A DNA stretch of 64,000 nucleotides from Parafrankia sp. EUN1f (GTDB lineage Bacteria; Actinomycetota; Actinomycetes; Frankiales; Frankiaceae). The stretch is taken from assembly GCF_000177675.1 (NCBI RefSeq), contig NZ_ADGX01000029.1, positions 1-64,000 of the forward strand, written 5' to 3'. The notes under the pieces are model-generated. The model was not told the origin of the DNA. It did not search any database and saw nothing but the letters and a program-made list of their open reading frames with translations. Shown here piece by piece: positions 1 through 64,000 of the stretch (positions within the stretch are counted from its first letter, which is position 1; every line of letters starts with the position of its first letter). The position numbers and the translations under genes are program-made.

Positions 1-404
1 AAATAGGATTCAGTGACAATCAAATGGCCATCGTGGCGCCTGCCTGTTCGCCGTTCCCCTACCGGACGAATCGTCCGATACTTGCATTCTCATGCTTCAC
101 GCACCAGGCGTGGGAGACCCCATTTCCCTGCATCTTCATGACTTTGGTCCCGGCGCTCTGGACCGTACTTCAGTTCACCTGGCTTTAGCTCCGGTGTCTT
201 CGCGTTGCCGTGCAGGATGATCCGTTCAAGCCAGAGTCGACCGAACGCGCCACGGGCGATCTCACCATCCGAACACATGTCGAGCGACAGCCCTCGATCA
301 GGCTCGACGACGCGGCCCAGTGCACGGTTGCCCCGATACAACCGTTGCCACTGGAAACGTTGCAAGATTCACCCGAGCTCACCGAAGGGCCTCACGGAAT
401 GGGA
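1..404. other. Left-edge segment without a convincing gene
   Basis: No reading frame here shows a family I recognise. A 91-codon minus-strand frame (90-365) has reasonably protein-like composition near its C-terminus but no motif I can name. Given the transporter fragments immediately to the right, this is probably more eroded DNA, but that is inference. Confidence 0.3.
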
Positions 405-540
405 CGCAGGCGGGCTGGTCGGTTCATGTTGGTGTTCGGCCAGCTCAGTTCGCAGTTCGACCTGTCCACGTTCGCCGTGCTATGGCGGTTCTTCGACGCG
501 GGAGCCCACCCCGCGCTGTTCCAGACCGGATGGTTCGACT
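405..540 (+). pseudogene. Remnant of an MgtA-type P-type Mg2+ ATPase
   Basis: One plus-strand frame reads RFMLVFGQLSSQFDLSTFAV followed by a DAGAHPALFQTGWF-like stretch. This resembles the C-terminal membrane segment of magnesium-translocating P-type ATPases, which carry an RFMLVFGPxSSxFD signature and an LFxTGWF signature. Only about 45 residues survive, with no phosphorylation motif or ATP-binding domain, so it cannot be functional. It lies head-on to a CorA remnant, another Mg2+ transporter family. The family call is from memory of the motif, not from a search. Confidence 0.55.
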
Positions 541-631
541 CCGTGACGGGTTGGAGGGGGCCCGCGGCCTGGCCGGCGGTGGGGATGGGCGGTCATGGTC
601 CTCGACGCCGCCCGGAAGACGAGGCCGATGG

Positions 632-963
632 TCAAAGCCAGTGCCTGCGTTTGAAGAAGATGTACAGGCTGGTGCAGACGACGGCGAGGAGGGCGAGGAC
701 AGCGGGGTAGCCCGAGACCTGACGCAGCTCGGCATGTGCTCGAAATTCATCCCGAAGATCCCGACGATGGCTGTCGGCACGGCGGTGATCGCCGCGAGGC
801 TGGACCGCAGCGCGGTGAGGCTGCCATGGGGGCCGCGGCGCAGCGTCACCACGAAGTCAGAGCCCAGGAATACGGTGACGTCGCCGGTCTCCACGACTTC
901 CGAGGTTTCGGTGAGCTTTTCGTGGTCGACGTAGCGGGCGTTCTGCGCCGCCGTACCCCGCCC
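632..963 (-). pseudogene. Decayed CorA-type magnesium transporter
   Basis: Reading leftwards, the frame gives a CorA soluble-domain piece (NARYVDHEKLTETSEVVETG, then TVFLGSDFVVTLR), then jumps to the end of the CorA core with the hallmark GMNFEHMP (YGMNFxxMPE in the family). Roughly 130-150 residues of the normal soluble domain are missing between the two pieces. Just after GMNFEHMP one base is lacking. Restoring it gives the expected last transmembrane helix ending in IFFKRRHWL and a stop at 632-634. With an internal deletion, a frameshift and no start this is a pseudogene. Confidence 0.75.
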
Positions 964-1137
964 CTACAGTAGAACCCAGCGGATGCGGGGGCGACGGAGA
1001 AGAAGGTCCTCAGCCCGGTCAGTGACGAGGATGACCCCCGCGTGAGTGGGGACGACCAGACGACGCGGACCGGAACACTGGCCGCCCAGGAGAAGGCCCC
1101 GTTCCGGTTCCACGCCCACCACGATTGACGGACTGGG

Positions 1138-1596
1138 TCAGGGTCGGTCGACCTGACGACGCCAGGAACCGGATTCGGTTCCGCGCTCCTCGATGAAGGC
1201 CTTGAATCGCCTCAGATCGGCCTTCACCCGCCGGTCGTCCGCGCCAACGGCTGAACCGATCTTCTCGGCGACGCCTTCGGGCTGCCAGTCGAGCTGGACC
1301 GTCACACGGGTCTCGTCGGAGTTGAGCCGGTGGAACGTGACGACTCCGGCGTGGTTGGGGCCGTTGGTGCTTTTCCAGGCGACCCGCTCGTCGGGCAGTT
1401 GCTCGGTGATGGTCGCGTCGAACTCGCGGTCCTGGCCGCCGATCCTGACATGCCAGTGCGTGTGGGTGTCGTCGACCTGCTGGATCGACTCGACGCCGTT
1501 CATGAAGTGCGGGAAGGATTCGAACTGGGTCCACTGGTTGTAGGCAGTGCGGACCGGCACGGCGACGTCGATCGACTCCGCGACTGTGGTGGCCAT
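1138..1596 (-). CDS. SRPBCC (START-like) family protein, copy 1
   Basis: A 152-residue protein of the SRPBCC/polyketide-cyclase-like fold, the small coenzyme/lipid-binding domain group often labelled cyclase/dehydrase. The N-terminal ESIDVAVPVRTAYNQWTQF and following FPHFMNGVES pattern is typical of the short actinobacterial members. A near-duplicate lies at 14294-14752, about 88% identical by eye, differing mainly in the first and last 20 residues. A purine-rich stretch precedes the ATG at 1596. No neighbour forms an operon with it and the ligand is unknown. Family assignment is good; molecular function is not known. Confidence 0.85.
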   Translation of the reverse strand: MATTVAESIDVAVPVRTAYNQWTQFESFPHFMNGVESIQQVDDTHTHWHVRIGGQDREFDATITEQLPDERVAWKSTNGPNHAGVVTFHRLNSDETRVTVQLDWQPEGVAEKIGSAVGADDRRVKADLRRFKAFIEERGTESGSWRRQVDRP

Positions 1597-1866
1597 CAGG
1601 TTCCTCCTGGTAGTGGACGTTGGTCCCTACGCCCCTTCCCAGGCACTGGCCGACAACACCGAATCGGCCACCGTTGTGGGAGGGAGGCCGGAGAGCCACC
1701 CAGTCACAGGTGGACCGCAGTTCCCGGTGCGCGGGACCACCCGCTGCCGCGGGTTCGGCCGCGGGTTCGGTCACGTACGTGCGCAGGGTCGACGCGCGGC
1801 ATCGGCTATCCATGCGCAAGCGTTCGCCGACGCATTATGCCGACAGGGCAGGGTAGGCGGTAGATC

Positions 1867-2403
1867 ATGAGCGAGATCGCGCGGCCAGGCACTGCGCACG
1901 AGCGTGCGGAGAGCGTGGACGAGGAATGGGGAGGCCGAGCGGCTGGTGAGTCTGCGGAAGCTCGGCGCAATCGGAACTGGGCGGAGATTCTGCAGGAGAT
2001 TCGAGTCGCGCAGACTGGGGTGCAACTGCTCGCGGCGTTTCTGCTGGCGCTGCCGTTCCAGAGCAGGTTCGCCACCCTGAGCGACGGCCAGGAATGGCTT
2101 TATCTGACTGTTGTGGCACTGTCCATCGTGGCTACCGGGCTGCTGGTGACGCCGGTCAGCCTGCACCGCGCGATGTTCCGCAAGCGGGAGAAGGAGAAGC
2201 TGGTCGTGATCGCGAACCGGCTGGCGCAGGTCGGCCTCGGCGTGTTCGCGGTGGCCGTGGCCGGCGTGGCAGTTCTCATCTTCGACGTGACGAAGGGTGC
2301 TACCGCTGGCGTCACTGCCGGCGTGATCACGCTGGTGCTGTTCATCGCGCTGTGGGTCGTGGTGCCCCTCGCCGTGCAGTCCGTCCCGGCTGAGGGCGAC
2401 TGA
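1867..2403 (+). CDS. DUF6328-type membrane protein
   Basis: A 178-residue protein with a hydrophilic N-terminus (about 1-40), then an amphipathic segment (NWAEILQEIRVAQTGVQLL) leading into four hydrophobic stretches near residues 50-66, 76-97, 118-138 and 145-168, which suggests four membrane helices. The EIRVAQTGVQLLxAFLL start and the LHRxxFRKxxK loop match the actinobacterial DUF6328 family as I remember it. Function is unknown. It is transcribed alone, and its neighbours on both sides are unrelated or broken genes. Confidence 0.8.
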   Translation: MSEIARPGTAHERAESVDEEWGGRAAGESAEARRNRNWAEILQEIRVAQTGVQLLAAFLLALPFQSRFATLSDGQEWLYLTVVALSIVATGLLVTPVSLHRAMFRKREKEKLVVIANRLAQVGLGVFAVAVAGVAVLIFDVTKGATAGVTAGVITLVLFIALWVVVPLAVQSVPAEGD

Positions 2404-2483
2404 GTTAACCCCGTGCCCGCCATTCCCGCCTGCCTGCCTGCCTATATGGGGTCCGTGGACGGGAGCAGGGAGGAACACCCATG

Positions 2484-2728
2484 GTGCCACTAGGCCGTGT
2501 CGGCGGAGGGCCGCTTCATAGACGGCCATCGGCTCGACACGCTTCATAGACGGCCATCGGCTCGACAGAGGTCATCTCGAAGACGGCGAGGTGTCCGACG
2601 AGCGCTCCGCGCGGCCGGCGGTGCAGGCCGAAGTAGGAGGCGATGTTCAACGTGGCGAGGGTCGGGCCGGGCACGCGGTCGAGGTAGGCGCCGTAGCGGG
2701 CGTCCAAGCCGAGCCCGCGCATCGTCAC
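2484..2728 (-). pseudogene. Fragment of an iron-containing redox enzyme family gene, disrupted by a 28-bp duplication
   Basis: Read leftwards from about 2722 the frame gives MRGLGLDARYGAYLDRVPGP, ATLNIASYFGLHRRPRGALV and GHLAVFEMTSVEPMAVYEA. The FGLHRR, RGALVGHLAxFEMTSVxPM pattern matches the central part of iron-containing redox enzyme (haem-oxygenase-like) proteins. A perfect tandem copy of 28 bp (2513-2540 and 2541-2568) then shifts the frame. Removing one copy restores VYEAALRRHGLVAP. The usual N-terminal half and the C-terminus are absent, so the gene was probably already truncated. Confidence 0.6.
2513..2568. repeat. 28-bp direct tandem duplication
   Basis: Two adjacent 28-bp copies (2513-2540, 2541-2568) beginning gcttcatagacggccatcgg differ only at the last base. 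28 is not a multiple of three, so the duplication breaks the reading frame of the pseudogene around it. It looks like a recent slippage or unequal exchange event. Confidence 0.9.
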
Positions 2729-2777
2729 CCTGCGACGGCGAGAGCGGAGGGACCCCCTCATGGCACGTCCAGGGCGC

Positions 2778-3860
2778 TCAGCTCAGCCAGCGGCGGTGGT
2801 GCCGGCGAGCGAGTTCGGGCCAGCGTGCGGTGAAGGCATCCCTGGCCAGGTGGGCCTGTTCCCGTTCACCGCCGAGGAGGAGGCCGTAGGTGAACGAGGA
2901 TTCGCCGGCCTGGTTCGCGGCGATCGCGAACTCGCGCAGGACGCCTTGGGCAATCACGCAGTCCTGGTGCTCACCCAGACTGTTCTGGATCTTCTTGGCT
3001 CGCCGGGCATGCTCTTCGGCCAGCTTCCCGTAGACCGGTGTGGCGGTCTCGGCGGCGTAGCGCAGTTGTTTCGCGGCCTTCCGCGCGGCGTGCAGGGCGG
3101 CGTCCTGGCCGGCGCCGGCGGGGGTGTGCAGGGCCCGGTCGACCCGGCGGCGCACCTTGCGGTCGGCTTTGCGGATGGGCGCGCGCAGGGCCCGCGCGGC
3201 CGGACGTTGCGCGCGCGGGGAATATGGCGGCTCCGCGACGAAAGTGATCAGGTCGTCGAGGAAAGTCAGATACTGGGTGTCGCGCATCCAGGCGAGGGCC
3301 TGTTCACGGCCGCGCAGGTGCTGCGAGCGCAGGTGGCCCTGAACCCGCGCGGCGACGGGGCCCAGCAGGTCGCGATCGTCGAGTGCCTCGATCGCGGTGG
3401 TGAACCGATCCAGCTGGACCTCGCCGTCGCGGGCAGGGTTGAGCAGCAGGTTGAGCTCTCGCAGCCGGTCCTGCAGCGCGCGTGTGGGGGTCGGGTCGAA
3501 CAGCCGCCGGAACGTACGCAGGGAGCTGCGCAGCCGACGGGCGGCGACTCGCAGGTCGTGTACGGACTCGGGGTCGCCGAGGCGCACGCGGGCGTCGGCG
3601 GCGAGCAGGGTTCGGGTCTGGGTCGCCAGGTAGCCGCGGACGATCTCACCCGCGTTCTCTTCGGCGTCGGCGCCTCGGCTGGATGGCCTGCGGAGCTCGG
3701 GGAGTTCCGGCTGGGGCACCTGCGATCCGAGTGCCCGGGCGAGCTTGGAGGGCCCGGCGGCTGGCTGTGCCCCGGCACCGCGCAGGACCGCGCCGGCCGC
3801 CGGCAGGACGCGGGGGTCGTCGCCGAGGGCCTCGATCTCGATCTCGCGCCAGCGGGACAC
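2778..3860 (-). CDS. CHAD domain protein (N-terminally truncated CYTH-CHAD)
   Basis: The protein is dominated by a CHAD domain, an alpha-helical polyphosphate-binding domain with conserved histidines and basic residues: VHDLRVAARRLRSSLRTFRR, the HAARKAAKQLRYAAE repeat of the same pattern, and KKIQNSLGEHQD. The first 60 residues (SRWREIEIEALGD, then SPSKLARAL) are the end of a CYTH domain, normally fused upstream. The same frame stays open to 4070 and continues the CYTH sequence, but has no obvious ATG, and a stop lies at 4071-4073. The GTG at 3860 is therefore a default start. It may be a functional CHAD-only protein or a decaying gene. Confidence 0.7.
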   Translation of the reverse strand: MSRWREIEIEALGDDPRVLPAAGAVLRGAGAQPAAGPSKLARALGSQVPQPELPELRRPSSRGADAEENAGEIVRGYLATQTRTLLAADARVRLGDPESVHDLRVAARRLRSSLRTFRRLFDPTPTRALQDRLRELNLLLNPARDGEVQLDRFTTAIEALDDRDLLGPVAARVQGHLRSQHLRGREQALAWMRDTQYLTFLDDLITFVAEPPYSPRAQRPAARALRAPIRKADRKVRRRVDRALHTPAGAGQDAALHAARKAAKQLRYAAETATPVYGKLAEEHARRAKKIQNSLGEHQDCVIAQGVLREFAIAANQAGESSFTYGLLLGGEREQAHLARDAFTARWPELARRHHRRWLS

Positions 3861-4070
3861 TGTCGTCGCCGAGCCGAGTGTCTGGGCGTGGACCTCGTCG
3901 TCGGCGAGTTCCGCCAGGTCCTGTCCGTCTGGGGAGCGCAGCGTCGTCGCGCGACGGAGGGTCTGTACCCGCGCGACCGGGGCCAGCGGCCGGCCCCGAG
4001 TGGTGGCGGCGACGATATCGGCGAACTCGCCCGGAACGGTGCCCTCCCTGGAGGGATCCCGTTCGCGTGC
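3861..4070 (-). pseudogene. Orphaned central part of a CYTH domain
   Basis: In frame with the CHAD gene and directly upstream of it, this stretch encodes VPGEFADIVAATTRGRPLAP, VARVQTLRRATTLRSPDG and LAELADDEVHAQTLG. These are recognisable as the middle of a triphosphate-tunnel (CYTH) domain. The N-terminal strand with the ExExK signature is missing, and an in-frame stop sits at 4071-4073. It shows that the ancestral gene was a CYTH-CHAD fusion that has lost its first 70 or so residues. Confidence 0.6.
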
Positions 4071-4289
4071 TCAGCGGCCGACAGGTCGGGCATCCTGCTT
4101 CCGGCCGTCGATGATGCCGCCCCGGGCCGTGCTGGCCTGGCTTCACCTCTCCGCCCGGATTAACGAGTCGGGCGAGGGGGGAAAAGAGAGCTACCGGTCG
4201 GATTCCGGGAATCCGGCGGAGCAACGGGACGGAGCCGGCCGGGCAGACGCGGACCAACGGTCCGCGCCCAGAGACGCTGCCGGTCATGT

Positions 4290-5081
4290 TCAGGCATCAG
4301 CGTCGCCGGCGAGCCCCGCGAGATCCACGGCACCCGACGCCGCGGGTGCGGCGAGGGCCGTGGCCGTTGCCCAGCCCTGGCGTAGCAGCTCGACGTCGCT
4401 GCATGGGGCAGCATCTTCCGAGACTTCGCTGAACGTCGTGGTGACATAGCCGCGTCCCCGCTCGCCGATCCGAGCCTGCACCGCGCCAAATGTGGCCAGG
4501 CTCGCGGGCCGCAGCCCAAGCAGCCGCTCGGGCGGCAGGTCGGGCACATTGACATTGAGCAGAAACGGTGGCCCGTCGTACGACACCAGCCACCTGAGGG
4601 CACGACCGGCGACCATCGCCGAGGACTCCCAGTGAGAGGGGTCCGTCGCGACGCACGAGACCGCCATCGCCGGCAGTCCGTGGGTGACGGCGGTGAGACC
4701 CGCTCCGACCGTGCCGGAGTGCAGTACGGCCTGCCCGGCGTTCGGCCCGTGGTTGATTCCGGACAGCACGAGGTCGGGAGCCGGCCCGAACGCGCCGCGG
4801 ACGCCGACGAAGACAATCAGCGCCGGGGATGCGTCGGCGGCAAGGGCCACCGCGTCTGCGAGGTGGTCCAGACCCGCGGCTGCGGCCCCACGATCGAGCG
4901 CGCGTTCGGTGACGAGGAGGCGCCCGTCCGACTCCAGAGCGGACAGCGACGCACTGCTCCCGCTGCGCTCGCCGTCCGGCGCCACCACGGTCACCTCCAT
5001 GCCGTTGGAGAGGGCGGCCTTTACGAGGACGCGCAGACCATGGCTGTCGACCCCGTCATCGTTCGTGATCAGTGCGTGCAT
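4290..5081 (-). CDS. surE: 5'/3'-nucleotidase SurE
   Basis: A 263-residue SurE phosphatase, which dephosphorylates nucleoside 5'- and 3'-monophosphates in a divalent-metal-dependent reaction. The metal-binding NDDG motif is at residues 7-10 (ITNDDGVDSHGLRVL). SGINHGPNAGQAVLHSGTVG and the AMAVS segment follow at about 110-145, as in the family. Length is normal. Its start ATG shares one base with the TGA of the upstream pfkB-type gene, so the two are translationally coupled, suggesting linked nucleotide or sugar-phosphate salvage. The exact substrate is not evident. Confidence 0.92.
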   Translation of the reverse strand: MHALITNDDGVDSHGLRVLVKAALSNGMEVTVVAPDGERSGSSASLSALESDGRLLVTERALDRGAAAAGLDHLADAVALAADASPALIVFVGVRGAFGPAPDLVLSGINHGPNAGQAVLHSGTVGAGLTAVTHGLPAMAVSCVATDPSHWESSAMVAGRALRWLVSYDGPPFLLNVNVPDLPPERLLGLRPASLATFGAVQARIGERGRGYVTTTFSEVSEDAAPCSDVELLRQGWATATALAAPAASGAVDLAGLAGDADA

Positions 5082-6004
5082 CAGCGCGCGGTCTCCCCGT
5101 TCACCGGGCGGACATCCACCCGGGTGGCCAGGCGTTCGATCAGGTCCCGTACGCCGGTGGCGAGGCCGTGTCGGGTGGTGTTCAGCGCACCGGCCGCGGC
5201 GCCGATCCGCAGCGCCCGGTCCAGGTCAGCGCCGCGGGCCAGCGCGGCCGCCATTCCGGCTGTCATGGAATCACCCGCGCCGTGGTGGTCGAGCATGGTG
5301 AACCGAGGCGTGCGGATCTCGGCTTCCCGGTCGCCGACCAGCACCAGCGCCGGTTGTTCCGCCCGCGACACGATCACGATCTCCGCGCCGGACCGGGCCA
5401 GCTCCGTCATGACCGCCCGCAGCTCTTCCGGCTCGTCGGAGCTGGCATGCCCGTCGCGGATGAGATCATCGTGGCTGACCTTTAGCACGGTGACTCCGCC
5501 AGCCAATGCCGCCAGCAGGCAGTCTCCCGACAGGTCCGCCACCACCCGGGCGCCCCCGCCCCGCAGGTCCGCCGCGAGCCTCCGATAGGTGTCGGCGGGC
5601 AGGATCTCCTCGTTGTCCGGGCCGCCGAGAACCGCCACACCGGCGTCAAGCCCTTCGACCAGCGCCGTGTTGTACAGCTCATCGAGTTCGTGGCGGGTCA
5701 GCGACGGCGCGGGCGTGGTGGCCACGACCTCCCGCCGCCCGGCGCGCCGGTCGTGCACATAGCCTCCGTTCTCCCCGCTCACCGTGACCGGCCGGGCGAC
5801 GATGCCGCTGCGCCTGACCAGCGCCGTGAGCACCGCCCCCGTCTCCCCTCCAAACGGGGCGCACAGCCGGGCCTCCACATCCATGATCGCCAGAAGATGC
5901 GCGATCCACACACCCTGCCCACCGGCATGCACATGGATGTCACTCGCGTCGTCCGGGCGCGCCTCGATCGTCACGGTCAGCAGCGGTGACGGGGCGAAAA
6001 CCAT
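5081..6004 (-). CDS. PfkB-family carbohydrate kinase (1-phosphofructokinase-like)
   Basis: A 307-residue ribokinase-superfamily kinase. The start at 6004 is chosen because LLTVTIEARPDD, the typical first strand of the phosphofructokinase branch, follows directly, and the frame upstream has no family resemblance. The substrate-binding glycine motif is HVHAGGQGVWIA, and the C-terminal catalytic signature is DHHGAGDSMTAGMAAALARG with the base Asp in GAGD. The order N-terminal GGxG, lid, GAGD is complete. It overlaps surE by one base. The sugar-phosphate substrate cannot be fixed from sequence alone. Confidence 0.85.
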   Translation of the reverse strand: MVFAPSPLLTVTIEARPDDASDIHVHAGGQGVWIAHLLAIMDVEARLCAPFGGETGAVLTALVRRSGIVARPVTVSGENGGYVHDRRAGRREVVATTPAPSLTRHELDELYNTALVEGLDAGVAVLGGPDNEEILPADTYRRLAADLRGGGARVVADLSGDCLLAALAGGVTVLKVSHDDLIRDGHASSDEPEELRAVMTELARSGAEIVIVSRAEQPALVLVGDREAEIRTPRFTMLDHHGAGDSMTAGMAAALARGADLDRALRIGAAAGALNTTRHGLATGVRDLIERLATRVDVRPVNGETAR

Positions 6005-6269
6005 GGTGCAAGCCGACCGCGGCCGCCCGGCAGGGGTACTCCCCGGCCGCGAACGCTCCACGACAGATGCCGTCACCCCCTGAGGGTGCCCGTCCACAGC
6101 GAGCCGACACGCGGCCCCAAGGACGACTGCGCCCGAGCCGCGCCCGAAAGCCGTGAATTTCGGGTAGTCAGGTCCGGTCGTCACGCCGTGCTCGGCTCGC
6201 ATGCGCAAACCGGACGTCGCGCTGGACGGGCGCCGCACGTGGGGCGTCACGAGCCAGGAGCACGGGTGG

Positions 6270-8558
6270 TCATCGGATGTGGACGGCGATGAGGCAGGTG
6301 TCGTCGTCGGTGTCGGACGCCGCGCCGGCCAGGAGATGGTCGGCGTACGCCTCGACGTCGTCCACTTGGCGTTCCGCGAGACGGAACAGCGCTTCCATGG
6401 ATTCGTCGAGCGAGGTCCCCCGTCGTTCGACCAGTCCGTCGGTGAACATCAGGAGGATGTCGTCACGTTCGAGGACGGTGGTGCGCTCCTCGTACTCGGC
6501 GTCGTCGACCACGCCGAGCAGGATGCCTTCGGGGACCGGGAGGTGTCGGGCGCGGCCGTCTCGCAGGAGCACCGGCGGGAGGTGCCCGGCCTGGGACCAC
6601 CGCAGTGTCCGGGTGAGGGGGTCGTAACGCCCGCAGATCGCGGTCCCGGTGACCTGGTCGGTGAGGTGGTGGGTGATCGTGTTGAGCCAGCCGAGGAGCT
6701 GAGCCGGCCCTGCTCCGGTGACGGCGAGGCCCCGGAGGCTGTAGCGCAGGTTGACCATGGCGGTGACCGCGTCGATGCCGTGGCCGGCGACGTCACCGAC
6801 GACAAGCAGGACGTCGCCGGTGGGCATGGTCACCGCGCTGTACCAGTCACCACCGACGAGATCGTCCTGTTCCGCCGGGCGGTAGCGGACCGCGATGTCC
6901 AACCGCGCCGATCGCGGCAGCGGCGCTGAGGTGGCGATGATCGCCTGTTGCAGACGGAGCGCAATTCGTTGTCTGTCCTCAGAAAGCCGTTCCGCCTCGG
7001 CGAGCCGGTCACGGATGGCGGCGAGGGCCACGTGGGCGCCGTAGGCGGCGGTGATGTCCTGGTAGGCCCCGCGCACGGCGGTCCGGGTGCCGTCGGCGGC
7101 GGTGACCGGTTCGCCGAAGGCACGGATGCTGCGGGTCGAGCCGTCGGAGTGCATCAGGCGGAACGCACTCACCGCCGGTCGTCCCAGCCGGACGAGACTG
7201 TCCCGGAACATTCGCACCCGCTCGGCGTCCTCGGGGTGAGCGTGACCGTCCAGCTCTTCGAGCCGGATCGGGGGCTGCGGCCGAGGGCGGTGGAACACCG
7301 CGTGCGCGTTGTCGGTCCAGAGCACCTCACCTGTGACGAGGTCCTGTTCCCAGCCGCCGAGCTGACCCAGCTTCTCCGCGTTCTCCAGCAAGGCCCGGAG
7401 CTGAGCGCTGTGGTCGGTAGCCCGCCACCCGACAACGATTCCGTCGAACAGTCCGACCGCGCGGACCTCGAGGTTGACGGCCTTCACAGCGCCCTCGACG
7501 AGCACGTGGATGGGGAACTGACGGGCGTAGAAGGGCTTCTCGGCGGCCATGGCCTGACGCAGATGTTCGAACAGTCCGCCGGGCGTCGCGGTGAGCGGGT
7601 AGAGGGTGAGGAACCGGCGGTCGAGCAGTTCGGCGCGGCTGCGGCCGGCTGGGTCGAGGAAGTCCTGGGTGAGGTGGTCGACGTGGAGGTCGACGAGGTC
7701 TCCAGCCGGGTCTCGGACCGCGCGCGCGAGCATCCCGGATTCGAAGAGTCCGTCCAGGAGGGCTGGCAACCAGTGAGCTCGCTGGTCACGCGACGGGTCC
7801 CCGTGCAGAAAGAGTGCCTGCACCGCCACCTGAGCGGCCGCGAGCAACTGACGGCGAAGCACGACGTCGAACTCCGCGACGGATTCAGGCCAGCAGACCT
7901 CCATCACCCCGACCAGGGTGCCTGTGTCGGTCATGGGGAGCAGCGCCCGTGCTGCCGCTCGGCTCCCAGCCGTGGGGACGGGTTCGCCGGGTGGGATGCC
8001 GCGAGGCCACCACTGGGCGGCCGCGTCGTGGAGGACACGCAGGGGGAGACTGTCGAACTGCGGCGGCACACGTGACCAGCGGCTGGCGTCGAGTGAGCTG
8101 AGACCGGCGTGTCCGACCAGGCCGAGGCTGCCGTCGGGCTCCAACGCCCACAGCGCGACCGATTGTGCTCCTGTCCCGGCGAGCATCTGGTCGAACACCA
8201 CGGCGGCGACGTCGCCCCCGCCGGCCGCGGTGTGCGCCTCGACCTGCGCGAGCCGCGCCTCCCGCCGCCGGCTGACCGGCAGATCCGAGTGCGCGATGTC
8301 GTCGAGAGCAGTCTGGTCGACGAGGTCGAGCGCGAGTTCCCGCACTGGGACGCCGGTCTGGCCGGCGAGCCGTGCCAGTTGGGCGGCGGCTTCCGCAGGG
8401 GAACAGCGCAGGCGTTCCATCAGGACGCCTTTGGCGAGCTCCACCACAGCCTGGGCGGTCCGCCGCTCCCGTTCGAGGTCGAGCTCGAACTGCAGGCGGG
8501 CGACCAACGTGCTCCACGACCGCCAGCGCGGGTCGTCAACAGCTTCGCCGCCGTCCAC
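6270..8558 (-). CDS. ANTAR-GAF-PAS-SpoIIE serine phosphatase
   Basis: A 762-residue cytosolic signalling protein. Residues about 15-85 resemble an ANTAR RNA-binding domain (AKGVLMERLRCSPAEAAAQL). About 90-260 is GAF-like. About 265-510 holds two PAS-like modules, the second with LGGWEQDLVTGEVLWTD and an SIRAFGEPV/YQDIT PAC-type end. Residues 555-762 are a PP2C-like SpoIIE phosphatase: VGGDWYSAVTM, VGDVAGHGIDAV, FTDGLVERRG and DDDTCLIAV keep the metal-ligand aspartates. Such proteins usually dephosphorylate anti-anti-sigma factors. It is divergent from the hybrid kinase at 8741, so the two may share signals. No transmembrane segment is seen. Confidence 0.88.
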   Translation of the reverse strand: MDGGEAVDDPRWRSWSTLVARLQFELDLERERRTAQAVVELAKGVLMERLRCSPAEAAAQLARLAGQTGVPVRELALDLVDQTALDDIAHSDLPVSRRREARLAQVEAHTAAGGGDVAAVVFDQMLAGTGAQSVALWALEPDGSLGLVGHAGLSSLDASRWSRVPPQFDSLPLRVLHDAAAQWWPRGIPPGEPVPTAGSRAAARALLPMTDTGTLVGVMEVCWPESVAEFDVVLRRQLLAAAQVAVQALFLHGDPSRDQRAHWLPALLDGLFESGMLARAVRDPAGDLVDLHVDHLTQDFLDPAGRSRAELLDRRFLTLYPLTATPGGLFEHLRQAMAAEKPFYARQFPIHVLVEGAVKAVNLEVRAVGLFDGIVVGWRATDHSAQLRALLENAEKLGQLGGWEQDLVTGEVLWTDNAHAVFHRPRPQPPIRLEELDGHAHPEDAERVRMFRDSLVRLGRPAVSAFRLMHSDGSTRSIRAFGEPVTAADGTRTAVRGAYQDITAAYGAHVALAAIRDRLAEAERLSEDRQRIALRLQQAIIATSAPLPRSARLDIAVRYRPAEQDDLVGGDWYSAVTMPTGDVLLVVGDVAGHGIDAVTAMVNLRYSLRGLAVTGAGPAQLLGWLNTITHHLTDQVTGTAICGRYDPLTRTLRWSQAGHLPPVLLRDGRARHLPVPEGILLGVVDDAEYEERTTVLERDDILLMFTDGLVERRGTSLDESMEALFRLAERQVDDVEAYADHLLAGAASDTDDDTCLIAVHIR

Positions 8559-8740
8559 TCGACCTCCAGAGTCCGCCTGCCAGTCCGAGAGGCATGCCCT
8601 ACACCGGGAGCGAGATTCTGATCACCGCGTGTGCGCGGCGGTGCACACGCACACACGTTCGGCTGTGTTTACCCTAGCCCACCGCGCTGGACCTAAAATT
8701 GATCCATGCCCGGTTACATGGGCCGACATCTGGAGCTCGT

Positions 8741-9589
8741 GTGACTGAGGCTGAGACGTTTGACCGAGCACTCGACGACGCCGCTCTTCGCCGTCTGCTC
8801 GCCGGCCTGTCGGCGGTGCGTGGCGGTGACTTCGGCACCAGACTGCCACAGAGCGGCGACGCGCTGTTGGACGAGATCGCCACCGTGTTCAACGGGATGG
8901 CAGACCAGCTGGCGCTGTTCACCTCCGAGGTCACCCGGGTCGCCCGGGAGGTCGGCACCGAGGGCAAGCTCGGTGGCCAGGCCGTGGTGCCCGGGGTGTC
9001 GGGCACCTGGAAGGACCTCACCGACTCGGTCAACGCGATGGCCGGCAACCTGACCGGCCAGGTCCGCGACATCGCGCAGGTAGCCACGGCGGTGGCCCGC
9101 GGCGACCTGACCCAGAAGATCACCGTGCCGGCCCAGGGCGAGATTCTCGAACTCAAGAGCACGATCAACACGATGGTCGGGCAGCTGTCGTCGTTCGCCG
9201 ACGAGGTGACCCGGGTGGCACGCGAGGTCGGCACCGAGGGCCGGCTCGGTGGTCAGGCCGACATCAAGGGCGTCGCGGGTACGTGGAAGGACCTCACCGA
9301 GTCGGTGAACGTGATGGCGGCGAACCTGACTGACCAGGTCCGTTCGATCGCGCAGGTGACGACGGCGGTGGCCAAGGGCGACCTGTCCCAGAAGATCAGG
9401 GTCGACGCCCGTGGCGAGATCCTGGAACTTAAGGAGACCATCAACACGATGGTCGACCAGCTGTCCGCGTTCGCCGATGAGGTGACCCGGGTCGCCCGCG
9501 AGGTCGGCACCCAGGGCAACCTCGGCGGCCAGGCCAACGTCCGCGGCGTGTCGGGCACCTGGAAGGACCTGACGGACAACGTCACGTGA
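8741..9589 (+). pseudogene. HAMP-repeat sensor kinase, 5' part (frameshifted)
   Basis: The GTG at 8741 starts a protein made of tandem HAMP-like units: VARxVGTEGxLGGQA, [14 protein letters not shown], [21 protein letters not shown] and EILELKxTINTMV recur about every 92 residues (276 bp). The frame ends at TGA 9587-9589 in the middle of a unit. The next unit continues in the +1 frame from the overlapping ATG at 9589. Adding one A in gtcacgtg (expected gtcaacgtg) restores DNVNVMASNLT and joins the halves. It is either a real one-base deletion, a sequencing error or a coupled split gene (TGATG overlap allows reinitiation). Confidence 0.75.
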
Positions 9590-10130
9590 TGGCGTCCAAC
9601 CTGACGGCCCAGGTCCGCTCGATCGCTCAGGTCGCCACGGCGGTCGCCCGCGGTGACCTGTCACAGAAGATCACAGTTGAGGCGAAGGGCGAGGTCGCGG
9701 CCCTCGCGCAGACCATCAACACGATGGTCGACCAGCTGTCGTCGTTCGCCGCCGAGGTCACCCGGGTGGCGCGGGAGGTCGGCACCGAGGGAATACTCGG
9801 TGGTCAGGCCGACGTCATGGGCGTGTCGGGCACCTGGAAGGACCTCACCGACAACGTCAACTCGATGGCGAACAACCTGACCAGCCAGGTCCGCAACATC
9901 GCCCAGGTGACCACGGCCGTCGCGCAGGGCGACCTGTCGAAGAAGATCGACGTGGACGCCCGGGGCGAGATCCTCGAGCTCAAGACAACGATCAACACAA
10001 TGGTCGACCAGCTCTCGTCGTTCGCCGCCGAGGTCACCCGGGTCGCCCGGGAGGTCGGCACCGACGGCGCCCTGGGCGGTCAGGCCGAGGTCGAGGGCGT
10101 TTCCGGAACGTGGAAACGGCTCACCGAGAA
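8935..10130 (+). repeat. Tandem 276-bp HAMP-coding repeats
   Basis: Five copies of the TRVAREVGT block begin near 8935, 9211, 9487, 9762 and 10038, spaced by 276 bp except for the 275-bp interval that contains the one-base deletion. DNA identity between copies is high, with long shared stretches such as gaggtcacccgggtcgcccg. The array could change copy number by homologous exchange. Confidence 0.85.
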
Positions 10131-12786
10131 CGTCAACGAGCTCGCCGGCAACCTGACCCGCCAGGTGCGGGCGATCGCCGAGGTCACCAGCGCAGTGGCC
10201 ACCGGCGACCTGACCCGATCAATCACGGTCGAAGCGAAGGGTGAGGTCGCCGAGCTCAAGGACAACATCAATGCGATGGTGAAGTCGCTGCGCGAGACCA
10301 CCCGGGCCAACCAGGAACAGGACTGGCTCAAGACCAACCTGGCCCGGGTCTCCGGCCTGATGCAGGGACACCGCGACCTCGCCACCGTCGCCGAACTGGT
10401 CATGGACGAACTCACGCCGTTGGTCGACGCCCAGCACGGCACGTTCTTCCTCACCGACGTCGCCGACGGCGACGAGGTGCTGCGGCTCATCGCCAGCTAC
10501 GGCTACGCCGGGAACGCGGCCGTGCCGGTGACCTTCAAGGTCGGCGAGTCGCTGGTAGGTCAGGCGGCGAGGACGAAAAAGCCGATCCTGGTCGCCGAGA
10601 CGCCGGCCGACTACGTCCGTATCTCCTCCAGCCTGGGACAGGCCAGACCGGCCAACCTGATCGTGTTTCCGATCCTGTTCGAGGACCGGGTGCTCGGCGT
10701 CATCGAACTCGCCTCGTTCACACCGTTCACCGAGGTGCACCGGGACTTCCTGAACCAGCTGATGGAAACCATCGGCGTCATCGTCAACACGATCATCGCC
10801 AACTCGCGGACCGACGCGCTGCTCGTCGAGTCGCAGCGACTGGCTGGCGAGCTGCAGGCCCGCTCCAGCGAGCTGCAGGTCAGGCAGGAGGAGCTGCAGC
10901 GGTCCAACGCCGACCTCGAGGAGAAGGCGGCGCTGCTGGAACGTCAGAACCGGGACATCGAGATCAAGAACATCGAGATTGAGCAGGCCCGGCAGGAGAT
11001 CGAGGAGCGGGCCCAACAGCTCGCGCTGGCCTCCAAGTACAAGTCCGAGTTCCTGGCCAACATGTCCCATGAACTGCGGACTCCGCTGAACAGCCTGCTG
11101 GTGCTGGCGCGGCTGCTGGCGCAGAACCCGACGCGCAACCTCACACCCAAGCAGGTCGAGTTCGCCAACGTCATTCATTCGGCTGGCTCGGACCTGCTGC
11201 AGCTCATCAACGACATACTGGATCTGTCCAAGGTCGAGGCCGGCAAGATGGACGTTCACCGGGAGTGGGCCGATCTCGGCAAGCTGGTCGACGACCTGCA
11301 GGCGACGTTCCAGCCGCTGACTGCCGAGAAGGGCCTGGACTTCGCCGTCGAGGTCGCACCGGATGTGCCGACCCGGCTGTTCACCGACGAGCAGCGGCTC
11401 GAGCAGGTGCTGCGCAACCTCCTCTCGAACGCCGTCAAGTTCACCGAGGACGGCCAGGTGGCGCTGCGCATCCACACCAGTCACCCGCTCGAACCCGACA
11501 GCGGTGCCACCTCGAAGATCGCGTTCGCCGTCGTCGACACCGGCGTGGGTATCTCCGACGAGAACCTCAAGCGGATCTTCGGCGCTTTCCAGCAGGGCGA
11601 CGGCACCACCAGCCGCAAGTACGGCGGCACCGGGCTCGGCCTGTCCATCTCCCGCGAGGTGGCGGCGCTGCTCGACGGCGACCTCCGCGTGGAAAGCGAG
11701 TTCGGACGCGGCAGCACCTTCACCCTCTACCTCCCACTGGACGACCTGGCGCTGTCCGGAACCGCATCGTCCGAGCCGGCACCGTCCCCGCCGGCGCGGT
11801 CCGGGGTGGCGCAGCACGACGCCGTCGTCGTCCAGAACGTGGCGGCCGATCCCGCGGCCCGGCCGGCTCACCCGGCTCAGGCCGGCCAGCCGGACGAGCC
11901 GGAGCTGCCGTCGTCCGGCGAGGCTCCGCCGGACCGCCGCCTGCTCGTCCTCGAACCCGAGGCCAACGGACTGCTCGGTCTGATCGCGCAGCGGGCATCA
12001 GCGGACCTCGCCGACACCCACGGCCCCGTCCAGGTCGCCACGGTCACCACCCCGGAGGACGCCGTCCGAGCCCTGGCGGCGGCGCCGCACCGCTGCGTGG
12101 TGCTCGACCTGACGCTGCCTGACGCCTCTGCGTTCGCCTTCCTGCAGCGGCTTCAGGAGGACGCGGACCTGCGGGACGTCCCCGTCCTCGCCCACCCCAC
12201 TCAGAAGATGCACGACGCGCACGAGCGGCTGGCGCAGGCTCGGTACCGGATCCTCCGGCTGGAGCTGCTTCCGTCGCTGGACGAGGTGCGGGAACGCATC
12301 ACCCTGCACCTGTCCGCCGACCGGCCTGATGACCTGCCCCCGCTGCTCGCCGACGACCCGGCGGCCGTCGAGCGCGGCGGCGTGACCGAGCCGCCCGCCC
12401 GTCCCCAGCTGCGCGAGCGGAAGATCCTCGTGGTCGATGACGACGTCCGGAACGTGTTCGCGATCTCGAGCGTGCTCGAGGTCTACGGACTCACCGTGCT
12501 GCATGCATCGAACGGCCGGGAAGGCATCGAGGTGTTGCTCGGCAACACCGACGTCGACCTGATCCTGATGGACGTGATGATGCCCGAGATGGACGGCTAT
12601 GCGACCATGAGCGCCATCCGGGAGATGCCGCGCTTCGCGGACCTGCCGATCATCGCCGTCACCGCGAAGGCGATGCAGAGCGACCGGGAGAAATGTCTCG
12701 CCGCGGGTGCAACCGATTTCGTCGCCAAGCCGGTGGACACCGAGATGCTGCTGGCTCGGATCGAGCAGCGGATGCCCGGTCGGTAG
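9589..12786 (+). CDS. Hybrid histidine kinase/response regulator, 3' part with HAMP repeats
   Basis: 1065 residues in the shifted frame. Residues 1-240 hold further HAMP units, about 250-400 a GAF domain, and about 400-480 a coiled coil rich in [20 protein letters not shown]. HisKA has phospho-acceptor His494 in [14 protein letters not shown]. The HATPase_c domain shows [17 protein letters not shown] and [13 protein letters not shown] first receiver has Asp840 (VVLDLTLPD). A second, canonical receiver has ILVVDDD, Asp995 in [14 protein letters not shown] and the KPVD lysine. No membrane helix is present, so this is a cytosolic multistep phosphorelay kinase. It begins mid-HAMP because of the frameshift at 9582-9589. 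Kinase and receiver modules look intact. Confidence 0.85.
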
Positions 12787-12948
12787 CCGTCGAGACTGGA
12801 GCGTCGCAGCACAGACGGACCGCCACCGAGATCACGCGACTCCGTTGCCACACCCGTTGCCATAAAGTGATCAGCCGGTGATCGACAAATCCCGCTATTT
12901 CCGCAGGTCAACGGTGCCGGCGGAAGTCACTTCAGATCGTCGTCCGCG

Positions 12949-13527
12949 TCATCGGGTACGTCCACGGGCAGATGTCAGCGCCGCCCGTCCCTGCGGCTCG
13001 CGGTGTGCATCCCGGCGCGGTCCTGGGGACCTGTCCCGGACCCGACGCTCGGCGAAGCCCTTCCCGAACTCGTCGCTGTCCTGCTGATCGGCGGTCCGAT
13101 CGTCTCCAGCTTCGCTTTCCCGGTCGCCGTCATCGGTCCGGTCAGGCGCACCCGACGCGGCTTCGCCTCGGACGGATTCACGGGCAGTCCCAGCTCCCTC
13201 CCCGGAGATCTTCTCCGAGCCACCCAGAGTCTTCGTCAGGCGCTCCGCGCGTTCCGCCAGCGCACCGGAGAGCCGATCAAGCTGCGCCTCGTACGCCCCC
13301 GCCGCCGCGCGCCGGCCGGCGTCCACGGCCGGGCCTCTGATCTGGTTGATCAGCTGCTCGCCCTCCGTCGAGTGCATCAGCCGAACCGCCTGGTCACGGA
13401 GGACGTCCTTGGCGTGGTAGTCGCGACCGGAGAGCCAGAGCCCCACACCGAGAGCCGCCTTCGCCTTCTTGGTCCGGCCCAGGACGTAGCCACCCATCAA
13501 CGCCAGGGCGTATTTGGCGTTGCTCAT
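12949..13527 (-). CDS. Small actinobacterial protein with hydrophobic N-terminus and charged tail
   Basis: The ATG at 13527 follows a good ribosome-binding site (ggagagg), giving 192 residues. The first 35 residues (MSNAKYALALMGGYVLGRTK, then ALGVGLWLSG) form a short hydrophobic hairpin-like region. A helical segment with repeated Ala/Arg/Glu runs to about residue 110. The rest is highly charged, Ser/Asp/Arg-rich and probably disordered. I recall similar proteins only as uncharacterised actinobacterial proteins. No catalytic motif is visible. The frame continues upstream to 13953, but the composition there is not protein-like. Confidence 0.6.
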   Translation of the reverse strand: MSNAKYALALMGGYVLGRTKKAKAALGVGLWLSGRDYHAKDVLRDQAVRLMHSTEGEQLINQIRGPAVDAGRRAAAGAYEAQLDRLSGALAERAERLTKTLGGSEKISGEGAGTARESVRGEAASGAPDRTDDGDRESEAGDDRTADQQDSDEFGKGFAERRVRDRSPGPRRDAHREPQGRAALTSARGRTR

Positions 13528-14293
13528 CACGGGTCCTCTCCTCCGGCTGGCTCCGCCCTCCGCGGAGTCGTCCTGGGCCACGTCGAACCGGACCTCGCGA
13601 TCACCGCGGCTCTTCAGCGCGCCGCGCAGCACGGCGGAGTCAAAGATGGGATCGGTCGGGCGTGTCGCCAAACGACCCCGCGCCGGAGCCCGCATCTTCG
13701 GTCGCTCCTCCTGATCGGACGACACAGCTCTCACCGCAGGTCCGCGAGCGGCATCGCGTGCCCGGTGGTGTTCGACGCGACCGGCCGGACGGCCCACCGC
13801 CTCTGAAATCCCGACCGGGTCGGTCACACCGCCGCCCGGGCTGCCGTTTGATCTGCACCGTGGTGCACTCGGCCGCCGACTGCCTTGCCTCCAGCTAACA
13901 ACTCTGGTCCGTCGACGTCTCCGCGAGCAGTAAACGAAATTCAAGAAGATCATCCGTTAGTGCGATGGTCTGCGTAGTCCGCGGCATCCGGCGAAGCTCC
14001 TCCAACATCGAGTCGATCTCCGATATCGACGGAACGTCGCCCGTGGATGCCGCCAGCGGTACTATGCCAGTCAAGGGATCACCGCCAGTCAAGGGATCAC
14101 CCCCGTTGACAAATCAGGGTCTGACACGCTCGACGAGACACCGGGTTTTGTCCGGAGCACGCAAAACCCTGTCCTGGCCGTCGCGAACCCTGGCTTCCGA
14201 CCGTTCGTCCGAGTGGGGGATCGGCGCCGTGTGACGCTGAGCCGCTGCCGTCTCGTGGCACGTACCGGAAATTGTCGGCGAGCGGCCGTGGCG
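13528..14293. other. Intergenic segment with tandem duplication and one doubtful small frame
   Basis: No convincing gene. A minus-strand frame from about 14092 to 13895 encodes ISEIDSMLEELRRMPRTTQT and ALTDDLLEFRLLLAE, which look protein-like, but its only start codon is TTG inside an 18-bp tandem repeat. It is listed here rather than as a CDS. The segment is less GC-rich than its surroundings near 13900-14200. Confidence 0.35.
14066..14101. repeat. Perfect 18-bp tandem duplication
   Basis: Two identical adjacent copies of gccagtcaagggatcacc (14066-14083 and 14084-14101). The repeat preserves reading frame in the doubtful small minus-strand frame, where it reads GDPLTG twice. Confidence 0.9.
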
Positions 14294-14752
14294 TCAGGGC
14301 CGGCTGACCTGACCACGCCAGGAGCCGGATTCCGTTCCGCGTTCCTCGATGAACGCCTTGAACCGCTTGAGGTCGGCCTTCACTCGCCGGTCGTCCGCGC
14401 CGACGGCGGAACCGACTTTTTCGGCCACACCCTCGGGCTGCCAGTCCAGCTGGACGGTCACCCGGGTCTCGTCCGTGCCCAGCCGGTGGAAGGTCACCAC
14501 ACCCGCGTGGGTGGGGCCGTTGGTGCTCTTCCAGGCGACTCGCTCGTCCGGCAGCTGCTCGGTGATCGTCGCGTCGAACTCGCGCTCCTGCCCGCCCACC
14601 TTGATATGCCAACGGGTGTGTGTGTCGTCGATCTGGTCTATGGATTCCACGCCGTTCATGAAATGCGGGAAGGATGCGAACTGGGTCCACTGGTTGTAGG
14701 CGGTGCGGACCGGTACCGCGACGTCGATCGATTCCGCGACTGTGGCCATCAT
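14294..14752 (-). CDS. SRPBCC (START-like) family protein, copy 2
   Basis: A 152-residue paralogue of the gene at 1138-1596, with the same length and ends (EERGTESGSWRGQV). Differences are scattered conservative substitutions, so both copies look maintained by selection. A strong gaggaga ribosome-binding site lies just before the double ATG at 14752. The fold predicts a hydrophobic ligand cavity, but no ligand or partner is evident. Both copies are followed by unrelated DNA, so the duplication covers little more than the gene. Confidence 0.85.
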   Translation of the reverse strand: MMATVAESIDVAVPVRTAYNQWTQFASFPHFMNGVESIDQIDDTHTRWHIKVGGQEREFDATITEQLPDERVAWKSTNGPTHAGVVTFHRLGTDETRVTVQLDWQPEGVAEKVGSAVGADDRRVKADLKRFKAFIEERGTESGSWRGQVSRP

Positions 14753-14935
14753 CTCTCCTCAAAGCTGTTCATGTGGTCGTCCTTGGCCTTCCCGCCCGGC
14801 GGCTGACAACACAGCTGCTTTCCGGCGATCAGTTGATGGGGCCCAGACACCGTCGACGTCGACAGCCCAGAGGGTGACCGCCGAGAGGTCGCCCCCGGCG
14901 CTCGACTCCGGTCGGTGGGCGGTCGAAGTGTCGGG

Positions 14936-14997
14936 GCCGTGTCGATGCCCGAATCCCCGTTGGGTGTCGGAGCTCCGTGGACGGGCATCGACACGGC
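14936..14997. promoter_or_regulatory. 16-bp inverted repeat upstream of the first GT9 gene
   Basis: The arms gccgtgtcgatgcccg (14936-14951) and cgggcatcgacacggc (14982-14997) are perfect reverse complements separated by 30 bases. The element lies about 90-150 bases before the GT9 start at 15090, in a 337-base gap otherwise free of genes. It could be a regulator site, an RNA leader stem or a relic of a mobile element end. It has no T-run for intrinsic termination. Confidence 0.6.
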
Positions 14998-15089
14998 GTG
15001 ACCGCATCTGTCGGGGGACTCAGGGCTGGACAGCCCCGCCCGCGAGCGGGTGTGTCTGACAGCATCGCGTCAATCCCTGTCGGATAGCC

Positions 15090-16217
15090 GTGTGGAGTCC
15101 TGAGGATCGTCGGGCCACCTCCCGCGTCGAGGACGTACGCGGGATCGTCGTGCTGCGGGCGAGTGGGCTCGGGGACCTCGTCCTCGCCCTGCCCGCACTG
15201 GACGCCCTGCGTGCGGCGTACCCAACGGCGCACCTCGTGTATCTCGGACTGCCGTGGCACACACAACTGCTCCGGGGCCGCCCAGGCCCCTGGGACGAGG
15301 TCGATGTCGTCCCGGCCTGGCCGGGCGTGACCAGCCGTGCGACGGCCCACCCGCAGACCGGCGACGGGCAGCGCAAGGCCTTCGTTCAGCGGCACCGGGC
15401 CGCCGGCTACGACCTCGCGGTGCAGCTGCACGGAGGCGGGGCCTATTCGACGCCACTGCTGGACAGCCTGGGCGCAAGGATCACGGTGGGCGGGCGGGAC
15501 ATCGGCGCACCCCGGCTGGACCGGTCTCTCCCCTTTCGTCATCTGCAACACGAGACGCTGCGCGCCCTGGAGATCGTCGGGCTTGTCGGTGCCGGCCCGG
15601 TCGACCTCCTGCCGTCGTTGTCGGTACTGCCCTCCGACCACTGCGAAGTGGTTGATGAGATGGCCGGTCTCCGCGACGCTCGGCCGCTGGTAGCCCTGCA
15701 CCCGGGGGCCGGTGATCCGCGGCGGCGGTGGCCGGTGGATCGTTTCGCCGCTGTCGCCGACGAACTGGCCCGCGAGGGGGCGCGAGTACTGATCGTCGGT
15801 GGTCGAGAAGACAGCGTCCTGGCCGCGCGGCTGCTCGCCCATGCCCGCTCACAGCCATCGGACCTGACCGGACGGCTCTCACTGCCAGGCCTGGTCGGCC
15901 TCCTCTCCGAGGTCGACCTGATGATCGGGAACGACTCCGGGCCACGGCACCTCGCCGCGGCGGTCGGCACGCCGACCGTGGGGATCTTCTGGTGCGGGAA
16001 CGTGGTGAACGCCGCCCCGCTGGTACGGGCCCGGCATCGTGTCGCAACATCCTTCCAGACCACCTGCCCGGACTGCGGCGCCAGCCAGACCCGGGGGCGC
16101 TGCCCCCACAACCCCTCCTTCGTCGCCGAAGTGCCGGTGGACGAGGTACTCGACGAGGCCCGCAACCTGCTCATCCGGGACTGGGAGGAAGCCTCCGAAT
16201 CATCTGGTCATTCCTGA
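15090..16217 (+). CDS. Glycosyltransferase family 9 (heptosyltransferase-type) protein 1
   Basis: 375 residues with the two-Rossmann GT-B layout of ADP-heptose:LPS heptosyltransferase-like enzymes. The N-terminal IVVLRASGLGDLVLALPALD is the family signature. The C-terminal donor-site half shows LVALHPGAGDPRRRWP and MIGNDSGPRHLAAAVGTPTV. A late cysteine group (TTCPDCGASQTRGRCPHNPS) is common in actinobacterial GT9 proteins. It stands apart from the main glycan runs but is the same family as four other proteins in this window, so it probably belongs to the same heptose glycan pathway. Start is GTG at 15090. Acceptor unknown. Confidence 0.85.
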   Translation: MWSPEDRRATSRVEDVRGIVVLRASGLGDLVLALPALDALRAAYPTAHLVYLGLPWHTQLLRGRPGPWDEVDVVPAWPGVTSRATAHPQTGDGQRKAFVQRHRAAGYDLAVQLHGGGAYSTPLLDSLGARITVGGRDIGAPRLDRSLPFRHLQHETLRALEIVGLVGAGPVDLLPSLSVLPSDHCEVVDEMAGLRDARPLVALHPGAGDPRRRWPVDRFAAVADELAREGARVLIVGGREDSVLAARLLAHARSQPSDLTGRLSLPGLVGLLSEVDLMIGNDSGPRHLAAAVGTPTVGIFWCGNVVNAAPLVRARHRVATSFQTTCPDCGASQTRGRCPHNPSFVAEVPVDEVLDEARNLLIRDWEEASESSGHS

Positions 16218-16491
16218 CCGATGCGGCGACGCACGGCGCGAACAACCCAGGTGACGTTGAACCGATCGAACTCGTGCGCGGCCTTTCCACGCAGAATGTC
16301 CGGTTCCGGCAGTGAAAGCGAGTCTCGCCGCGATCCCGCGGCCTGGCGGTACGTCGGGATCTGCCCTGGTGCAACGGTCAGCTCCGGGAAGACGAGACCG
16401 GGCACGCGGCCACGTTTACCGCCCCGCCTTCTGAACAGACCTCGGTCAGGTTTGGTTCCGGCAGGGCCCCGATGTGGGAGGTGCGGCATCC

Positions 16492-17349
16492 ATGGGCAAC
16501 GAGCAGCAGCGCCCGGAGCAGGAGCAGACCTGGCCGGGTGAGACAGCGACGATGATCCCGCAACCCGAAGACGAGATGTCCGCCTATGTGGGGCGGAACC
16601 TGCTTCTCGACCGGGTCGCACTGATCACGGGCGGTGATTCCGGAATCGGCCGGGCGGTCGCGGTCGCTTTCGCCAAGGAAGGCGCCGATGTCGCGATCTC
16701 CTACCTTTCCGAGCACGCCGATGCCGAACACACCGCGAAACTGGTCGAGCAGGCCGGCCGGCGTGCTCTGCTGCTGCCCGGGGACGTCGGCACCGAGGCG
16801 CACTGCGAGGAGCTGGTCCGCCGCACGGTGGACGAGTTCGGCCGGCTCGACACCATCGTCAACAACGCGGCGGTGCAGCGCAGCACCGAGGACCTCACGC
16901 AGATCACCAGTGAGGAGTGGGCCTACACCTTCGCCGTCAACATCCACAGCTTCTTCTGGGTGACCAGGGCCGCCCTCGCCCATCTTCCCGACGGCGCGGC
17001 CGTCATCAACACCGCGTCGGTGAACGGCCTGCGCGGTAATGGCTCGCTGCTGGCCTATTCGGCGACCAAGGGAGCGGTGCTCGCCTTCACCTACGCGACC
17101 GCGCAGGCGCTCATCGACCGGCGTATCCGGGTGAACGCGGTCGCCCCCGGTCCGGTCTGGACGCCGCTGATTCCCGCGACGATGCCGCCGGAGAAGGTCG
17201 CGAGCTTCGGCGCCCAGGCGCCACTTGGTCGCCCCGCGCAACCCGACGAGATCGCGCCCAGCTACGTCTTTTTGGCGTCCGAGCAGCTGTCGAGCTATTA
17301 CAGCGGGCAGGTCCTGACTCCGGTCGGCGGCGAGGCCAAGCCGGGATGA
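16492..17349 (+). CDS. Short-chain dehydrogenase/reductase (YghA-like)
   Basis: 285 residues. The ATG at 16492 is 8 bases after ggaggt and is preferred over the GTG at 16474. A proline/glutamate-rich leader (QQRPEQEQTWPGETATMIPQ) precedes the Rossmann core, as in the YghA-like branch of SDRs. The cofactor motif is TGGDSGIGRAVAVAFA. NNAA and the SxxxGLRGNGSLLAYSATKG segment give catalytic Ser, Tyr and Lys. The GxVWTPLIP and YYSGQVLTPVGGE ends are typical. Likely an NAD(P)-dependent alcohol/aldehyde oxidoreductase; substrate unknown. Confidence 0.88.
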   Translation: MGNEQQRPEQEQTWPGETATMIPQPEDEMSAYVGRNLLLDRVALITGGDSGIGRAVAVAFAKEGADVAISYLSEHADAEHTAKLVEQAGRRALLLPGDVGTEAHCEELVRRTVDEFGRLDTIVNNAAVQRSTEDLTQITSEEWAYTFAVNIHSFFWVTRAALAHLPDGAAVINTASVNGLRGNGSLLAYSATKGAVLAFTYATAQALIDRRIRVNAVAPGPVWTPLIPATMPPEKVASFGAQAPLGRPAQPDEIAPSYVFLASEQLSSYYSGQVLTPVGGEAKPG

Positions 17350-17370
17350 CGCCCACTCATCCGCCGCTGC

Positions 17371-17553
17371 CCGCCCGACGAGCGGTTCGTCTACCTGTCG
17401 GATGTCCTGCCGACCGCGTGGCAGGCGGTGCGGTACGCCGCCGTGCCCAAAGGCGGGACGGTCGCGATCCTCGGTCTCGGCCCGATCGGGGATATGGCCG
17501 CGCGGGTGGCGGCGCACGCACGAGGGTAGCCGGGTGATCGCGCGCTGACAGGC
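17371..17553 (+). pseudogene. Remnant of a zinc-type alcohol dehydrogenase
   Basis: Immediately after the SDR gene, one frame reads FVYLSDVLPTAWQAVRYAAV and PKGGTVAILGLGPIGDMAAR. This matches the start of the NAD-binding domain of zinc-dependent medium-chain dehydrogenases (LSDVLPTAWQAV, GxGPIG). The frame stops at 17527-17529, and a +1 shift continues with GSRVIAR before a second stop. Catalytic-domain and C-terminal parts are absent. Confidence 0.7.
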
Positions 17554-17562
17554 GCCGCAGTG

Positions 17563-18669
17563 TCAGGAGCGCTGCCCGACGCCGGTGAGGACCTCGCGGA
17601 CCCGGCCGGCGGGTGTGGCCGGGGCCAGTGCGGCGGTGTCCCCACCGGCGCCGGCGCGCAGGCCTGCCAGGAGGCTGCGGAGCGCGGCGCGGGAGTCGTG
17701 TCTGGGGGCCCAGCCGAGTTCCTCCCGGGCGCGGGTGGTGTCCATGAGGGGCAGGTTCAGCACCGCGTCGAGGAGCCCCGGGGCGGTGGGCACCAGGTGC
17801 AGGTGCCAGGCCGCGGCGAGGGCGGCCCGCGTCGCCTTCGCCGGTAGTCGCACGGTGCGGGCGTCCAGGGCCTCGGCGAGCAGTCGGCTGTCGACGACCG
17901 GTTCGGTCGCGATGTTGAACGCTCCGTGCACGGCCCGCTCGGCGGCGAGCCGGTAGGCCTCGCCCACGTCCTCGGAGTGGACGACCTGGAACCGCAGACC
18001 GGGAAGGTCGGGAACCACGGGCACCACGCCCGGCCGGACCAGCGCGCCGGGCAGGAACGGCCCGGCGAACAGGCGGCGCTGCTGGCTGGCAGCCATCCGC
18101 TGGAAGACGAAGCCCGGCCGCAGGCGGACCACCCGCATGGCTGGATGATCGCGTTCGAAGGCGTCGAGGACGCGTTCGACGTAGGCCTTCTCCCGCGTGT
18201 AGGCCGCGCCCGGCCAGCCATGGGTCGGCCAGCTCTCGTCCACGGTGTGGTCCTTCGGGCCCGGCGAGTAGGCGCCGACCGACGAGGCGCAGACGAGAGC
18301 CGGCACACCCGCGCGGGCGGCGGCGTCGAACGCGCGGATGCTGCCGAGCACGTTGGTCCGCCAGGTGGTCCTCGGGTCGTGCGTGGGCTGGAACAGCCAT
18401 GCCAGGTGGATGACCACGTCCGCACCGTCGAACACCCGGACCAGGTCATCCCGGGCCACGTCGGCGGATACCCAGCTGGTCTTTGCCGCCGCCGCGGCCG
18501 GCGGCCGGCGGGCGACACCGGTGACGTGGGAGATTCCGGCCGAGCGGGTGAGGGCGGCCACGACGCTCGTGCCGACGTTGCCGGAAGCACCCACCACAAC
18601 GACCCGTCGCGCGACCGGAACAGCCGCGGCGCCGGCTGTGGATGTGGATGTGGATGTGGATGAGCTCAT
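17563..18669 (-). CDS. NAD-dependent epimerase/dehydratase-type (extended SDR) protein
   Basis: 368 residues. After a low-complexity STSTSTSTAGAAA leader, encoded by a hexanucleotide repeat, comes the nucleotide-binding VVVVGASGNVGTSVVAAL motif. An SSVGAYSPG segment and YTREKAYVE provide the Ser and YxxxK catalytic pair of extended SDRs. The middle has VIHLAWLFQPTHDP and RLRPGFVF, common in actinobacterial sugar-epimerase-like proteins. It lies 53 bases after the end of the GT4 gene on the same strand, so it may be the last gene of the heptose glycan run and modify a nucleotide sugar, but this is inference. Confidence 0.8.
   Translation of the reverse strand: MSSSTSTSTSTAGAAAVPVARRVVVVGASGNVGTSVVAALTRSAGISHVTGVARRPPAAAAAKTSWVSADVARDDLVRVFDGADVVIHLAWLFQPTHDPRTTWRTNVLGSIRAFDAAARAGVPALVCASSVGAYSPGPKDHTVDESWPTHGWPGAAYTREKAYVERVLDAFERDHPAMRVVRLRPGFVFQRMAASQQRRLFAGPFLPGALVRPGVVPVVPDLPGLRFQVVHSEDVGEAYRLAAERAVHGAFNIATEPVVDSRLLAEALDARTVRLPAKATRAALAAAWHLHLVPTAPGLLDAVLNLPLMDTTRAREELGWAPRHDSRAALRSLLAGLRAGAGGDTAALAPATPAGRVREVLTGVGQRS
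18638..18661. repeat. Hexanucleotide repeat in the epimerase N-terminus
   Basis: Four copies of tggatg on the plus strand encode the Ser-Thr run at the start of the protein on the minus strand. Length changes here would stay in frame. Confidence 0.85.
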
Positions 18670-18722
18670 TGATGGCCTCCCGTCAGCTCGCGCGTGCTTC
18701 GAGTCGCTCTGGCGCTTTTCGC

Positions 18723-19691
18723 TCAGCTGGTCACGACGTCGCTGAACAGCTCGTCCCAGTCCCCGAGGAAGCGCCCCAGCCCGTAGCGGGTGAGCACGGC
18801 CTCGCGCGCGCGGCGGCCGTGGTCCGCCGCGAGTTCCGGGTCCTCGATGTATGCCCGGGCAGCGTCGACGAGTGCCGTGGGGTCGGTGGAGAGCACCCCG
18901 GCACCGGGCGGGACTGCCGCTGTCGCCTCGGTGGTGGCCAGCGCAACCACCGGCATCGCCAGGTGCATCGCCTCCAGCAGGGACAGTCCCAGTGAGGTCC
19001 AGCGGGGCAGGTGCGCGTAGACCCGCCGGCGGGCCATCCGGGCATGCAGCTCGGCCTGTGGGGGATCGTCGAGCACGGTGAGCCGGTCGGGCGGCAGGCC
19101 GGTGGCCTCCGGCAGCCCGCGCACGCCCAGGCCGAACACGTCGATGGGCGCGGTGGCGGCGAAGGCCGGGAGCAGGTCCGTGCCGGTGATCCTTCCCCGC
19201 CGGACGGGCTCGTTGACGGCCATGGCAATCCGGGGCAGCTCGCCGGTGTAGCGCGGCCCGGGATCGACGATCCCGTGTTCGATGACGCGGGTCGGGGTGG
19301 TTCCGTTGTCCCAGAACAGGCGGTTGAAGTGGGTCACGTGCACCAGGACGACGTCGTCGCGGTCGGCGACCGGGTGTCGGGTCAGCGGGACGTCGCCGCG
19401 GGGGGTGTTGTGCTCGACGTACACGGCCGGGATGTCCCGCCCGACCCGTCGGCGCAGCCAGCGGGAGGCGAGTTCGATCTCGTGCGGGCGTTGCAGGAGC
19501 ACGGCGTCGACGGGTCTGTCGGCGAGTTCGGCGGGCGGCACCTCCGTGACCGAGAGCGGCCAGGGATACGTCCGGGCCCTGCCCAGGCCGTCCGGGCCGC
19601 GTTCCGGTGTCACCGGCACCAGGTAGTCGTGCTTGCCCTGGACGAACGAGGTCGTCCAGGAGCCGTGCACGTGCCAGAGCAGGATCCTCAT
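18723..19691 (-). CDS. Glycosyltransferase (GT4-like), short form
   Basis: 322 residues beginning MRILLWHVHGSWTTSFVQGK. The N-terminal half lacks strong motifs, but YVEHNTPRG and HVTHFNRLFWDNG resemble acceptor-side segments of GT-B enzymes. The C-terminal half has RVYAHLPRWTSLGLSLLEAM, HLAMPVVALAT and REAVLTRYGLGRFLGDW, which place a GT4-type donor site with the E of the EX7E-like region. Its ATG overlaps the hldE stop by four bases (ATGA), so it is coupled to hldE and likely uses or follows an ADP-heptose-dependent step. Confidence 0.82.
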   Translation of the reverse strand: MRILLWHVHGSWTTSFVQGKHDYLVPVTPERGPDGLGRARTYPWPLSVTEVPPAELADRPVDAVLLQRPHEIELASRWLRRRVGRDIPAVYVEHNTPRGDVPLTRHPVADRDDVVLVHVTHFNRLFWDNGTTPTRVIEHGIVDPGPRYTGELPRIAMAVNEPVRRGRITGTDLLPAFAATAPIDVFGLGVRGLPEATGLPPDRLTVLDDPPQAELHARMARRRVYAHLPRWTSLGLSLLEAMHLAMPVVALATTEATAAVPPGAGVLSTDPTALVDAARAYIEDPELAADHGRRAREAVLTRYGLGRFLGDWDELFSDVVTS

Positions 19692-21244
19692 CGCCGCCTC
19701 CGGGCGAGGGCGGGGACCCGACCGCCGCGGATCCGGTCGAGAAGCCCGCTGGTGGAGTGGTCGGGTACGTAGTCGACGAAGCGCACCTGCCCGCCCTGGG
19801 CGCGGACGAGTGCGGCCTCCGGCAGCATCGCCTCCGTGTAGTCGCCTCCTTTGACGTACACGTCCGGCCGCAGCGCGGTGATCAGGTCGGTCGCGGTGTC
19901 CTCGTCGAAGACGACGAGGTGATCGACGTCGGTGAGGGCGGTGAGTACGGCCAGCCGGTCCTCCAGGGCGTTCACCGGGCGTTCGGGGCCCTTGAGCCGG
20001 CGCACGCCGGCGTCGCTGTTGACTCCCACGATCAGGATGTCCCCGAACGCCCGGGCGGCGGCTAGGTAGGCGATGTGGCCGCGGTGCAGGACGTCGAAGC
20101 ACCCGTTGGTGAGGACGACCCGGTTTCCTCGGCCGCGCTCGGCGCGTACCTGCTCGGTGAGCGCGGGCAGGTCGATCGCTCCCGGGGGCCTCGGGCCCAG
20201 GCAGGCGCGGAGATCGGCGGCGCTGCACACGCTCGTACCGGGCCTGCGGACGACGACGCTCGCGGCGGCGGCGGCGAGGGTGACAGCGGGTGCCAGTGCC
20301 GCCCCGCCGCCCACCGCGGTCGCGAGCGTGGCGGCGAGGGTGTCGCCGGCGCCGGCTGTGTGGCCGTCCGGGGCGGGATCGGCAGGCAGGTGCAGTGGGG
20401 GATGCGCGCCGTCGAGCACGACGAGCCCGTCGCGGTCGAGGGTGACGATGACGACACGGGCTCCGGTCGCGGCGAGGATCGCCTCCGCGTGGGCGGCCAC
20501 GGCGCGTGGCCGGTCAGCCAGGAACGGGCCGGCCGCGTCGGGGGGCAGCAGGCTGGATGTCTCCGCCGCGTTCGGTGTCACGATGTCCGGCCGGGCGGGG
20601 GCCCAGCGGCGGGGTTCGTGGGCGTCCACGACCAGCGGCCGACCCGCGTTCCGGGCGGCTGAGCCCAGCCGCCGCACCAGGTCCGGGGAGAACAGGCCGG
20701 TGCCGTAGTCGCAGGCGAGTACGGCGGCGGAGGAGTCGACGAGGCTGAGGGCTCCCGCCGCGGCGTCGAACAGCCGGCTCCTGATCCCGGCGCCGGCCGC
20801 GGGGCCGGACGGTGCCTCGTCACCGCTGTCGACGCGGAGGTGAAGATGCTCGCCGGAGCAGATCCGCTGCTTGTGCACGGTTCGCCGGCCGTGGTCGTCG
20901 AGGACCGCGGCGGTGTCCACGCCGGCGTCGTGCAGCAGCTCCCGTAGCCGGGCGCCGTCGGGATCGTCGCCCACGGTGGCGACCAGCCGCACACGGGCAC
21001 CGAGCCCGGCCGCCGCGGCCGCCGCGTTGCCGGCACCGCCCGGTGCCTCGGACCTCCCGGCGACCGCGACCACCGGCACCGGCCCCTCACGGGAAAGGCC
21101 GCGGGGCGGGCCCCAGACCCAGCTGTCGAGCATGATGTCGCCGACCACCAGGAGGTCGAGGGCGTCGAGGGCGTCGAGGGCGTCGAGCGCGTCCCGTCTG
21201 GCGAGCGGATCCCGCGCCGCGGGCAAGGCCGACACGGCGTTCAT
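19688..21244 (-). CDS. hldE: Bifunctional D-glycero-beta-D-manno-heptose 7-phosphate kinase / heptose 1-phosphate adenylyltransferase
   Basis: 518 residues. The ATG at 21244 follows ggaggggagg. Residues about 25-345 are a ribokinase-type kinase: LLVVGDIMLDSWVWG, the sugar-binding EAPGGAGNAAAAAAGLGARV and the catalytic HTAGAGDTLAATLA. Residues about 375-518 are a cytidylyltransferase-fold adenylyltransferase: VLTNGCFDVLHRGHIAYLAA (HxGH), VNSDAGVRRLKGPERPVN and PDVYVKGGDY. This is the full HldE layout, which phosphorylates heptose 7-phosphate at C1 and then, after GmhB, makes ADP-heptose. A 9-bp repeat gives a DALDALDALDALD run near the N-terminus. A paralogous pair of domains lies in the fusion at 28971-31253. 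Confidence 0.93.
   Translation of the reverse strand: MNAVSALPAARDPLARRDALDALDALDALDLLVVGDIMLDSWVWGPPRGLSREGPVPVVAVAGRSEAPGGAGNAAAAAAGLGARVRLVATVGDDPDGARLRELLHDAGVDTAAVLDDHGRRTVHKQRICSGEHLHLRVDSGDEAPSGPAAGAGIRSRLFDAAAGALSLVDSSAAVLACDYGTGLFSPDLVRRLGSAARNAGRPLVVDAHEPRRWAPARPDIVTPNAAETSSLLPPDAAGPFLADRPRAVAAHAEAILAATGARVVIVTLDRDGLVVLDGAHPPLHLPADPAPDGHTAGAGDTLAATLATAVGGGAALAPAVTLAAAAASVVVRRPGTSVCSAADLRACLGPRPPGAIDLPALTEQVRAERGRGNRVVLTNGCFDVLHRGHIAYLAAARAFGDILIVGVNSDAGVRRLKGPERPVNALEDRLAVLTALTDVDHLVVFDEDTATDLITALRPDVYVKGGDYTEAMLPEAALVRAQGGQVRFVDYVPDHSTSGLLDRIRGGRVPALARRRR
21155..21190. repeat. 9-bp tandem repeat in hldE N-terminus
   Basis: Four near-perfect copies of gtcgagggc encode Asp-Ala-Leu repeats just before the first strand of the kinase. 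Copy-number change would alter protein length but not frame. Confidence 0.9.
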
Positions 21245-22173
21245 AAGCCCTCCCCTCCGGATCGACGACTGTGCCGGGCCTTGAGACCGGCGTCGTCGGC
21301 CTCGATGATCTCCGCGTAGGCGTCCACCCGCCGATCCGTCAGCGTGGTGGGCAGTTCCAGATGGACGGTGCCAGGAGGCAGGATCCCCACCCCACCCGAC
21401 CGTTCGAGGACACGGAGCGCCGCCACGACGTCCTCGCCGCGGTGCCCCGGGGGCAGGCGCGTCCAGAAGCCGAAGCCGCCGGCCTCCTGGAGCCGGACGC
21501 GGTCGTAGAGGACGCAGCCGGCGATCCAGGCGACCCGGTACGCGGTCCACTCCCGCCGCCGGGCGGCGGTGCCGGCTACCTGGGTGAGATGAGTGAGATG
21601 GGTGAGGTTTGCCGCGTTGTGCAGGCGCCAGCGCTGCCAGGACGGCATCCCCTTGCGTACCCGCTCCGGGCCCGGTGGACCGGCGACCGGTTCGAATGCG
21701 GCCCACTCGGCGGGCCGCACGTCGTCGAGGAAGCTGAGTCCCTGCGGCGCGGCTCCCACGAAGCCGCAGCGCAGCGTGCCGAGAGCCGCCAGCATCCGGG
21801 AGAGGGTGCGGGGCTCGCACAGAATGTCGTCATCGAGGAAGAGCACCCGGGTCGCCCGCGCCCGGGACAGCAGGAAGTCCCGCTGCTCGGCCATGCCACG
21901 CCACGGCCGCCCGCGGTGCAGTTCCACCTCGCTGCCGCGCAGCCGCAGGACGCGCATCACCGCGCGGCACGCCGGGCGGTCCACGGACGGCTCGTCCGGC
22001 GCCGGGGTCTGGTCGGACACGACCACCCGGAAACCGCGCACTGTCTGTGCCGCCAGACCGCCCAGAGTGACCGCCAGGGCGTCCGGCCGGCCGCAGGTAG
22101 GCACCAGGACGTCGAGATCGCGGGCGGCGTCGGCCTCCCGGGTGCTTTCGCCTTCGTGCGCCCCGGCGTTCAT
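21241..22173 (-). CDS. Glycosyltransferase family 2
   Basis: 310 residues. A GT-A fold is indicated by LDVLVPTCGRPDALAVTLGG, VVVSDQTP, the EQRDFLLSRARATRVLFLDD segment with the metal-binding DDD, and a late GHRGEDVVAALRVLE in place of the usual ED base motif. No membrane helix is evident, so it acts in the cytoplasm or peripherally at the membrane. Both ends overlap neighbours by four bases (ATGA), so it is part of the GT9-GT2-hldE-GT4 coupled run. A 9-bp repeat encodes an LTHLTHLT stretch around residue 190. Donor and acceptor unknown. Confidence 0.87.
   Translation of the reverse strand: MNAGAHEGESTREADAARDLDVLVPTCGRPDALAVTLGGLAAQTVRGFRVVVSDQTPAPDEPSVDRPACRAVMRVLRLRGSEVELHRGRPWRGMAEQRDFLLSRARATRVLFLDDDILCEPRTLSRMLAALGTLRCGFVGAAPQGLSFLDDVRPAEWAAFEPVAGPPGPERVRKGMPSWQRWRLHNAANLTHLTHLTQVAGTAARRREWTAYRVAWIAGCVLYDRVRLQEAGGFGFWTRLPPGHRGEDVVAALRVLERSGGVGILPPGTVHLELPTTLTDRRVDAYAEIIEADDAGLKARHSRRSGGEGL
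21582..21610. repeat. 9-bp repeat inside the GT2 gene
   Basis: About three imperfect copies of gggtgagat encode Leu-Thr-His repeats. In frame, like the other short repeats of this locus. Confidence 0.7.
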
Positions 22174-23261
22174 GCGGCGCTCCGGGCGCGCAGTGCCAGA
22201 GCCGCGTCCGCGACCCGCGCCGCTGTGATGTCAAGGCACTCGTGGTGGCCCAGCGGGCAGTCGAACGCCCGGCAGGGCGCGCAGGGGGTGGGGCGGCGCA
22301 GCACGCGGGAGCGCGTGGACCGTGGGCGGTACTCGGACTCCCGCTCCGTCCCGGCGAACAGTGCGAGCAGGGGCGCGCCGACCGCGTCGGCGAGATGCAT
22401 TCCGCCGGAGTTGTTGGTGACCGCGATCTCGGCGCGGCGCAGGAGCGCGGCGACCGTCGCCAGGTCCAGCGCCCCGGCCAGATCGACACCGGCGGGGCCG
22501 GCCCCGGCACAGACCTGTCGCACCAGGTCGCGCTCCCGGCTGGTGCCGGCGACGAGGACGCGAAGGCCTGCGGATGCGAGGTGTCCGGCCAGCTCCGCGA
22601 ACCGGTGCGGCGGCCAGCGCCGTGCCGCGCAGGACGCGCCAGGCAGCAGCACGGCGTAGGGGTGCGGCCCGGAGATGGCCTGGGCGTCCTGCTCGGCCTG
22701 CCGGGGGATCTTCACTCGCAGTGCGCGTTCGGGCACTGGCACGCCGAGTCGGGTCAGCAGCTCCGCGGCCCGGTCGACCTGGTGCGCCTCGTCGGGAAGG
22801 TCGTCGATCCAGTGCGTAAGCAGCGCTCCGCCGAACTCGCGGGACGCCCCCGCCCGGACCGGGATCCCCGCCAGCGCGCAGGTGTAGGCGGCCGGCCACG
22901 GTGACTGCGAGAACGAGGTGAACACCACCGCCGCCTGGTAGGACCTCGCCGTGAGCCGGGCGACGAGGCGGTGCAGGGATTCGGGCGTCGCCGAGCCTCC
23001 GGACGCGTCCTGCCAGGGCACCGCTTCGACGAGGCAGGCGTCGAGCCCGTCCAGCAGCGGTGCGGCGGCCGCCCCCGAAGGGGACGCGAGCAGCTCCAGC
23101 CGCGCACGGGGTGCCGCCGACCGCAGCGCACGCAACGTGGGCCCGATCATCAGGACGTCGCCGAGATTGTCAGGCCGCAGGACCAGGATTCGCGCCAGCC
23201 CGGCCCAGTGGATCGGCGCGCCCCGCAGGGCAGCCGGGTGGGTGGGCGGTTGAGGACGCAT
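22170..23261 (-). CDS. Glycosyltransferase family 9 (heptosyltransferase-type) protein 2
   Basis: 363 residues from the ATG at 23261; an in-frame start at 23294 is possible. ILVLRPDNLGDVLMIGPTLR is the GT9 opening. FTSFSQSPWPAAYTC, LLPGASCAARRWPPHRFAEL and VTNNSGGMHLADAVGAPLLA cover the acceptor and donor halves. The C-terminal CAPCRAFDCPLGHHECLD gives a cysteine group also seen in the other GT9 proteins here. It heads the minus-strand coupled run and diverges from the GT4 gene at 23396, so the promoters probably lie in 23262-23395. Confidence 0.9.
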   Translation of the reverse strand: MRPQPPTHPAALRGAPIHWAGLARILVLRPDNLGDVLMIGPTLRALRSAAPRARLELLASPSGAAAAPLLDGLDACLVEAVPWQDASGGSATPESLHRLVARLTARSYQAAVVFTSFSQSPWPAAYTCALAGIPVRAGASREFGGALLTHWIDDLPDEAHQVDRAAELLTRLGVPVPERALRVKIPRQAEQDAQAISGPHPYAVLLPGASCAARRWPPHRFAELAGHLASAGLRVLVAGTSRERDLVRQVCAGAGPAGVDLAGALDLATVAALLRRAEIAVTNNSGGMHLADAVGAPLLALFAGTERESEYRPRSTRSRVLRRPTPCAPCRAFDCPLGHHECLDITAARVADAALALRARSAA

Positions 23262-23395
23262 CGTGAGCGGGCTGCCCGGGCGGTCGCGTCCCAAACCGGT
23301 GTGCCGGTACCTCGGTGATTGGCACGCCGCCGGCTCGCTCAGCGTGCCAGGCCGCTCCCGGCGGGCCGCTTGAACGGCTCGGACGAGGGCACACG

Positions 23396-24736
23396 GTGCC
23401 CGTGACCCGAGCCGCGCCCGCCTCGCAGCGGACGGACCGGCCGAGGATCGCGCTCGTCTGCGGCAACCTGGAACCGGCGCGGGACGGCGTGGCCGACTAC
23501 ACGCTGCACCTGCGCGAGGCTCTCGGACAGCGGGCGGATGTCTGGCTGGCCACGGCTGGCCCGGCGGCCGGTGCCGCCGAACTGCCCGCCGGCTCGCGGC
23601 TCATCGAGGTGGCGGGCGGATGGAACGCGCGAGGCGTCGCGGCGCTGGCGGGCGCGCTGCGCCGGGCCGCACCGGACGTCGTCCATGTCCAGTTCGCGCC
23701 GTCCGCGTTCGGCTACTCGCCGGCTGTAGGACTGCTTCCCCTCCTGCTCCCCACGGGTACGCGGCTCGTCACGACCCTGCACGAGTACGACTGGTGGAGC
23801 TGGCCGGCGCACGTACCGGACCGGCTGTGGCGGCTGGTCGAGCGGCGTCGCTGGTGGGACCGCGAGACCCTCGCCCTGGCGCCGCGAAGCAGCCGCGTCA
23901 TCGTCACGAACGGCGCGCATGCGAGCGCGGTCCGGAGCAGGCTGGGAATCAGCCCGCGATCTGTTCCGGTGGGCGCGAATGTCGTTCCGGATCCGGGCGC
24001 GGACCGCCGGGCTGTGCGGCAGGCGGCGCGGTCGCGGCTCGGGCTGCTACCCGACGCGCCCTTGCTGGCCTTCTTCGGCTTCGCGCATCCCGTGAAGGGC
24101 CTGCGCTATCTCATCGAGGCGCTCGCGATGCTGGTTCCCGAGCATCCCGGGGTCCGCCTTGTGATCGTGGGCGGATTCGCCTCCCTGGCGCTGAGTGAGC
24201 CCGAGGCCGACGCCTTCCGGCGTGAGCTCGCGGGTCGGGCCCGCGAGGCGGGTGTCGCTGACCGGGTGCTGATGACCGGTCATTTGCCGTCCGCGGAAGC
24301 GTCCCGGGTGCTGGCCGCGGCGGACATCGCCGTGCTCCCCTTCACCGCGGGCGTGACGGCGAAAAGTGGCGCGCTGGCCGCGGTCGCGGCGCACGGCCTG
24401 CCGGTCGTGGTGACCGCGGCGGACCCACCGGACCCGGCGCTGGTCGAGGCCCGGACCGCGGTCGTGGTGCCCCGGGTCCGCGATGCCGAGGCGCTGGCCG
24501 CGGGCATCCGACGGCTGCTGAGTGACGCGGACCTCGACGCCCGGGTCCGGGCCGGCCTGGCGACACTGCTCGCCGACCGCGGCTGGGCGCGGATAGCGGA
24601 CGCACATCTGAAGCTCTACCGGGAATGCCACGACGAAGGCGCGGGACGGCGACGGTCAGCGCGGGCCCACGGCATGTGGCCCGCCGGTGGCGCGCCTGGC
24701 GGCGGCGGTCACGACCGCCCTGATCAACGTGGCTGA
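23396..24736 (+). CDS. Glycosyltransferase family 4 protein
   Basis: 446 residues from the GTG at 23396, with a gagg 8 bases upstream; a longer frame starts at GTG 23315. IALVCGNLEPARDGVADYTL gives the N-terminal acceptor-domain loop. VVHVQFAPSAFGYSP and LVTTLHEYDWWSWP follow. The donor domain shows LLAFFGFAHPVKGLRYLIEA and VLPFTAGVTAKSGALAAVAAHG, the latter replacing the usual EPFGxxxxE with a KSG variant. First gene of the plus-strand heptose glycan run. Probably transfers a sugar from a nucleotide donor during glycan assembly; donor unknown. Confidence 0.87.
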   Translation: MPVTRAAPASQRTDRPRIALVCGNLEPARDGVADYTLHLREALGQRADVWLATAGPAAGAAELPAGSRLIEVAGGWNARGVAALAGALRRAAPDVVHVQFAPSAFGYSPAVGLLPLLLPTGTRLVTTLHEYDWWSWPAHVPDRLWRLVERRRWWDRETLALAPRSSRVIVTNGAHASAVRSRLGISPRSVPVGANVVPDPGADRRAVRQAARSRLGLLPDAPLLAFFGFAHPVKGLRYLIEALAMLVPEHPGVRLVIVGGFASLALSEPEADAFRRELAGRAREAGVADRVLMTGHLPSAEASRVLAAADIAVLPFTAGVTAKSGALAAVAAHGLPVVVTAADPPDPALVEARTAVVVPRVRDAEALAAGIRRLLSDADLDARVRAGLATLLADRGWARIADAHLKLYRECHDEGAGRRRSARAHGMWPAGGAPGGGGHDRPDQRG

Positions 24737-25928
24737 GCGGCCGCCGATCCGCGGGCCGCGGCCAGCGCTCCCCGCGCCTGGCACCGCCCGCGACATCCTG
24801 GTCATCGAGCTGCTCGGCGGCTTCGGTGACCTGCTGCTGGCGCTGCCGGCCCTGGAGGCCCTCCTGGCGGCGCATCCGCGCGCCCGGATGCGGGTCGTGA
24901 CCTTCCTGCCGGGAGCCGACCTGCTGGCAGCCGATGACCGGCTGGACCGCGTGGTCGGAGTGACCGATCACAGCGGCGGCGGCGTGCGGGCCGCCGTGCG
25001 GGCCGAGATCACCCGGCGCTACCCCGATCTCGCAGTCACGACCACCCGGCACAGCGGCATCCCGCGCCTGCTGTCCGATCTCGGCGTCGCCGCCGTTGAC
25101 GATCTGTGGCGCGGGCCGCCGCCGGACGAGGCGGTCGACGCACGCTTCGTCCGGTTGCTCGCCGCCGACGGTGTGATCGACGCGGCCTCCGCCGAACTCG
25201 CCCGCGCGCGGTCAGGGCGTCTGCGGCTCACCGCCGCCGAACGGCTGCGGGGCAGGGCATCACTCGCCGAGGCGCTCGCCCGGCCCGGGACGCTCCGCGG
25301 CACCGGACCTCGTCACCTGGGCGCATCGGGATGGTCGGCCGGCCCGCCCGAGGAGGGATGGACCACCGGTGGGCACCCACCGGTGGTCCTGATTCCAGGA
25401 GCGGGTATGGCGATCAAGCAGTGGCCCGCCGACCGCTGGCGGCAGCTGGCCGGCCGGCTGCTCGCCGCCGGCTGGCCGGTAGCACGGCTGCCGTCGCCGG
25501 AACCCCCGTCGGCGGAGCCCGCGGTGCCACGGGGGGAGTCGCGGGCCGAGCCCTGGCCTCCGGTGGCGGTGCTGCCAACCAGGGGCCTGCGGGAGGCGGC
25601 CGGGATGTTCGCGGCGCTCGCGGAACGCGGCGGCCTGGTGGTGGGCGGCGACACCGGGCCGTGCCGTCTCGCCGCCGTGATGGGCGCGAGAACCGTGGGT
25701 CTGTACGGTCCGACACTGGCGACCAGATACGGGCTTCACCGCGGCTGGACGGTCGACCTGCAGGGCCTGCCGGGCTGTTCCGTGCGCCGGCCGACCGCGA
25801 TCACCGCCCAGGAATGCTGGTGGTCCGGGCGCTGCCCCCTGGACGCGCGCGAGCCGGCCTGCCTCGCCAACATCACGGTTCAGGACGTCGTGGATTCTGT
25901 CCATGACCTGCGTCGGTCTTCACAGTAG
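24729..25928 (+). CDS. Glycosyltransferase family 9 (heptosyltransferase-type) protein 3
   Basis: 399 residues. The GTG at 24729 overlaps the preceding gene by 8 bases; an alternative GTG at 24687 overlaps more. Motifs: ILVIELLGGFGDLLLALPAL, VVLIPGAGMAIKQWPADRW and VVGGDTGPCRLAAVMGARTV. The linker between the two halves (about residues 170-215) is long and Gly/Pro-rich. The C-terminal GCSVRRPTAITAQECWWSG and DAREPACLANIT hold the recurrent cysteine group. Same predicted role as the other GT9 proteins: transfer of heptose or another hexose from an activated donor. Confidence 0.87.
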   Translation: MAERPPIRGPRPALPAPGTARDILVIELLGGFGDLLLALPALEALLAAHPRARMRVVTFLPGADLLAADDRLDRVVGVTDHSGGGVRAAVRAEITRRYPDLAVTTTRHSGIPRLLSDLGVAAVDDLWRGPPPDEAVDARFVRLLAADGVIDAASAELARARSGRLRLTAAERLRGRASLAEALARPGTLRGTGPRHLGASGWSAGPPEEGWTTGGHPPVVLIPGAGMAIKQWPADRWRQLAGRLLAAGWPVARLPSPEPPSAEPAVPRGESRAEPWPPVAVLPTRGLREAAGMFAALAERGGLVVGGDTGPCRLAAVMGARTVGLYGPTLATRYGLHRGWTVDLQGLPGCSVRRPTAITAQECWWSGRCPLDAREPACLANITVQDVVDSVHDLRRSSQ

Positions 25929-25979
25929 GGTCACTCTTCGTAGTAGGACTGCTTCTCGGAGTGGAACAGTTTTCCCTGG

Positions 25980-26678
25980 ATGAGGTCGGGCACCACGGGG
26001 TGCGTGACTCCCGACACGACGGAAACACCCCGGCCGGGTCGAAGAGCCGCCGTTCCGGCCCGGCCGGAGGCCGTCCTCTTCGACCGGGACGGGACGCTCT
26101 GCCGAGACGTCCCCTACAACGGCGATCCTCGACGGGTCGTCCTCATGCCCGCCGCCGCGGCCGCGCTGCGACAGCTGCGACGGGACGGCATTCCCACGGC
26201 CGTCGTGTCGAACCAGAGCGGTATAGGGCGCGGCCTGCTGACCTGGAAGGCCGTCCACGCGGTCAACGCCCGGCTCGCGGCGATGCTCGGCGGCCCCGTC
26301 GCCTTCCATGTGTGTCCGCACGTCCCGGCGGACGAGTGTGACTGCCGCAAACCCGCCCCCGGCCTGCTGCTGACGGCCTGCCGCACCCTCGGAGTGCGGC
26401 CACAGCGGATGGTCATGATCGGCGACATCGGCGCGGACATGGCGGCCGCGGCGGCCGTGGGCGCCCGCGGCGTACTCGTGCCGACCCCGGCCACCAGGCC
26501 GGAGGAGATCGCCGCCGCGCCCGAGGTCGCGCCCGACCTGCTGGCCGCGCTCGCCCACGTGTTCTCGGCGTCTCCTGCGGATCCCGACCTGCACCGAGCA
26601 GCCTCGCCCGCAGCGCAGATGATCTCCTCGATCGCGTCGACCGGACGTCGAGCGGCCGCTCCCCTCGGTCTGGCATGA
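25980..26678 (+). CDS. gmhB: D-glycero-D-manno-heptose 1,7-bisphosphate 7-phosphatase
   Basis: 232 residues of the HAD superfamily, HisB-N/GmhB type. The nucleophile motif is AVLFDRDGTLCRDVPYNGDP, motif II is VVSNQSGIGRG, and the zinc loop CPHVPADECDCRKPAPG with three Cys and one His is diagnostic of this subgroup. MVMIGDIGADMAAAAAVGA is the acidic motif III/IV. It removes the 7-phosphate between the HldE kinase and adenylyltransferase steps. Its stop overlaps the next ATG by four bases (ATGA). The 40 residues before the first strand and the C-terminal 50 residues are extra compared with typical GmhB. Confidence 0.9.
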   Translation: MRSGTTGCVTPDTTETPRPGRRAAVPARPEAVLFDRDGTLCRDVPYNGDPRRVVLMPAAAAALRQLRRDGIPTAVVSNQSGIGRGLLTWKAVHAVNARLAAMLGGPVAFHVCPHVPADECDCRKPAPGLLLTACRTLGVRPQRMVMIGDIGADMAAAAAVGARGVLVPTPATRPEEIAAAPEVAPDLLAALAHVFSASPADPDLHRAASPAAQMISSIASTGRRAAAPLGLA

Positions 26679-27724
26679 GTACGCGGGTGGTGGTCGCGCG
26701 GCTCGACAGCGACGGTGACGTCCTGCTGTCCGGGCCTGCCGTGCGCGCGGTGCGGGCTGGTGCCGGGCACGTGACCATGCTCGTCGGGCCGCGCGGCCGC
26801 GCGGCGGCGGGTCTGCTGCCCGGCGTCGACGACATCATCGTGTGGCACTGCCCCTGGATCGACGCCGAGCCGCGAGCGGTCGAACCGGCCGACATCGCCG
26901 GCCTGGTGCGACGCCTGAGCGCCGGCGCGTTCGACGAGGCACTGATCCTCACGTCGTTCCATCAGAGCCCGCTGCCCCTCGCGCTGCTGCTGCGCCTGGC
27001 CGGGATCCGGCGAGTCGCGGCGGCGAGCGAGGACTACCCGGGCTCCCTGCTCGACGTCCGCCATCGGCTGCCGGACAGCGGCCTGCACGAAGTCGAGCGT
27101 GCGCTCTCGACCGCGGCCGCGGCGGGATACCGGCTGCCCGCGGGGGATGACGGGCTCCCCCGCATCCGCGGGCCGATCCCAGGCACCCGGCGGCTGACCG
27201 GCTCCCAGCCCTACATCGTGCTGCATCCCGGGACGTCGGTGTCCGCCCGGCGGTGGCAGCCCGGCCGCTTCGCCGCTCTCGCCGCGGCGCTGGCCGGGAA
27301 CGGCCATCGGGTGGTCGTCACCGGAGCTGCCGACGAGACCGCTCTGACGGCGTATGTCGCCGGTGCTGTCGGACGCGACCTGGGTGGGGCGACCGACCTG
27401 GTGACCCTCGCCGGGGTGCTGGCGGGCGCCCGTGCCGCCGTCGTCGGCAACACCGGGCCGGCGCACCTGGCCGCGGCCGTGGGGACGCCGGTCGTCTCGC
27501 TGTTCGCGCCCACGGTGCCGGCCGAACGCTGGGCGCCCTACACCGACCGCAGGGTCGTCCTCGGAGATCTCGACATCGACTGCGCCGGGTGCAGAGCGAG
27601 GCTGTGCCCGGTGCCCGGCCACCCCTGCCTGTCGACCGTCACGGTCGGCGACGTGCTCACGGCGGTCGAGGCGATGACCCGTGGTACCGCCCGAGAGAAC
27701 CGGCCCCTGGAGGCGACAGCATGA
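26675..27724 (+). CDS. Glycosyltransferase family 9 (heptosyltransferase-type) protein 4
   Basis: 349 residues, coupled to gmhB and to the following GT4 by ATGA overlaps at both ends. TRVVVARLDSDGDVLLSGPA is a variant of the GT9 opening. ILTSFHQSPLPLALLLRLAG closely resembles the equivalent segment of GT9 protein 2, and YIVLHPGTSVSARRWQPGRF and AAVVGNTGPAHLAAAVGTPV follow. The end has the cysteine group CAGCRARLCPVPGHPCLST. The similarity to protein 2 suggests an old duplication within the locus. Confidence 0.9.
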   Translation: MSTRVVVARLDSDGDVLLSGPAVRAVRAGAGHVTMLVGPRGRAAAGLLPGVDDIIVWHCPWIDAEPRAVEPADIAGLVRRLSAGAFDEALILTSFHQSPLPLALLLRLAGIRRVAAASEDYPGSLLDVRHRLPDSGLHEVERALSTAAAAGYRLPAGDDGLPRIRGPIPGTRRLTGSQPYIVLHPGTSVSARRWQPGRFAALAAALAGNGHRVVVTGAADETALTAYVAGAVGRDLGGATDLVTLAGVLAGARAAVVGNTGPAHLAAAVGTPVVSLFAPTVPAERWAPYTDRRVVLGDLDIDCAGCRARLCPVPGHPCLSTVTVGDVLTAVEAMTRGTARENRPLEATA

Positions 27725-28974
27725 AGATCTGCATGGTCTCCGAACACGCCAGCCCCCTCGCGCTCCTGGGTGGGGTCGACGCCGGCGGCCAGAACGTCCA
27801 CGTCGCGGCCCTGTCCAGCGCCCTGGCGCGGCGCGGGGCGCAGGTAGTCGTACACACCCGGCGCGACTCGCCCGGGCCGCCGCGACGGGTCCCGCTGACG
27901 GACGGCGTCGAGGTCGACCATGTTCCGGCGGGGCCGACTCGTCCCGTTCCCAAGGACGACCTCCCGCCCTACATGCGCGGCTTCGCCGCGGATCTGCGCG
28001 ACCAGTGGGCACGGGAGCGCCCCGACGTCGTGCACGCGCACTTCTGGATGTCGGGGAAGGCGGCGCTGGCGGCCGCCGAGCCCCTGGGAATCCCGGTGGT
28101 GTTCACCAGCCACGCGCTGGGCGTGGTCAAGCGCCGCCACCAGGGCTCCAAGGACACTTCGCCACCTGACCGGGTGCAGACGGAGGCAAGCCTCGTCAGA
28201 GAGGTGGACGCGATCGTCGCCACCTGCACCGACGAGCTGTTCGAGCTGGTCCGTCTCGGCGCACCCGGCAGCCGTGTCAGCGTCGTGCCGTCCGGGGTGG
28301 ACCTGGCCGCGTTCACGCCGGACGGGCCCGTCGCGCCGCGCGCTCCCGGCCGGCTTCGGGTCCTGTTCGTCGGCCGTCTCGTCGAGCGCAAGGGCATCGG
28401 GAACCTGATCGAGGCGGTCGCGGCGCTGCCGGGGACCGAGCTGCTGATCGCCGGCGGCTCGGACCGCTCCGAGCTGGACCAGGACCCCGAGGCCGCCCGA
28501 CTGCGCCGGCTGGCCCGGATTTCCGGCGCCGGCGACCGGGTGACGCTGCTGGGCCGGGTGGGGCGGGCCGAGCTGCCGGCGCTCTACCGGTCGGCCGACG
28601 TGGTCGCCTGCGTCCCGTGGTACGAGCCCTTCGGGATCGTCCCGGTCGAGGCGATGGCCTGCGGGGTGCCGGTGGTGGCCAGTGCCGTGGGCGGTCTCAT
28701 CGACACCGTCGTCGACGGCGGGACCGGGCTGCATGTGCCGCCCCGATGCCCGGAACGGATCGTGGAGGCACTCTCCGAACTCGCCGCGGACCCGGCCGAG
28801 CGAGCGCGGCTGGGAGCCGCCGGAGCACAACGGGCCCGGGCTCTGTTCTCCTGGGAACGCGTCGGTGCCCTGACGATGAACGTCTACCGCAGGCTGAGAG
28901 ACGCGAGCGGTCAAGGTGTGAAGCGGACCGGGACCCGGACCGGTGCATGTCGACCCGTCGGGACGCGGCCATGA
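27721..28974 (+). CDS. Glycosyltransferase family 4 protein
   Basis: 417 residues from the ATG at 27721 (ATGA overlap). This is a canonical GT4 retaining enzyme. The N-terminal MKICMVSEHASPLALLGGVD plus AGGQNVHVAALSSALARRG is the glycine-loop pattern of sucrose-synthase/MshA-like proteins. DVVHAHFWMSGKAAL, VVPSGVDLAAFTPDG, VLFVGRLVERKGIGNLIEA and the EX7E motif in VPWYEPFGIVPVEAMACGVP complete the donor site. Its stop overlaps the start of the GmhA-HldE fusion. It acts in the cytosol or at the membrane surface, probably adding a hexose to the heptose glycan. Confidence 0.92.
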   Translation: MKICMVSEHASPLALLGGVDAGGQNVHVAALSSALARRGAQVVVHTRRDSPGPPRRVPLTDGVEVDHVPAGPTRPVPKDDLPPYMRGFAADLRDQWARERPDVVHAHFWMSGKAALAAAEPLGIPVVFTSHALGVVKRRHQGSKDTSPPDRVQTEASLVREVDAIVATCTDELFELVRLGAPGSRVSVVPSGVDLAAFTPDGPVAPRAPGRLRVLFVGRLVERKGIGNLIEAVAALPGTELLIAGGSDRSELDQDPEAARLRRLARISGAGDRVTLLGRVGRAELPALYRSADVVACVPWYEPFGIVPVEAMACGVPVVASAVGGLIDTVVDGGTGLHVPPRCPERIVEALSELAADPAERARLGAAGAQRARALFSWERVGALTMNVYRRLRDASGQGVKRTGTRTGACRPVGTRP

Positions 28975-31253
28975 CCTGGGGTCCCCTCGACAGCGACCGC
29001 TCCCGCCGCGACCGTCTCGACGACGCTGATCGCCACGTCCGGGAGCTGGCTGCGACGCTGCCCACGCTCGACATCACCTGCCTGGAGCGGTGGGGCGGCC
29101 GGCTGGCCGGCCTGCTGCCCGCCGGTGGACGTCTTCTGGCGGCCGGCAACGGCGGTTCGGCGGCCCAGGCACAACACCTGACCGCCGAACTCGTCGGCCG
29201 CTTCCAGGACGAGCGACCGGCGATGTCGGCCATCGCCCTGCACGCTGACACCTCCTCGCTCACCGCGATCGGCAACGACTACGGCTACGACGAGGTCTTC
29301 GCCCGCCAGGTGCGCGCCCACGGCCGGCCCGGCGACGTGCTGATGCTGCTGTCGACCTCCGGACGCAGCGCCAACCTGCTGCGGGCCGCCACGACCGCCG
29401 ACGAGATGGGACTCACCGTCTGGGCCCTGCTGGGCCCGCCGGGCAGCCCTCTGGCCGGACTGTGCCACGAGACTGTCAGCGTCGGCGAGACTGCCGGCGT
29501 CGGCGGGACCGGCGACGCCGGCAGGGCCGGGTCGCGCCCGTCTCCCTCCATCCCCACCTCCACGGTGCAGGAGATGCATCTGGTGGCCGTGCACGTGCTG
29601 TGCGCGGCGTTCGACGGCGCACTGAGCGCGGTGCGGGGCGCCGACCAGGCCGTGGCGGAGGATGTCCGTACCGTCGGCGGAGCCGACTTTCCGGCCTGTG
29701 CTGGGGAGCGTCCCGCGGACCAGCGGACAGCTCGTGCCCGGCCACCGGGCCGGGCACGACGGACAGACCGCGATCCGCCGACAGCACCGGACAGCGGCAG
29801 GCCCGGCGGTCGGGCCGCGCGGCGAGGAGGTCACCGACCCATCGTGGTGGTGGGCGACACCCTGCTCGACCGCGACATCAGCGGCCACGCCGCCCGGCTC
29901 GCCCCCGATGCGCCGGTGCCCGTCCTCGACGGCCTCGACGTGACCGAACGTCCCGGCGGCGCCGGCCTCGCCGCGATCCTGCTGGCCGGCGACGGCGCGC
30001 CCGTCACGCTGATCACCGCACTGGCCCGGGACGACGCGGGGCATCGGCTGGCGGCGATGCTCACCGAGGCGGGTGTGGAACTCGTCGACCTCGGCCTCAC
30101 CGGAGACACCCCGAGCAAGATCCGGATCCGGGCCGGCGGGCGTTCCCTGGTCCGGTTGGACGAGGGCGGGGAAGGCCAGGTGGAGGGCGTCGTTCCCGCC
30201 GCGGTGCGCACCGCGCTCGACCAGGCCGCCGCGGTGCTTGTCTCGGACTACGGCCGCGGAGTGGCCGCCACGCCGCCGCTGCGTTCCGCGCTCGCGCGAC
30301 GCGGCGGAACCCCGCTGGTGTGGGACCCACATCCGCGCGGTGCCGCGCCCCTGGCCGGCGCCACCCTGGCGACACCGAACGCGGCGGAGGCCGCGGGCGC
30401 GACGCCCGGCATCGAGGGCGCGTCGCTGTCCGCCGTCTGCGCACGGGGACGGACACTGGCGGCACGCTGGGACGTCGGTGCTGTGGCGATCACTCTTGCC
30501 GAACGCGGCGCCATGCTGGTGACTGCGGGAAGCACACCCCCTCTTCTCGCTCCGGCCCTTCCGGTCAGCGGCGGCGACGCCTGCGGTGCCGGGGACCGGT
30601 TCGCCGCGAGCGCGGTCCTGGGGTTCGCCGCCGGGCGGCTTCCGTCCGAGACGGTGACGGCCGCGACCCGCCACGCCGGCGAGTTCGTCGCCGCCGGGGG
30701 CTCCGCATCCGTCCATCCGCACGGCGCTGTACCGGCGAACCTCCGGCAGGCATCCCCTCGGGCGCCAGACGGCGATCCGCCACAGACACGGAAATGCGAC
30801 GGCCACGCCGTGGCGGCCGCGGTACGGGCGCGGGGCGGCACCGTCGTCGCGACGGGCGGCTGCTTCGACCTTCTGCACGCCGGTCACGTCGAGGTCCTGC
30901 GTGCCGCCCGTTCGCTGGGTGACTGCCTGGTGGTGTGCCTGAACAGTGACGACTCCATACGCAGGCTGAAGGGCCCGGACCGCCCGATCGTCGGGGCGGC
31001 GGACCGTGCGGCAGTGCTGCGGGGGCTCGACAGCGTGGACGCCGTGATGGTCTTCGACGAGGACACACCCGCGCGGCTGCTCGCGGACCTGCGCCCGGAC
31101 ATCTTCGCCAAGGGCGGTGACTACGCGGTGACGGACCTTCCGGAAGCCGGGATCGTCGCGTCCTGGGGTGGCCAGGCGGTCGTCCTGCCATACCTGGCCG
31201 GCCGTTCCACCTCGACCCTCATCAGAGAGGCGGTGCGTCGTGGCAGCAGCTGA
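28971..31253 (+). CDS. Trifunctional heptose enzyme: GmhA isomerase fused to HldE kinase and adenylyltransferase
   Basis: 760 residues from the ATG at 28971 (ATGA overlap; ATG 28947 is possible). Residues 1-215 are a SIS-fold GmhA that converts sedoheptulose 7-phosphate to heptose 7-phosphate: AGNGGSAAQAQHLTAELVGR from residue 58, TAIGNDYGYDEVF, LLSTSGRSANLLRAA and STVQEMHLVAVHVLCAAFD with Gln200 and His203. A Pro/Arg-rich linker (about 225-288) leads to a PfkB kinase, 291-600 (IVVVGDTLLDRDI, catalytic Asp542 in ACGAGDRFAA). An adenylyltransferase occupies 615-760 (GGCFDLLHAGH, His636/His639). Standard HldE lacks the isomerase. All key residues look present. Confidence 0.9.
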   Translation: MTWGPLDSDRSRRDRLDDADRHVRELAATLPTLDITCLERWGGRLAGLLPAGGRLLAAGNGGSAAQAQHLTAELVGRFQDERPAMSAIALHADTSSLTAIGNDYGYDEVFARQVRAHGRPGDVLMLLSTSGRSANLLRAATTADEMGLTVWALLGPPGSPLAGLCHETVSVGETAGVGGTGDAGRAGSRPSPSIPTSTVQEMHLVAVHVLCAAFDGALSAVRGADQAVAEDVRTVGGADFPACAGERPADQRTARARPPGRARRTDRDPPTAPDSGRPGGRAARRGGHRPIVVVGDTLLDRDISGHAARLAPDAPVPVLDGLDVTERPGGAGLAAILLAGDGAPVTLITALARDDAGHRLAAMLTEAGVELVDLGLTGDTPSKIRIRAGGRSLVRLDEGGEGQVEGVVPAAVRTALDQAAAVLVSDYGRGVAATPPLRSALARRGGTPLVWDPHPRGAAPLAGATLATPNAAEAAGATPGIEGASLSAVCARGRTLAARWDVGAVAITLAERGAMLVTAGSTPPLLAPALPVSGGDACGAGDRFAASAVLGFAAGRLPSETVTAATRHAGEFVAAGGSASVHPHGAVPANLRQASPRAPDGDPPQTRKCDGHAVAAAVRARGGTVVATGGCFDLLHAGHVEVLRAARSLGDCLVVCLNSDDSIRRLKGPDRPIVGAADRAAVLRGLDSVDAVMVFDEDTPARLLADLRPDIFAKGGDYAVTDLPEAGIVASWGGQAVVLPYLAGRSTSTLIREAVRRGSS

Positions 31254-32049
31254 CGGTGACCTCAAGGTATCGGAGACACCGGGAGCGGCCGGGACACGGG
31301 CGAGCTCGAGCCCTGCAGGGCCGGGCACGGTCCTGATCACGGGCGGGGCGTCCGGGCTCGGCGCGGCTACGGTCGCCGCGGTCCGCGCGGCCGGCGGACG
31401 CCCCATAATCCTGGATCGGATCCCGGCACCGGGCGTTCCGGAGACCGATCGCGAAATCGTCGACCTCGCCGCCACCCGGGACGCCGAAGCGGCGGTGCGC
31501 ACCCTCGTCGACCGCGCCGGAGGACAGCTTCACGGTGTCTTCACCGCCGCGGGCACCGATACGCCCGCACCGCTTGACGAGCTGGACGGAGCGGCCTGGG
31601 AGCACATCGTGGCGGTGAACCTGCTGGGCACCGCCGCAGTGGTGCGCGCGGCACTCCCCTACCTGCGCCGCGGCCGCGACGGACGGACCGGTGAGGAAAG
31701 GACGGGTGACGGTCGCACCGGCCGGATCGTGACCTGCGCATCCACCCTGGGCCTGCGGGTCGCCGGAGACGCCTCTGCCTACTGTGCCTCGAAATTCGGC
31801 GTGGTCGGCTTCACCCGGGCCCTCGCCGAGGAGCTCAAGGGCCAGGTCGGCGTCACCCTCCTGGTACCGGGAGGCATGTCGACCGCCTTCTTCGACGACC
31901 GCGACGAGCAGTACAAGCCCGGGCCCGACGCGAAGCTGAACCGTCCCGAGGACGTGGCCGCCACGGTCGTGTTCGCGCTCGGCCAGCCGCCAGGATGCGA
32001 GCTCCGAGAGATCGTCATCACCTCCTCGTGGGAGACGTCCTACCCGTGA
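31240..32049 (+). CDS. Short-chain dehydrogenase/reductase
   Basis: 269 residues. The GTG at 31240 lies inside the end of the fusion gene (14-base overlap). The Rossmann motif is VLITGGASGLGAATVAAVRA. LHGVFTAAGTD replaces the NNAG motif. The active site is TCASTLGLRVAGDASAYCAS followed by KFG, giving Ser-Tyr-Lys. VTLLVPGGMSTAFFDDRDEQ is the substrate-loop region. It sits between the heptose enzyme and a GT9 in one coupled run, so a role in modifying a sugar or sugar nucleotide is plausible. Short Gly/Arg/Thr-rich insert near residues 145-160. Confidence 0.88.
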   Translation: MAAADGDLKVSETPGAAGTRASSSPAGPGTVLITGGASGLGAATVAAVRAAGGRPIILDRIPAPGVPETDREIVDLAATRDAEAAVRTLVDRAGGQLHGVFTAAGTDTPAPLDELDGAAWEHIVAVNLLGTAAVVRAALPYLRRGRDGRTGEERTGDGRTGRIVTCASTLGLRVAGDASAYCASKFGVVGFTRALAEELKGQVGVTLLVPGGMSTAFFDDRDEQYKPGPDAKLNRPEDVAATVVFALGQPPGCELREIVITSSWETSYP

Positions 32050-33269
32050 GCCGAAGTCGTGCGGCGGGCACCAGGCGTGCGGCGGGCACCCGGCGTGCGG
32101 CGGGCACCCGGCGTGCGGCGGGCACCGTCGTGGCCCTGCGCGCCCTGGGCCTGGGGGATCTGCTCACCGCTCTTCCCGCGCTGCGCGCCCTGCGCCGCCA
32201 CCTGACGTCCGAGCTGCCCGGACACCGTCTCCTGCTCGCCGGACCAGCCTGGCTCGAACCCGTGGCCAGGCTCTCCGGGGCCGTCGACGGACTCGTGCCG
32301 ACAGATCCACTCGGGCCGGTGGCGGTAGCGGCACCCACACTGGCGGTGAACCTGCACGGGCGAGGACCCGAGTCGACCGAGGCGCTGCGGCGGACCAGGC
32401 CAGCCGCCCTGTGGGCCTTCGATCTGCCCGGCGAGTGCCCCTGGGAGCCACCGAACCTCGCACAGGCAGGCAGCACCACAGCGGATCCCGGAAGCGTCGC
32501 CACCGGCCACAGCCGCACCTTTTCCGCCGGCACAGCGACTTCCGCCGGCACAGCGACCGGATACGTGCCTGGGCCGGGCAGCGAGCATGAGGTGTCGCGG
32601 TGGTGCCGGCTGCTGGCGGCGCACGGGGTGACTTGTGACCCCACGGAGCTCGGGCTTCCGGTGCCGCCCGGGTTGCCGCCGGTGTGCGGGTGGGCGCGGG
32701 ACCCGACCGCCGACCGTGGCGCCGGAGGCGGGGAAACCCAGGGTCGCGGGAGCGAGCCTGGCCCGACCGTCGTCCATCCAGGCGGAGCGGCTCCCGCCCG
32801 GCGGTGGCCCGAGCTCCGATGGGCGGCCGTGGCCAGGCAGCTCGCCCATGACGGCCACCAGATCGTGCTCACAGGTTCCTCGGCGGAACACGGCCTCGCC
32901 CTGCGGGTGGCCACGGCCGCCGGACTTCCACCCTCCACCGTGCTGGCCGGGAGGCTGGACCTCGTCGCGCTCTGCGCGCTCGTCGCGCGAGCTCGCCTGG
33001 TGCTCAGCGCCGACACCGGAGTCGCGCACCTCGCCACCGCCTACCGCAGACCGTCCGTGGTGCTGTTCGGGCCCGTCTCGCCGGCCGAGTGGGGACCGCC
33101 CCCCGACCAGCCGAAGCATCGCGCCCTGTGGGCCGGGCAACACAGTGATCCCCGGGGCGGGTTTCCCGCCCCGGGGCTGCTCGCCCTCACTGTCGATCAG
33201 GTTCTGCGCGAAGTCACGCTCCTGAAGCAGGGCGCGTGCCCCGCGCGATGGAAGGCACGTGCTTCATGA
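32046..33269 (+). CDS. Glycosyltransferase family 9 (heptosyltransferase-type) protein 5
   Basis: 407 residues; the GTG at 32046 overlaps the SDR stop. The N-terminus is four copies of RAAGTR (18-bp repeat), then VVALRALGLGDLLTALPALR, the GT9 signature. VVHPGGAAPARRWPELRWAA and VLSADTGVAHLATAYRRPSV form the donor half. A second in-frame 18-bp repeat (SAGTAT twice) lies in the linker. The last 40 residues include an unusual GC-rich palindrome at DNA level. It is the last gene of the plus-strand run. Confidence 0.87.
   Translation: MSRSRAAGTRRAAGTRRAAGTRRAAGTVVALRALGLGDLLTALPALRALRRHLTSELPGHRLLLAGPAWLEPVARLSGAVDGLVPTDPLGPVAVAAPTLAVNLHGRGPESTEALRRTRPAALWAFDLPGECPWEPPNLAQAGSTTADPGSVATGHSRTFSAGTATSAGTATGYVPGPGSEHEVSRWCRLLAAHGVTCDPTELGLPVPPGLPPVCGWARDPTADRGAGGGETQGRGSEPGPTVVHPGGAAPARRWPELRWAAVARQLAHDGHQIVLTGSSAEHGLALRVATAAGLPPSTVLAGRLDLVALCALVARARLVLSADTGVAHLATAYRRPSVVLFGPVSPAEWGPPPDQPKHRALWAGQHSDPRGGFPAPGLLALTVDQVLREVTLLKQGACPARWKARAS
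32058..32129. repeat. 18-bp tandem repeat, four copies
   Basis: Four consecutive copies of cgtgcggcgggcaccNgg at 32058, 32076, 32094 and 32112 encode RAAGTR repeats at the N-terminus of the GT9 protein. In frame. Confidence 0.92.
32523..32558. repeat. 18-bp tandem repeat, two copies
   Basis: Two copies of tccgccggcacagcgacN encode SAGTAT twice in the inter-domain linker of the same GT9 protein. Confidence 0.9.
33150..33176. other. Perfect 12-bp GC palindrome inside the GT9 3' end
   Basis: ccccggggcggg (33150-33161) and cccgccccgggg (33165-33176) are exact reverse complements with a ttt loop. It lies about 95 bases before the stop codon, within coding sequence. It would form a very stable RNA hairpin; role unknown. 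Confidence 0.7.
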
Positions 33270-33286
33270 TGCGGACATCCTGCGGA

Positions 33287-33481
33287 TCAAGATATAGAAA
33301 CGTGGCTGACTTCCTGCGAGACGGCGTTCGGGCCGTCGTAGGACCGATCGGTGATGTGCTCCAGTGCGGCCACCACCTCCCTGGAAGCGCCCTTCTGGCG
33401 GGCCGCCTCGACGAGAGTGCGCCGGTCGGCCGGGTAGTCGATGCCCTTGAGGAACTTCTGAACCTCGATTGGATTGGCCAT
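33287..33481 (-). CDS. DUF2795 small protein
   Basis: 64 residues from the ATG at 33481. MANPIEVQKFLKGIDYPADR followed by LVEAARQKGA and VVAALEHITDRSYDGP is the pattern of the DUF2795 domain, a short helical domain found widely in actinobacteria with unknown function. The protein is essentially only this domain. It is convergent with the GT9 gene (17-base gap) and divergent from the small gene at 33529. The longer upstream frame to 33535 has no family similarity. Confidence 0.85.
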   Translation of the reverse strand: MANPIEVQKFLKGIDYPADRRTLVEAARQKGASREVVAALEHITDRSYDGPNAVSQEVSHVSIS

Positions 33482-33528
33482 AACGGCAGGGTCACCGCCC
33501 ACGAGCAGGCAAAACCCGAGGAGAGGCC

Positions 33529-33876
33529 ATGACATCGGCCAGGTCGAGGCCAGGTCGACGGCCAGTTCGACCCTGCGTGACGTCCGATCTCCGCCAGACC
33601 AGCAACTCCCAGCTCTACCTCAAGCGAGCCGAGGAGGCCCTCGCCGAGGTGGACCTGAGCGGCCTTAGCAACGCCGAGCTGATCGCCTACGCGCAGGCCA
33701 CGGCGTCGATCGCGGCGGCCGGCTCGCTTCTGCGCATCGACGAGGATTCCCGGATGTCTACGCTGCGGCGCACTCGGTGCTCCGGCACCTGGGCTGAGCC
33801 TGTTGTTCGCGCCGAGCCGAGCGGTCCGGACGGCGGGCTTCCGCGCGACGTCGTGCTGTCGCGGGCGCCCGCCTGA
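33529..33876 (+). CDS. Hypothetical small protein
   Basis: 115 residues. The ATG at 33529 is preceded by gaggagagg, a very good ribosome-binding site. The middle (YLKRAEEALAEVDLSGLSNA, ELIAYAQATASIAAAGSLLR) is a convincing helical segment. The last 40 residues are Arg/Pro-rich and may be out-of-frame tail; a nearby frame reads VYAAAHSVLRHLG, hinting at a frameshift near 33745. I do not recognise a family. Confidence 0.45.
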   Translation: MTSARSRPGRRPVRPCVTSDLRQTSNSQLYLKRAEEALAEVDLSGLSNAELIAYAQATASIAAAGSLLRIDEDSRMSTLRRTRCSGTWAEPVVRAEPSGPDGGLPRDVVLSRAPA

Positions 33877-34109
33877 CCGAGGCCCACGCCGCCGGCGGCC
33901 TGGATGGCTCGGCCTCGTACACCGCCGCAGGCGCGGAAGGGCCTGGCCCGCGGGGTGCAGTCCCCGCAGGCCGGGATGGTGCCGACCGGGCTGGAATGCT
34001 GATTCGCACCGCCCACGCTTCGCACCGCCCGCGCGCATCGCCTGAGCTTCATGAATCAAACGGCCTACGCCTCGAGCTCAGAACCGCTTGCGGGGCTGAG
34101 CCAAGATGA

Positions 34110-34337
34110 TCCTCCGACGGCGAGCAGGCAGTGCACGTTGATCACACGGCCGCCCTCGCGGACCTTCATCGGCAACGCGTCGGCCTGCACGAACCGGTAC
34201 GGACCGGCGTCCAACGGCCGGGACCGGAACGCCTCGACCTGGCCGTCGAGATGCTTCGCCAGCTCGGACACTTGCGACTTCGAGATGTGCGCCACCCCGA
34301 GCTGCTCGACGAGTTTGTCGACACGGCGGGTCGACAC
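34110..34337 (-). pseudogene. IS256-family (mutator-type) transposase fragment
   Basis: The frame reads VSTRRVDKLVEQLGVAHISK, SQVSELAKHLDGQVEAFRSR, PLDAGPYRFVQADALPMKVR and EGGRVINVHCLLAVGG, a recognisable N-terminal/central block of IS256-type DDE transposases including the first catalytic Asp region (ADALPMKVR). Both ends are missing, and I find no terminal inverted repeats. It marks the border between the heptose glycan locus and the catabolic block. Confidence 0.85.
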
Positions 34338-34563
34338 TCCGAGCTGCTACGCCACCGTCGGCGCGGCGCTCGCGCTGCGCGCCAATGCCGAGAAGCTCGG
34401 CGTCGACCTCTATCTGTACTCCGCTCGGGGTCCTTCCCCCGGGCCAGGACCACCGGCTCCGCCACCGCTACGGCTCGTGACCAAGGCTCATCCCTGCCGG
34501 ACGTCCCGTGGCCGCTGGCCGGCGGGGCCGCCGGCCAGCGATTCCACGTCAACTACCTGCGGT

Positions 34564-35910
34564 CTAGTCGAAGGATGTCAGGGTCGGTTCGCTCCAGTCG
34601 CGGTTCTCGTTCGACCAGCAGACGAACGGCTTCGCCGCTGTTCCGCCCACCATGTTGAACTTGCCTCCCCTGACCTGCACAAAGCTCACGCATTCCTGGA
34701 CGGGGCCGTGCGAGGTCGGGTCGTCCTGGGTCGCGCTCTCGTGCATCCGGGTCCAGTCGATGGGCGGCACCAGACCACCCGCGGTGAAGTCAGTGATCTT
34801 GTTCGTCGCGTCGGTTACGCTCTGCCGGGTGAACGAGGGTCCAGCCGCCAGGATCCCCTGGTAGGCAATGTCCGCGTCGATCCAGCCGACCATGGCGACC
34901 TCACTGACCTCCGCGCCGCTCTTGGCCATCCACTTCTGGAAGTCGGCGAGGGCACTGTCACCCGCCTCCGCCTGGAAGGGCCGGAAGGCGACCTGCACGA
35001 TGTCGCCTTCGAACAGGTCGCCGGCCTTCTGTACGAACTTCTCCTCGTAGGTGTTCGGGTGGAGGATCTTCACGTCCGCCAGGCCCTGGCGCTTCAGCTC
35101 CTGCGCGAGGGTCTTCTGACCGTTCAGATCGAAGCAGCTCACGATCATGTCGACGCGCGCGCGCTTCATCGCCGACACTTCGGGGCCGACGCCGTTGGGA
35201 AGACCGAACGCGAGCGTGTCGTTGAAGTACGACACCTGCTGGCCGGTGTCCGGGGCGTACAGGTTGATCGAGTCCCGGGCGGACTGGGCGCACCGCTTCG
35301 AAGAGTCGGAGATGCCGTAGCCCAGGGCCGCGATATGCGTCGCGCCGACGAGCTTGGCGCTGTAGGGGTAGTAGCGGGCGGTGCACTCGAGGCACGTGAC
35401 GCCGATATTGCCCCAGACGTTGTCGTGGCCGGCCATCGCGGCGGGTTGGATGGCCCACACGTACTGGGGAACGCCCGCCTTCGCCAGATCGCCCCACCCG
35501 GTGGGAAGCTGGGCGGCGCTGAACGTGCCGAACGTGTCGTCCGCGGTGATGATCTGCAGCGCGCCCTGCTGGTTCCGACCAAGCTGATCGTCGATCTTCC
35601 TCGTCAGTTTCAGCTGCCGGCCGTGAACACCGCCTTCGCTGTTACGGAAGGCGAAGTAGGCCTCGATCCCCTGGGCGAAGCATTCGTAGATGCAGGCTCC
35701 GGTCGGGTTGTTCGTCTTGGTCGCGAGCATCGAGAAACTGATGGCGTTGGCGGTCACGCCTGGCGCCCCGTTCGCCGGAGCCGGTCCCGTGGTGGCGCCG
35801 TTCTCGGCCGAGTCTCCACCGCCCGAGTTCGAACAGGCCGCAACCAGCGCGAGCGCCAGCGCGACCAGGAATACCGGCAACCGACCTACACCGGCGTGTA
35901 ATCGCTTCAT
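34564..35910 (-). CDS. Branched-chain amino acid-type ABC substrate-binding lipoprotein
   Basis: 448 residues. The signal peptide has a lipobox: MKRLHAGVGRLPVFLVALAL then VAACS, with Cys26 as the lipidation site, so it is exported and membrane-anchored. The rest is a periplasmic-binding-protein-like fold of the Leu/Ile/Val type (VHGRQLKLTRKIDDQLGRN, ALQIITADD, VDMIVSCFDLNG). No permease or ATPase gene is adjacent. It is on the same strand as the P450 and aldolase genes and may import or sense the substrate of the catabolic block. The ligand is probably a small organic acid or aromatic compound, which is inference. Confidence 0.87.
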   Translation of the reverse strand: MKRLHAGVGRLPVFLVALALALVAACSNSGGGDSAENGATTGPAPANGAPGVTANAISFSMLATKTNNPTGACIYECFAQGIEAYFAFRNSEGGVHGRQLKLTRKIDDQLGRNQQGALQIITADDTFGTFSAAQLPTGWGDLAKAGVPQYVWAIQPAAMAGHDNVWGNIGVTCLECTARYYPYSAKLVGATHIAALGYGISDSSKRCAQSARDSINLYAPDTGQQVSYFNDTLAFGLPNGVGPEVSAMKRARVDMIVSCFDLNGQKTLAQELKRQGLADVKILHPNTYEEKFVQKAGDLFEGDIVQVAFRPFQAEAGDSALADFQKWMAKSGAEVSEVAMVGWIDADIAYQGILAAGPSFTRQSVTDATNKITDFTAGGLVPPIDWTRMHESATQDDPTSHGPVQECVSFVQVRGGKFNMVGGTAAKPFVCWSNENRDWSEPTLTSFD

Positions 35911-36245
35911 GAGAATCTGGTGGCCCTTCGGATCGGGCGCCTGAGAACTCCGTCTCCGAGCGCCAGCTACCTCTGACGGTAAACGGTGATCTCAGGCTGC
36001 GATTCAGAGCCGAGCGGGAAAACCAAGCCCGATAACAACGGTGACCTTAGTACCCTGAACCAGAACTAGGCGACCCTTGATCGAAAAGTCAGGTTCTCGG
36101 CCAGAGACCCGAAGTCGGCAGACCACATTTTTTCAGTCCACCAAAATTCCTCGGCCCAGCCCGGAGCCGCTATCAGCAGCCTTGCCGCAACCTGAGGTCC
36201 GGGTGACAACGCGGAAACGTTACCACGGAAGCGACGTATTAACCT
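35911..36245. other. Intergenic gap upstream of the binding-protein gene
   Basis: A 335-base gap that is noticeably less GC-rich than its surroundings (for example around 36115-36160 and 36210-36245). No gene is visible. It should contain the promoter of the lipoprotein gene and the 3' end of the P450 transcript. I saw no clear terminator and no copy of the TGGCAC-N3-GTGCCA palindrome here. Confidence 0.5.
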
Positions 36246-37445
36246 TCACGGGAGGTGGACCGGCAGCGTCGCCCAGCCGCGTACCTGGGAAGAGTCGAGC
36301 TTTGCCTTGTCCATGTCGGGCTCCCAGTCCGGGAAGCGTTTGAGGATCTCTTCGACGGCGATACGGGCCTCGAGGCGAGCGAGGGCCGCTCCGAGGCAGA
36401 AGTGGTTGCCTCGGCCAAAGGTCAGGTGGCGACCGATCTTGCGGTGGATGTCAAAGCGGTCACCATCTGGCGGAAAGACCCGTTCGTCGCGGTTCGCCGA
36501 CCCCATGAGCAGCATCAGAACGCTGCCCTCGGGCATAGTCTGGCCGTGGATCTCGACGTCCCGGGTGACGTACCGGCACGCTTGCAGTGCAGCCGGCTGC
36601 AGGCGCAGGATCTCTTCCACCGCGTTGGGAATCAGCTCGGGATTCGCGACGAGCTCTCGCCGTTGGTCAGGGGCGTCGCCGAGGATCTTGCCGGACCAGC
36701 CGATGGTCCGATTCGTAGTCTCGTTGCCGGCCGTGGCCAGTACATTGATGAAGATGAGAAGCTCGTCACGAGTCAGGCGGCGGATCGTGCCCTTCTCGTC
36801 CTCGAACTCAGCGTTTATCAGTGCCGTCATCAGGTCATCGGACGGGTTCTTCACCCGCCAGTCGATGTATTGCGTGAAGAACGTCCCGTCGGCGAACTGG
36901 TCGTCGTTGAACTCGCCGGGCTCCCCTTCCTCTCGCCGCAGCTTCTCGTCTTGGTGGACCCTGATCTCCTCCTGATCCTGCTCCGGGATGCCCAGCAGCA
37001 TCCCGATCACCCGCATGGGCATCTTTGCCCCGAGGTCGGCAACAAAGTCAAGCTGTCGGGAGCCCACCAGCGGGTCGAGTACCTGGGCGCAGAAGTCGCG
37101 GATCCGACCCTCGAGGGCGGCCATCTTCCGCGGGGTGAAGATTCCGGTAAGGACGCCGCGATGCACGGGGTGCATCGGCGGGTCCTCGAAAATGAAAACC
37201 CCTGACGGGAGGTCCATGTTCGCTTTGATCAACTCAAGAATATTTCCGCGGGCGGAGCTGAAGGTGGCAACGTCCACGAAGGCCTTGTCTACATCGTCGA
37301 ACCTGCTGAGCGCATAGAAATCATGCTTCTCGTTGTAGTACAGCGGCTGCTCGTCCCGCATACGACGGAAGATCGGGAAGGGGTCGACCTGGAGTGCCGG
37401 CTCATACGGGTCATAGTAGATCTCCGGTTGTTGTGTGATTGTCAC
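36246..37445 (-). CDS. Cytochrome P450
   Basis: 399 residues, soluble bacterial class. The I-helix oxygen-activation motif is LATAGNETTNR, the K-helix ExxR is in VEEILRLQPAA, and the haem-binding loop is FGRGNHFCLGAALARLE with the cysteine ligand. PMHPVHRGVLTGIFTPRKMA is the usual C-helix region. It needs ferredoxin and ferredoxin reductase partners; none is adjacent. One copy of the TGGCAC-N3-GTGCCA palindrome (37489-37503) lies 44 bases upstream, so it likely has its own regulated promoter in the catabolic regulon. Probably hydroxylates a hydrophobic substrate. Confidence 0.95.
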   Translation of the reverse strand: MTITQQPEIYYDPYEPALQVDPFPIFRRMRDEQPLYYNEKHDFYALSRFDDVDKAFVDVATFSSARGNILELIKANMDLPSGVFIFEDPPMHPVHRGVLTGIFTPRKMAALEGRIRDFCAQVLDPLVGSRQLDFVADLGAKMPMRVIGMLLGIPEQDQEEIRVHQDEKLRREEGEPGEFNDDQFADGTFFTQYIDWRVKNPSDDLMTALINAEFEDEKGTIRRLTRDELLIFINVLATAGNETTNRTIGWSGKILGDAPDQRRELVANPELIPNAVEEILRLQPAALQACRYVTRDVEIHGQTMPEGSVLMLLMGSANRDERVFPPDGDRFDIHRKIGRHLTFGRGNHFCLGAALARLEARIAVEEILKRFPDWEPDMDKAKLDSSQVRGWATLPVHLP

Positions 37446-37488
37446 AGCTTCGTCTCCTCGACAGGATGCTTTATCAACGTGCCCAACA

Positions 37489-37503
37489 TGGCACGAGATG
37501 CCA
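37489..37503. promoter_or_regulatory. TGGCAC-N3-GTGCCA-type operator, site 1 (P450)
   Basis: tggcacgagatgcca: one mismatch from the perfect palindrome. Lies 44 bases upstream of the P450 start codon in a 197-base gap. Confidence 0.65.
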
Positions 37504-37642
37504 CGGGTCGTCCAGAATTAATGTTGTCGGCTAGCGCCGTCGCCGGCTTCGGCGGCCTCGGCAGCGGACAACCTGAATTGGATCCTTTGGAGCAGGCCGC
37601 GGATTGCGGTGGGCGGTCTGGAGTTCGCCGGCCGAACAAGGC

Positions 37643-38443
37643 CTAGTCAAGTAGATCGGGCTGCTCCTTGACGATGTGCTGGTAGTACGCTTCGAACCCC
37701 CAGCGTGCCAGGGTCTCGCCGCCGACCTGCCTGGCTGTGCGCTTGGCCGTCACGTCGTCGAGCAGCCGCAGCTTTCCTGCCGCCTGTGCGACGAGCTGCA
37801 CCTGGGCGGCCCGCTCGGCAGCGATGAACCAGTACGCCGCCGACTCCACGGTGGTGCCGACGGTCAGCAGTCCGTGATTGGCGAGGATCACCAGCTTGCC
37901 CGGGCCGAGTGCGCTGGCGATGCGCCGGCCCTCGTTGGTGCTGAGGACCACGCCGGTGAAGTCGTCGAAGATCGAATGTTCCTGATGGAACGCGCAGGCG
38001 TCTTGCGTGATCGGATACAGCGGCTCGCCGAGCACGGACAGTGCCTTGCCGTAGCGAGAATGAGTGTGCGCGGCGGCAACCACCTCCGGCCGGGCCGTGT
38101 GGACTTCCGAGTGGATCGCGAACGCCGCGGTGTTCAACGGCGGCCGCCCCTCCACGATCTCACCCTCGGCATTCACCAGAAGCAGACTCGAAACGCTGAT
38201 CCGGCGGAAGTCAACCCCGAAGCGGTTCACCCAGAAGTGGTCGGTCAACTCCGGGTCGCGGGCGGTGATATGTCCTGCGAGGCCTTCGCCGTATCCGAGC
38301 TGGCCAAAGATCCTGTAGGCGCCGGCGAGCCGCTGCTTGCGGTGCAGTCGCTCCTGTTCAAGGGTGCGCGCCGGCTCGGGACGAGGCCACTGGCCGTCGA
38401 TCGCAGGCGACACGAGCGCGCCGTCTAGCGGGGCAGCTGTCAT
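37643..38443 (-). CDS. Class II aldolase/adducin family protein
   Basis: 266 residues from the ATG at 38443, preceded by ggagg. The fold is indicated by LAGAYRIFGQLGYGEGLAGH, HITARDP, HSEVHTARPEVVAAAHTHSR (zinc-binding HxH) and LVILANHGLLTVGTTVESAA with a third His. The catalytic acid expected in aldolases is not obvious, and such proteins in catabolic clusters may be decarboxylases or hydrolases. It precedes the P450 on the same strand. Operator sites 2 and 3 lie upstream, in the gap shared with the VOC gene. Confidence 0.88.
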   Translation of the reverse strand: MTAAPLDGALVSPAIDGQWPRPEPARTLEQERLHRKQRLAGAYRIFGQLGYGEGLAGHITARDPELTDHFWVNRFGVDFRRISVSSLLLVNAEGEIVEGRPPLNTAAFAIHSEVHTARPEVVAAAHTHSRYGKALSVLGEPLYPITQDACAFHQEHSIFDDFTGVVLSTNEGRRIASALGPGKLVILANHGLLTVGTTVESAAYWFIAAERAAQVQLVAQAAGKLRLLDDVTAKRTARQVGGETLARWGFEAYYQHIVKEQPDLLD

Positions 38444-38631
38444 GGCGAATGCCTCCGGTGGCACTTTGCAGGTCGGGACGAGCTGAGCCGGCTGCGGTCG
38501 AAAGTGGCAACGCGCTGGACCACAAGGCGGCTGTGGATCTTGTCGAGCGCGACGCGTGCCTTGCGGAGCGCAAACGCCGCTCCGGTCCAGCGGTGGATGC
38601 CACGTCCGGCGGTGAGGAGGAGGCAGCAGCA

Positions 38632-38646
38632 CGGCACTGCATGCCA
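38632..38646. promoter_or_regulatory. TGGCAC-N3-GTGCCA-type operator, site 2 (aldolase side)
   Basis: cggcactgcatgcca: two mismatches from the perfect palindrome. About 190 bases upstream of the aldolase-family start. Confidence 0.5.
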
Positions 38647-38709
38647 CCCCTCGGGGAGGCAGGTCCGGAGCGTGGCATCCTGTGGGGCCTCTATCAGCAG
38701 TGAAGGGAA

Positions 38710-38764
38710 TTGCGATCTCTGGACAACGATGGCACGCAGTGCCATCGTTGTCCAGAGATCGCAA
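38710..38764. promoter_or_regulatory. 55-bp perfect palindrome containing operator site 3
   Basis: Arms 38710-38735 and 38739-38764 are exact 26-base reverse complements around a gca centre. The core 38730-38744 is the perfect operator tggcacgcagtgcca. The element sits in the divergent gap between the aldolase and VOC genes and ends only 12 bases before the VOC start codon, so in the VOC mRNA it would also form a strong hairpin next to the ribosome-binding site. It is far longer than the other copies of the motif. Confidence 0.85.
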
Positions 38765-38775
38765 GAGAGGTCCTG

Positions 38776-39153
38776 ATGCCTGCATACATCGTTCTCGATA
38801 GCCAAGATCCAGTACGTCTCGCCGACTTCTATGGCGCACTCCAAGGAGTCGAGACGCTGCTGACCTACGACGAGGGGCGGTATCACGCGATGGCGCCGAA
38901 CCGCGAGGGTCTGATGATCGTCCTGCAGCGGGTCCCCGAGGCCAAGGCGGGCAAGAACCGAGCGCATTTCGACCTCGTCGTCGACGACCTCGAGGCCGAG
39001 ACGGAGCGAGTCCTCGCGCTGGGCGGGACGTGGATCGAGCCTGGGAAGACGCACGAGCTGGAGACCTTCTCCTGGCGATGCATGGCCGACCCGGAAGGCA
39101 ACGAGTTCTGCCTTTACCTCCTGCCAGCGGGCATGAGCAACGATGCCTCCTAG
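38776..39153 (+). CDS. VOC (glyoxalase-like) family protein 1
   Basis: 125 residues from the ATG at 38776 (gagagg upstream). Vicinal-oxygen-chelate fold: IVLDSQDPVRLADFYGALQG at the start, RAHFDLVVDDLEAETERVLA in the middle and MADPEGNEFCLYLLP at the end, where the Glu of EFCL is the usual metal ligand. One VOC unit pair. Reaction unknown; in this context possibly epimerisation, isomerisation or ring-cleavage support in the catabolic pathway. Convergent with the TetR gene, overlapping by four bases. Confidence 0.88.
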   Translation: MPAYIVLDSQDPVRLADFYGALQGVETLLTYDEGRYHAMAPNREGLMIVLQRVPEAKAGKNRAHFDLVVDDLEAETERVLALGGTWIEPGKTHELETFSWRCMADPEGNEFCLYLLPAGMSNDAS

Positions 39154-39779
39154 CTGCCTTTGAACGACTCCCGGTCCAGTCGCCAACTGGACCGGGTGGT
39201 AGCAATGTCCAGCTCCGCGAGCGTGCGCGCCATGCGAAACGCGCGACGCACGAGCTCATTCAGATCAGCGGAGGCGTCACGCAGCCAACGCTCGTAGGCG
39301 GCGTTCGCGGCACCCAGTGAGACATGACCGATGAGCTGCGGCCCCAGTGCATCCTCTGGTTCGTCGAGCCGGCGTGCGGCGTACCGTGCGATCACAGCCA
39401 GCCATTCGGCGTTTCGGAGCGAGGCGTTCGCCTTCAGCGCGGGAGTGAGCAGGATCAGCTCCATGCGCTGTCGATGGGCGACCGGGCCGTCAGTGTTCGC
39501 CCGGTTGAAACGCATCACCCCCTCGGCAATGGCATCGAACATGGGTCGATCATCTGGCACCGACGCGAACCAGTCATCGAGTTCCTTCAGGAGCCCGGCG
39601 AAGTTTCCGAACAGGATGTCGTTTTTCGACGCGAAGTACCGGAAGAAGGTTCGCCGTGAGACGCCGGCCGCATTGGCGATCTCCTCGACCGTGACGTCCT
39701 GGAAGCCGCGCGCGGCGATCATCTCCAGGGCGGCTTTCTCGATGGCCTCGACCGATGTCTGTTGGGGTGTGGGGGTCAC
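39150..39779 (-). CDS. TetR-family transcriptional regulator (candidate regulator of the TGGCAC regulon)
   Basis: 209 residues from the GTG at 39779, preceded by ggaag; an upstream GTG at 39869 gives 239 residues. The DNA-binding HTH reads ALEMIAARGFQDVTVEEIAN, AAGVSRRTFFRYFASKNDIL, close to the MftR-like group with FFRYFxSKxD. The C-terminal ligand domain is unlike any I can name. It is divergent from the amidohydrolase at 40080, and the gap between them holds operator sites 4 and 5, so autoregulation and control of the catabolic operons are likely. This link is inferred from position. Confidence 0.9.
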   Translation of the reverse strand: MTPTPQQTSVEAIEKAALEMIAARGFQDVTVEEIANAAGVSRRTFFRYFASKNDILFGNFAGLLKELDDWFASVPDDRPMFDAIAEGVMRFNRANTDGPVAHRQRMELILLTPALKANASLRNAEWLAVIARYAARRLDEPEDALGPQLIGHVSLGAANAAYERWLRDASADLNELVRRAFRMARTLAELDIATTRSSWRLDRESFKGS

Positions 39780-39947
39780 AGAGCTCTTCCGTCTCGCGCC
39801 ACAGCCCGGGTCCTCGCCACACGAGCGAGGGCGGTCCGTGAGCAGGGTCTTCCTATCATCGCGCGACACCGAGGGCCCCTAGCCGGCCGCGCGTTCTCAC
39901 CCAGTGTCGTATCCGTCATATGCCAGGAAGATTCTATCCTTCAGGGC

Positions 39948-39962
39948 TGGCACGCAGTGCCA
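39948..39962. promoter_or_regulatory. TGGCAC-N3-GTGCCA operator, site 4
   Basis: tggcacgcagtgcca, a perfect palindrome identical to the core of site 3. In the divergent gap between the TetR and amidohydrolase genes. Confidence 0.75.
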
Positions 39963-40024
39963 TCCAGATCTACGTAGCTCGGCTGCGATCTTGCCAACTG
40001 GCAGGCGTGAGGTCGCGGCCGAGC

Positions 40025-40039
40025 TGGCACTGAGTGTCA
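40025..40039. promoter_or_regulatory. TGGCAC-N3-GTGCCA-type operator, site 5
   Basis: tggcactgagtgtca, one mismatch. It lies 41 bases before the amidohydrolase start and overlaps the expected promoter position. Centre-to-centre distance to site 4 is 77 bases. Confidence 0.65.
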
Positions 40040-40079
40040 TTTCGCACTACAGTGTTCTCAACCGGGCGGAAGGAGCGTC

Positions 40080-41450
40080 ATGCCGCAGGTCGCATCCGAA
40101 CAGAGTGAGCGCTACATCGTGGTGTCGACTGACAGCCACGTCGGCCCGTCGGTCGCGGGTCAGTTGCGGGACTACTGCGAGGCGAAGCACCTCGATGACT
40201 TCGATCGGTTCGTCGCGGAGATGGAGGGCCATGGACTGCTCTCGTGGCGGTCGTCGGAGGCCGCGAAGCCCGGCGAGGAGGAGAGCTGGTCGCTCGGTAG
40301 GTCCCGCGCGGAGCTGGGCAAGGAGCAGGCCGCCGCGTTCGGCAAGGTCGCGGGGATCCGCAACGCCGACCAGGTCGACCGGGGTTTTCTTCAGCGAAGC
40401 TACGAGGCTAGTCTGGTTCCAGGTTTGCAGAATCATGCCGCGCGCATCGCCGACATGGACAGGGCGGGCACCGCGGCGTCCGTTATCTACCATGGAGGCC
40501 TCAACGGCCAGTCCATCCCGTTCTCGACCACCGGCCTGATCTCCTGGGGGAACTCCAGCTACAACCACCTCGAGCCAGCCGGTGTCCGGATCTACAACCG
40601 GTGGCTCGCCGATTTCGTCTCCGAGTCCCCAGAACGCCATGCTGGCATCGCGCACATACCGATTTCCGACCCGGAAGCCTGCGTGCGTGAAGTCGAGTGG
40701 GCGGCCGCAGCAGGTCTGAAAGGGATCAACCTGCCGGCGCCTCGCAGCGACCTGCCGATGCTCAATGACCCCGTCTGGGAACCGCTCTGGGCGGTGTCTG
40801 AGGAGACGGGGCTCTCGCTCAACACGCATGGTGGCGGTGGGGAGCATTACCCCTACAAGGGCCCCGGCGCCCAGTCCATGTACATGATGGAAACTACTTG
40901 GCGTACCCGCCGGGGGGTCTGGGTGATGATCCTCGCTGGCGTCTTCGCCCGGCATCCCACACTGAAACTCGTGATGACCGAACAGTGGATGGACTGGGCG
41001 CCACAGGTCATGGCCGACATGGACGGCCTCTACTCCGGGCCCGGTGGATCGGCGCTGCGTGCGACATTGCCCGAGAGGCCCTCCACGTACTTCCACCGCA
41101 ACTGCTTCATCGGCGCGAGCTTCATGGCCAACTGGGAAGCGAAGTTCGGCGTCGAACACAACCTCGTGGCGAACACGATGTGGGGAGACGACTACCCGCA
41201 CGCCGAAGGTACCTGGCCTCACACCCGGGAGGCGATGCGGTCGACGTTCTGGGACATCGACCCAGAGCACACCCGCCGCTATCTCGGTGACACGGCGATC
41301 GAGGTCTACGGTCTCGACCGCGCCAAGCTGCGGGCGGTCGCGGACCGCATCGGCCCAACGCCCGACGAGATCGCCAACCCATTTACTCCCGCTGAGGACG
41401 AAGCCGTCGGCCTATACGCATTCCGCGAAGGCCCGGGAATCTTCGCCTAG
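40080..41450 (+). CDS. Amidohydrolase-2 family (ACMSD-like TIM-barrel) protein
   Basis: 456 residues. The N-terminal metal site is altered (VVSTDSHVGPS instead of DxDxHxxE). SLNTHGGGGEHYPY, FARHPTLKLVMTEQWMDW and NTMWGDDYPHAEGTWPHTRE supply the later His and Asp ligands of the family. Such proteins are metal-dependent hydrolases or decarboxylases, often in aromatic or steroid-like catabolism. First gene of the plus-strand operon 40080-48668, starting after operators 4 and 5. ggaagg lies upstream of the ATG. Substrate unknown. Confidence 0.88.
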   Translation: MPQVASEQSERYIVVSTDSHVGPSVAGQLRDYCEAKHLDDFDRFVAEMEGHGLLSWRSSEAAKPGEEESWSLGRSRAELGKEQAAAFGKVAGIRNADQVDRGFLQRSYEASLVPGLQNHAARIADMDRAGTAASVIYHGGLNGQSIPFSTTGLISWGNSSYNHLEPAGVRIYNRWLADFVSESPERHAGIAHIPISDPEACVREVEWAAAAGLKGINLPAPRSDLPMLNDPVWEPLWAVSEETGLSLNTHGGGGEHYPYKGPGAQSMYMMETTWRTRRGVWVMILAGVFARHPTLKLVMTEQWMDWAPQVMADMDGLYSGPGGSALRATLPERPSTYFHRNCFIGASFMANWEAKFGVEHNLVANTMWGDDYPHAEGTWPHTREAMRSTFWDIDPEHTRRYLGDTAIEVYGLDRAKLRAVADRIGPTPDEIANPFTPAEDEAVGLYAFREGPGIFA

Positions 41451-41483
41451 ACGACCAGACGCGCGCACGCTGAGGAGATCGAG

Positions 41484-42341
41484 ATGACTGCAAACCCGGC
41501 GACTTCACCGTCACCGCCATGCCGGTCGGTGACGGAAGAGGAGATCGATCATCTTCGCGAGTTCGGCTGGGTCAAGCTGAAGCGCTTCGTGGATCCGCAG
41601 TACCTGCGCTCGATGCTCGATCTTGCCCGTGAGGTGATGGGAGAGGACGCCGACAGCAACCCCATCTCCCCTGTCCTGGAAGCTGCCGTCACCGAGGGCA
41701 AGCCCGGTCTCTCGTACTTCAACGCCCAGCGCAGCTTCGGTCTGGCCCACCCCGTGCTGCGCCCGCTGATCTTCGAAATCGGCAGGAGCGCGAAGCTGCT
41801 GCAGCGACGGCGCAGCGCGGACGGGGCCGGCGTCGACGTCCGCTACTACTCGGACTTTTTCGTACCTAAGCTACCCGCGGCGAAGGCCGCGCGCCACGGC
41901 GGCAACGGGCCTACCGCCTATCACCAGGACTTCATCACCTTCGCCGTCGACCGATCCGGCGGCATGACCTTCTGGATCCCGCTGGAGCCCTGTGGGCCGC
42001 CCGCGGGAACGATGTCATTCGTCAGCGGCTCCCACCGCGAAGGCGTACTGGGCGATTACACCTGCTACGGCGACGGAGACGCCCTGGACGTCTTCCCCGA
42101 ACTCCGCCGGCTTGAGATGTCCGAGCATATGACCTATGAGCTCGGCGACATCACCGTCCACACCCACCTGACCATCCACGGCAGCGGGCCCAATATGACC
42201 GACCGCCCCCGGTGGACCTACCTCCTCGTCACACAGCCGGCTGACGCCTGCTGGAACGGCTCGCCCTGCCCGAACTTCGACTCAAGCGATATGACGCCCT
42301 GGCAGCCGTTCGGTGGCGGACGTTTCCCGGTCATCAGCTGA
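41484..42341 (+). CDS. Phytanoyl-CoA dioxygenase (PhyH) family protein
   Basis: 285 residues; ATG 41484 with gaggag upstream. A non-haem Fe(II)/2-oxoglutarate oxygenase is indicated by AYHQDFITFAVDRSGGMTFW (HxD iron ligands), ETGT-like PAGTMSFVSGSHREGVLGDY and the distal His in DITVHTHLTIHGSGPNMTDR followed by RW for 2-oxoglutarate. It hydroxylates an unknown substrate in the cytosol. 33 bases after the amidohydrolase. Confidence 0.9.
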   Translation: MTANPATSPSPPCRSVTEEEIDHLREFGWVKLKRFVDPQYLRSMLDLAREVMGEDADSNPISPVLEAAVTEGKPGLSYFNAQRSFGLAHPVLRPLIFEIGRSAKLLQRRRSADGAGVDVRYYSDFFVPKLPAAKAARHGGNGPTAYHQDFITFAVDRSGGMTFWIPLEPCGPPAGTMSFVSGSHREGVLGDYTCYGDGDALDVFPELRRLEMSEHMTYELGDITVHTHLTIHGSGPNMTDRPRWTYLLVTQPADACWNGSPCPNFDSSDMTPWQPFGGGRFPVIS

Positions 42342-42352
42342 AAGGGAAGCCA

Positions 42353-42913
42353 GTGATCCCTGCCCTCTTAACCAACCGCAGTTTCATGCAGGTGTGCTGG
42401 GTCGTGCCCGACCTCCATGCGGCCATTGACGCATGGGTCGGGTCCGCCGGCGTCGGTCCGTTCTTCTGGTTCGACGGGGTGGCGTTCGCGGACGGCCACC
42501 ACCGCGGTGAGCCAGCGGCCTTCCCCGCGGTCAGAGCCGCGATCGCCTACGCCGGCGACCTCCAGGTCGAGCTTGTGTGTCAGGACAACGACGATCCTGG
42601 CGTGTTTCGAGACGTATTCCGCCGGGGTGAGGGCGGCGTGCACCACCTGGCCATCACCTGCACCGACTACGAAGCCGAGCGCGACGCCTACCTCGCAGCA
42701 GGAGCCGTCCTGGCCTTCGAAGGGGTCACTGGCACGAGCCGTACGTGCTGGATCGACACCAGCCCAACCTTGGGATTCATGATCGAACTTTTGGAGCCGA
42801 GCGAGACGCGAGAGGCCTGGTTCTCGACCATGCGCGCGGCTGCGCGTACCTGGGACGGCTCCGACGCCATTGTCGTTCCCGGTGCGGGGACTACTGAGAT
42901 CGCCCGACACTGA
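42353..42913 (+). CDS. VOC (glyoxalase-like) family protein 2
   Basis: 186 residues; GTG 42353. The N-terminal half (MQVCWVVPDLHAAIDAWVGS, GVGPFFWFDGVAF) and the C-terminal half (GGVHHLAITCTDYEAERDAY, SPTLGFMIELLEPS) form the two babab units of a VOC protein, with His and Glu ligand positions present. This GxGPFFxF pattern occurs in VOC proteins within actinobacterial catabolic clusters. Its stop overlaps the ligase start by one base. Confidence 0.87.
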   Translation: MIPALLTNRSFMQVCWVVPDLHAAIDAWVGSAGVGPFFWFDGVAFADGHHRGEPAAFPAVRAAIAYAGDLQVELVCQDNDDPGVFRDVFRRGEGGVHHLAITCTDYEAERDAYLAAGAVLAFEGVTGTSRTCWIDTSPTLGFMIELLEPSETREAWFSTMRAAARTWDGSDAIVVPGAGTTEIARH

Positions 42914-44568
42914 TGCATCCGACCGATCACACCGCGACTTTTCCAGCTCTGCTCGCCGAGATGGTCGCGTCGCGCAGCGAACACCCGGCAGTGATCCACG
43001 GCGAGGAGGTGCTGACCTATCGTCAGCTGGAGCGCCGGTCAGGCGAGATGGCGCGGGCGTTGCTCGCCAGCGGCGTCGGCAAGGGCACTCGGATCGCTCT
43101 GCTCGCACCCGATGGCGCCCTGTGGCTGACCACCTTCTACGCGGCGCTGCGGATCGGGGCCCTAGTTACTCCGATCAGCACGCTGACGACGCCTCCGGAG
43201 CTGGCTCACATCCTGCGGACCAGCGATGCGCAGATTCTGATCGGCGCGCGCCGTTTCCTGCGCCGCGACTTCGCCAAGAACCTGACCGCGGCGCTTCCAG
43301 GGCTGGCCGCTGGTACCGCGGGTGCGCTCCGTCTGCAGTGCGCCCCGCACCTGCGCTCCGTGTGGCTCCAGGACGGTGACGGGCTCTCCTGGGCTGCGCC
43401 GGTCAGCGATCTACTCGCGCGCGCCGCGCTGCCCGGCGCTCCTGATGACGATCTGCTCGCGGCCGTGGAGCGTGAGGTCTCGCCCGCCGACGACGCGCTC
43501 GTCGTCTATACCTCGGGGAGCACCGCGACTCCCAAGGCCGTGGTTCACGGGCAGTGGGCGGTAGCGTGCCAGCCGCGGGCTCTCGCCCGGTACTTCCTGC
43601 TGACCGACGCGGACCGTACCCTGTGCCTGCTTCCCGCCTTCTGGATGGGGGGTATCGCAGCCGCGCTACAGGTCCTGAGTACCGGCGGGACGCTGATCTA
43701 TCCGCGCTCGCCCGACATCGCGGACGCCATCGAGATGATCGAGCGGCACAGCGTCACCTATGTCGTCGTCTGGCATGTGCTGCCGAGGCTGCGAGCGGCC
43801 GCTGTCGCCCGGGGCATCGACGTCGACGCGATCCGCGGCATGGGCGGGCCACCTCGTCGGGAGAACGGTGAACTCATTCCCCCGGGCCTGCGTGCCAACC
43901 TGCTCGGGATGTCCGAAAGCTTCTCCATGCACAGCGCCGAACCCATCAACCAGCGCATGCCCGATGACAAGACCGGCTCCTGTGGGCGTGGTGTGAACGG
44001 GATAGAGCGGCGGGTTGTCAGCCCGGACACCGGCGTTGAGGTTCCCCCCGGCGAGGTGGGCGAGCTTCAGCTGCGCGGGGGCGCGTTGATGACCGGCTTC
44101 TACAAAGTCGAACGGCGCACGGTGTTCACGGCCGACGGGTTCTACCCCACCAAAGACCTGGTGCGCATCGACGCGGATGGCTACGCCTACTTCGTCGGCC
44201 GCACCGGAGACATGATCAAGACGAATTCGGCAAATGTGTCCCGCCTTGAGGTGGAAGCGGCGCTGCGCGCGCTGCCCGAGGTGGACGTGGCGTTGGTCGC
44301 GGGCCTCCCGGATCCGGAGTTCGGCGAGATCGTCGTCGCGGCGGTCGTCCCGGCACCGGACACGAACCCGACAGCCGAGGGTATCCGCGCGACGCTGCGT
44401 GAACGGTTGTCCAGCTTCAAGATCCCACGACGCGTCGTGTTTATCACGCACAATGACGTCCCCCTTACGGAGACAGGAAAAGTCCGGCTGTCCGAGCTCA
44501 GGGAAATCATCCCATCCTGGTTCTCGGAGCCACCGCGGGTGGACCGAGACACAGCAGAGATTCACTGA
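42913..44568 (+). CDS. Acyl-CoA ligase (AMP-binding family) 1
   Basis: 551 residues of the adenylate-forming superfamily. The P-loop is ALVVYTSGSTATPKAVVHG. LLPAFWMGGIAAALQ, LLGMSESFSMHSAEP, GFYPTKDLVRIDADGYAYFV and GRTGDMIKTNSANVSRLEVE follow in order, ending with the catalytic lysine in VPLTETGKVRL. It activates a carboxylic acid as its CoA thioester via acyl-AMP. In this operon it likely starts beta-oxidation of the substrate side chain or ring-derived acid. Confidence 0.92.
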   Translation: MHPTDHTATFPALLAEMVASRSEHPAVIHGEEVLTYRQLERRSGEMARALLASGVGKGTRIALLAPDGALWLTTFYAALRIGALVTPISTLTTPPELAHILRTSDAQILIGARRFLRRDFAKNLTAALPGLAAGTAGALRLQCAPHLRSVWLQDGDGLSWAAPVSDLLARAALPGAPDDDLLAAVEREVSPADDALVVYTSGSTATPKAVVHGQWAVACQPRALARYFLLTDADRTLCLLPAFWMGGIAAALQVLSTGGTLIYPRSPDIADAIEMIERHSVTYVVVWHVLPRLRAAAVARGIDVDAIRGMGGPPRRENGELIPPGLRANLLGMSESFSMHSAEPINQRMPDDKTGSCGRGVNGIERRVVSPDTGVEVPPGEVGELQLRGGALMTGFYKVERRTVFTADGFYPTKDLVRIDADGYAYFVGRTGDMIKTNSANVSRLEVEAALRALPEVDVALVAGLPDPEFGEIVVAAVVPAPDTNPTAEGIRATLRERLSSFKIPRRVVFITHNDVPLTETGKVRLSELREIIPSWFSEPPRVDRDTAEIH

Positions 44569-44610
44569 TCGTCACCGATCTGAGTTCCACGAGTCACAGG
44601 AGCAACGCAC

Positions 44611-45585
44611 ATGGCTGAGGCAACGGGGCGTCCTTCCGCCGAGGAGATCGTGTTGTACGAGAAAGACCCGGACACACGTATCGCCACGATCACCCTGGAC
44701 CGCGCTGACGAGCTCAACGCCATGACGATCGACGCCCAGCACCGCTACGCCGACCTGATCCGGCAGGCCGGCATCGACGACGAAGTCAAGGTGCTAGTCA
44801 TCCGGGCTAACGGACCCAACCTGGGTAGCGGCGCTGACCTACCGGAGCTGATGGACATCATGGCTCGCCGCGGCGACGTCACGATGAAGCACATTGTTCG
44901 GATCCCCGAGGACGCCGACGTCGAGTACCCGCGGACGGGCACTTATCGCTACGGGGCGTCGAACGTGCAGTTCTACACGGATCCGAGCGCCGGGATGCGA
45001 AGCCTTCAGGATTTCAAGAAGATCAGCATCCTCGAGGTCCGCGGCTACTGTTACGGCTGGCACTTCTACCAGGCAGCCGATGCCGATATCGTCATCTCCG
45101 CCGAGGACGCCCTGTTCGGCCACGCCGCGTTCCGCTACGCCGGATTCGCGGCCCGACAGTGGCAGTGGTGCTCGATGATGGGTATTCGCAAGTTCATGGA
45201 GATGGTCTTCACCGGCCGGCCGTTCACCGCCAAGGAGATGTACGACTGCGACTTCGTCAACGCCGTCGTGCCGTTCGACGAGCTCGAGGCGATGACGGCC
45301 AAGTACGCGCTCGCGTGCGCACGCTCACGGCCGACCGACACGGTGTTCGTCCAGAAGACCTTCTTCGAAATCTTCAAACAGCACCAGGGTGAATACATGG
45401 GCAGCATCCTTTCCGGGCTTCTGGAGTCGACCGGGCGCCTGCTGCGACCCGACGGTGAAGGGCTTGAAATCAACCGGGAGACCCTCGACCGCGGGCTAAC
45501 GGGCGCCGTCCGCGACAATGACGAGCGCTTTCCACCCGAGTGGCGCCTCAGCCGGCGCGGCCGCGGCGACGCCCCGCAGGTGTGA
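44611..45585 (+). CDS. Enoyl-CoA hydratase/isomerase family protein 1
   Basis: 324 residues. Crotonase fold: TITLDRADELNAMTIDAQHR, RANGPNLGSGADLPELMDIM (oxyanion-hole region) and EVRGYCYGWHFYQAADADIV. The second oxyanion segment is atypical (GYCYGWH in place of G-x-GxGxx) and no usual catalytic Glu pair is evident, so it may catalyse another crotonase reaction such as ring cleavage or dehalogenation. An insert of about 40 residues follows the first motif. In the same operon as the ligase. Confidence 0.87.
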   Translation: MAEATGRPSAEEIVLYEKDPDTRIATITLDRADELNAMTIDAQHRYADLIRQAGIDDEVKVLVIRANGPNLGSGADLPELMDIMARRGDVTMKHIVRIPEDADVEYPRTGTYRYGASNVQFYTDPSAGMRSLQDFKKISILEVRGYCYGWHFYQAADADIVISAEDALFGHAAFRYAGFAARQWQWCSMMGIRKFMEMVFTGRPFTAKEMYDCDFVNAVVPFDELEAMTAKYALACARSRPTDTVFVQKTFFEIFKQHQGEYMGSILSGLLESTGRLLRPDGEGLEINRETLDRGLTGAVRDNDERFPPEWRLSRRGRGDAPQV

Positions 45586-45586
45586 A

Positions 45587-46888
45587 ATGGTCGTCCTCGC
45601 GAATGCTCGTATCTTCGACGGTCACACGATGCGCCCGGGCATGAGCTCGGTCGTGGTGGATGGCAATATCATCACTGCTGTAGGCGAGACCGCTGGCCGC
45701 GATGGCAACGATGTCATCGACGTGGGTGGCATGACTGTCATGCCCGGTCTGATCACCTCTCATCTGCACCCGGACTTCTACAAGTTCGATATCTTCTCCG
45801 GTGAGAAGCCCGGCAAGGAACTGCCGCCCGGGGTGATGATGGCGATCGGCGTCCGCACCTGCCGGGTGCTGCTGGAAAGCGGCTTCACCGGCTATGCGGG
45901 TGCCGGGTGCGCCCATGACATCGACGCGCAGCTGAAGATGGCCATCGCCCAGGACATCATCCCGGGACCCCGGATCCGGGCCTGCGGGCACCATATCGGC
46001 ACCACGGGCGACATGAACAACCGCAGCCGCTGGTGGAAACGCTACGAGACGCCCGGCATCGACCTGTGCGGCGATGGTCCCGACGCTATCCGCATGATGG
46101 TCCGGCAGGAGATCAGTCGCGGCGTGGAGATCATCAAGGTCTTCGCCGGCGCCGGGCACGGCATTCCCAACGCGACCTCGCGGAACATCTCGCGAGACGA
46201 GCTTTCCTCGTTGGTACGCACAGCCCATGAACGCGGAGCCAAAGTCCGTGCACACGTGGCCGACAAGGAAATGATCCTCGAATGCCTCGATCTCGGCGTC
46301 GACATCATCGACCACGGTGACGAGATCGACCAGGAGTGCATCGACCTGATGGTCGCGGCCGGCACCTTCTGGGTACCCAGTCTTGTCTACCTGTGGAGCC
46401 TGCTCGAGATTGGTTATGCGGCGAAGTTCGGTGTTACGCCGGCGCTCTACGATCACGTGCGCGAGATGCTCCCTGTCGCCCAGCAGGCGGGTGTGCGGAT
46501 CCTGCTAGGGGACGACTACAGCGGCGTATTCCGCACGATGATCGAGGATGATCCGCTTGATCACCAGGTCGGCAACTACGGCCGCGAGTTCGCGTTCTAC
46601 TCCGAGATCGACGGCCTGTCACCGGCGGAGGTACTCACCTGGGGGACGAGCAACGCCGGGCAGCTTCTCGTCGACGCACCCGCGACGGTCGGTGTGATCG
46701 CGCCTGGCGCGCTCGCTGACCTGATCGTCGTCGACGGTGATCCACTCGCTGATCCGACCCTGCTCTCACGGCCCGACGAGGCCCTGAAGGCGGTGTTCCG
46801 GGACGGAGTCCTGGTCATCGACTATCTGCCGACGTCGAAGGCTCCGACGGAGCGCTCGACAGCTCTGGGACGGGAGGTCCGACGGTGA
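45587..46888 (+). CDS. Metal-dependent amidohydrolase (imidazolonepropionase-like)
   Basis: 433 residues from the ATG at 45587, one base after the preceding stop. VLANARIFDGHTMRPGMSSV and MTVMPGLITSHLHPDFYKFD (HxH metal ligands) open the composite domain. EIIKVFAGAGHGIP contains the likely carboxylated Lys. KVRAHVADKEM and DIIDHGDEID give two more His, and ILLGDDYSG gives the Asp. A cyclic amidohydrolase/prolidase-like enzyme. The GTG of the next SDR overlaps its end by four bases. Likely hydrolyses an amide or lactone-like intermediate. Confidence 0.9.
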   Translation: MVVLANARIFDGHTMRPGMSSVVVDGNIITAVGETAGRDGNDVIDVGGMTVMPGLITSHLHPDFYKFDIFSGEKPGKELPPGVMMAIGVRTCRVLLESGFTGYAGAGCAHDIDAQLKMAIAQDIIPGPRIRACGHHIGTTGDMNNRSRWWKRYETPGIDLCGDGPDAIRMMVRQEISRGVEIIKVFAGAGHGIPNATSRNISRDELSSLVRTAHERGAKVRAHVADKEMILECLDLGVDIIDHGDEIDQECIDLMVAAGTFWVPSLVYLWSLLEIGYAAKFGVTPALYDHVREMLPVAQQAGVRILLGDDYSGVFRTMIEDDPLDHQVGNYGREFAFYSEIDGLSPAEVLTWGTSNAGQLLVDAPATVGVIAPGALADLIVVDGDPLADPTLLSRPDEALKAVFRDGVLVIDYLPTSKAPTERSTALGREVRR

Positions 46889-47640
46889 CGGGCGACGCCG
46901 CGTCGAGAAAAGTTGCTTTTATCACTGGCGCCGGTTCGGGCATCGGCCGGGCGGCGGCGCAGGCGTTCTTGCGCCGCGGGTATGCCACTGTGCTCGCCGA
47001 CGTGAACGAGCAGGCCGGGCAGGAGGCCCAGGGCGAACTCGGCGCGCTGGGAGAATGCATCTATGTCCGCTGCGATGTGGCGGATGACGACACGGTGCGG
47101 GCCGCCGTCGACACCGCCGTGGCCGCCTACGGACGGTTGGACGCGGCTTTCAACGCCGCGGGCATCGACGGCGAACAGGGCAAGCTCGTCGCCGAGTCGA
47201 GTCTGGAGAACTGGAACCGCGTCATCGCGGTCGATCTCACGGGCACCTGGTCCTGCATGCGTTATCAACTGCCTGCGCTGTTGGCATCGGGGGGCGGTGC
47301 CATCGTGAACTGCGCCTCGGTCGCGGGAATCCGGGCCGCACCGACGGTCTCCGCCTACACCGCCGCCAAGCACGGGGTTGTGGGGCTCACACGGGCGGCG
47401 GCTCGCGAGTATGCCTCCCGCGGGGTGCGCGTGAATGCCCTGTGCCCGGGGACCGTCGACACGCCGATGTTCCGGGCGTCCATGTCGGAGGAGACAATCG
47501 AACGTCTCATTCGCGCCAATCCGTCCGGCCGCGTCGCCGAAGCGCGCGAGATCGCCGACACGGCGGTCTGGCTGTGCACCGATGCGCCGGCATACCTCAC
47601 CGGTCAGGCCATCGCCGTTGACGGAGCAGCCGGCGCCTGA
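46885..47640 (+). CDS. Short-chain dehydrogenase/reductase
   Basis: 251 residues; GTG 46885. Classical SDR: AFITGAGSGIGRAAAQAFLR, NAAGID, NCASVAGIRAAPTVSAYTAA followed by KHG (Ser-Tyr-Lys), RVNALCPGTVDTPMF and the terminal TGQAIAVDGAAG. All catalytic residues are present. Probably oxidises a hydroxyl produced by one of the oxygenases in the cluster. Confidence 0.92.
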   Translation: MTGDAASRKVAFITGAGSGIGRAAAQAFLRRGYATVLADVNEQAGQEAQGELGALGECIYVRCDVADDDTVRAAVDTAVAAYGRLDAAFNAAGIDGEQGKLVAESSLENWNRVIAVDLTGTWSCMRYQLPALLASGGGAIVNCASVAGIRAAPTVSAYTAAKHGVVGLTRAAAREYASRGVRVNALCPGTVDTPMFRASMSEETIERLIRANPSGRVAEAREIADTAVWLCTDAPAYLTGQAIAVDGAAGA

Positions 47641-47785
47641 CCCGGCTGCCGGGTGGATCCAAGGCGCGATCCGTGGCGCCAACTTCCACCTGATGAACCC
47701 GCGTGCCACCAGGCCAGCTGGATCATTCTCGCATCGAGTTGCTACCGGAAGGCCGAAGCCCACCAGTGAGCTAGAAAGGACCGCG

Positions 47786-48199
47786 ATGCATCGCATTCTG
47801 TTGAGCACCTTCGTCATCGACACCCCCGGGCAGGCCCGTGACCAGACGGTGGCTTTCTGGTCGGCGGCGTTGGGTGCAGAAGCACATGCCACCAAACTTC
47901 CGGCGTACCATATTCTCGCGGACGCGGCTGATCCCAACCGCATTGTTGTCCAGGATGTCGGCCCCGGCGCGGCCGGCGTCCATTTCGACATCCACACCGA
48001 CGATCTCGAGGGCGAGGTCAAGCGCCTCGTCGACTGCGGCGCCACGGTCGTCGACGCGTCGTGGGCGAACCATCCAGGGCGCTGGGTGATCATGCGGGAC
48101 CCGGCCGGCATGGAGTTCTGCGTGGTGTTCGCGCTGAACGAACTGCGCCCGCAGGCCGACCGCGACGAATTCGAACGTCGGGCCAAGGTCGTTGGTTGA
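47786..48199 (+). CDS. VOC (glyoxalase-like) family protein 3
   Basis: 137 residues; ATG 47786 with aaagga upstream, after a 145-base gap. ILLSTFVIDTPGQARDQTVA and FWSAALGAEA open the fold; AGVHFDIHTDDLEGEVKRLV and VIMRDPAGMEFCVVF (Glu ligand) close it. It resembles the glyoxalase-like group of actinobacterial VOC proteins. Substrate unknown. Confidence 0.87.
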   Translation: MHRILLSTFVIDTPGQARDQTVAFWSAALGAEAHATKLPAYHILADAADPNRIVVQDVGPGAAGVHFDIHTDDLEGEVKRLVDCGATVVDASWANHPGRWVIMRDPAGMEFCVVFALNELRPQADRDEFERRAKVVG

Positions 48200-48668
48200 T
48201 CTGGTGACACCGCCGACGGACGATGCCGCTGAGATCATCCACCTGTGTGCTGTGTACGCGCTCAAAATGTCCCAGGGCGATATTCACCACATCATCGAGC
48301 ATCTCATCACTCCGGACGGGAGCTACTCCGCGTTCGGTGACACGTACAGCCTCGCGGACTGGCCACGGCTGGTCGAGGCCGCGCCGAAGGGCCTGTTCCT
48401 CACCGGAGCACCTGTGCTCGATCTCGACGGTGACTCCGGAACGGGCGAGGTTCCCCTTCTCTTCATCGACCAGACCAACCACCGGATGCGCATGGGTTGG
48501 TACAGCGACACCTACCGTCGAACCGCGGACGGCTGGCGCCTCGTCACCCGGAAGATGACATTCCTCCGTCGTCACGGCGGCGCGGACTCGGGCATGCCCC
48601 ACGACCCGACCCGGCCGGCACCCACGGGGAAGGGAACATCCGTCACAGATGTGGCCGGTCTGGCCTGA
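48192..48668 (+). CDS. SnoaL/NTF2-like small protein
   Basis: 158 residues from the TTG at 48192, overlapping the previous gene by 8 bases; a GTG at 48204 is an equally good start. The alpha+beta barrel pattern is DDAAEIIHLCAVYALKMSQG, GSYSAFGDTYSLADW, NHRMRMGWYSDTYRRTADGW and RLVTRKMTFLRR. This resembles SnoaL-like/bile-acid dehydratase-type proteins, which isomerise or dehydrate small ring compounds. Last gene of the plus-strand operon; its stop codon lies at the base of the hairpin at 48664-48718. Confidence 0.75.
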   Translation: MVDLVTPPTDDAAEIIHLCAVYALKMSQGDIHHIIEHLITPDGSYSAFGDTYSLADWPRLVEAAPKGLFLTGAPVLDLDGDSGTGEVPLLFIDQTNHRMRMGWYSDTYRRTADGWRLVTRKMTFLRRHGGADSGMPHDPTRPAPTGKGTSVTDVAGLA

Positions 48669-48718
48669 TCGTCGTCGCCGTCGAGCCCGACCGCGAGCGG
48701 GCTCGACGGTCGATCAGG
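48664..48718. terminator. Bidirectional hairpin between converging operons
   Basis: An inner perfect 12-bp stem (48678-48689 with 48698-48709, 8-base loop) is flanked by an outer 8-bp stem (48664-48671 with 48711-48718). It spans exactly the gap where the plus-strand operon (ending 48668) meets the minus-strand operon (ending 48714). No long T-run is present, as usual for high-GC actinomycetes. Likely terminates both transcripts. Confidence 0.75.
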
Positions 48719-49844
48719 ATCTCGGCATGCCCAGAACGCGGTGGGCGATGAGGTTCCTCTGGATCTGGGCCGTGCCGCCCATGACGCTCTGAGCCCTGCT
48801 GTACAGGTACGTGGCAAGCATGCTGGCCCCGACCTCGTCGTGGGTGGCCCCGGCGATGTCGACGGCCGCGTGGCCCACGGTCTGCTCGACCGAGGTCATG
48901 AGAAGTTTGTCGATGGAGCCCTCGACGCCATGATCCAGGCCGTCGAGGCGCTCAGACAGCCGCCGGCTGACGAGGTGCGCCAGCATGTCGGACTCCACGA
49001 TCGCCCACGCGAGCTGCCGGAACTGCTCCGCGTCGTAGCCCGCGGGATCGTCGCGCAGGAACTTCTGCAACTGCTTCACGGTCTTGCGGTAGCGGCTGGC
49101 GTTGCCCAGCTCCTGCGGTTCGCGTTCGTGCGCCAGTACGGTCATCGCGACGGCCCACCCGTCGCCGGACGAGCCGATCATGTTGACCGCCGGGACGACC
49201 GCGGCGTCGAACGTGACCTCTCCGAACTCGCGGGCCACGCCGCTGATCATCTTCAGGGGTCGTTGGGTGATGCCCGGCTGGTTCATCGGGATCGCGAAGG
49301 CGGACAGGCCCCGGTGGCCGCGCGCGTCCGGATCTGTGCGGGCCAGCAGCAGGCACCAGTCGGCCACGTCCGAGTAGCTCGTCCAGACCTTGTGACCGGT
49401 CACGATGAACTGGTCACTGTCGCGCACAGCCCGGGTGCGCAGGGACGCGAGGTCGGAGCCCGCGTCGGGTTCGCTGAACCCCTGGCACCAGCGCGCCCGT
49501 CCGCTGATCAGATCGGGGAGGAACCTGTCTTTGACGTCGTCGTTCGCGTGCGCACAGATCGCTTGGACGAGGTAGCCGAGGTTGGGGCGCGGCGGCGCGT
49601 GGGCGGCCGCGAGCTCCTCGTCGACGATCACGTCATAGACGGTCGGCCTGTCGTGGCCACCGTAGCGGACCGGCCACGAAAGCCCGAAGAACCCGGCTCG
49701 ATACAGAGACCGGTGCCATTCGGGCTGCTTTTCCCAGTACTCGTCCGAGGTGGACGAGGCGGGCAGATGCGGGTTGTTCTCGCCGAGCCAGGCCCGCAGC
49801 CGCACGCGGAACCGGGCCTCCTCGGCCGAGTCGGCGAAGTCCAT
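48714..49844 (-). CDS. Acyl-CoA dehydrogenase, subunit 1 of a coupled pair
   Basis: 376 residues. The ATG at 49844 overlaps the stop of the upstream acyl-CoA dehydrogenase gene (ATGA). FAD-dependent family motifs: WCQGFSEPDAGSDLASLRTR, GHKVWTSYSDVADWCLLLAR, and the C-terminal QSVMGGTAQIQRNLIAHRVL. Members with this partner arrangement often form alpha2-beta2 heterotetramers, as the FadE pairs in mycobacterial sterol catabolism. Predicted to desaturate an acyl-CoA intermediate. Confidence 0.92.
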   Translation of the reverse strand: MDFADSAEEARFRVRLRAWLGENNPHLPASSTSDEYWEKQPEWHRSLYRAGFFGLSWPVRYGGHDRPTVYDVIVDEELAAAHAPPRPNLGYLVQAICAHANDDVKDRFLPDLISGRARWCQGFSEPDAGSDLASLRTRAVRDSDQFIVTGHKVWTSYSDVADWCLLLARTDPDARGHRGLSAFAIPMNQPGITQRPLKMISGVAREFGEVTFDAAVVPAVNMIGSSGDGWAVAMTVLAHEREPQELGNASRYRKTVKQLQKFLRDDPAGYDAEQFRQLAWAIVESDMLAHLVSRRLSERLDGLDHGVEGSIDKLLMTSVEQTVGHAAVDIAGATHDEVGASMLATYLYSRAQSVMGGTAQIQRNLIAHRVLGMPRS

Positions 49845-50839
49845 CAGAGATGACCTCCCAGGCCGGCGTGCTCGAGCACGCGCGCCAGGTTGGGACCGAC
49901 GCCACCGAGTACGTCGGTCGCGAGCAGGGTGCGACGCAGGTACACATGCGCGAGGCACTCCCAGGTGTTCCCGATGCCGCCGTGCACCTGGATGCAGGTC
50001 TCGCAGACCAGCCGTGCGCCGCGCGCGGCGTAGGCCTTGGCGGAGGCGGCGGCCGCGACGGCATCCGGCGGGGCAAGCGAGTCGACGCCCCACGCCGCGT
50101 ACAGCAGCGCTGCCCGCGCACCCTCGATCTGGACGAGAGCGTCAGCGAGCAGGTGCGCCACCGCCTGGAAGGAGCCGATCTGCTTCCCGTACTGGACGCG
50201 CTGCCCGGCGTAGGTCACGGCGAGATCCAGCGCACCCCTCATCGAGCCGACGAGGTCGGCCGTGGTAATCGTGAGAGCGAGGGCGGTCCAGCGCTGCCGG
50301 TCGGCTTCCGTCAGCGACCCGACCGTGACCGCTTCTGTGTTCGGGATCAGCGCCATCGGCCGGGTGAGGTCGATCGAACCGGCCTTCTCGTGTAGCCCCG
50401 CGGCGACGAGGGTGCCATCCGCGGCGAGCAGCAACGCCGACCCGGCGTCGCGGGCGTCGATCGCGAGCGCCGGCTCACCCGGCGATGCTAGGGCGGCGAG
50501 GTTGCGGCGCAGGCCGACCGTCTCGCGGTCAACGGCCTGCGAAGCTCGCGCGAGACGCCGGAGCTCCATGGCCAGCGTCGGCCCGAGGAACGGCGCGTCC
50601 GCGAGCCCGCGCCCGAGCTCCTCGGCGACGATGGCGACTTCGACCCCCGACGCAATGGGGCCGCCGCGATCGTCGGGTGCGCGTAGCTCCCGCCATCCCG
50701 AGCTCTCGACGGCCTCGTCGAGCGCGGCCGCCCTCCTCTCGTCGGCGAGATCGGCAACCGCCCGTGACCCGAGCCGATCGATCACACGGCGCGCGGCCTG
50801 GCACAGTGCCCGCTGCTCAGCGGTGTATCGAACGTCCAT
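49844..50839 (-). CDS. Acyl-CoA dehydrogenase, subunit 2 of a coupled pair
   Basis: 331 residues, a shorter and more divergent acyl-CoA dehydrogenase. The middle domain is degraded compared with its neighbour (EPALAIDARDAGSALLLAAD). The C-terminal helical part is well kept: LVGSMRGALDLAVTYAGQRV, QYGKQIGSFQAVAHLLADAL and QVHGGIGNTWECLAHVYLRR. It probably pairs with the protein at 48714-49844 as a heteromeric enzyme. ATGA overlap with it. Confidence 0.9.
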   Translation of the reverse strand: MDVRYTAEQRALCQAARRVIDRLGSRAVADLADERRAAALDEAVESSGWRELRAPDDRGGPIASGVEVAIVAEELGRGLADAPFLGPTLAMELRRLARASQAVDRETVGLRRNLAALASPGEPALAIDARDAGSALLLAADGTLVAAGLHEKAGSIDLTRPMALIPNTEAVTVGSLTEADRQRWTALALTITTADLVGSMRGALDLAVTYAGQRVQYGKQIGSFQAVAHLLADALVQIEGARAALLYAAWGVDSLAPPDAVAAAASAKAYAARGARLVCETCIQVHGGIGNTWECLAHVYLRRTLLATDVLGGVGPNLARVLEHAGLGGHL

Positions 50840-50891
50840 CAGAACGCGCCGGTCGCGGCTGCGCGCCGCCTGGGCTCCGGGTGGCCCATGG

Positions 50892-52262
50892 TCACGTCAG
50901 ATACGTATCGAGCGTGGCGTGGAAGTGCCGTATCCGGCTTTCCTGATAGAGCGCCAGGGTGGTCCTGGCGGCCACCGAGGCGCGCAGGCCACGCTGGATG
51001 CGTCCCATCGTCACCCCGTCCTGGTTGAAGACACGACCGAACACCCCCAGTTCAGGCGCGCTGGTCCAGCTTTCGTCGTCGCGCAGAACCCGCGTCGGCG
51101 CGGGGCGCGGCCGGACGCCGCCCTCGGGCAGCGGCTCCAGGACCATGATGTCGATCACGCAGGACTCGGGATCGTTGCCATGGGGCCGGAACCGGTACGC
51201 GAACGAGGTGAGCAGGCCTGCCCAGGGCATGAAGTTCGGAAAGAGGAGGTACTCGATCCCGTCGAGGAGCTCCGCGTCACTCACGGCTGAATAGTCGCGC
51301 CCGGTGCGTGCGGCCAGCGACTTTCGCACCCGCGCGGCGAGGGTGCTCCTCGCGTTCGCTCCCGGTTCGATGGTGACCTCGGCGTCGCGTGAGCCCAGCA
51401 TCCTGCGCACGATGGCGACGTCGTCGGGCGGATCCTCGAGATGGTCGCTGCTCACACCGACAGCAGTGATCATTCGGCTCACGTGTTGCCCGTAGACGTC
51501 GTACTCACTCAGCGAGTCAGCCGCCGTCGGCAACAGCTGGGGGTGTGTCGCCATGGTGTGGTAGGCCTCGATGAACGCCTCCAGCGCAACCTTCCAGTTA
51601 CAGGGCATGACACGCACGATGTGAGCTTTGAGGTAGCGGTCCTCCAGCGGCCACCGCGCGAAGTGCCACGGCAGGGTCTCGAGGTATTCGCCGAGGGGGG
51701 CCGCGTCTTGGTCGATGTTCACGAAGACGAACCCGCCCCACGTCGCGACCTGGGCCTGGGGAAGGCAGAAGCCGGTTCGGTCGATGTGGGGGAAGTCCCA
51801 TGCCGAGGGAATCTCGCTGAGCGTCCCGTCGAGGTTCCAGGTGAATCCGTGGAAGGGGCACCGGATGTTACTCAGAGGTCCCCCTTTCGTGCGCAGCTGT
51901 GTTCCTCGGTGCAGGCAGGAGTTGTGATAAGCCCTGATGTCATCGGGTGCCGCGCGCAGGACGATGAGTGACCAGTCGGCGATGTCGTAGACGATCGAGT
52001 CCCCGACCTCGGGGATCTGCTCTTCCCGGCAGGCCATCTGCCACGTGTGGCCCCAGACCTTGTCGACCTCGCGCCGATGGAACTCCGGGTCGAAGTAGCG
52101 CGTCGGCGCGATACCTCCCGGCTCCGTGTAGCCAGCCGAGACCGCACGCAGGCTCTCCGGCACCGGACGCGTCTCCGCATCCAGCAACCGCTGGTAGAAG
52201 TGCTGGCCGCGGGCAATCCCGTCGGGCGCGCGTTCCTGGGACAGCGCGTCTGATGTGGTCAC
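50892..52262 (-). CDS. Rieske non-haem iron ring-hydroxylating oxygenase, alpha subunit
   Basis: 456 residues from the GTG at 52262 with ggagga upstream. The Rieske [2Fe-2S] site is CLHRGTQLRTKGGPLSNIRC followed by PFH. The mononuclear iron site is ALEAFIEAYHTMATHP with two His. It hydroxylates an aromatic or polycyclic substrate using electrons from a reductase; no reductase or beta subunit is adjacent, as for many KshA-like or homomultimeric oxygenases. Third gene of the minus-strand operon. Substrate unknown. Confidence 0.92.
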   Translation of the reverse strand: MTTSDALSQERAPDGIARGQHFYQRLLDAETRPVPESLRAVSAGYTEPGGIAPTRYFDPEFHRREVDKVWGHTWQMACREEQIPEVGDSIVYDIADWSLIVLRAAPDDIRAYHNSCLHRGTQLRTKGGPLSNIRCPFHGFTWNLDGTLSEIPSAWDFPHIDRTGFCLPQAQVATWGGFVFVNIDQDAAPLGEYLETLPWHFARWPLEDRYLKAHIVRVMPCNWKVALEAFIEAYHTMATHPQLLPTAADSLSEYDVYGQHVSRMITAVGVSSDHLEDPPDDVAIVRRMLGSRDAEVTIEPGANARSTLAARVRKSLAARTGRDYSAVSDAELLDGIEYLLFPNFMPWAGLLTSFAYRFRPHGNDPESCVIDIMVLEPLPEGGVRPRPAPTRVLRDDESWTSAPELGVFGRVFNQDGVTMGRIQRGLRASVAARTTLALYQESRIRHFHATLDTYLT

Positions 52263-52299
52263 GTTCGCTCCTCCTTCACCCGTTGGGGACCTCGGGTCG

Positions 52300-52764
52300 T
52301 CAGTCCGCCGGAAGCAGCACCGGCAGCAGGGCTCGGTCGACGATCTCCACATACAGCCCGCCGCGCGCACGCAGATAGGTGCACATCGGCGGCCGGTCGT
52401 CTCTGAGCGCGATCGACGCAGTGAACATCCACCCGAGCGCTTCCAGGGCCTCGGTCGCGGCCGCCAGGTCGTCGACCCAGTAGCCAAGGTGATGAGCGTG
52501 GCCCGGGGCCACGGCCGTCCACAGCGTTCCCTCGATGGACTGGACAAGTTCGATGTGGTGTGTGCCTTCTCGAGACAGGACGTAGGCGGTGGAGACCGCG
52601 CGCGTCCCCTCGCAGGTGCGCAGCCGCACGTTGGCACCGCCCTCATACCAGGTCACGCCGAGCGCAGAGCCGAGTTCTTCTCTGCCGGCGTCAAGGTCAT
52701 CGACGACGATGCCGGTGTGAAAAAGATCCTCGGACCGCAAAATGCCGGCCACGGTATTTGTCAC
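52300..52764 (-). CDS. VOC (glyoxalase-like) family protein 4
   Basis: 154 residues; the ATG at 52764 is 22 bases after the ligase stop. EDLFHTGIVVDDLDAGREEL, THHIELVQSIEGTLWTA, HAHHLGYWVDDLAAATEALE and GGLYVEIVDRALLPVL form the two VOC units with His and Glu ligands. Similar to methylmalonyl-CoA-epimerase-like VOC proteins. Within the Rieske/acyl-CoA dehydrogenase operon. Confidence 0.87.
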   Translation of the reverse strand: MTNTVAGILRSEDLFHTGIVVDDLDAGREELGSALGVTWYEGGANVRLRTCEGTRAVSTAYVLSREGTHHIELVQSIEGTLWTAVAPGHAHHLGYWVDDLAAATEALEALGWMFTASIALRDDRPPMCTYLRARGGLYVEIVDRALLPVLLPAD

Positions 52765-52786
52765 AGGTTCAGTCGATCCTTTGCCA

Positions 52787-54442
52787 TCAAGGAGAGTCGA
52801 GCATCCTGCACCTTGGTTCCGCTGTGGTTGAGCGGGATCTCACCGTCGGCAAAAAAATAACCTTCTTGGGCACCTTGTAGCTTGCCAACCGTTCCCGCAG
52901 GAACGAGGTTATCTCCTGTTCTGTGGCCTCCGATCCGTCTTTCAACTCGACACAGAGAACCACGATCTGGTCCAGGCGGTCGTCCTGGATACCTATCACT
53001 CGTGCGAGTCTGACGGGTTCGAAGGCGTGGAGTTGGAGCTCGATTTCCGCTGGGGACACGTTCGCACCACCCGTTTTGATCACCTCAGTGCGGCGACCAG
53101 AGAAATAGACGTTGCCATCCTCGTCGTAGAAGCCCAGATCTCCGGTGTGGAAGAAGCCTTCGAGATCGAAACACTGCGAGCGCGTTCGCTTCACATACCG
53201 TTCCATGAGTGTCGGCCCACGAACGATGATCTCGCCCTGTTCCCTGACCCCGAGAACCTGGCCTGTCCCGGGGTCGATCACTCGCAGCTGGCTTCCCGGA
53301 AGCACACGCCCGTAGGAACCACCCCGTAGCTTTTCCCGCGGTGTGTCGCTCGGGAATCCGGTGAAGAACGACGAGGTCTCCGACATGCCGTAGCCGACGG
53401 GCATGTTCCAGGTCACGTCGCCACTGACCGTCGGGTGGCGGGTGAACACGGACTTACCGAAAACCTTGGTACATGACGAGAGATCGGTGTCCGGCCAGCG
53501 GGGATCCTCCTCGAGCGCCCGCGCCTGGTGAGCGAAGGCGTGCGGCTCGGTCACCCGTTCTCGTTCCAGGAGCCGCAGGGCCTGGCCCGATTCGAACCGC
53601 TCCTGCATGACCCACGTTCCGCCCGCCGCTATCGTCGCTCCCATCGCGGCGTTGAGACCTGCCGTCCAGAACAGCGGGAGAGGGCTCCAGACCCGCGTAG
53701 CCGAGTCCCGCCCGAAGAGCCTGGCCTGCATCCACCACTGCAGCGCGACCGCCTGATGCGCGTGGAGAACCCCTTTGGGGCGGTCGGTCGTCCCGGAGCT
53801 GTAGATGATGGTCGCAGGGTCGGACGGGTCGACTTGATCCTCGACCGCATTGAGCAACACGTCGCTCACCGCGTTACCGCGGTCGAGGAAGGTGTCCCAG
53901 CTCTGGAGGCCTCCGGACTCCGCTGGGGGCCCGAATACCGCGACGTGGCGGAGGAAGGGGTAGGAGGGGTCCCAGACCTGCCCCGCGCCTGACGCGGCCG
54001 GGCAGAGCTCGACGAGGTCGGCGGCGAACCGGCGGCGCCCCATCGATGTCTGCGCGAGCAGCACAGCCACGTCGGAATGGGCCATCAGGTAGGACAACTC
54101 GGGCCCAGGCGAGAAGGTCGAGAGGGGCACGGCGACCGCCCCGGCGAGCGCCACCCCGAACAGCGAGGCCACGGCTTCGGGGCGGTTTCCCATAAGGATC
54201 CCGACGTGCGTGCCCTTGCTGGTGCCGGACGCGATGAGCGCCTTCGCGACCCGCCGGGCCTGGTCGGCGAGATCGCGATAGGTCCAACGCACCGTTCCGT
54301 CGAACAACGGGTCGTCGAAGACCAGCGCCTCGTGACCGGGAAATGCCGCTGCCTGATCGGTGAGGACTCGGCCAAGAGTGAGCGCGCCGACGTCGGGTGC
54401 CTCCCGTAACGGCGGGCCGCTGAGCGTTCCGGACTCTGACAC
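52787..54442 (-). CDS. Acyl-CoA ligase (AMP-binding family) 2
   Basis: 551 residues from the GTG at 54442. ATIIYSSGTTDRPKGVLHAH is the P-loop (SSGTT). PLFWTAGLNAAMGATIAAGG, VGYGMSETSSFFTG, GFFHTGDLGFYDEDGNVYFS and GRRTEVIKTGGANVSPAEIE follow. The C-terminal lysine motif is degenerate: the last strand ends in KVIFLPTVRSRSTTAEPRCR, without the usual TxTGK, suggesting a frame change or altered end. First gene of the minus-strand operon; operators 6 and 7 are upstream. Activates a carboxylic acid. Confidence 0.9.
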   Translation of the reverse strand: MSESGTLSGPPLREAPDVGALTLGRVLTDQAAAFPGHEALVFDDPLFDGTVRWTYRDLADQARRVAKALIASGTSKGTHVGILMGNRPEAVASLFGVALAGAVAVPLSTFSPGPELSYLMAHSDVAVLLAQTSMGRRRFAADLVELCPAASGAGQVWDPSYPFLRHVAVFGPPAESGGLQSWDTFLDRGNAVSDVLLNAVEDQVDPSDPATIIYSSGTTDRPKGVLHAHQAVALQWWMQARLFGRDSATRVWSPLPLFWTAGLNAAMGATIAAGGTWVMQERFESGQALRLLERERVTEPHAFAHQARALEEDPRWPDTDLSSCTKVFGKSVFTRHPTVSGDVTWNMPVGYGMSETSSFFTGFPSDTPREKLRGGSYGRVLPGSQLRVIDPGTGQVLGVREQGEIIVRGPTLMERYVKRTRSQCFDLEGFFHTGDLGFYDEDGNVYFSGRRTEVIKTGGANVSPAEIELQLHAFEPVRLARVIGIQDDRLDQIVVLCVELKDGSEATEQEITSFLRERLASYKVPKKVIFLPTVRSRSTTAEPRCRMLDSP

Positions 54443-54463
54443 GCCAGCCACTCTAACCAGAGA

Positions 54464-54478
54464 TGACACCCGGTGCCA
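54464..54478. promoter_or_regulatory. TGGCAC-N3-GTGCCA-type operator, site 6
   Basis: tgacacccggtgcca, one mismatch. It is 21 bases upstream of the ligase start on the minus strand. Confidence 0.65.
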
Positions 54479-54479
54479 T

Positions 54480-54497
54480 AGTGCTGGCTGCAGCACT
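54480..54497. promoter_or_regulatory. Additional inverted repeat between operators 6 and 7
   Basis: agtgctg and cagcact are 7-bp perfect arms around a gctg loop, placed between the two operator copies. Possibly part of a larger regulator footprint or a small RNA stem. Confidence 0.4.
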
Positions 54498-54518
54498 GGT
54501 TTTGGTGAGCCAATTCCC

Positions 54519-54533
54519 TGGCACCCGGTGCCA
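54519..54533. promoter_or_regulatory. TGGCAC-N3-GTGCCA operator, site 7
   Basis: tggcacccggtgcca, a perfect palindrome. Centre-to-centre 55 bases from site 6, in the divergent gap between ligase 2 and the SDR at 54623. Confidence 0.75.
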
Positions 54534-54622
54534 GGATGCGTCTAGTCTCCGCGGCAGACCGAAGGCGCGGCAGCCCGGCCCTGACCGGGCCTGGGTACCG
54601 CAGGACGCGAGGAGGAGAACAA

Positions 54623-55555
54623 GTGAGCACGCTGAGCTTTGACGGCGACGTCATCGTGGTGACCGGAGCCGGTGGCGGTATGGGCCGTTGCCATGCGCTG
54701 GAACTCGCACGACGAGGGGCACGAGTGGTGGTCAACGACCTCGGCGGTCACCCGTTCGGCGGCGGCAGCGACCCCGGTCTCGCACAATCCGTTGTCGCCG
54801 AGATCAAGGCAGCGGGCGGCGAGGCTGTCGCGAACACCGCGTCGGTCGCGACAGTTGACGGTGCTGCCAGCCTCACCGAGCAGGCCATGGACGAATGGGG
54901 TCGGCTGGACGGGGTGGTGGCCAACCACGCAATCCTGCGCGACAAGCCGTTCGACGAGATGACACTTGCGGACTTCGACGACGTGATCGATGTGAACCTA
55001 CGCGGCGTCATGCGGGTCGTTCACCCGGCATACAAGGTGATGAGGACAGGCGGCGGCGGCCGAATCGTCGCGATCACCTCGAGTGCGGGTCTGCTGGGGT
55101 CCCATGCCCAGGCCAACTACGCGGCCGCGAAGTCCGGACTCCTCGGGTTGACCCGCACCATCGCCCTCGAAGGCGCGACCCACAACATCAAGGCGAACAT
55201 TGTCGCGCCCGGCGCGCTCGGCACACGGATGCACCTCGCGATGGTGGAGGCCGCCACCTTCCACGCCGACTCGAGCGCTGATCTCGTGCGCAACGAGCAG
55301 GCGGCAGCGGCCCTCAGGCCCGAACGGGTGAGCCCCATCATCCCCGTCCTCACCCACTCGACCTGCCCGGTCACCGGCGAGGTCCTGTACTCGTGGGGTG
55401 GCATGTACGGCCGGTTCGGCATCACCCGCAACGCCGGCTGGACGGCCGACACCGACCTCGCGACCGCGGAGGAGATAGTCAGCCACTGGAAGGAGATCGT
55501 CGACGAGGCTTCCGCACGTGACGCGGGACTCGATGCCTTCGCTGGTCAGCACTGA
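54623..55555 (+). CDS. Short-chain dehydrogenase/reductase (MFE-2-like)
   Basis: 310 residues from the GTG at 54623, preceded by aggagg. VIVVTGAGGGMGRCHALELA, VVNDLGGHPFGGG, NHAI (for NNAG), ITSSAGLLGSHAQANYAAAK (Ser-Tyr-Lys) and ANIVAPGALGTRMH are the features of the hydroxyacyl-CoA dehydrogenase-like SDRs related to peroxisomal multifunctional enzyme 2. It likely acts on a 3-hydroxyacyl-CoA. Divergent from ligase 2 across operators 6 and 7, so controlled by the same regulator. Confidence 0.92.
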   Translation: MSTLSFDGDVIVVTGAGGGMGRCHALELARRGARVVVNDLGGHPFGGGSDPGLAQSVVAEIKAAGGEAVANTASVATVDGAASLTEQAMDEWGRLDGVVANHAILRDKPFDEMTLADFDDVIDVNLRGVMRVVHPAYKVMRTGGGGRIVAITSSAGLLGSHAQANYAAAKSGLLGLTRTIALEGATHNIKANIVAPGALGTRMHLAMVEAATFHADSSADLVRNEQAAAALRPERVSPIIPVLTHSTCPVTGEVLYSWGGMYGRFGITRNAGWTADTDLATAEEIVSHWKEIVDEASARDAGLDAFAGQH

Positions 55556-55877
55556 GCAGCGGTCATACGCCTGCAGCCCATGACCGGGTAGGTGTCGTGC
55601 GGCGGCCGCCTGACGAGCCCGGGTTCCAGGGCCAGGGCAGCCGATGCCACGACCCTGGTGGGGGGACACTGTTTTGCTGGCTCCCGCCGACGCGGCGCAC
55701 GGCAGGCGAAATACCTGCGGCAATCGCTCGGGCGGCACGACGTGCCCTCTTCGTCGGCGACCAAGGGCTACGACCGCCTGGCGTCTTCCGGCGCACAGGC
55801 ATCAGTGCGCGCGTCGGGGTTCACCCGGTTAGTCAAGGCGTGATACTCCAGGGATCCCTCGGCGGGTGGGAATGGCC
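55556..55877. other. Intergenic segment after the SDR
   Basis: No protein-like frame. The sequence leads into a transposase remnant at 55878. I saw no operator copy and no clear terminator. Confidence 0.4.
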
Positions 55878-56105
55878 GTGGTGTGGCGGCCCGGGTGCGG
55901 GTCCGGGAGATTGATCCGGATGAGGGCCAAGGCGGTGAGGGATCGTCCGGCGGCCATCGAGGCAGCGGTCACCGGGCGGCGGACGCAGATGATCGTACTG
56001 TCCGCGCAGGCCATCCCCGGCAAAAATCGCCGAGGTCCACGGCTGGTATCAGCCGTTCACTTGCGATCACGCATCGGCAGCTCTACGCCCGCATTGGTCT
56101 AGGTG
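55878..56105 (+). pseudogene. IS630-type transposase remnant (frameshifted)
   Basis: Three different frames read in order: RVRVREIDPDEGQ, then RPAAIEAAVTGRRTQMIVLS plus AQAIPG, then KIAEVHGWYQPFT. Together these resemble the N-terminal helix-turn-helix region of IS630-family transposases (VREIDPxEGxxL, RRAQMVLLSAQG, KIAEV). At least two frameshifts and loss of the catalytic DDE domain make it a dead fragment. It may explain the 720-base gene-poor gap. Confidence 0.65.
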
Positions 56106-56276
56106 AGCCAACCGAGATACGGATGGCATCCTGCGGAGAGAGCGTAGGAATGCCGGCCTCCCGGTGTCCCCGCATTCTGCGGGAGGCATGGCGACCAGCT
56201 CCCCAATCCAGTTTTCCAAACGATATGAGGCCCTCGGCAGCCGGTGATCGGACGCCGACACCGACAGGAGCACTGA

Positions 56277-57086
56277 ATGTATGACCTGCCCGACGAGGTC
56301 CACGTCGAAGCAGACGGGCCCCTGCGGATCATTACGCTTAACCGGCCGGACAAGCTCAACGCAGTCAACCACGAGCTGCACCTCGGGCTGGCCCGGGTAT
56401 GGACACTACTGAACGAGGACCTCGACGCCCGCGCCGTGGTGCTGACGGGCGCCGGGCGGGCATTCTCGGCGGGCGGCGACTTCGCCTACCTGGAACGGCT
56501 GCGCCGGGATCCGCGCCTGCGACGGGTGACCCTCATGCACGGCCGTGACCTGGTTCTGGGGATGGCACGCTGTCGGCTGCCGGTGGTGGCTGCTGTGAAC
56601 GGTCCGGCAGCCGGGCTCGGATGCAGCCTGGTGGCACTGTCAGACATCGTCTACATGGCCGAGCAGGCCTACCTCAGGGATCCGCACGTACAGGTCGGCC
56701 TCGTGGCGGCCGATGGGGGCCCGCTGACGTGGCCGCTGCACACCAGCCTGCACTGGGCGAAGGAGTACGCGCTTACCGGCGCGAAGATCCCGGCTGAGAG
56801 AGCGCTGGCAATGGGCCTGGCCAACCACGTCGTAGCCGATCCCTTCGCCGATGCGCTGCACTGCGCGAAGACGATCGCCTCCCTCCCCCAGCAAGCCGTG
56901 GAGTCGACAAAGCGAATGTTGAACATCCACCTGGAGCGGGCCGTCCTCGCAACGCTGGACTACGCCACGAACGCGGAGGAGCAATCCTTCAACACTGACG
57001 ACTTCGTCTCCATCCTCGCCCGCCTCAACGCCGGCAGGGCCGCCACGTCGAAGGCCGGCGCGACGCCGCCCGGCGTCGACAGTTAG
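56277..57086 (+). CDS. Enoyl-CoA hydratase/isomerase family protein 2
   Basis: 269 residues; ATG 56277. Crotonase fold with LRIITLNRPDKLNAVNHELH, LTGAGRAFSAGGDFAYLERL (first oxyanion motif) and AAVNGPAAGLGCSLVALSDI (second oxyanion motif GxGxx). The catalytic acid positions are not clearly the hydratase Glu pair, so isomerase or hydrolase activity is possible. Convergent with the TetR gene (four-base overlap). Confidence 0.9.
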   Translation: MYDLPDEVHVEADGPLRIITLNRPDKLNAVNHELHLGLARVWTLLNEDLDARAVVLTGAGRAFSAGGDFAYLERLRRDPRLRRVTLMHGRDLVLGMARCRLPVVAAVNGPAAGLGCSLVALSDIVYMAEQAYLRDPHVQVGLVAADGGPLTWPLHTSLHWAKEYALTGAKIPAERALAMGLANHVVADPFADALHCAKTIASLPQQAVESTKRMLNIHLERAVLATLDYATNAEEQSFNTDDFVSILARLNAGRAATSKAGATPPGVDS

Positions 57087-57763
57087 GGCGAGCGAGGTGA
57101 TGTAGCGGGACCCCTCGGCGTCGTACTCGGGCCCCGGTCCCCGCCGGTCATCAGGGTTCCGAGCAGCAGCAGCTCGACCGCGTGCACGGTGGTGGCGAAC
57201 TTGTCGGGGGTCGCGAGGGAGGCGTGGTCGTAGAGCCCGCGCATGAGGGCGAACACAGCCTCGGCGGCTGCCGGCGGTGTCACGTCGGGGTTCAGTTCGC
57301 CGTCGCGGTGGGCCTGCCAGACCAGCTCCTCCACGAGACCGCGCAACGACGCGAAGATCGTCTCTCCCATGCTCGCCAGTTCGGCGTCCGCGACGCCGGG
57401 CGCGCGCACCGCCCGGTCGAACGCGAGAGCGTAGGGGTACTCCTTCACGATCTCGCCGCCCCGGTGCATCACCGCGACCAGCCTGTGGACGAGTCCGCCA
57501 GGCTCCTCGGCCGATTCGAGCAGCCCCGGCATCGCAGCGGCACTGACGTCGACGTACGCCGCCTTGACGATCTCGACCTTGTTCGGGAAGTAGTGGTACA
57601 GGACGCTGCTGGTGATGTTGGCGGCCCGGGCGATCTCGCGAATCGTCGCCCGGGCGTATCCCATCTCGGCGACGCACCGCATGGTCGCGGCGACGATCCG
57701 GCGGCGGGTGTCCTCACCCCGGGCGCCGACCGGCCGTCCCAGCGTCGATGCGGTCTCCGGCAC
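57083..57763 (-). CDS. TetR-family transcriptional regulator
   Basis: 226 residues from the third of three consecutive GTG codons (57763), chosen because aggag is 7 bases upstream. RIVAATMRCVAEMGYARATI, REIARAANITSSVLYHYFPN plus KVEIVKAAY is the HTH. The C-terminal domain has ALAFDRAVRAPGVADAELAS, typical of TetR_C groups binding acyl or lipid ligands. A 20-bp imperfect palindrome at 57841-57860 lies between it and the divergent AveC-like gene. Confidence 0.9.
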   Translation of the reverse strand: MPETASTLGRPVGARGEDTRRRIVAATMRCVAEMGYARATIREIARAANITSSVLYHYFPNKVEIVKAAYVDVSAAAMPGLLESAEEPGGLVHRLVAVMHRGGEIVKEYPYALAFDRAVRAPGVADAELASMGETIFASLRGLVEELVWQAHRDGELNPDVTPPAAAEAVFALMRGLYDHASLATPDKFATTVHAVELLLLGTLMTGGDRGPSTTPRGPATSPRSP

Positions 57764-57840
57764 CACCACGCTCCTCTCATAACCAGCCCGACGACAACCA
57801 TCTTGACTCTCCGACGGGCAGTCGACACACTTCGAAAATG

Positions 57841-57860
57841 AATCGATCGGTCGATCTATT
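57841..57860. promoter_or_regulatory. Palindromic operator in the TetR/AveC-like divergent gap
   Basis: aatcgatcggtcgatctatt is symmetric at 16 of 20 positions (core atcgatcggtcgat). It is distinct from the TGGCAC motif. Placed 78 bases upstream of the TetR start and 36 bases before the AveC-like start, fitting repression of both. Confidence 0.65.
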
Positions 57861-57896
57861 AAGTGGACCGGTTGTGGGACTGATGGAGGCAGTGTC

Positions 57897-59069
57897 ATGA
57901 GCGATCAGTCGGTGGCGTCCGGTCCACCACTGGCCGAGGTCCAGCGAACGCCGGGACCAGAGTCGGTGAAAGGCCCGCGGCCCCGCAACGCCGTCCGAGT
58001 CTGGTCAGCGGTCGGGGGCGTCCTACTCCTGGTTCAGCTCTACGTGTGGATCCGCTGGGTCACCAGCCCCTACTTCGCGCGCGTCCCGCAGGGCCCGAGC
58101 GACCCCCCGCTGTACATGAAGATCCCGCTGGTGGTGGACGCCGCCGCGATGTGGATCGGCCTGCCGATCGCCATCTGGTTCTTCCTGGTCAGGCCATGGT
58201 TACGCGAGCGCCGGATCACCCTGGACGGGATGCTGCTGGCCAGTCTCGGGCTGATGGGCTTCCAGGACCCGCTGCTGAACTACACGAACACCTGGTGCGT
58301 CTACAACACCTGGCTGTTCAACCGCGGCTCCTGGTCCCACTTCATCCCGGGCTGGATCTCCCCCGAGGCGCCAGGCCGGCAGGTACCGGCCCCCATCCTG
58401 ACGAACGTGCCCGGGTACACCTGGGGCGTGCTGGTCCTCACGATTTCGCTCTGCGCAGCCATGCGCAAGATCAAAACCCGGTGGCCAGGCATCAGCAGCC
58501 CGCGGCTGATCGGCATCACCTTCGTGATCTGCTTCCTCTTCGACGTCGTCATGGAGGGCCTGATCCTGATGCCGATCGGGTTCTACAGCTACCCCGGCGC
58601 GATCCGATCCGTCTCGCTCTTCGCCGGCACCTATCACCAGTACCCGCTCTACGAAGGGCTGATGTGGGGTGGTGTTCAGACCGGCCTGTGCTGCCTGCGG
58701 TTCTTCACCGACGACCAGGGCCGCACCATACCCGAACGCGGACTTGAGGCCATCCGCGGCGGCGCGGTGCGGCGGCAGTCCGTCCGCTTCCTCGCCATCT
58801 TCGCCGCCAGTAGCGCCTGTTTCTTCACCTTCTACAACCTCCCCGCCCAGTGGATCGGCCTGCACACCGACCCCTGGCCCCAGGACGTGCAGAAACGCTC
58901 TTACCTCAACGGCGGCATCTGCGGGTACGGCACGGACACGCCCTGCCCAGACCCCGCACTACCGATACCGACGAAGCACTCCGGATACGTCGACCTGAAC
59001 GGCAAATTCGTGCCCCCCAACGGCGTCATGGCCCCGAAAACCGCCATACCGTTCGAACGCGGGAAGTAG
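57897..59069 (+). CDS. AveC-like (spirocyclase AveC family) membrane protein
   Basis: 390 residues with about six hydrophobic helices: 34-52 (VWSAVGGVLLLVQLYVWI), 76-98, 110-125, 172-188, 200-225 and 295-320. The pattern FQDPLLNYTNTWCVYNTWLF, WSHFIPGWISPE and YPLYEGLMWGGVQTGLCCLR, plus the end with HSGYVDLNGKFVPPNG, is that of the AveC family. AveC acts in avermectin spiroketal formation, but most homologues are uncharacterised. The start at 57897 overlaps the upstream non-coding end. Catalytic role here unknown. Confidence 0.85.
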   Translation: MSDQSVASGPPLAEVQRTPGPESVKGPRPRNAVRVWSAVGGVLLLVQLYVWIRWVTSPYFARVPQGPSDPPLYMKIPLVVDAAAMWIGLPIAIWFFLVRPWLRERRITLDGMLLASLGLMGFQDPLLNYTNTWCVYNTWLFNRGSWSHFIPGWISPEAPGRQVPAPILTNVPGYTWGVLVLTISLCAAMRKIKTRWPGISSPRLIGITFVICFLFDVVMEGLILMPIGFYSYPGAIRSVSLFAGTYHQYPLYEGLMWGGVQTGLCCLRFFTDDQGRTIPERGLEAIRGGAVRRQSVRFLAIFAASSACFFTFYNLPAQWIGLHTDPWPQDVQKRSYLNGGICGYGTDTPCPDPALPIPTKHSGYVDLNGKFVPPNGVMAPKTAIPFERGK

Positions 59070-59432
59070 CAAATGGTCGAAACCGGGCTCCACCGCCGGC
59101 ACCGGGCCGCGCAGATCATCCATAAACGGACCATTGACGCGACCGACCCGCGCATGGCCGCGCGCCGCATTCCACCGGCCGACCGGGACGGCGCGCGGGC
59201 GGCGGCCGACCCGGACAGCCGCGGCGACGTCCACCGAGCCCAGACGGAGGACCGCGCGGCGAGCCGGTCGCGGACCTGGCGGTAACGCTCGCGGCCGGCC
59301 AGCACCGGGCCGGTCTCCAGGTCCTCGTCGACACCCAGGTCGTGCGCACGCCACTGATCTGACGCTGACCATCACACACGGGCTGCGACACTCTCGCCCT
59401 CGACAGGACGACATAATCCTTGTCTCGACCAT
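59070..59432. other. Intergenic segment after the AveC-like gene
   Basis: About 360 bases with no convincing gene. A minus-strand frame (around 59340-59230) has a protein-like stretch DEDLETGPVLAGRERYRQVR that I cannot assign; it may be a relic. The downstream part leads into the MarR-type palindrome. Confidence 0.35.
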
Positions 59433-59457
59433 CTACGCACAGATAATCTGTGCATAG
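59433..59457. promoter_or_regulatory. 25-bp MarR-type palindrome
   Basis: The core gcacaga-taa-tctgtgc is a perfect inverted repeat, extended by cta/tag at both ends. It lies 22 bases upstream of the SRPBCC start and within the likely promoter, AT-richer than its surroundings. Suits an autoregulatory site for the MarR-family protein encoded by the second gene. Confidence 0.75.
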
Positions 59458-59478
59458 TCAATCGACGAGAGGACAGCC

Positions 59479-59925
59479 ATGTGGACCACCGAGTACAGCG
59501 CCGTTGCGGATGCCGCCCCCGAGGCGGTCTGGGCCGCGCTGCGTGACCTGCATTCGGGCGTGAAACTGAGCGATCGCAGTGACACCTTCGAGCTCCACGG
59601 CCCGTTCGTCGTGGGCACGGAGCTCTCGGTGACCCCTGCCGGCCAGGACACGTTCCGGTCGAAGATCGTCGAGCTTGACGAGCCGAAGGTCTATGCCGAC
59701 CAGACCCAGTTCGGCGAGCTGACCCTGCTGTTCCGGCACGTGCTCATCCCGCTGGAGCCGGGCCGGACGAAGGTCACGCACCACCTGGAGATCAGCGGCC
59801 CGGGATCCGACGACGTCGGGCCGGAGCTGGGTCCGCAGATCAGCGAGGACTTCCCGGAGGCCATGGCCGACCTCTTCGCCGCCGCGTCTTCCGGGAGCGT
59901 CCCCCAGGGCACACCCACACCGTGA
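59479..59925 (+). CDS. SRPBCC family protein
   Basis: 148 residues; the ATG at 59479 follows agagga. The START-like fold is indicated by WTTEYSAVADAAPEAVWAAL, DTFELHGPFVVGTELSVTPA and VTHHLEISGPGSDDVGPELG. Unlike copies 1 and 2 elsewhere in the window, it belongs to the larger 'polyketide cyclase' type with weak similarity. Overlaps the MarR gene by four bases. Probably binds or processes the small molecule sensed by MarR. Confidence 0.85.
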   Translation: MWTTEYSAVADAAPEAVWAALRDLHSGVKLSDRSDTFELHGPFVVGTELSVTPAGQDTFRSKIVELDEPKVYADQTQFGELTLLFRHVLIPLEPGRTKVTHHLEISGPGSDDVGPELGPQISEDFPEAMADLFAAASSGSVPQGTPTP

Positions 59926-60425
59926 CCCGGTTCGCTGGCGGCCCCGCCGACAGCCCGGGTTTTCTCCTCTGGCGGACCACTCTGCGCTGGCAGCGCTCCG
60001 TCGCCGACGCACTCGGGCCGCTGGGGCTCACCCACGTTCAGTTCGTGCTGCTGGCGTGCGCATGGTGGCTCAACAAGCAGGGCCAGCAGCCCAACCAGGT
60101 CACCATCGCCGCGCAGGCCGCCACGGACGTGAAGATGACCTCCGAGGTGCTCCGCCGCCTCGAAAGCCGCGGGCTGGTCGAACGGCGTCCCGACACCCGG
60201 GACACCCGGGCGAAGGTCATCGTGGTGACCGATGCGGGAGCCGCCCTGGCGCTGCGGGCGTTCAAGGTCGTCGAGGACGCCGACGCGGCCTTCTTCGGCG
60301 ACGCCTCCGTTCCTCTCATGGAGGAGCTGCGCAGGCTGGCCAACTTCGGTGTCGAAGCCACCTCGGATTCCGCGGGCGGAGCCGGCGACGTCCAGCCCGC
60401 CGGCACTGACCGCGAAGCCGGATAG
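59922..60425 (+). CDS. MarR-family transcriptional regulator
   Basis: 167 residues; GTG 59922. Winged helix: RWQRSVADALGPLGLTHVQF, VTIAAQAATDVKMTSEVLRR (recognition helix), LESRGLVERRPDTRDTRAKV (wing). A C-terminal tail rich in Ala/Gly. Coupled to the SRPBCC gene and likely repressing from the palindrome at 59433-59457. The ligand is unknown. Confidence 0.9.
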   Translation: MTRFAGGPADSPGFLLWRTTLRWQRSVADALGPLGLTHVQFVLLACAWWLNKQGQQPNQVTIAAQAATDVKMTSEVLRRLESRGLVERRPDTRDTRAKVIVVTDAGAALALRAFKVVEDADAAFFGDASVPLMEELRRLANFGVEATSDSAGGAGDVQPAGTDREAG

Positions 60426-60441
60426 TCCGACCTGACGGAAG

Positions 60442-61248
60442 GTGTCGTGGGGCGTGGAGCTCACCGGGAACGTGGCCGTCGTCACCGCCGGCACACACGA
60501 TGTTGGCGCGGCCATCTGCCAGCGTCTCGCCACCGACGGTCATCATGTGGTCGTCGCCTGCCACACCGCCGCCGCGGCGGCGGCCCGCGATCTCGTGGCG
60601 GAGCTGATGGCCGCCGGCTGCTCGGCGAGCACGCACCAGGTCGACCTGACGAGGGCCGACCAGGTCGCTGATCTGTTCGACGAGGTGCTCGCCGACTACG
60701 GGCGGGTCGACTTCCTCGTCAGCAGTCCCACCGACGGCACGGCACGGTTGGTGGCCGAACTGGAGACCGACGTCCTTGACCAGGCTCTGGCAGTCAACGT
60801 ACGCGGCACGGTGCACCTGCTGAGAGAGGCAAGCAGCCGCCTCGCCGAGTGGGGAAGGATCGTCATCCTCACCTCCACCGTGGTGGCGGCTCCGACAGCG
60901 GGTTCGGCGGCCTTCGCGGCGAGTATGGCCGCAAGGGAGACCTTGGGGAAGGTCGCCGCGAAGGAGTTCGGCACCCGCGGCATCACGGTCAACTCGCTGC
61001 GCATCGGTCCGGCGGACCCGGCTGGCACGGCGTCCGATGGCCTGCCATCGCCTGGCCAGACATCGGCTGGCGCCGGGGCGGCCGGCGGCGGGGCGGCCGG
61101 CGGCGGGCCAGCGCCGGTCCATCCGTCACCCCTCGGGCGCCCGGGCCAGCCTCAGGACGTCGCCGATGTCGTTTCGTTCCTGGTGAGTGACGCCGCCAGA
61201 TGGATCACCGGTCAGGTGATCAGCGTCGACGGCGGAGCAACGGCCTGA
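60442..61248 (+). CDS. SDR-like protein lacking the catalytic Tyr-Lys pair
   Basis: 268 residues. The frame has SDR topology (VVVACHTAAAAAARDLVAEL, VDFLVSSPTDGT, TVNSLRIGPAD and the terminal RWITGQVISVDGG). But the cofactor motif is TAGTHDVGAAI instead of TGxxxGIG, and where YxxxK is expected the sequence is AFAASMAARETLGK. A low-complexity Gly/Ala insert lies near residues 205-222. It may be a non-catalytic or divergent member. Start is the GTG at 60442, 16 bases after the MarR stop; an ATG is absent. Confidence 0.75.
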   Translation: MSWGVELTGNVAVVTAGTHDVGAAICQRLATDGHHVVVACHTAAAAAARDLVAELMAAGCSASTHQVDLTRADQVADLFDEVLADYGRVDFLVSSPTDGTARLVAELETDVLDQALAVNVRGTVHLLREASSRLAEWGRIVILTSTVVAAPTAGSAAFAASMAARETLGKVAAKEFGTRGITVNSLRIGPADPAGTASDGLPSPGQTSAGAGAAGGGAAGGGPAPVHPSPLGRPGQPQDVADVVSFLVSDAARWITGQVISVDGGATA

Positions 61249-61440
61249 TTCTTCGCGGTGGCCCGTCATGTCCGCCTCGACGGGAACTTTTCGGGCTCAT
61301 CGTGTTCTCGAGCCCCCCAGGACTTCGACCGCCCGGCTCGCCGCTGGTGTGCGCGAGGCCGCCGCCGGCTTCGCCCCCTCGGGTGACCCGTGCCGAGGAC
61401 AACGAAGCCGGCGGCGGTCCGCCGGATCACCTCCGTCTGA

Positions 61441-62967
61441 TCACTGCCGGGCCGGCCGCCCCGTGGATGCCACCAGCCAGCTCGCCGAGGCGACGAACAG
61501 CCCCGACAGCGCGCACAGGCACCAGAACGGCGCGTGGAAGGTCGCGCTCCCCGTGCTGCCTGCCGCCGTGGCGTCGGTGCCCGCGGCCCAGCTGAGCACG
61601 GTGACCAGCAGGGCCGCACCAACGGCGCCACCAAGCCGGAGAAAGACATTGATCATCGTGACCGCATCCGGGAGCTGCGCCGGTTCCACCGCGACGTACG
61701 CCGCGGTGGAGGACGGAACCACGGACAGCGCGTTGCCCACACCCAGCACGAACAGACAGCCCTCGATGACGATCATGTCGATGCCGTCGGGGAGCAGCGC
61801 GACCGGAACGAACGCCATGGTGGTCAGCAACCCGCCAGCGAGGGACACCGGGCCACCGCCGAACCGGTCGGTCAGCCGGCCGGCCACCGGCAACACCGCT
61901 GCGCCTGCCGCGAAACCGATCATCGCGAGGCCCGTCTCGACGACGTCGTACCCGCGCGCGAGCTGGAAGTAGAGCGCCCAGATCACCAGGGCGCCGAACT
62001 GGATCACTCCGGCGAGGAAGCTGGACGCCGCGGCCGCGGCGAACACCCGCCCGGCGAGCAGACGGGTGTTCAGCAGCGGCGTCTGGACGCGCCGGCCACG
62101 CCGGACGAACGCTCCGAGCGCCACCACTCCGACCAGCAGGGGGATGGCGATCAGTGGCAGCGACCGTCCATGGTGGTCGCTGGACCAGCTGACCGCGAAG
62201 GTGAGGGCGGGCAGGGCGATACCGATCAGGGCGAAGCCGGTGAGGTCGAAGTTCGAGCCTGGCGCCCGGTCACCGCGCGGGATGAGCCGGCGGCCGAGCC
62301 ACAGGCCCACGGCGCCGACCGGAATGTTCACCAGAAACAGCCACCGCCAGGACGCATGCGCGATGAGCAGGCCGCCGACTGTCGGTCCGAGCGCGGGACC
62401 GAGCACGAGCGCCATTCCGACGGTACTCATCACTCGGCCCATCAGCTTCTTGCCGCTGACCTGGGCGATGATTGTCTGACCGGCGGGAAGGAGCAGACCG
62501 CCGGCGAACCCCTGTGCCGCGCGCGCGGCGACGAGGGAGCCGATGTCCGGTGCCGCCGCGCACAGCGCCGAGGTCACGGTGAAACCGGTGAGCACCCACA
62601 GCCACAGTGACCCCGCTCCGATTCTCCGGCTGGCCCAGCCGCACAGTGGAAGGCCGATCACCAGGGCCAGGAGATACCCGCTGACAATCCACTGGGCGGT
62701 CGAAAGGCTCGCGCCGAGGTCCTGGGCCACCGTCGCCAGTCCGACGTTCACCAGGGCGCCGTCGAGCTGCGTCATGAACGCGCCGACGACGACCACGCCG
62801 GAGACGAGCCATACGTGTCGTCCCACCACCTGGTCGTCGGCACCCACCTCCTGGCGATCGAGAGGTCCGACGTCCTCGGCCGCGGCCGCTTCCGATATCG
62901 GGGGTGGCCCGGCGGCGCTCCCCTGCGCCGCCTCGTTGCCCGTGAGGTCGACCGGTGTCGACGACAT
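61441..62967 (-). CDS. MFS transporter, DHA2 (drug:H+ antiporter) family
   Basis: 508 residues from the ATG at 62967 (ggagg upstream; ATG 62982 is possible). About 14 hydrophobic segments follow a 50-residue polar leader. Motif A-like GWASRRIGAG, motif B RAAQGFAGGLLLPAGQ and motif C LGPALGPTVGGLLI place it in the DHA2 group of EmrB/QacA-type exporters. Probably exports a toxic compound or a secondary metabolite made nearby. It is divergent from the ketosynthase gene. Confidence 0.92.
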   Translation of the reverse strand: MSSTPVDLTGNEAAQGSAAGPPPISEAAAAEDVGPLDRQEVGADDQVVGRHVWLVSGVVVVGAFMTQLDGALVNVGLATVAQDLGASLSTAQWIVSGYLLALVIGLPLCGWASRRIGAGSLWLWVLTGFTVTSALCAAAPDIGSLVAARAAQGFAGGLLLPAGQTIIAQVSGKKLMGRVMSTVGMALVLGPALGPTVGGLLIAHASWRWLFLVNIPVGAVGLWLGRRLIPRGDRAPGSNFDLTGFALIGIALPALTFAVSWSSDHHGRSLPLIAIPLLVGVVALGAFVRRGRRVQTPLLNTRLLAGRVFAAAAASSFLAGVIQFGALVIWALYFQLARGYDVVETGLAMIGFAAGAAVLPVAGRLTDRFGGGPVSLAGGLLTTMAFVPVALLPDGIDMIVIEGCLFVLGVGNALSVVPSSTAAYVAVEPAQLPDAVTMINVFLRLGGAVGAALLVTVLSWAAGTDATAAGSTGSATFHAPFWCLCALSGLFVASASWLVASTGRPARQ

Positions 62968-63256
62968 GCTGCCTCCATCCAACGCGAAATACCTGGACGT
63001 GCGTGGGAAAGGTGTTCAGGACGTCCTATCAGGGCGGTCTGGGGCCGTACTCAATCTCCACTCAATGATGCGGAGGAGATCGTCTGATTCGTGCGCGACC
63101 GGGCGCTCAGCGATGTTCGAGAACCAGTCGTCAACCTACCGTGTGGCACCGGACGGAGAAGTTCCGGGGAGGCAGCTCGCACCCTGGACGGCCGGGCCTG
63201 AAAGAAAGGTTGGCGATGGTTCCCTGGTCTGGTTGTCGCGGCCGTGGAGCGGGCAC

Positions 63257-64000
63257 GTGAACCGCCGCGTCGTTATCTCGGGAATTGGCGTGCGGACGCC
63301 GGGCGGCGGCGACCGCGAGGCATTCTGGGAAATGCTGGCCTCCGGGCGTACGGCCACCCGGACGATCTCCATGTTCGACGCGTCGTCCTTCCGCTCGCAG
63401 GTTGCCGCCGAGGCGTCGTTCGATCCGGCGGTGGACGGGCTGACAGCGCAGGAGACGCAGCGCATGGACCGGGCCGCGCAGTTCGCGGTGGTGTGCGCGC
63501 GTGAGGCGGTGAGCGACAGCGGTCTGGACGTCGATCGCGTGGATCCGACCGCCATCGCCGTCAGCATCGGCAGCGCCGTCGCCGCCGCCACCAGCCTGGA
63601 ACGGCAGTACCTCGCCGTCTCGCACGGCGGTCGCGACTGGGTGGTGGACAACGACGCGGTGTCGCCCCACATGTTCGACTACCTGATACCCAGCCGGATG
63701 CCGGCGGAAGTCGCCTGGACCGTCGGCGCGCAGGGGCCGGTGGCGATGGTCTCCAACGGCTGCACATCGGGCATCGACGCGGTGGGACATGCCTGTCAGC
63801 TGATTCGCGAGGGCTGGGCCGACGTGGCGCTGGCCGGTGCGGCGGACACCCCGATCACCCCGATCGTCGTCGCCTGCTTCGACGCGATCAAGGCGACCAC
63901 TCCACGGAACGACGATCCCGAGCATGCGTCCCGGCCGTTCGACCGGTCGAGGGACGGCTTCGTGCTCGCCGAGGGCGCCGCGGTGCTGGTGCTGGAATCC
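63257..64000 (+). CDS. Beta-ketoacyl synthase (KAS-alpha/FabF-like), partial
   Basis: The GTG at 63257 starts RRVVISGIGVRTPGGGDREA; 248 residues are in the window and the gene runs off the right end. Thiolase fold: the nucleophile is in PVAMVSNGCTSGIDAVGHAC. DTPITPIVVACFDAIKATTP and ASRPFDRSRDGFVLAEGAAV match FabF/type II PKS ketosynthase alpha. Together with the divergent DHA2 exporter it may open a type II polyketide gene cluster, but the chain-length factor, which would follow, lies outside the window. Confidence 0.88.
   Translation, partial: MNRRVVISGIGVRTPGGGDREAFWEMLASGRTATRTISMFDASSFRSQVAAEASFDPAVDGLTAQETQRMDRAAQFAVVCAREAVSDSGLDVDRVDPTAIAVSIGSAVAAATSLERQYLAVSHGGRDWVVDNDAVSPHMFDYLIPSRMPAEVAWTVGAQGPVAMVSNGCTSGIDAVGHACQLIREGWADVALAGAADTPITPIVVACFDAIKATTPRNDDPEHASRPFDRSRDGFVLAEGAAVLVLES

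Follow-up and report, generated by a model that had tools for sequence, protein, structure and literature searches.

TetR-type proteins of the KstR and KstR2 kind are local regulators that act on repeated palindromes in the divergent promoters of actinobacterial catabolic clusters, with CoA thioesters as effectors. The mycofactocin repressor MftR (msmeg_1420/Rv0691c) has a TetR fold, an MftR C-terminal domain and a segment of the RRTFFRYF type, and its palindrome is TGGCAC-N3-RTGCCA. The footprint of MftR in M. smegmatis is 5'-TCCATTCTGGCACTCGATGCCATATAT, the footprinted operator is TGGCACTCGATGCCA and the effectors of MftR are long-chain acyl-CoAs (PMC8728441).

The window, a stretch of 64,000 nucleotides from Parafrankia sp. 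EUN1f, carries a catabolic island (36246-55555) which shares features with both systems. As with the KstR and KstR2 type, a local TetR gene is accompanied by repeated palindromes in the divergent promoters of a degradation cluster. The operator is different, however, and the match of the local TetR to the KstR profile is marginal (19.7 bits, cut-off 280). By its sequence the palindrome is the known MftR operator and not a new one, which corrects the preliminary description. The local TetR shares the fold, C-terminal domain and recognition segment of MftR but, unlike MftR, its gene belongs to a degradation island in which there are several operator pairs. A search of open-licence papers found no account of catabolism under the control of an MftR paralogue. 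It is likely that the seven palindromes are the operators of this MftR-like TetR, a paralogue of the mycofactocin repressor which would control a single island.

Palindrome sites in the window and the genome

Seven copies of TGGCAC-N3-GTGCCA, three of them perfect, had been proposed to outline a catabolic regulon. All seven 15-mers were located at the positions given (Table 1) and the three perfect copies were confirmed. Three further copies have one mismatch and one has two. All seven lie in promoter gaps as described, on condition that GTG 54442 is the true start of the ligase ORF, whose frame extends to 54496.

Table 1. Features of the catabolic island, with positions in the window.
Feature	Position	Strand	Comment
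Cytochrome P450	36246..37445	-	Operator 37489 upstream
Operator TGGCACGAGATGCCA	37489..37503	none	One mismatch; upstream of P450
Class II aldolase/adducin family protein	37643..38443	-	
Operator CGGCACTGCATGCCA	38632..38646	none	Two mismatches; aldolase/VOC divergent promoter; same place in 4/4 genomes
55-bp palindrome	38710..38764	none	26-bp perfect arms, 3-nt centre; centred on the 38730 operator
Operator TGGCACGCAGTGCCA	38730..38744	none	Perfect; aldolase/VOC divergent promoter
VOC/glyoxalase-like protein	38776..39153	+	
MftR-like TetR regulator	39150..39779	-	Frame open to 39869; likely start GTG 39779
Operator TGGCACGCAGTGCCA	39948..39962	none	Perfect; TetR/amidohydrolase divergent promoter
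Operator TGGCACTGAGTGTCA	40025..40039	none	One mismatch; amidohydrolase promoter
-10-like TACAGT	40048..40053	+	8 nt past operator, amidohydrolase operon; same offset in AiPa1 and P. colletiae
Operon: amidohydrolase-2, PhyH-like, VOC, CoA ligase, enoyl-CoA hydratase, amidohydrolase-1, SDR, VOC	40080..48199	+	Order kept in relatives
Operon: CoA ligase, Rieske oxygenase, two acyl-CoA dehydrogenases	48714..54442	-	Ligase start GTG 54442, probably leaderless
-10-like TAGAGT	54450..54455	-	8 nt past operator, ligase operon; kept in 4/4 genomes
Operator TGACACCCGGTGCCA	54464..54478	none	One mismatch; ligase promoter
Operator TGGCACCCGGTGCCA	54519..54533	none	Perfect; SDR promoter
-10-like TAGTCT	54543..54548	+	9 nt past operator, SDR gene; TAGTCT or TAGTGT in 4/4 genomes
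SDR oxidoreductase	54626..55555	+	Right end of conserved block

The genome-wide motif scan suggested in the preliminary description was run and gave a divided answer. When up to one mismatch is allowed, the 9.35 Mb genome has 28 sites, compared to 31 with the reversed-pattern control. This is chance level, so there is no genome-wide excess of the palindrome. The pattern search found three perfect copies in the genome and all are inside the catabolic block. Six of the 28 sites lie within 17 kb, where 0.04 would be expected (Poisson P ~6e-12). A three-mismatch scan within the window returned 52 sites compared to 45 expected. This is chance level and only the good copies are therefore informative.

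Three of the six block sites with at most one mismatch have a -10-like hexamer at 8-9 nt. No TANNNT hexamer was found at offsets of 0-2 and 7-10 nt at the 22 other genomic sites, of which at least 11 are probably coding, as judged roughly from GC3. A genome-wide regulon was rejected because these 22 sites are without a promoter-like -10 at the tested offsets.

Conservation across Frankiaceae

A search of 196 relatives yielded orthologues of the TetR, at 86-93% identity, in three genomes only, those of Frankia sp. AiPa1, Pseudofrankia asymbiotica and Parafrankia colletiae. No further orthologue came from a sample of 396 genomes of the phylum. An amidohydrolase search of the same 196 relatives confined close homologues to the four genomes with the close regulator orthologues. 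All three relatives have the catabolic block, and in these orthologous blocks six of the seven sites are found again at the corresponding promoters. The spacing of the site pairs is nearly constant over the four genomes (97-100, 77-78 and 54-55 bp). Invariant columns made up 66/72 (92%) of the half-sites, 7/18 of the spacer and 74/300 (25%) of the flanks. The half-site conservation has a P of ~1e-26.

Chance matches or a repeat element are a barely credible origin for the palindromes. The chance-level count of one-mismatch sites in the genome would fit such an origin, but the clustering, the half-site conservation and the fixed -10 spacing speak against it, and the flanks differ from site to site, so the sites are not a repeat element. 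It was rejected on the clustering together with the four-genome footprint.

The P450 site at 37489 is the least conserved, being identical in AiPa1 and degenerate in P. colletiae. In P. asymbiotica the P450 gene is relocated and is the first gene of the aldolase operon, behind the aldolase/VOC operator pair. This arrangement independently supports the proposed membership of the P450 in the regulon. So does a homologous operon in a genome of another family (G606), in which a P450 of 54% identity lies between the genes for SDR and VOC.

The 55-bp palindrome is single copy in each genome where it is present. Pairing was retained at 23-27 of 28 positions in three genomes, with co-varying arms in P. 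colletiae (27/28 paired). In P. asymbiotica 12/28 positions pair and the left arm is lost.

The MftR-like regulator

The TetR at 39150-39779 contains TetR_N and the MftR C-terminal domain (PF17754, TetR_C_14; 100.3 bits, cut-off 22.7). It scored 214.0 bits against TIGR03968, the MftR equivalog model, and an orthologue scored 204.6 bits; the cut-off is 224.9. Its recognition region VSRRTFFRYFASKND matches that of MftR proteins (commonly IGRRTFFRYFASKND) and in the helix alignment the RRTFFRYF segment is identical in most of the MftR proteins compared. It is encoded on contig 368, away from the mycofactocin cluster with mftC on contig 339, and is approximately 40% identical to the MftR of its own genome. 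In the tree all four paralogues group in a single clade (100/100). The stem of this clade is long (1.4 changes per site) and its place is among MftR sequences with weakly supported neighbors. On these profile and tree data the protein is a divergent MftR paralogue that falls narrowly outside the curated family. It could have acquired a different DNA preference even though the helix matches, as the score is under the cut-off and the stem is long.

The preliminary description had named this TetR as the best candidate regulator, with sites in its own divergent promoter. Two sites are present there and the choice is supported by the MftR-type helix, the own-promoter sites and the co-occurrence of block, regulator and sites. 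Since the palindrome of the cluster is the same as that of MftR, comparison of the sequences indicates that the cluster is very probably controlled by the MftR relative encoded inside it.

Binding by the second TetR of the window (57083-57898) or by an unseen regulator is very unlikely. The second TetR is 2.5 kb from the last site, but it has a different helix, TSSVLYHYF (ITSSVLYHYFPNKVE), its promoter is without a palindrome site and nothing corresponding to it turned up in the regions retrieved from the three relatives, which do keep the sites. It was rejected as the regulator on the differing helix and the missing counterpart. The 57083-59069 region, in which this gene is divergent from an AveC-like gene (PF17198), is just outside the conserved block and no palindrome is present at the promoter.

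The genome also carries an mft cluster on contig 339 together with a true MftR (L090:3920-4582), which scored 274.5 bits against TIGR03968. Elsewhere in the Frankiaceae, and in other families of the class, this operator also stands at MftR genes and mft operons. The true MftR could be the main protein bound at the island operators, with the island in the mycofactocin regulon and the local TetR having another target or none. The above-cut-off MftR, the mft cluster and the same or very similar operator and helix all favor this, but we consider it unlikely. Frankiaceae without the island also have MftR and mft genes, and their perfect sites are few, with several at mft or mftR loci, while in the island genomes sites flank the local regulator's own gene. 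No island SDR reached the mycofactocin-coupled cut-off. The mftA operator of the window's genome (L090:11262-11290) has a decayed left half (TAGCCACAGGTGCCA), with TAATGT kept 1 nt downstream, while the island sites are intact. At the corresponding place P. colletiae has TGGCGCTCGGTGCCA.

Promoter organization

A TANNNT hexamer was found 8-9 nt downstream of the operator in 14 of 50 oriented island flanks (8 nt, n = 10; 9 nt, n = 4), which represent four distinct promoters, as orthologous promoters are not independent. None of the 50 flanks had it at 1 nt and it was only sporadic elsewhere in the next 34 nt. Of the 36 distinct operators examined near MftR and mft genes of many genera, 27 are followed by a -10 hexamer at 1 nt; the 36 include three sites (L110-L112) not known to be MftR-associated. 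This 1-nt register is a regularity found in the present analysis and not a published criterion. The different register of the island promoters compared to the MftR/mft promoters is the new point. The 37489, 38632 and 38730 sites are without a clear -10.

In the island register the upstream half-site is at the -35 position with a spacer of 17-18 bp. Because the -10 starts 8-9 nt after the operator, the operator would span the -35 region. With a dimer bound, this region and the spacer would both be covered, an arrangement in favor of repression.

The reading frame of the CoA ligase extends up to GTG 54496, but the promoter and conservation point to a start at GTG 54442. The operator is located just upstream of GTG 54442, and TAGAGT lies 7-8 nt before this GTG in all four genomes. 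The ligase transcript is likely to be leaderless, as the in-frame GTG is 7 nt after the -10.

A further possibility, compatible with control by the local paralogue as an extension of it, is that every site is bound by both MftR and the paralogue, whose cross-regulation would link the synthesis of the cofactor with the catabolic pathway. The match of recognition helix and operator would allow this, and the mft promoters of AiPa1 and P. colletiae retain a one-mismatch operator. The -10 register differs between the two promoter classes, however, the mftA operator is degenerate in the window's genome and no mycofactocin-dependent enzyme was recognized in the island. Such cross-regulation is possible but rather doubtful.

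Gene content and history of the island

The island encodes a P450, a class II aldolase, VOC proteins, two amidohydrolases, a PhyH-like oxygenase and two CoA ligases. Enoyl-CoA hydratase, SDR, acyl-CoA dehydrogenase and Rieske oxygenase genes are also present. Among solved structures the amidohydrolase matched PtmU3 and DitZ and the Rieske protein matched ring-hydroxylating dioxygenases. By analogy there is a hint of a terpenoid- or aromatic-like, CoA-linked substrate.

DNA of the island operon is 92.6% identical to that of AiPa1, which belongs to another genus, compared to 79.5% for mftC. The G+C content of the island is 66%, with 71 and 69% on either side. The high island identity relative to mftC and the lower G+C content make transfer between genera likely, and on this sequence comparison the block has probably moved horizontally between Frankiaceae genera.

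In G606 the operon from amidohydrolase to VOC is present at 61-79% identity with a P450 inside. The 36 kb read there contains no close regulator paralogue, and every site has at least two mismatches. Three ORFs upstream of the operon were searched for a regulator domain and gave none. The promoter of this homologous operon (L148, L149; G606:C4) has a different palindrome, GCACATATTGGCCCAATGTGC.

Discussion

The earlier proposal that one regulon joins the two converging operons and the P450 is supported by the four-genome footprinting, the helix match and the co-occurrence of genes and sites, from which we infer binding. A dimer of the MftR-like TetR would bind TGGCAC-N3-GTGCCA. The operator would occupy the -35 region and some of the spacer at three promoters (amidohydrolase, ligase and SDR), with its centre at approximately -28 as judged from the -10 position. 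A dimer bound there should block RNA polymerase, and repression by occlusion is the most likely mechanism. The two sites in the regulator's divergent promoter imply autoregulation. A pathway metabolite probably releases the repressor. This is plausibly an acyl-CoA, as long-chain acyl-CoAs are ligands of MftR and two CoA ligase genes are present in the island. More tentatively, a copy of MftR may have been captured by a mobile island and have kept the mycofactocin operator, with shared sites, cross-regulation and a register that lets the two promoter classes differ; we regard this as possible but rather doubtful.

With this analysis a palindrome of no assigned function becomes a named operator that can be tested, and an uncharacterized degradation island of Frankiaceae gains a likely regulator with its regulon and a promoter geometry. 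If control by the local paralogue is true, the MftR operator is used beyond mycofactocin synthesis and the operator alone therefore cannot assign genes to the mycofactocin regulon. The distance from operator to -10 may distinguish island-type from mft-type promoters.

Follow-up and report, generated by a model that had tools for sequence, protein, structure and literature searches.

A putative mobile island for acid catabolism in Parafrankia sp. EUN1f that encodes a predicted dinuclear oxygenase and a crotonase without the hydratase glutamates

Gene content and extent of the unit

We analyzed 64,000 nucleotides of contig NZ_ADGX01000029.1 from Parafrankia sp. EUN1f (the window). DNA synteny delimits a conserved unit at ~36.2-55.6 kb. 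Profile searches of the window recovered every gene class named in the first-pass annotation, including the P450, the Rieske and PhyH oxygenases, two acyl-CoA ligases, a SnoaL-like protein, an acyl-CoA dehydrogenase pair and four VOC proteins. The gene set is real, but it exceeds the interval 40080-54442 to which it had been assigned: the P450, one of the four VOC genes, a class II aldolase and a TetR regulator lie to the left of 40080, and an additional SDR gene belongs to the unit past the right end.

The left part of the unit starts with a cytochrome P450 of 399 aa (36246-37445, minus strand; Pfam p450, E 4e-27) whose haem-Cys and acid/Thr motifs are intact; it is 94-95% identical in two Frankiaceae blocks and 64% in a third. 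It is followed by a class II aldolase/adducin family protein of 272 aa (37643-38461, minus; Aldolase_II), which scores 402.6 bits against NF004855 (cut-off 255), and by the fourth VOC protein (Glyoxalase_6, E 6e-25; 38776-39153, plus, start codon approximate), whose DNA is 88% conserved in genome G023. The TetR protein (39150-39779, minus; TetR_N and TetR_C_14) resembles MftR, the mycofactocin regulator, with a score of 214.5 bits that falls under the curated cut-off of 224.9. It is the probable regulator of the unit.

Seven consecutive genes on the plus strand form the core. They encode an Amidohydro_2 protein (40080-41450; PF04909, E 2e-20) that we predict to be a dinuclear oxygenase of the PtmU3 type, a PhyH-family Fe(II)/2-oxoglutarate oxygenase (41484-42341; E 4e-15) with the HxD motif and distal His, a VOC protein (Glyoxalase_4; 42353-42913), acyl-CoA ligase 1 (42913-44568; AMP-binding, E 2e-55, with P-loop), a crotonase-fold protein (44611-45585), a prolidase-like amidohydrolase (45587-46888; Amidohydro_1, E 7e-23; relatives PDB 3mkv and 3feq) with the HxH motif and Asp, and SDR dehydrogenase 1 (46885-47640), identified by profile and motifs. 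The best solved relatives of the PhyH protein are SnoN, SnoK and EvdO2, the first two of which belong to the nogalamycin pathway.

To the right of the core lie a VOC protein (Glyoxalase_6; 47786-48199, plus) and the SnoaL-like NTF2-fold protein (48192-48668, plus; SnoaL_4, E 1e-9). The acyl-CoA dehydrogenase pair consists of a large-subunit type (48714-49850, minus; 173 bits against the PimC model, cut-off 624) and an IpdE2-like partner (49844-50839, minus). The Rieske non-haem oxygenase alpha subunit (50892-52271, minus; Rieske and Ring_hydroxyl_A) has the CxH and CxxH motifs and precedes a further VOC protein (Glyoxalase_4; 52300-52764, minus) and acyl-CoA ligase 2 (52787-54496, minus; AMP-binding, E 8e-67). 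The syntenic block closes with SDR dehydrogenase 2 (54626-55555, plus). No thiolase, ferredoxin or reductase and no steroid-ring signature gene was recognized within the unit. An AveC-like gene and a second crotonase at 56-59 kb are not members of the unit, as synteny stops at 55.6 kb.

A periplasmic binding-protein lipoprotein (34564-35910, minus; Peripla_BP_6) is best regarded as an optional neighbor. Of the three Frankiaceae blocks, only that of Frankia AiPa1 has it beside the unit (84% identical), and no copy was found in the others; its membership of the unit is therefore not firm. The sensing role once suggested for it is unsupported because the gene is inconsistently linked to the unit.

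Conservation and mobility

By DNA comparison, three named Frankiaceae carry the unit in syntenic form. The contigs of two of them, one from another genus, run past the block, and there the breakpoints are sharp: homology ends abruptly at 34357 or 36248 on the left and at 55545 or 55580 on the right. GC content is 0.660 inside the unit, compared with 0.714 in the left flank and 0.689 in the right flank. The acyl-CoA dehydrogenase pair, which the first-pass annotation stressed, is present here but missing from the Pseudofrankia asymbiotica block, and is therefore accessory.

All 11 loci that encode a crotonase of 78% identity or more have the seven core genes in one and the same order, a conservation far beyond chance. 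The carriers are Frankiaceae, Actinomadura, mycobacteria and one Acidimicrobiales MAG, and about half of the core recurs in Novosphingobium. The gene set is thus not unique, and the synteny search that had been proposed as a check showed a core shared across genera. We found no characterized cluster with this gene set in the open-licence papers searched, which is weak evidence of absence. At E 1e-150, the Amidohydro_2 protein occurs in none of the 148 other sampled genomes of the phylum (149 including its own). Among plasmid records, one from Mycobacterium branderi is the single close match to both the crotonase and the Amidohydro_2 protein; the latter also has one weaker match, from Rhodococcus (35.5% identity, 59% covered).

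Across 80 loci with a crotonase of this family, a PtmU3-type oxygenase adjoins the crotonase in 53; a neighboring ligase or CoA-transferase is present in 69. The Novosphingobium half-core loci (for instance L037, L047, L048, L055 and L057-L059) share PhyH, VOC, amidohydrolase, SDR, ligase, crotonase and Rieske genes with the unit, not each gene at each locus, and apart from the Rieske protein the shared proteins are 44-65% identical. They differ in that the order is rearranged, the P450 and Rieske proteins are different (about 30%), and a TonB receptor lies near some of them. Because none of the nine loci of this type carries the dinuclear oxygenase, this step is not universal. A second operon with a crotonase of the family (about 62%) is found in mycobacteria, Streptomyces, Nocardia and others. 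Like the unit, it places a dinuclear oxygenase and a P450 next to the crotonase, but a CoA-transferase (double CaiB) replaces the ligase, and two M24 proteins replace PhyH and the amidohydrolase.

A predicted dinuclear oxygenase among the amidohydrolases

The protein encoded at 40080-41450, although labeled an amidohydrolase, is very probably an oxygenase with a predicted dinuclear center, judging from its residues and its structure model. All six metal ligands are present and invariant in the alignment (D18, H20, H250, E301, D371 and H374). Their positions match those published for LynB7 and for AibH2, in which three His and three carboxylates serve as ligands (Asp25, His27, His211, Glu265, Asp337 and His340). 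A further acidic residue, E376, is the counterpart of PtmU3 Glu313 and AibH2 Asp342; such a residue has been described for dinuclear members alone.

PtmU3 is its top solved relative both by profile (E 1e-40) and in the fold comparison, where 341 residues align at Z 35.9 (the model has pLDDT 73.8 and weak loops). The first 11 entries of the fold ranking (Z 31.7-35.9) belong to the amidohydrolase-related dinuclear oxygenases (AROs) or are named with them; decarboxylases follow at Z 30.8 or less. DitZ (PDB 8uyr) is a recurrent match. In the accounts consulted, PtmU3 is given as a diiron monooxygenase that takes CoA-ligated diterpenoids and is termed a beta-hydroxylase; a thioesterase reading of 40080-41450, considered by way of PtmU3, was therefore dropped.

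The protein thus shares the PF04909 fold, the six ligands and the extra acidic residue with the known AROs PtmU3, AibH2, SfbO and LynB7. Its own orthologues, at 72-96% identity, turned up in this cluster family alone. Unlike the AibH2 system, as far as the consulted description of it goes, no small Rieske ferredoxin or reductase of the aibG/aibF type was recognized beside the gene. Given this ligand set, we count four oxygenase chemistries in the unit, one of them predicted, instead of three, and of the two amidohydrolases listed at first very probably only 45587-46888 is a true one.

A crotonase without the hydratase glutamates

Two glutamates are catalytic in enoyl-CoA hydratases. In the crotonase at 44611-45585, Y153 and A173 occupy the two columns that Glu fills in eight hydratase paralogues encoded elsewhere in this genome, and the invariant residues are W150, H151, Y153, H171, R175 and Y176. 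The model (pLDDT 84.3) has a crotonase fold, with Z 28.6 to 4k29. The absence of both glutamates suggests that the protein may cleave a C-C bond rather than hydrate. Beta-diketone hydrolases, 6-oxocamphor hydrolase among them, were considered as its nearest kin. The fold does not single them out (ABDH 2j5s, a beta-diketone hydrolase, has Foldseek rank 50), and for this reason we can only infer the cleavage chemistry.

Candidate function of the unit

We favor, with a probability of roughly 0.5, the reading that the unit is a horizontally acquired or mobile catabolic island of about 19-21 kb for a cyclic, branched, terpenoid-like acid that is processed as a CoA thioester. The first-pass annotation had been reminded of sterol- or terpenoid-like ring catabolism; a CoA-dependent catabolic route is still the best reading, but the count of chemistries, the uniqueness and the role of the lipoprotein had to be revised.

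We only infer the substrate and the order of the steps. Ligase 1 or 2 would convert the acid into its acyl-CoA, and the PtmU3-type oxygenase would hydroxylate this at a tertiary or quaternary beta carbon, which is out of reach for normal beta-oxidation. The P450, PhyH and Rieske oxygenases may hydroxylate further positions, and the SDRs would turn alcohols into ketones. The crotonase could then cut the product, a beta-hydroxy or beta-oxo acyl-CoA, in a retro-aldol or retro-Claisen reaction. Where present, the acyl-CoA dehydrogenase pair would shorten the opened chain, and the amidohydrolase, aldolase, VOC and SnoaL proteins may handle later fragments.

PtmO3/O6 are 2-oxoglutarate enzymes. According to the parts of the platensimycin literature consulted, they act together with a P450 on diterpenoid skeletons, so that platensimycin and platencin tailoring (P450 PtmO5, PtmO3/O6, PtmU3) resembles the proposed route in bringing several oxygenase chemistries to one skeleton, partly in CoA-linked form. 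The kinship with PtmU3 does not prove catabolism because the platensimycin enzymes are biosynthetic, and a tailoring cluster of this kind for a terpenoid or polyketide would also agree with the closeness of the PhyH protein to SnoN and SnoK and with a ketosynthase-like frame that starts near 63.2 kb (read by eye). We nevertheless consider it unlikely: this frame lies outside the syntenic block, which holds no terpene synthase, PKS or NRPS, and the core is common to Mycobacterium and in part to Novosphingobium. In contrast to the platensimycin system, the unit looks catabolic and mobile and adds a crotonase, a Rieske oxygenase, two ligases, an acyl-CoA dehydrogenase pair and an aldolase, of which the last three fit degradation.

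Other catabolic substrates appear improbable. Aromatic or lignan-type catabolism would cast the Amidohydro_2 protein as a decarboxylase, the VOC proteins as ring-cleaving enzymes and the Rieske protein as catalyzing dihydroxylation or demethylation. PF04909 does include decarboxylases such as LigW (PDB 4icm, E 2e-18 to 40080-41450), and the Rieske domain is kin to those of naphthalene and biphenyl dioxygenases; however, none of the dinuclear ligands is missing or variable, the fold ranking places the solved dinuclear oxygenases ahead of every decarboxylase, and no dioxygenase beta subunit was recognized. Catabolism of steroid rings or side chains (sterol or bile acid) by a variant gene set would account for the IpdE2-like partner and for ligase 2, one of whose model matches is to the steroid-24-oyl-CoA synthetase. 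These matches are all far under the curated cut-offs (99.8 against 450 bits for the IpdE2 model, which represents heteromeric steroid acyl-CoA dehydrogenases of the IpdE1/IpdE2 type, and 189.6 against 750 bits for ligase 2), and one syntenic block does without the dehydrogenase pair, which makes a steroid quite doubtful too. Since abscisic acid is degraded by Novosphingobium and Rhodococcus, reportedly with dehydrovomifoliol as product, it was also considered. The consulted part of the paper mentions oxygenases and hydrolases of both strains in general terms, as enzymes still under study; nothing in it links this degradation to the cluster.

As a CoA-linked route for a terpenoid-like acid, the unit would be a concrete gene set for breaking down a recalcitrant cyclic acid, and it would extend a recently defined oxygenase class with few characterized members into acyl-CoA catabolism. 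More tentatively, PtmU3-type beta-hydroxylation followed by the C-C cut of the glutamate-less crotonase might constitute a dedicated bypass where a branched ring carbon blocks beta-oxidation, a pair conserved in the 53 loci noted above but annotated there as 'amidohydrolase' and 'enoyl-CoA hydratase', with dinuclear amidohydrolase-fold oxygenases as a major misannotated catabolic class. Our results suggest that 'amidohydrolase' labels in actinobacterial degradation islands often conceal oxygenases, which would change the reconstruction of such pathways. In the genome studied here, 36 of the 47 PF04909 proteins have the dinuclear signature and are clustered near acyl-CoA genes, and therefore such oxygenases may be both common and misannotated.

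Extent and gene content of a probable catabolic unit

The window lies on a 74,669-base contig of the host genome (9.35 Mb in 396 contigs). Profile searches recovered every gene class that the first-pass annotation had named for the unit, including four VOC proteins. The start it had given, at 40080, did not hold, as a P450, one VOC protein, an aldolase and a regulator lie further left. To define the limits of the block, we compared its DNA with contigs of three Frankiaceae. Homology to Frankia sp. AiPa1 extends from 34357 to 55580 (~90%), that to P. colletiae from 36248 to 55545 (~84%), and that to Pseudofrankia asymbiotica from 36262 to 54678, up to the end of its contig (~81-83% for most pieces, 72% over the P450). 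In Pseudofrankia asymbiotica the order of the P450 and the aldolase is altered, and the otherwise syntenic block lacks the region 48.6-50.9 kb, which encodes the acyl-CoA dehydrogenase pair (48714-50839). In Frankia sp. AiPa1 and P. colletiae, with flanks included in the comparison, homology ends on both sides. The genes of the unit, their order and their limits are established.

The GC content of the block is 0.660, versus 0.714 in the left flank and 0.689 in the right flank. Two of the three Frankiaceae carriers are outside the host genus, and 52 of the 58 genomes searched contain no crotonase match at E 1e-60. Together, the sharp ends of homology, the GC contrast and the scattered carriers follow the pattern expected of a mobile island. 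We consider this block to be a real, conserved and probably mobile catabolic unit.

Conservation of the core across genomes

We gathered loci from named genomes by crotonase alignment, retaining the best 80 of 500 relatives. All ten of these 80 loci with a crotonase of at least 79% identity have the seven core genes in one order: Amidohydro_2, PhyH, VOC, ligase, crotonase, amidohydrolase, SDR. They come from three Frankiaceae, Actinomadura sp. 7K507, Mycobacterium arosiense, an Acidimicrobiales MAG, Mycobacterium sp. URHD0025, M. setense, Mycobacterium sp. OTB74 and Mycolicibacterium sp. P1-5. An M. branderi plasmid (crotonase 78%) has an identical core order; its ligase does not appear in the PLSDB table but is encoded in the DNA. 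The other 70 loci have crotonases of 60-65% identity. For instance, Novosphingobium loci retain PhyH, VOC, amidohydrolase, SDR, ligase and a distant Rieske oxygenase, with varying completeness. A second operon type built on this crotonase family combines a P450, a dinuclear oxygenase (Amidohydro_2), two M24 (creatinase/prolidase-like) proteins, the crotonase and a double CaiB CoA-transferase. This large actinobacterial group occurs, with variations, in mycobacteria, Streptomyces, Nocardia, Amycolatopsis and others (loci L035, L042, L061, L073, L075, L088, L098 and others).

A predicted dinuclear oxygenase labeled as an amidohydrolase

The most informative feature of the unit is a mislabeled protein. 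Of the two amidohydrolases in the first-pass annotation, the second is indeed prolidase-like and has an HxH motif. The first (40080-41450, labeled Amidohydro_2) has a dinuclear ligand set and a predicted fold closest to that of PtmU3, which is also its closest solved relative in profile searches (E 1e-40), followed by DitZ and 5-carboxyvanillate decarboxylase. PtmU3 has been described as a nonheme diiron monooxygenase acting on diterpenoid-CoA intermediates (PMC10127204), and elsewhere as a beta-hydroxylase that can use CoA-ligated substrates (PMC7782822). Such enzymes have been named amidohydrolase-related dinuclear oxygenases (PMC10811679).

The metal-ligand set is established. Residues D18, H20, H250, E301, D371 and H374 match the published AibH2 ligands in the same order and with similar spacing, and E376 corresponds to the acidic residue published as present only in dinuclear members. 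All seven positions are invariant in a 37-sequence alignment. Of the 12 orthologues, 11 have the full set and the other is a fragment gapped at its N-terminus; among neighbors from related clusters the set is complete in 42/42, 4/4 and 13/13, by family. The predicted model (pLDDT 73.8, weak at 52-115) best matches PtmU3 (Z 35.9, rmsd 2.9, 341 aligned), which leads the next entry by 2.5, where gaps below 1 count as ties. The top 11 entries are PtmU3, DitZ, SfbO and its kin, and AibH1H2, all with Z of at least 31.7; the first decarboxylase scores 30.8. We are confident in the predicted fold and metal site of this oxygenase type, an assignment that concerns structure and not activity.

The host genome encodes 47 PF04909 proteins, and 36 of them (35 of the 46 others plus the cluster protein) have the complete dinuclear set. 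Three others (L107, L108 and L110) keep the six ligands and have Thr at the seventh position. A CoA ligase is found within 10 kb of 20 of the 36 and an acyl-CoA dehydrogenase within 10 kb of 17, where random positions would give ~12% and 10%, respectively. This excess indicates association with catabolic neighborhoods and not function, because the expectation disregards the general clustering of catabolic genes. Among the remaining 11 proteins, two are near a CoA ligase and two near an acyl-CoA dehydrogenase at the same distance. These counts support the view that the class often acts on CoA-linked substrates.

The crotonase and a possible reaction sequence

The protein at 44611-45585 has a crotonase fold (predicted model pLDDT 84.3; Z 28.6 to 4k29). 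It lacks the hydratase glutamates: Tyr153 and Ala173 occupy two columns, which we take to be catalytic, that both hold Glu in hydratase-type paralogues of the host (8 rows). One or both glutamates are also missing in many other paralogues. Residues W150, H151, Y153, H171, R175 and Y176 are invariant among 51 aligned sequences. These substitutions and invariant residues argue against a simple hydratase. The missing glutamates, the SDR and oxygenase neighbors and the absence of a recognized thiolase point instead to retro-aldol or retro-Claisen cleavage.

We infer the substrate class and the order of steps, and also that the dinuclear oxygenase would carry out a beta-hydroxylation and the crotonase would cleave a C-C bond. 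The PhyH protein has the HxD...H motif, with SnoN, EvdO2 and SnoK as closest solved relatives, and the cluster motifs of the Rieske protein are present. We recognized neither a ferredoxin nor a reductase gene in the unit; the electron-requiring oxygenases would therefore depend on partners encoded elsewhere.

The nearest functional analogue is the tailoring of diterpenoid-CoA in platensimycin biosynthesis, where PtmO5 and PtmO3/O6 are described as likewise modifying the skeleton (PMC8180501). Although the mode of working would be similar, the cluster is not a member of that set, since no terpene synthase was seen in it and it has degradative accessory genes. Its parts are ordinary, and their combination is unusual. 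We found no description of this cluster in the open-licence literature searched.

Regulator and flanking regions

The TetR regulator at 39150-39779 scored 214.5 bits, slightly below the cut-off (224.9) for the mycofactocin regulator MftR, hinting at a possible link to mycofactocin-type redox chemistry. The left flank (18-33 kb), where profile searches identified glycosyltransferases, looks unrelated to the unit. The stretch 18723-33269 is very GC-rich (0.72-0.75), and its glycosyltransferases are of GT1/GT4 and GT9 types. Just beyond the syntenic block, an AveC-like 'spirocyclase' family gene (57897-59069, E 7e-100) is accompanied by a TetR gene and a further crotonase; M. branderi and M. arosiense also have AveC-like genes close to the core. 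The region 59479-64000 encodes, consecutively, a small polyketide-cyclase-like protein, a MarR regulator and an SDR, then an MFS-like frame on the opposite strand and a ketosynthase-like frame that leaves the window, the last two recognized by eye.
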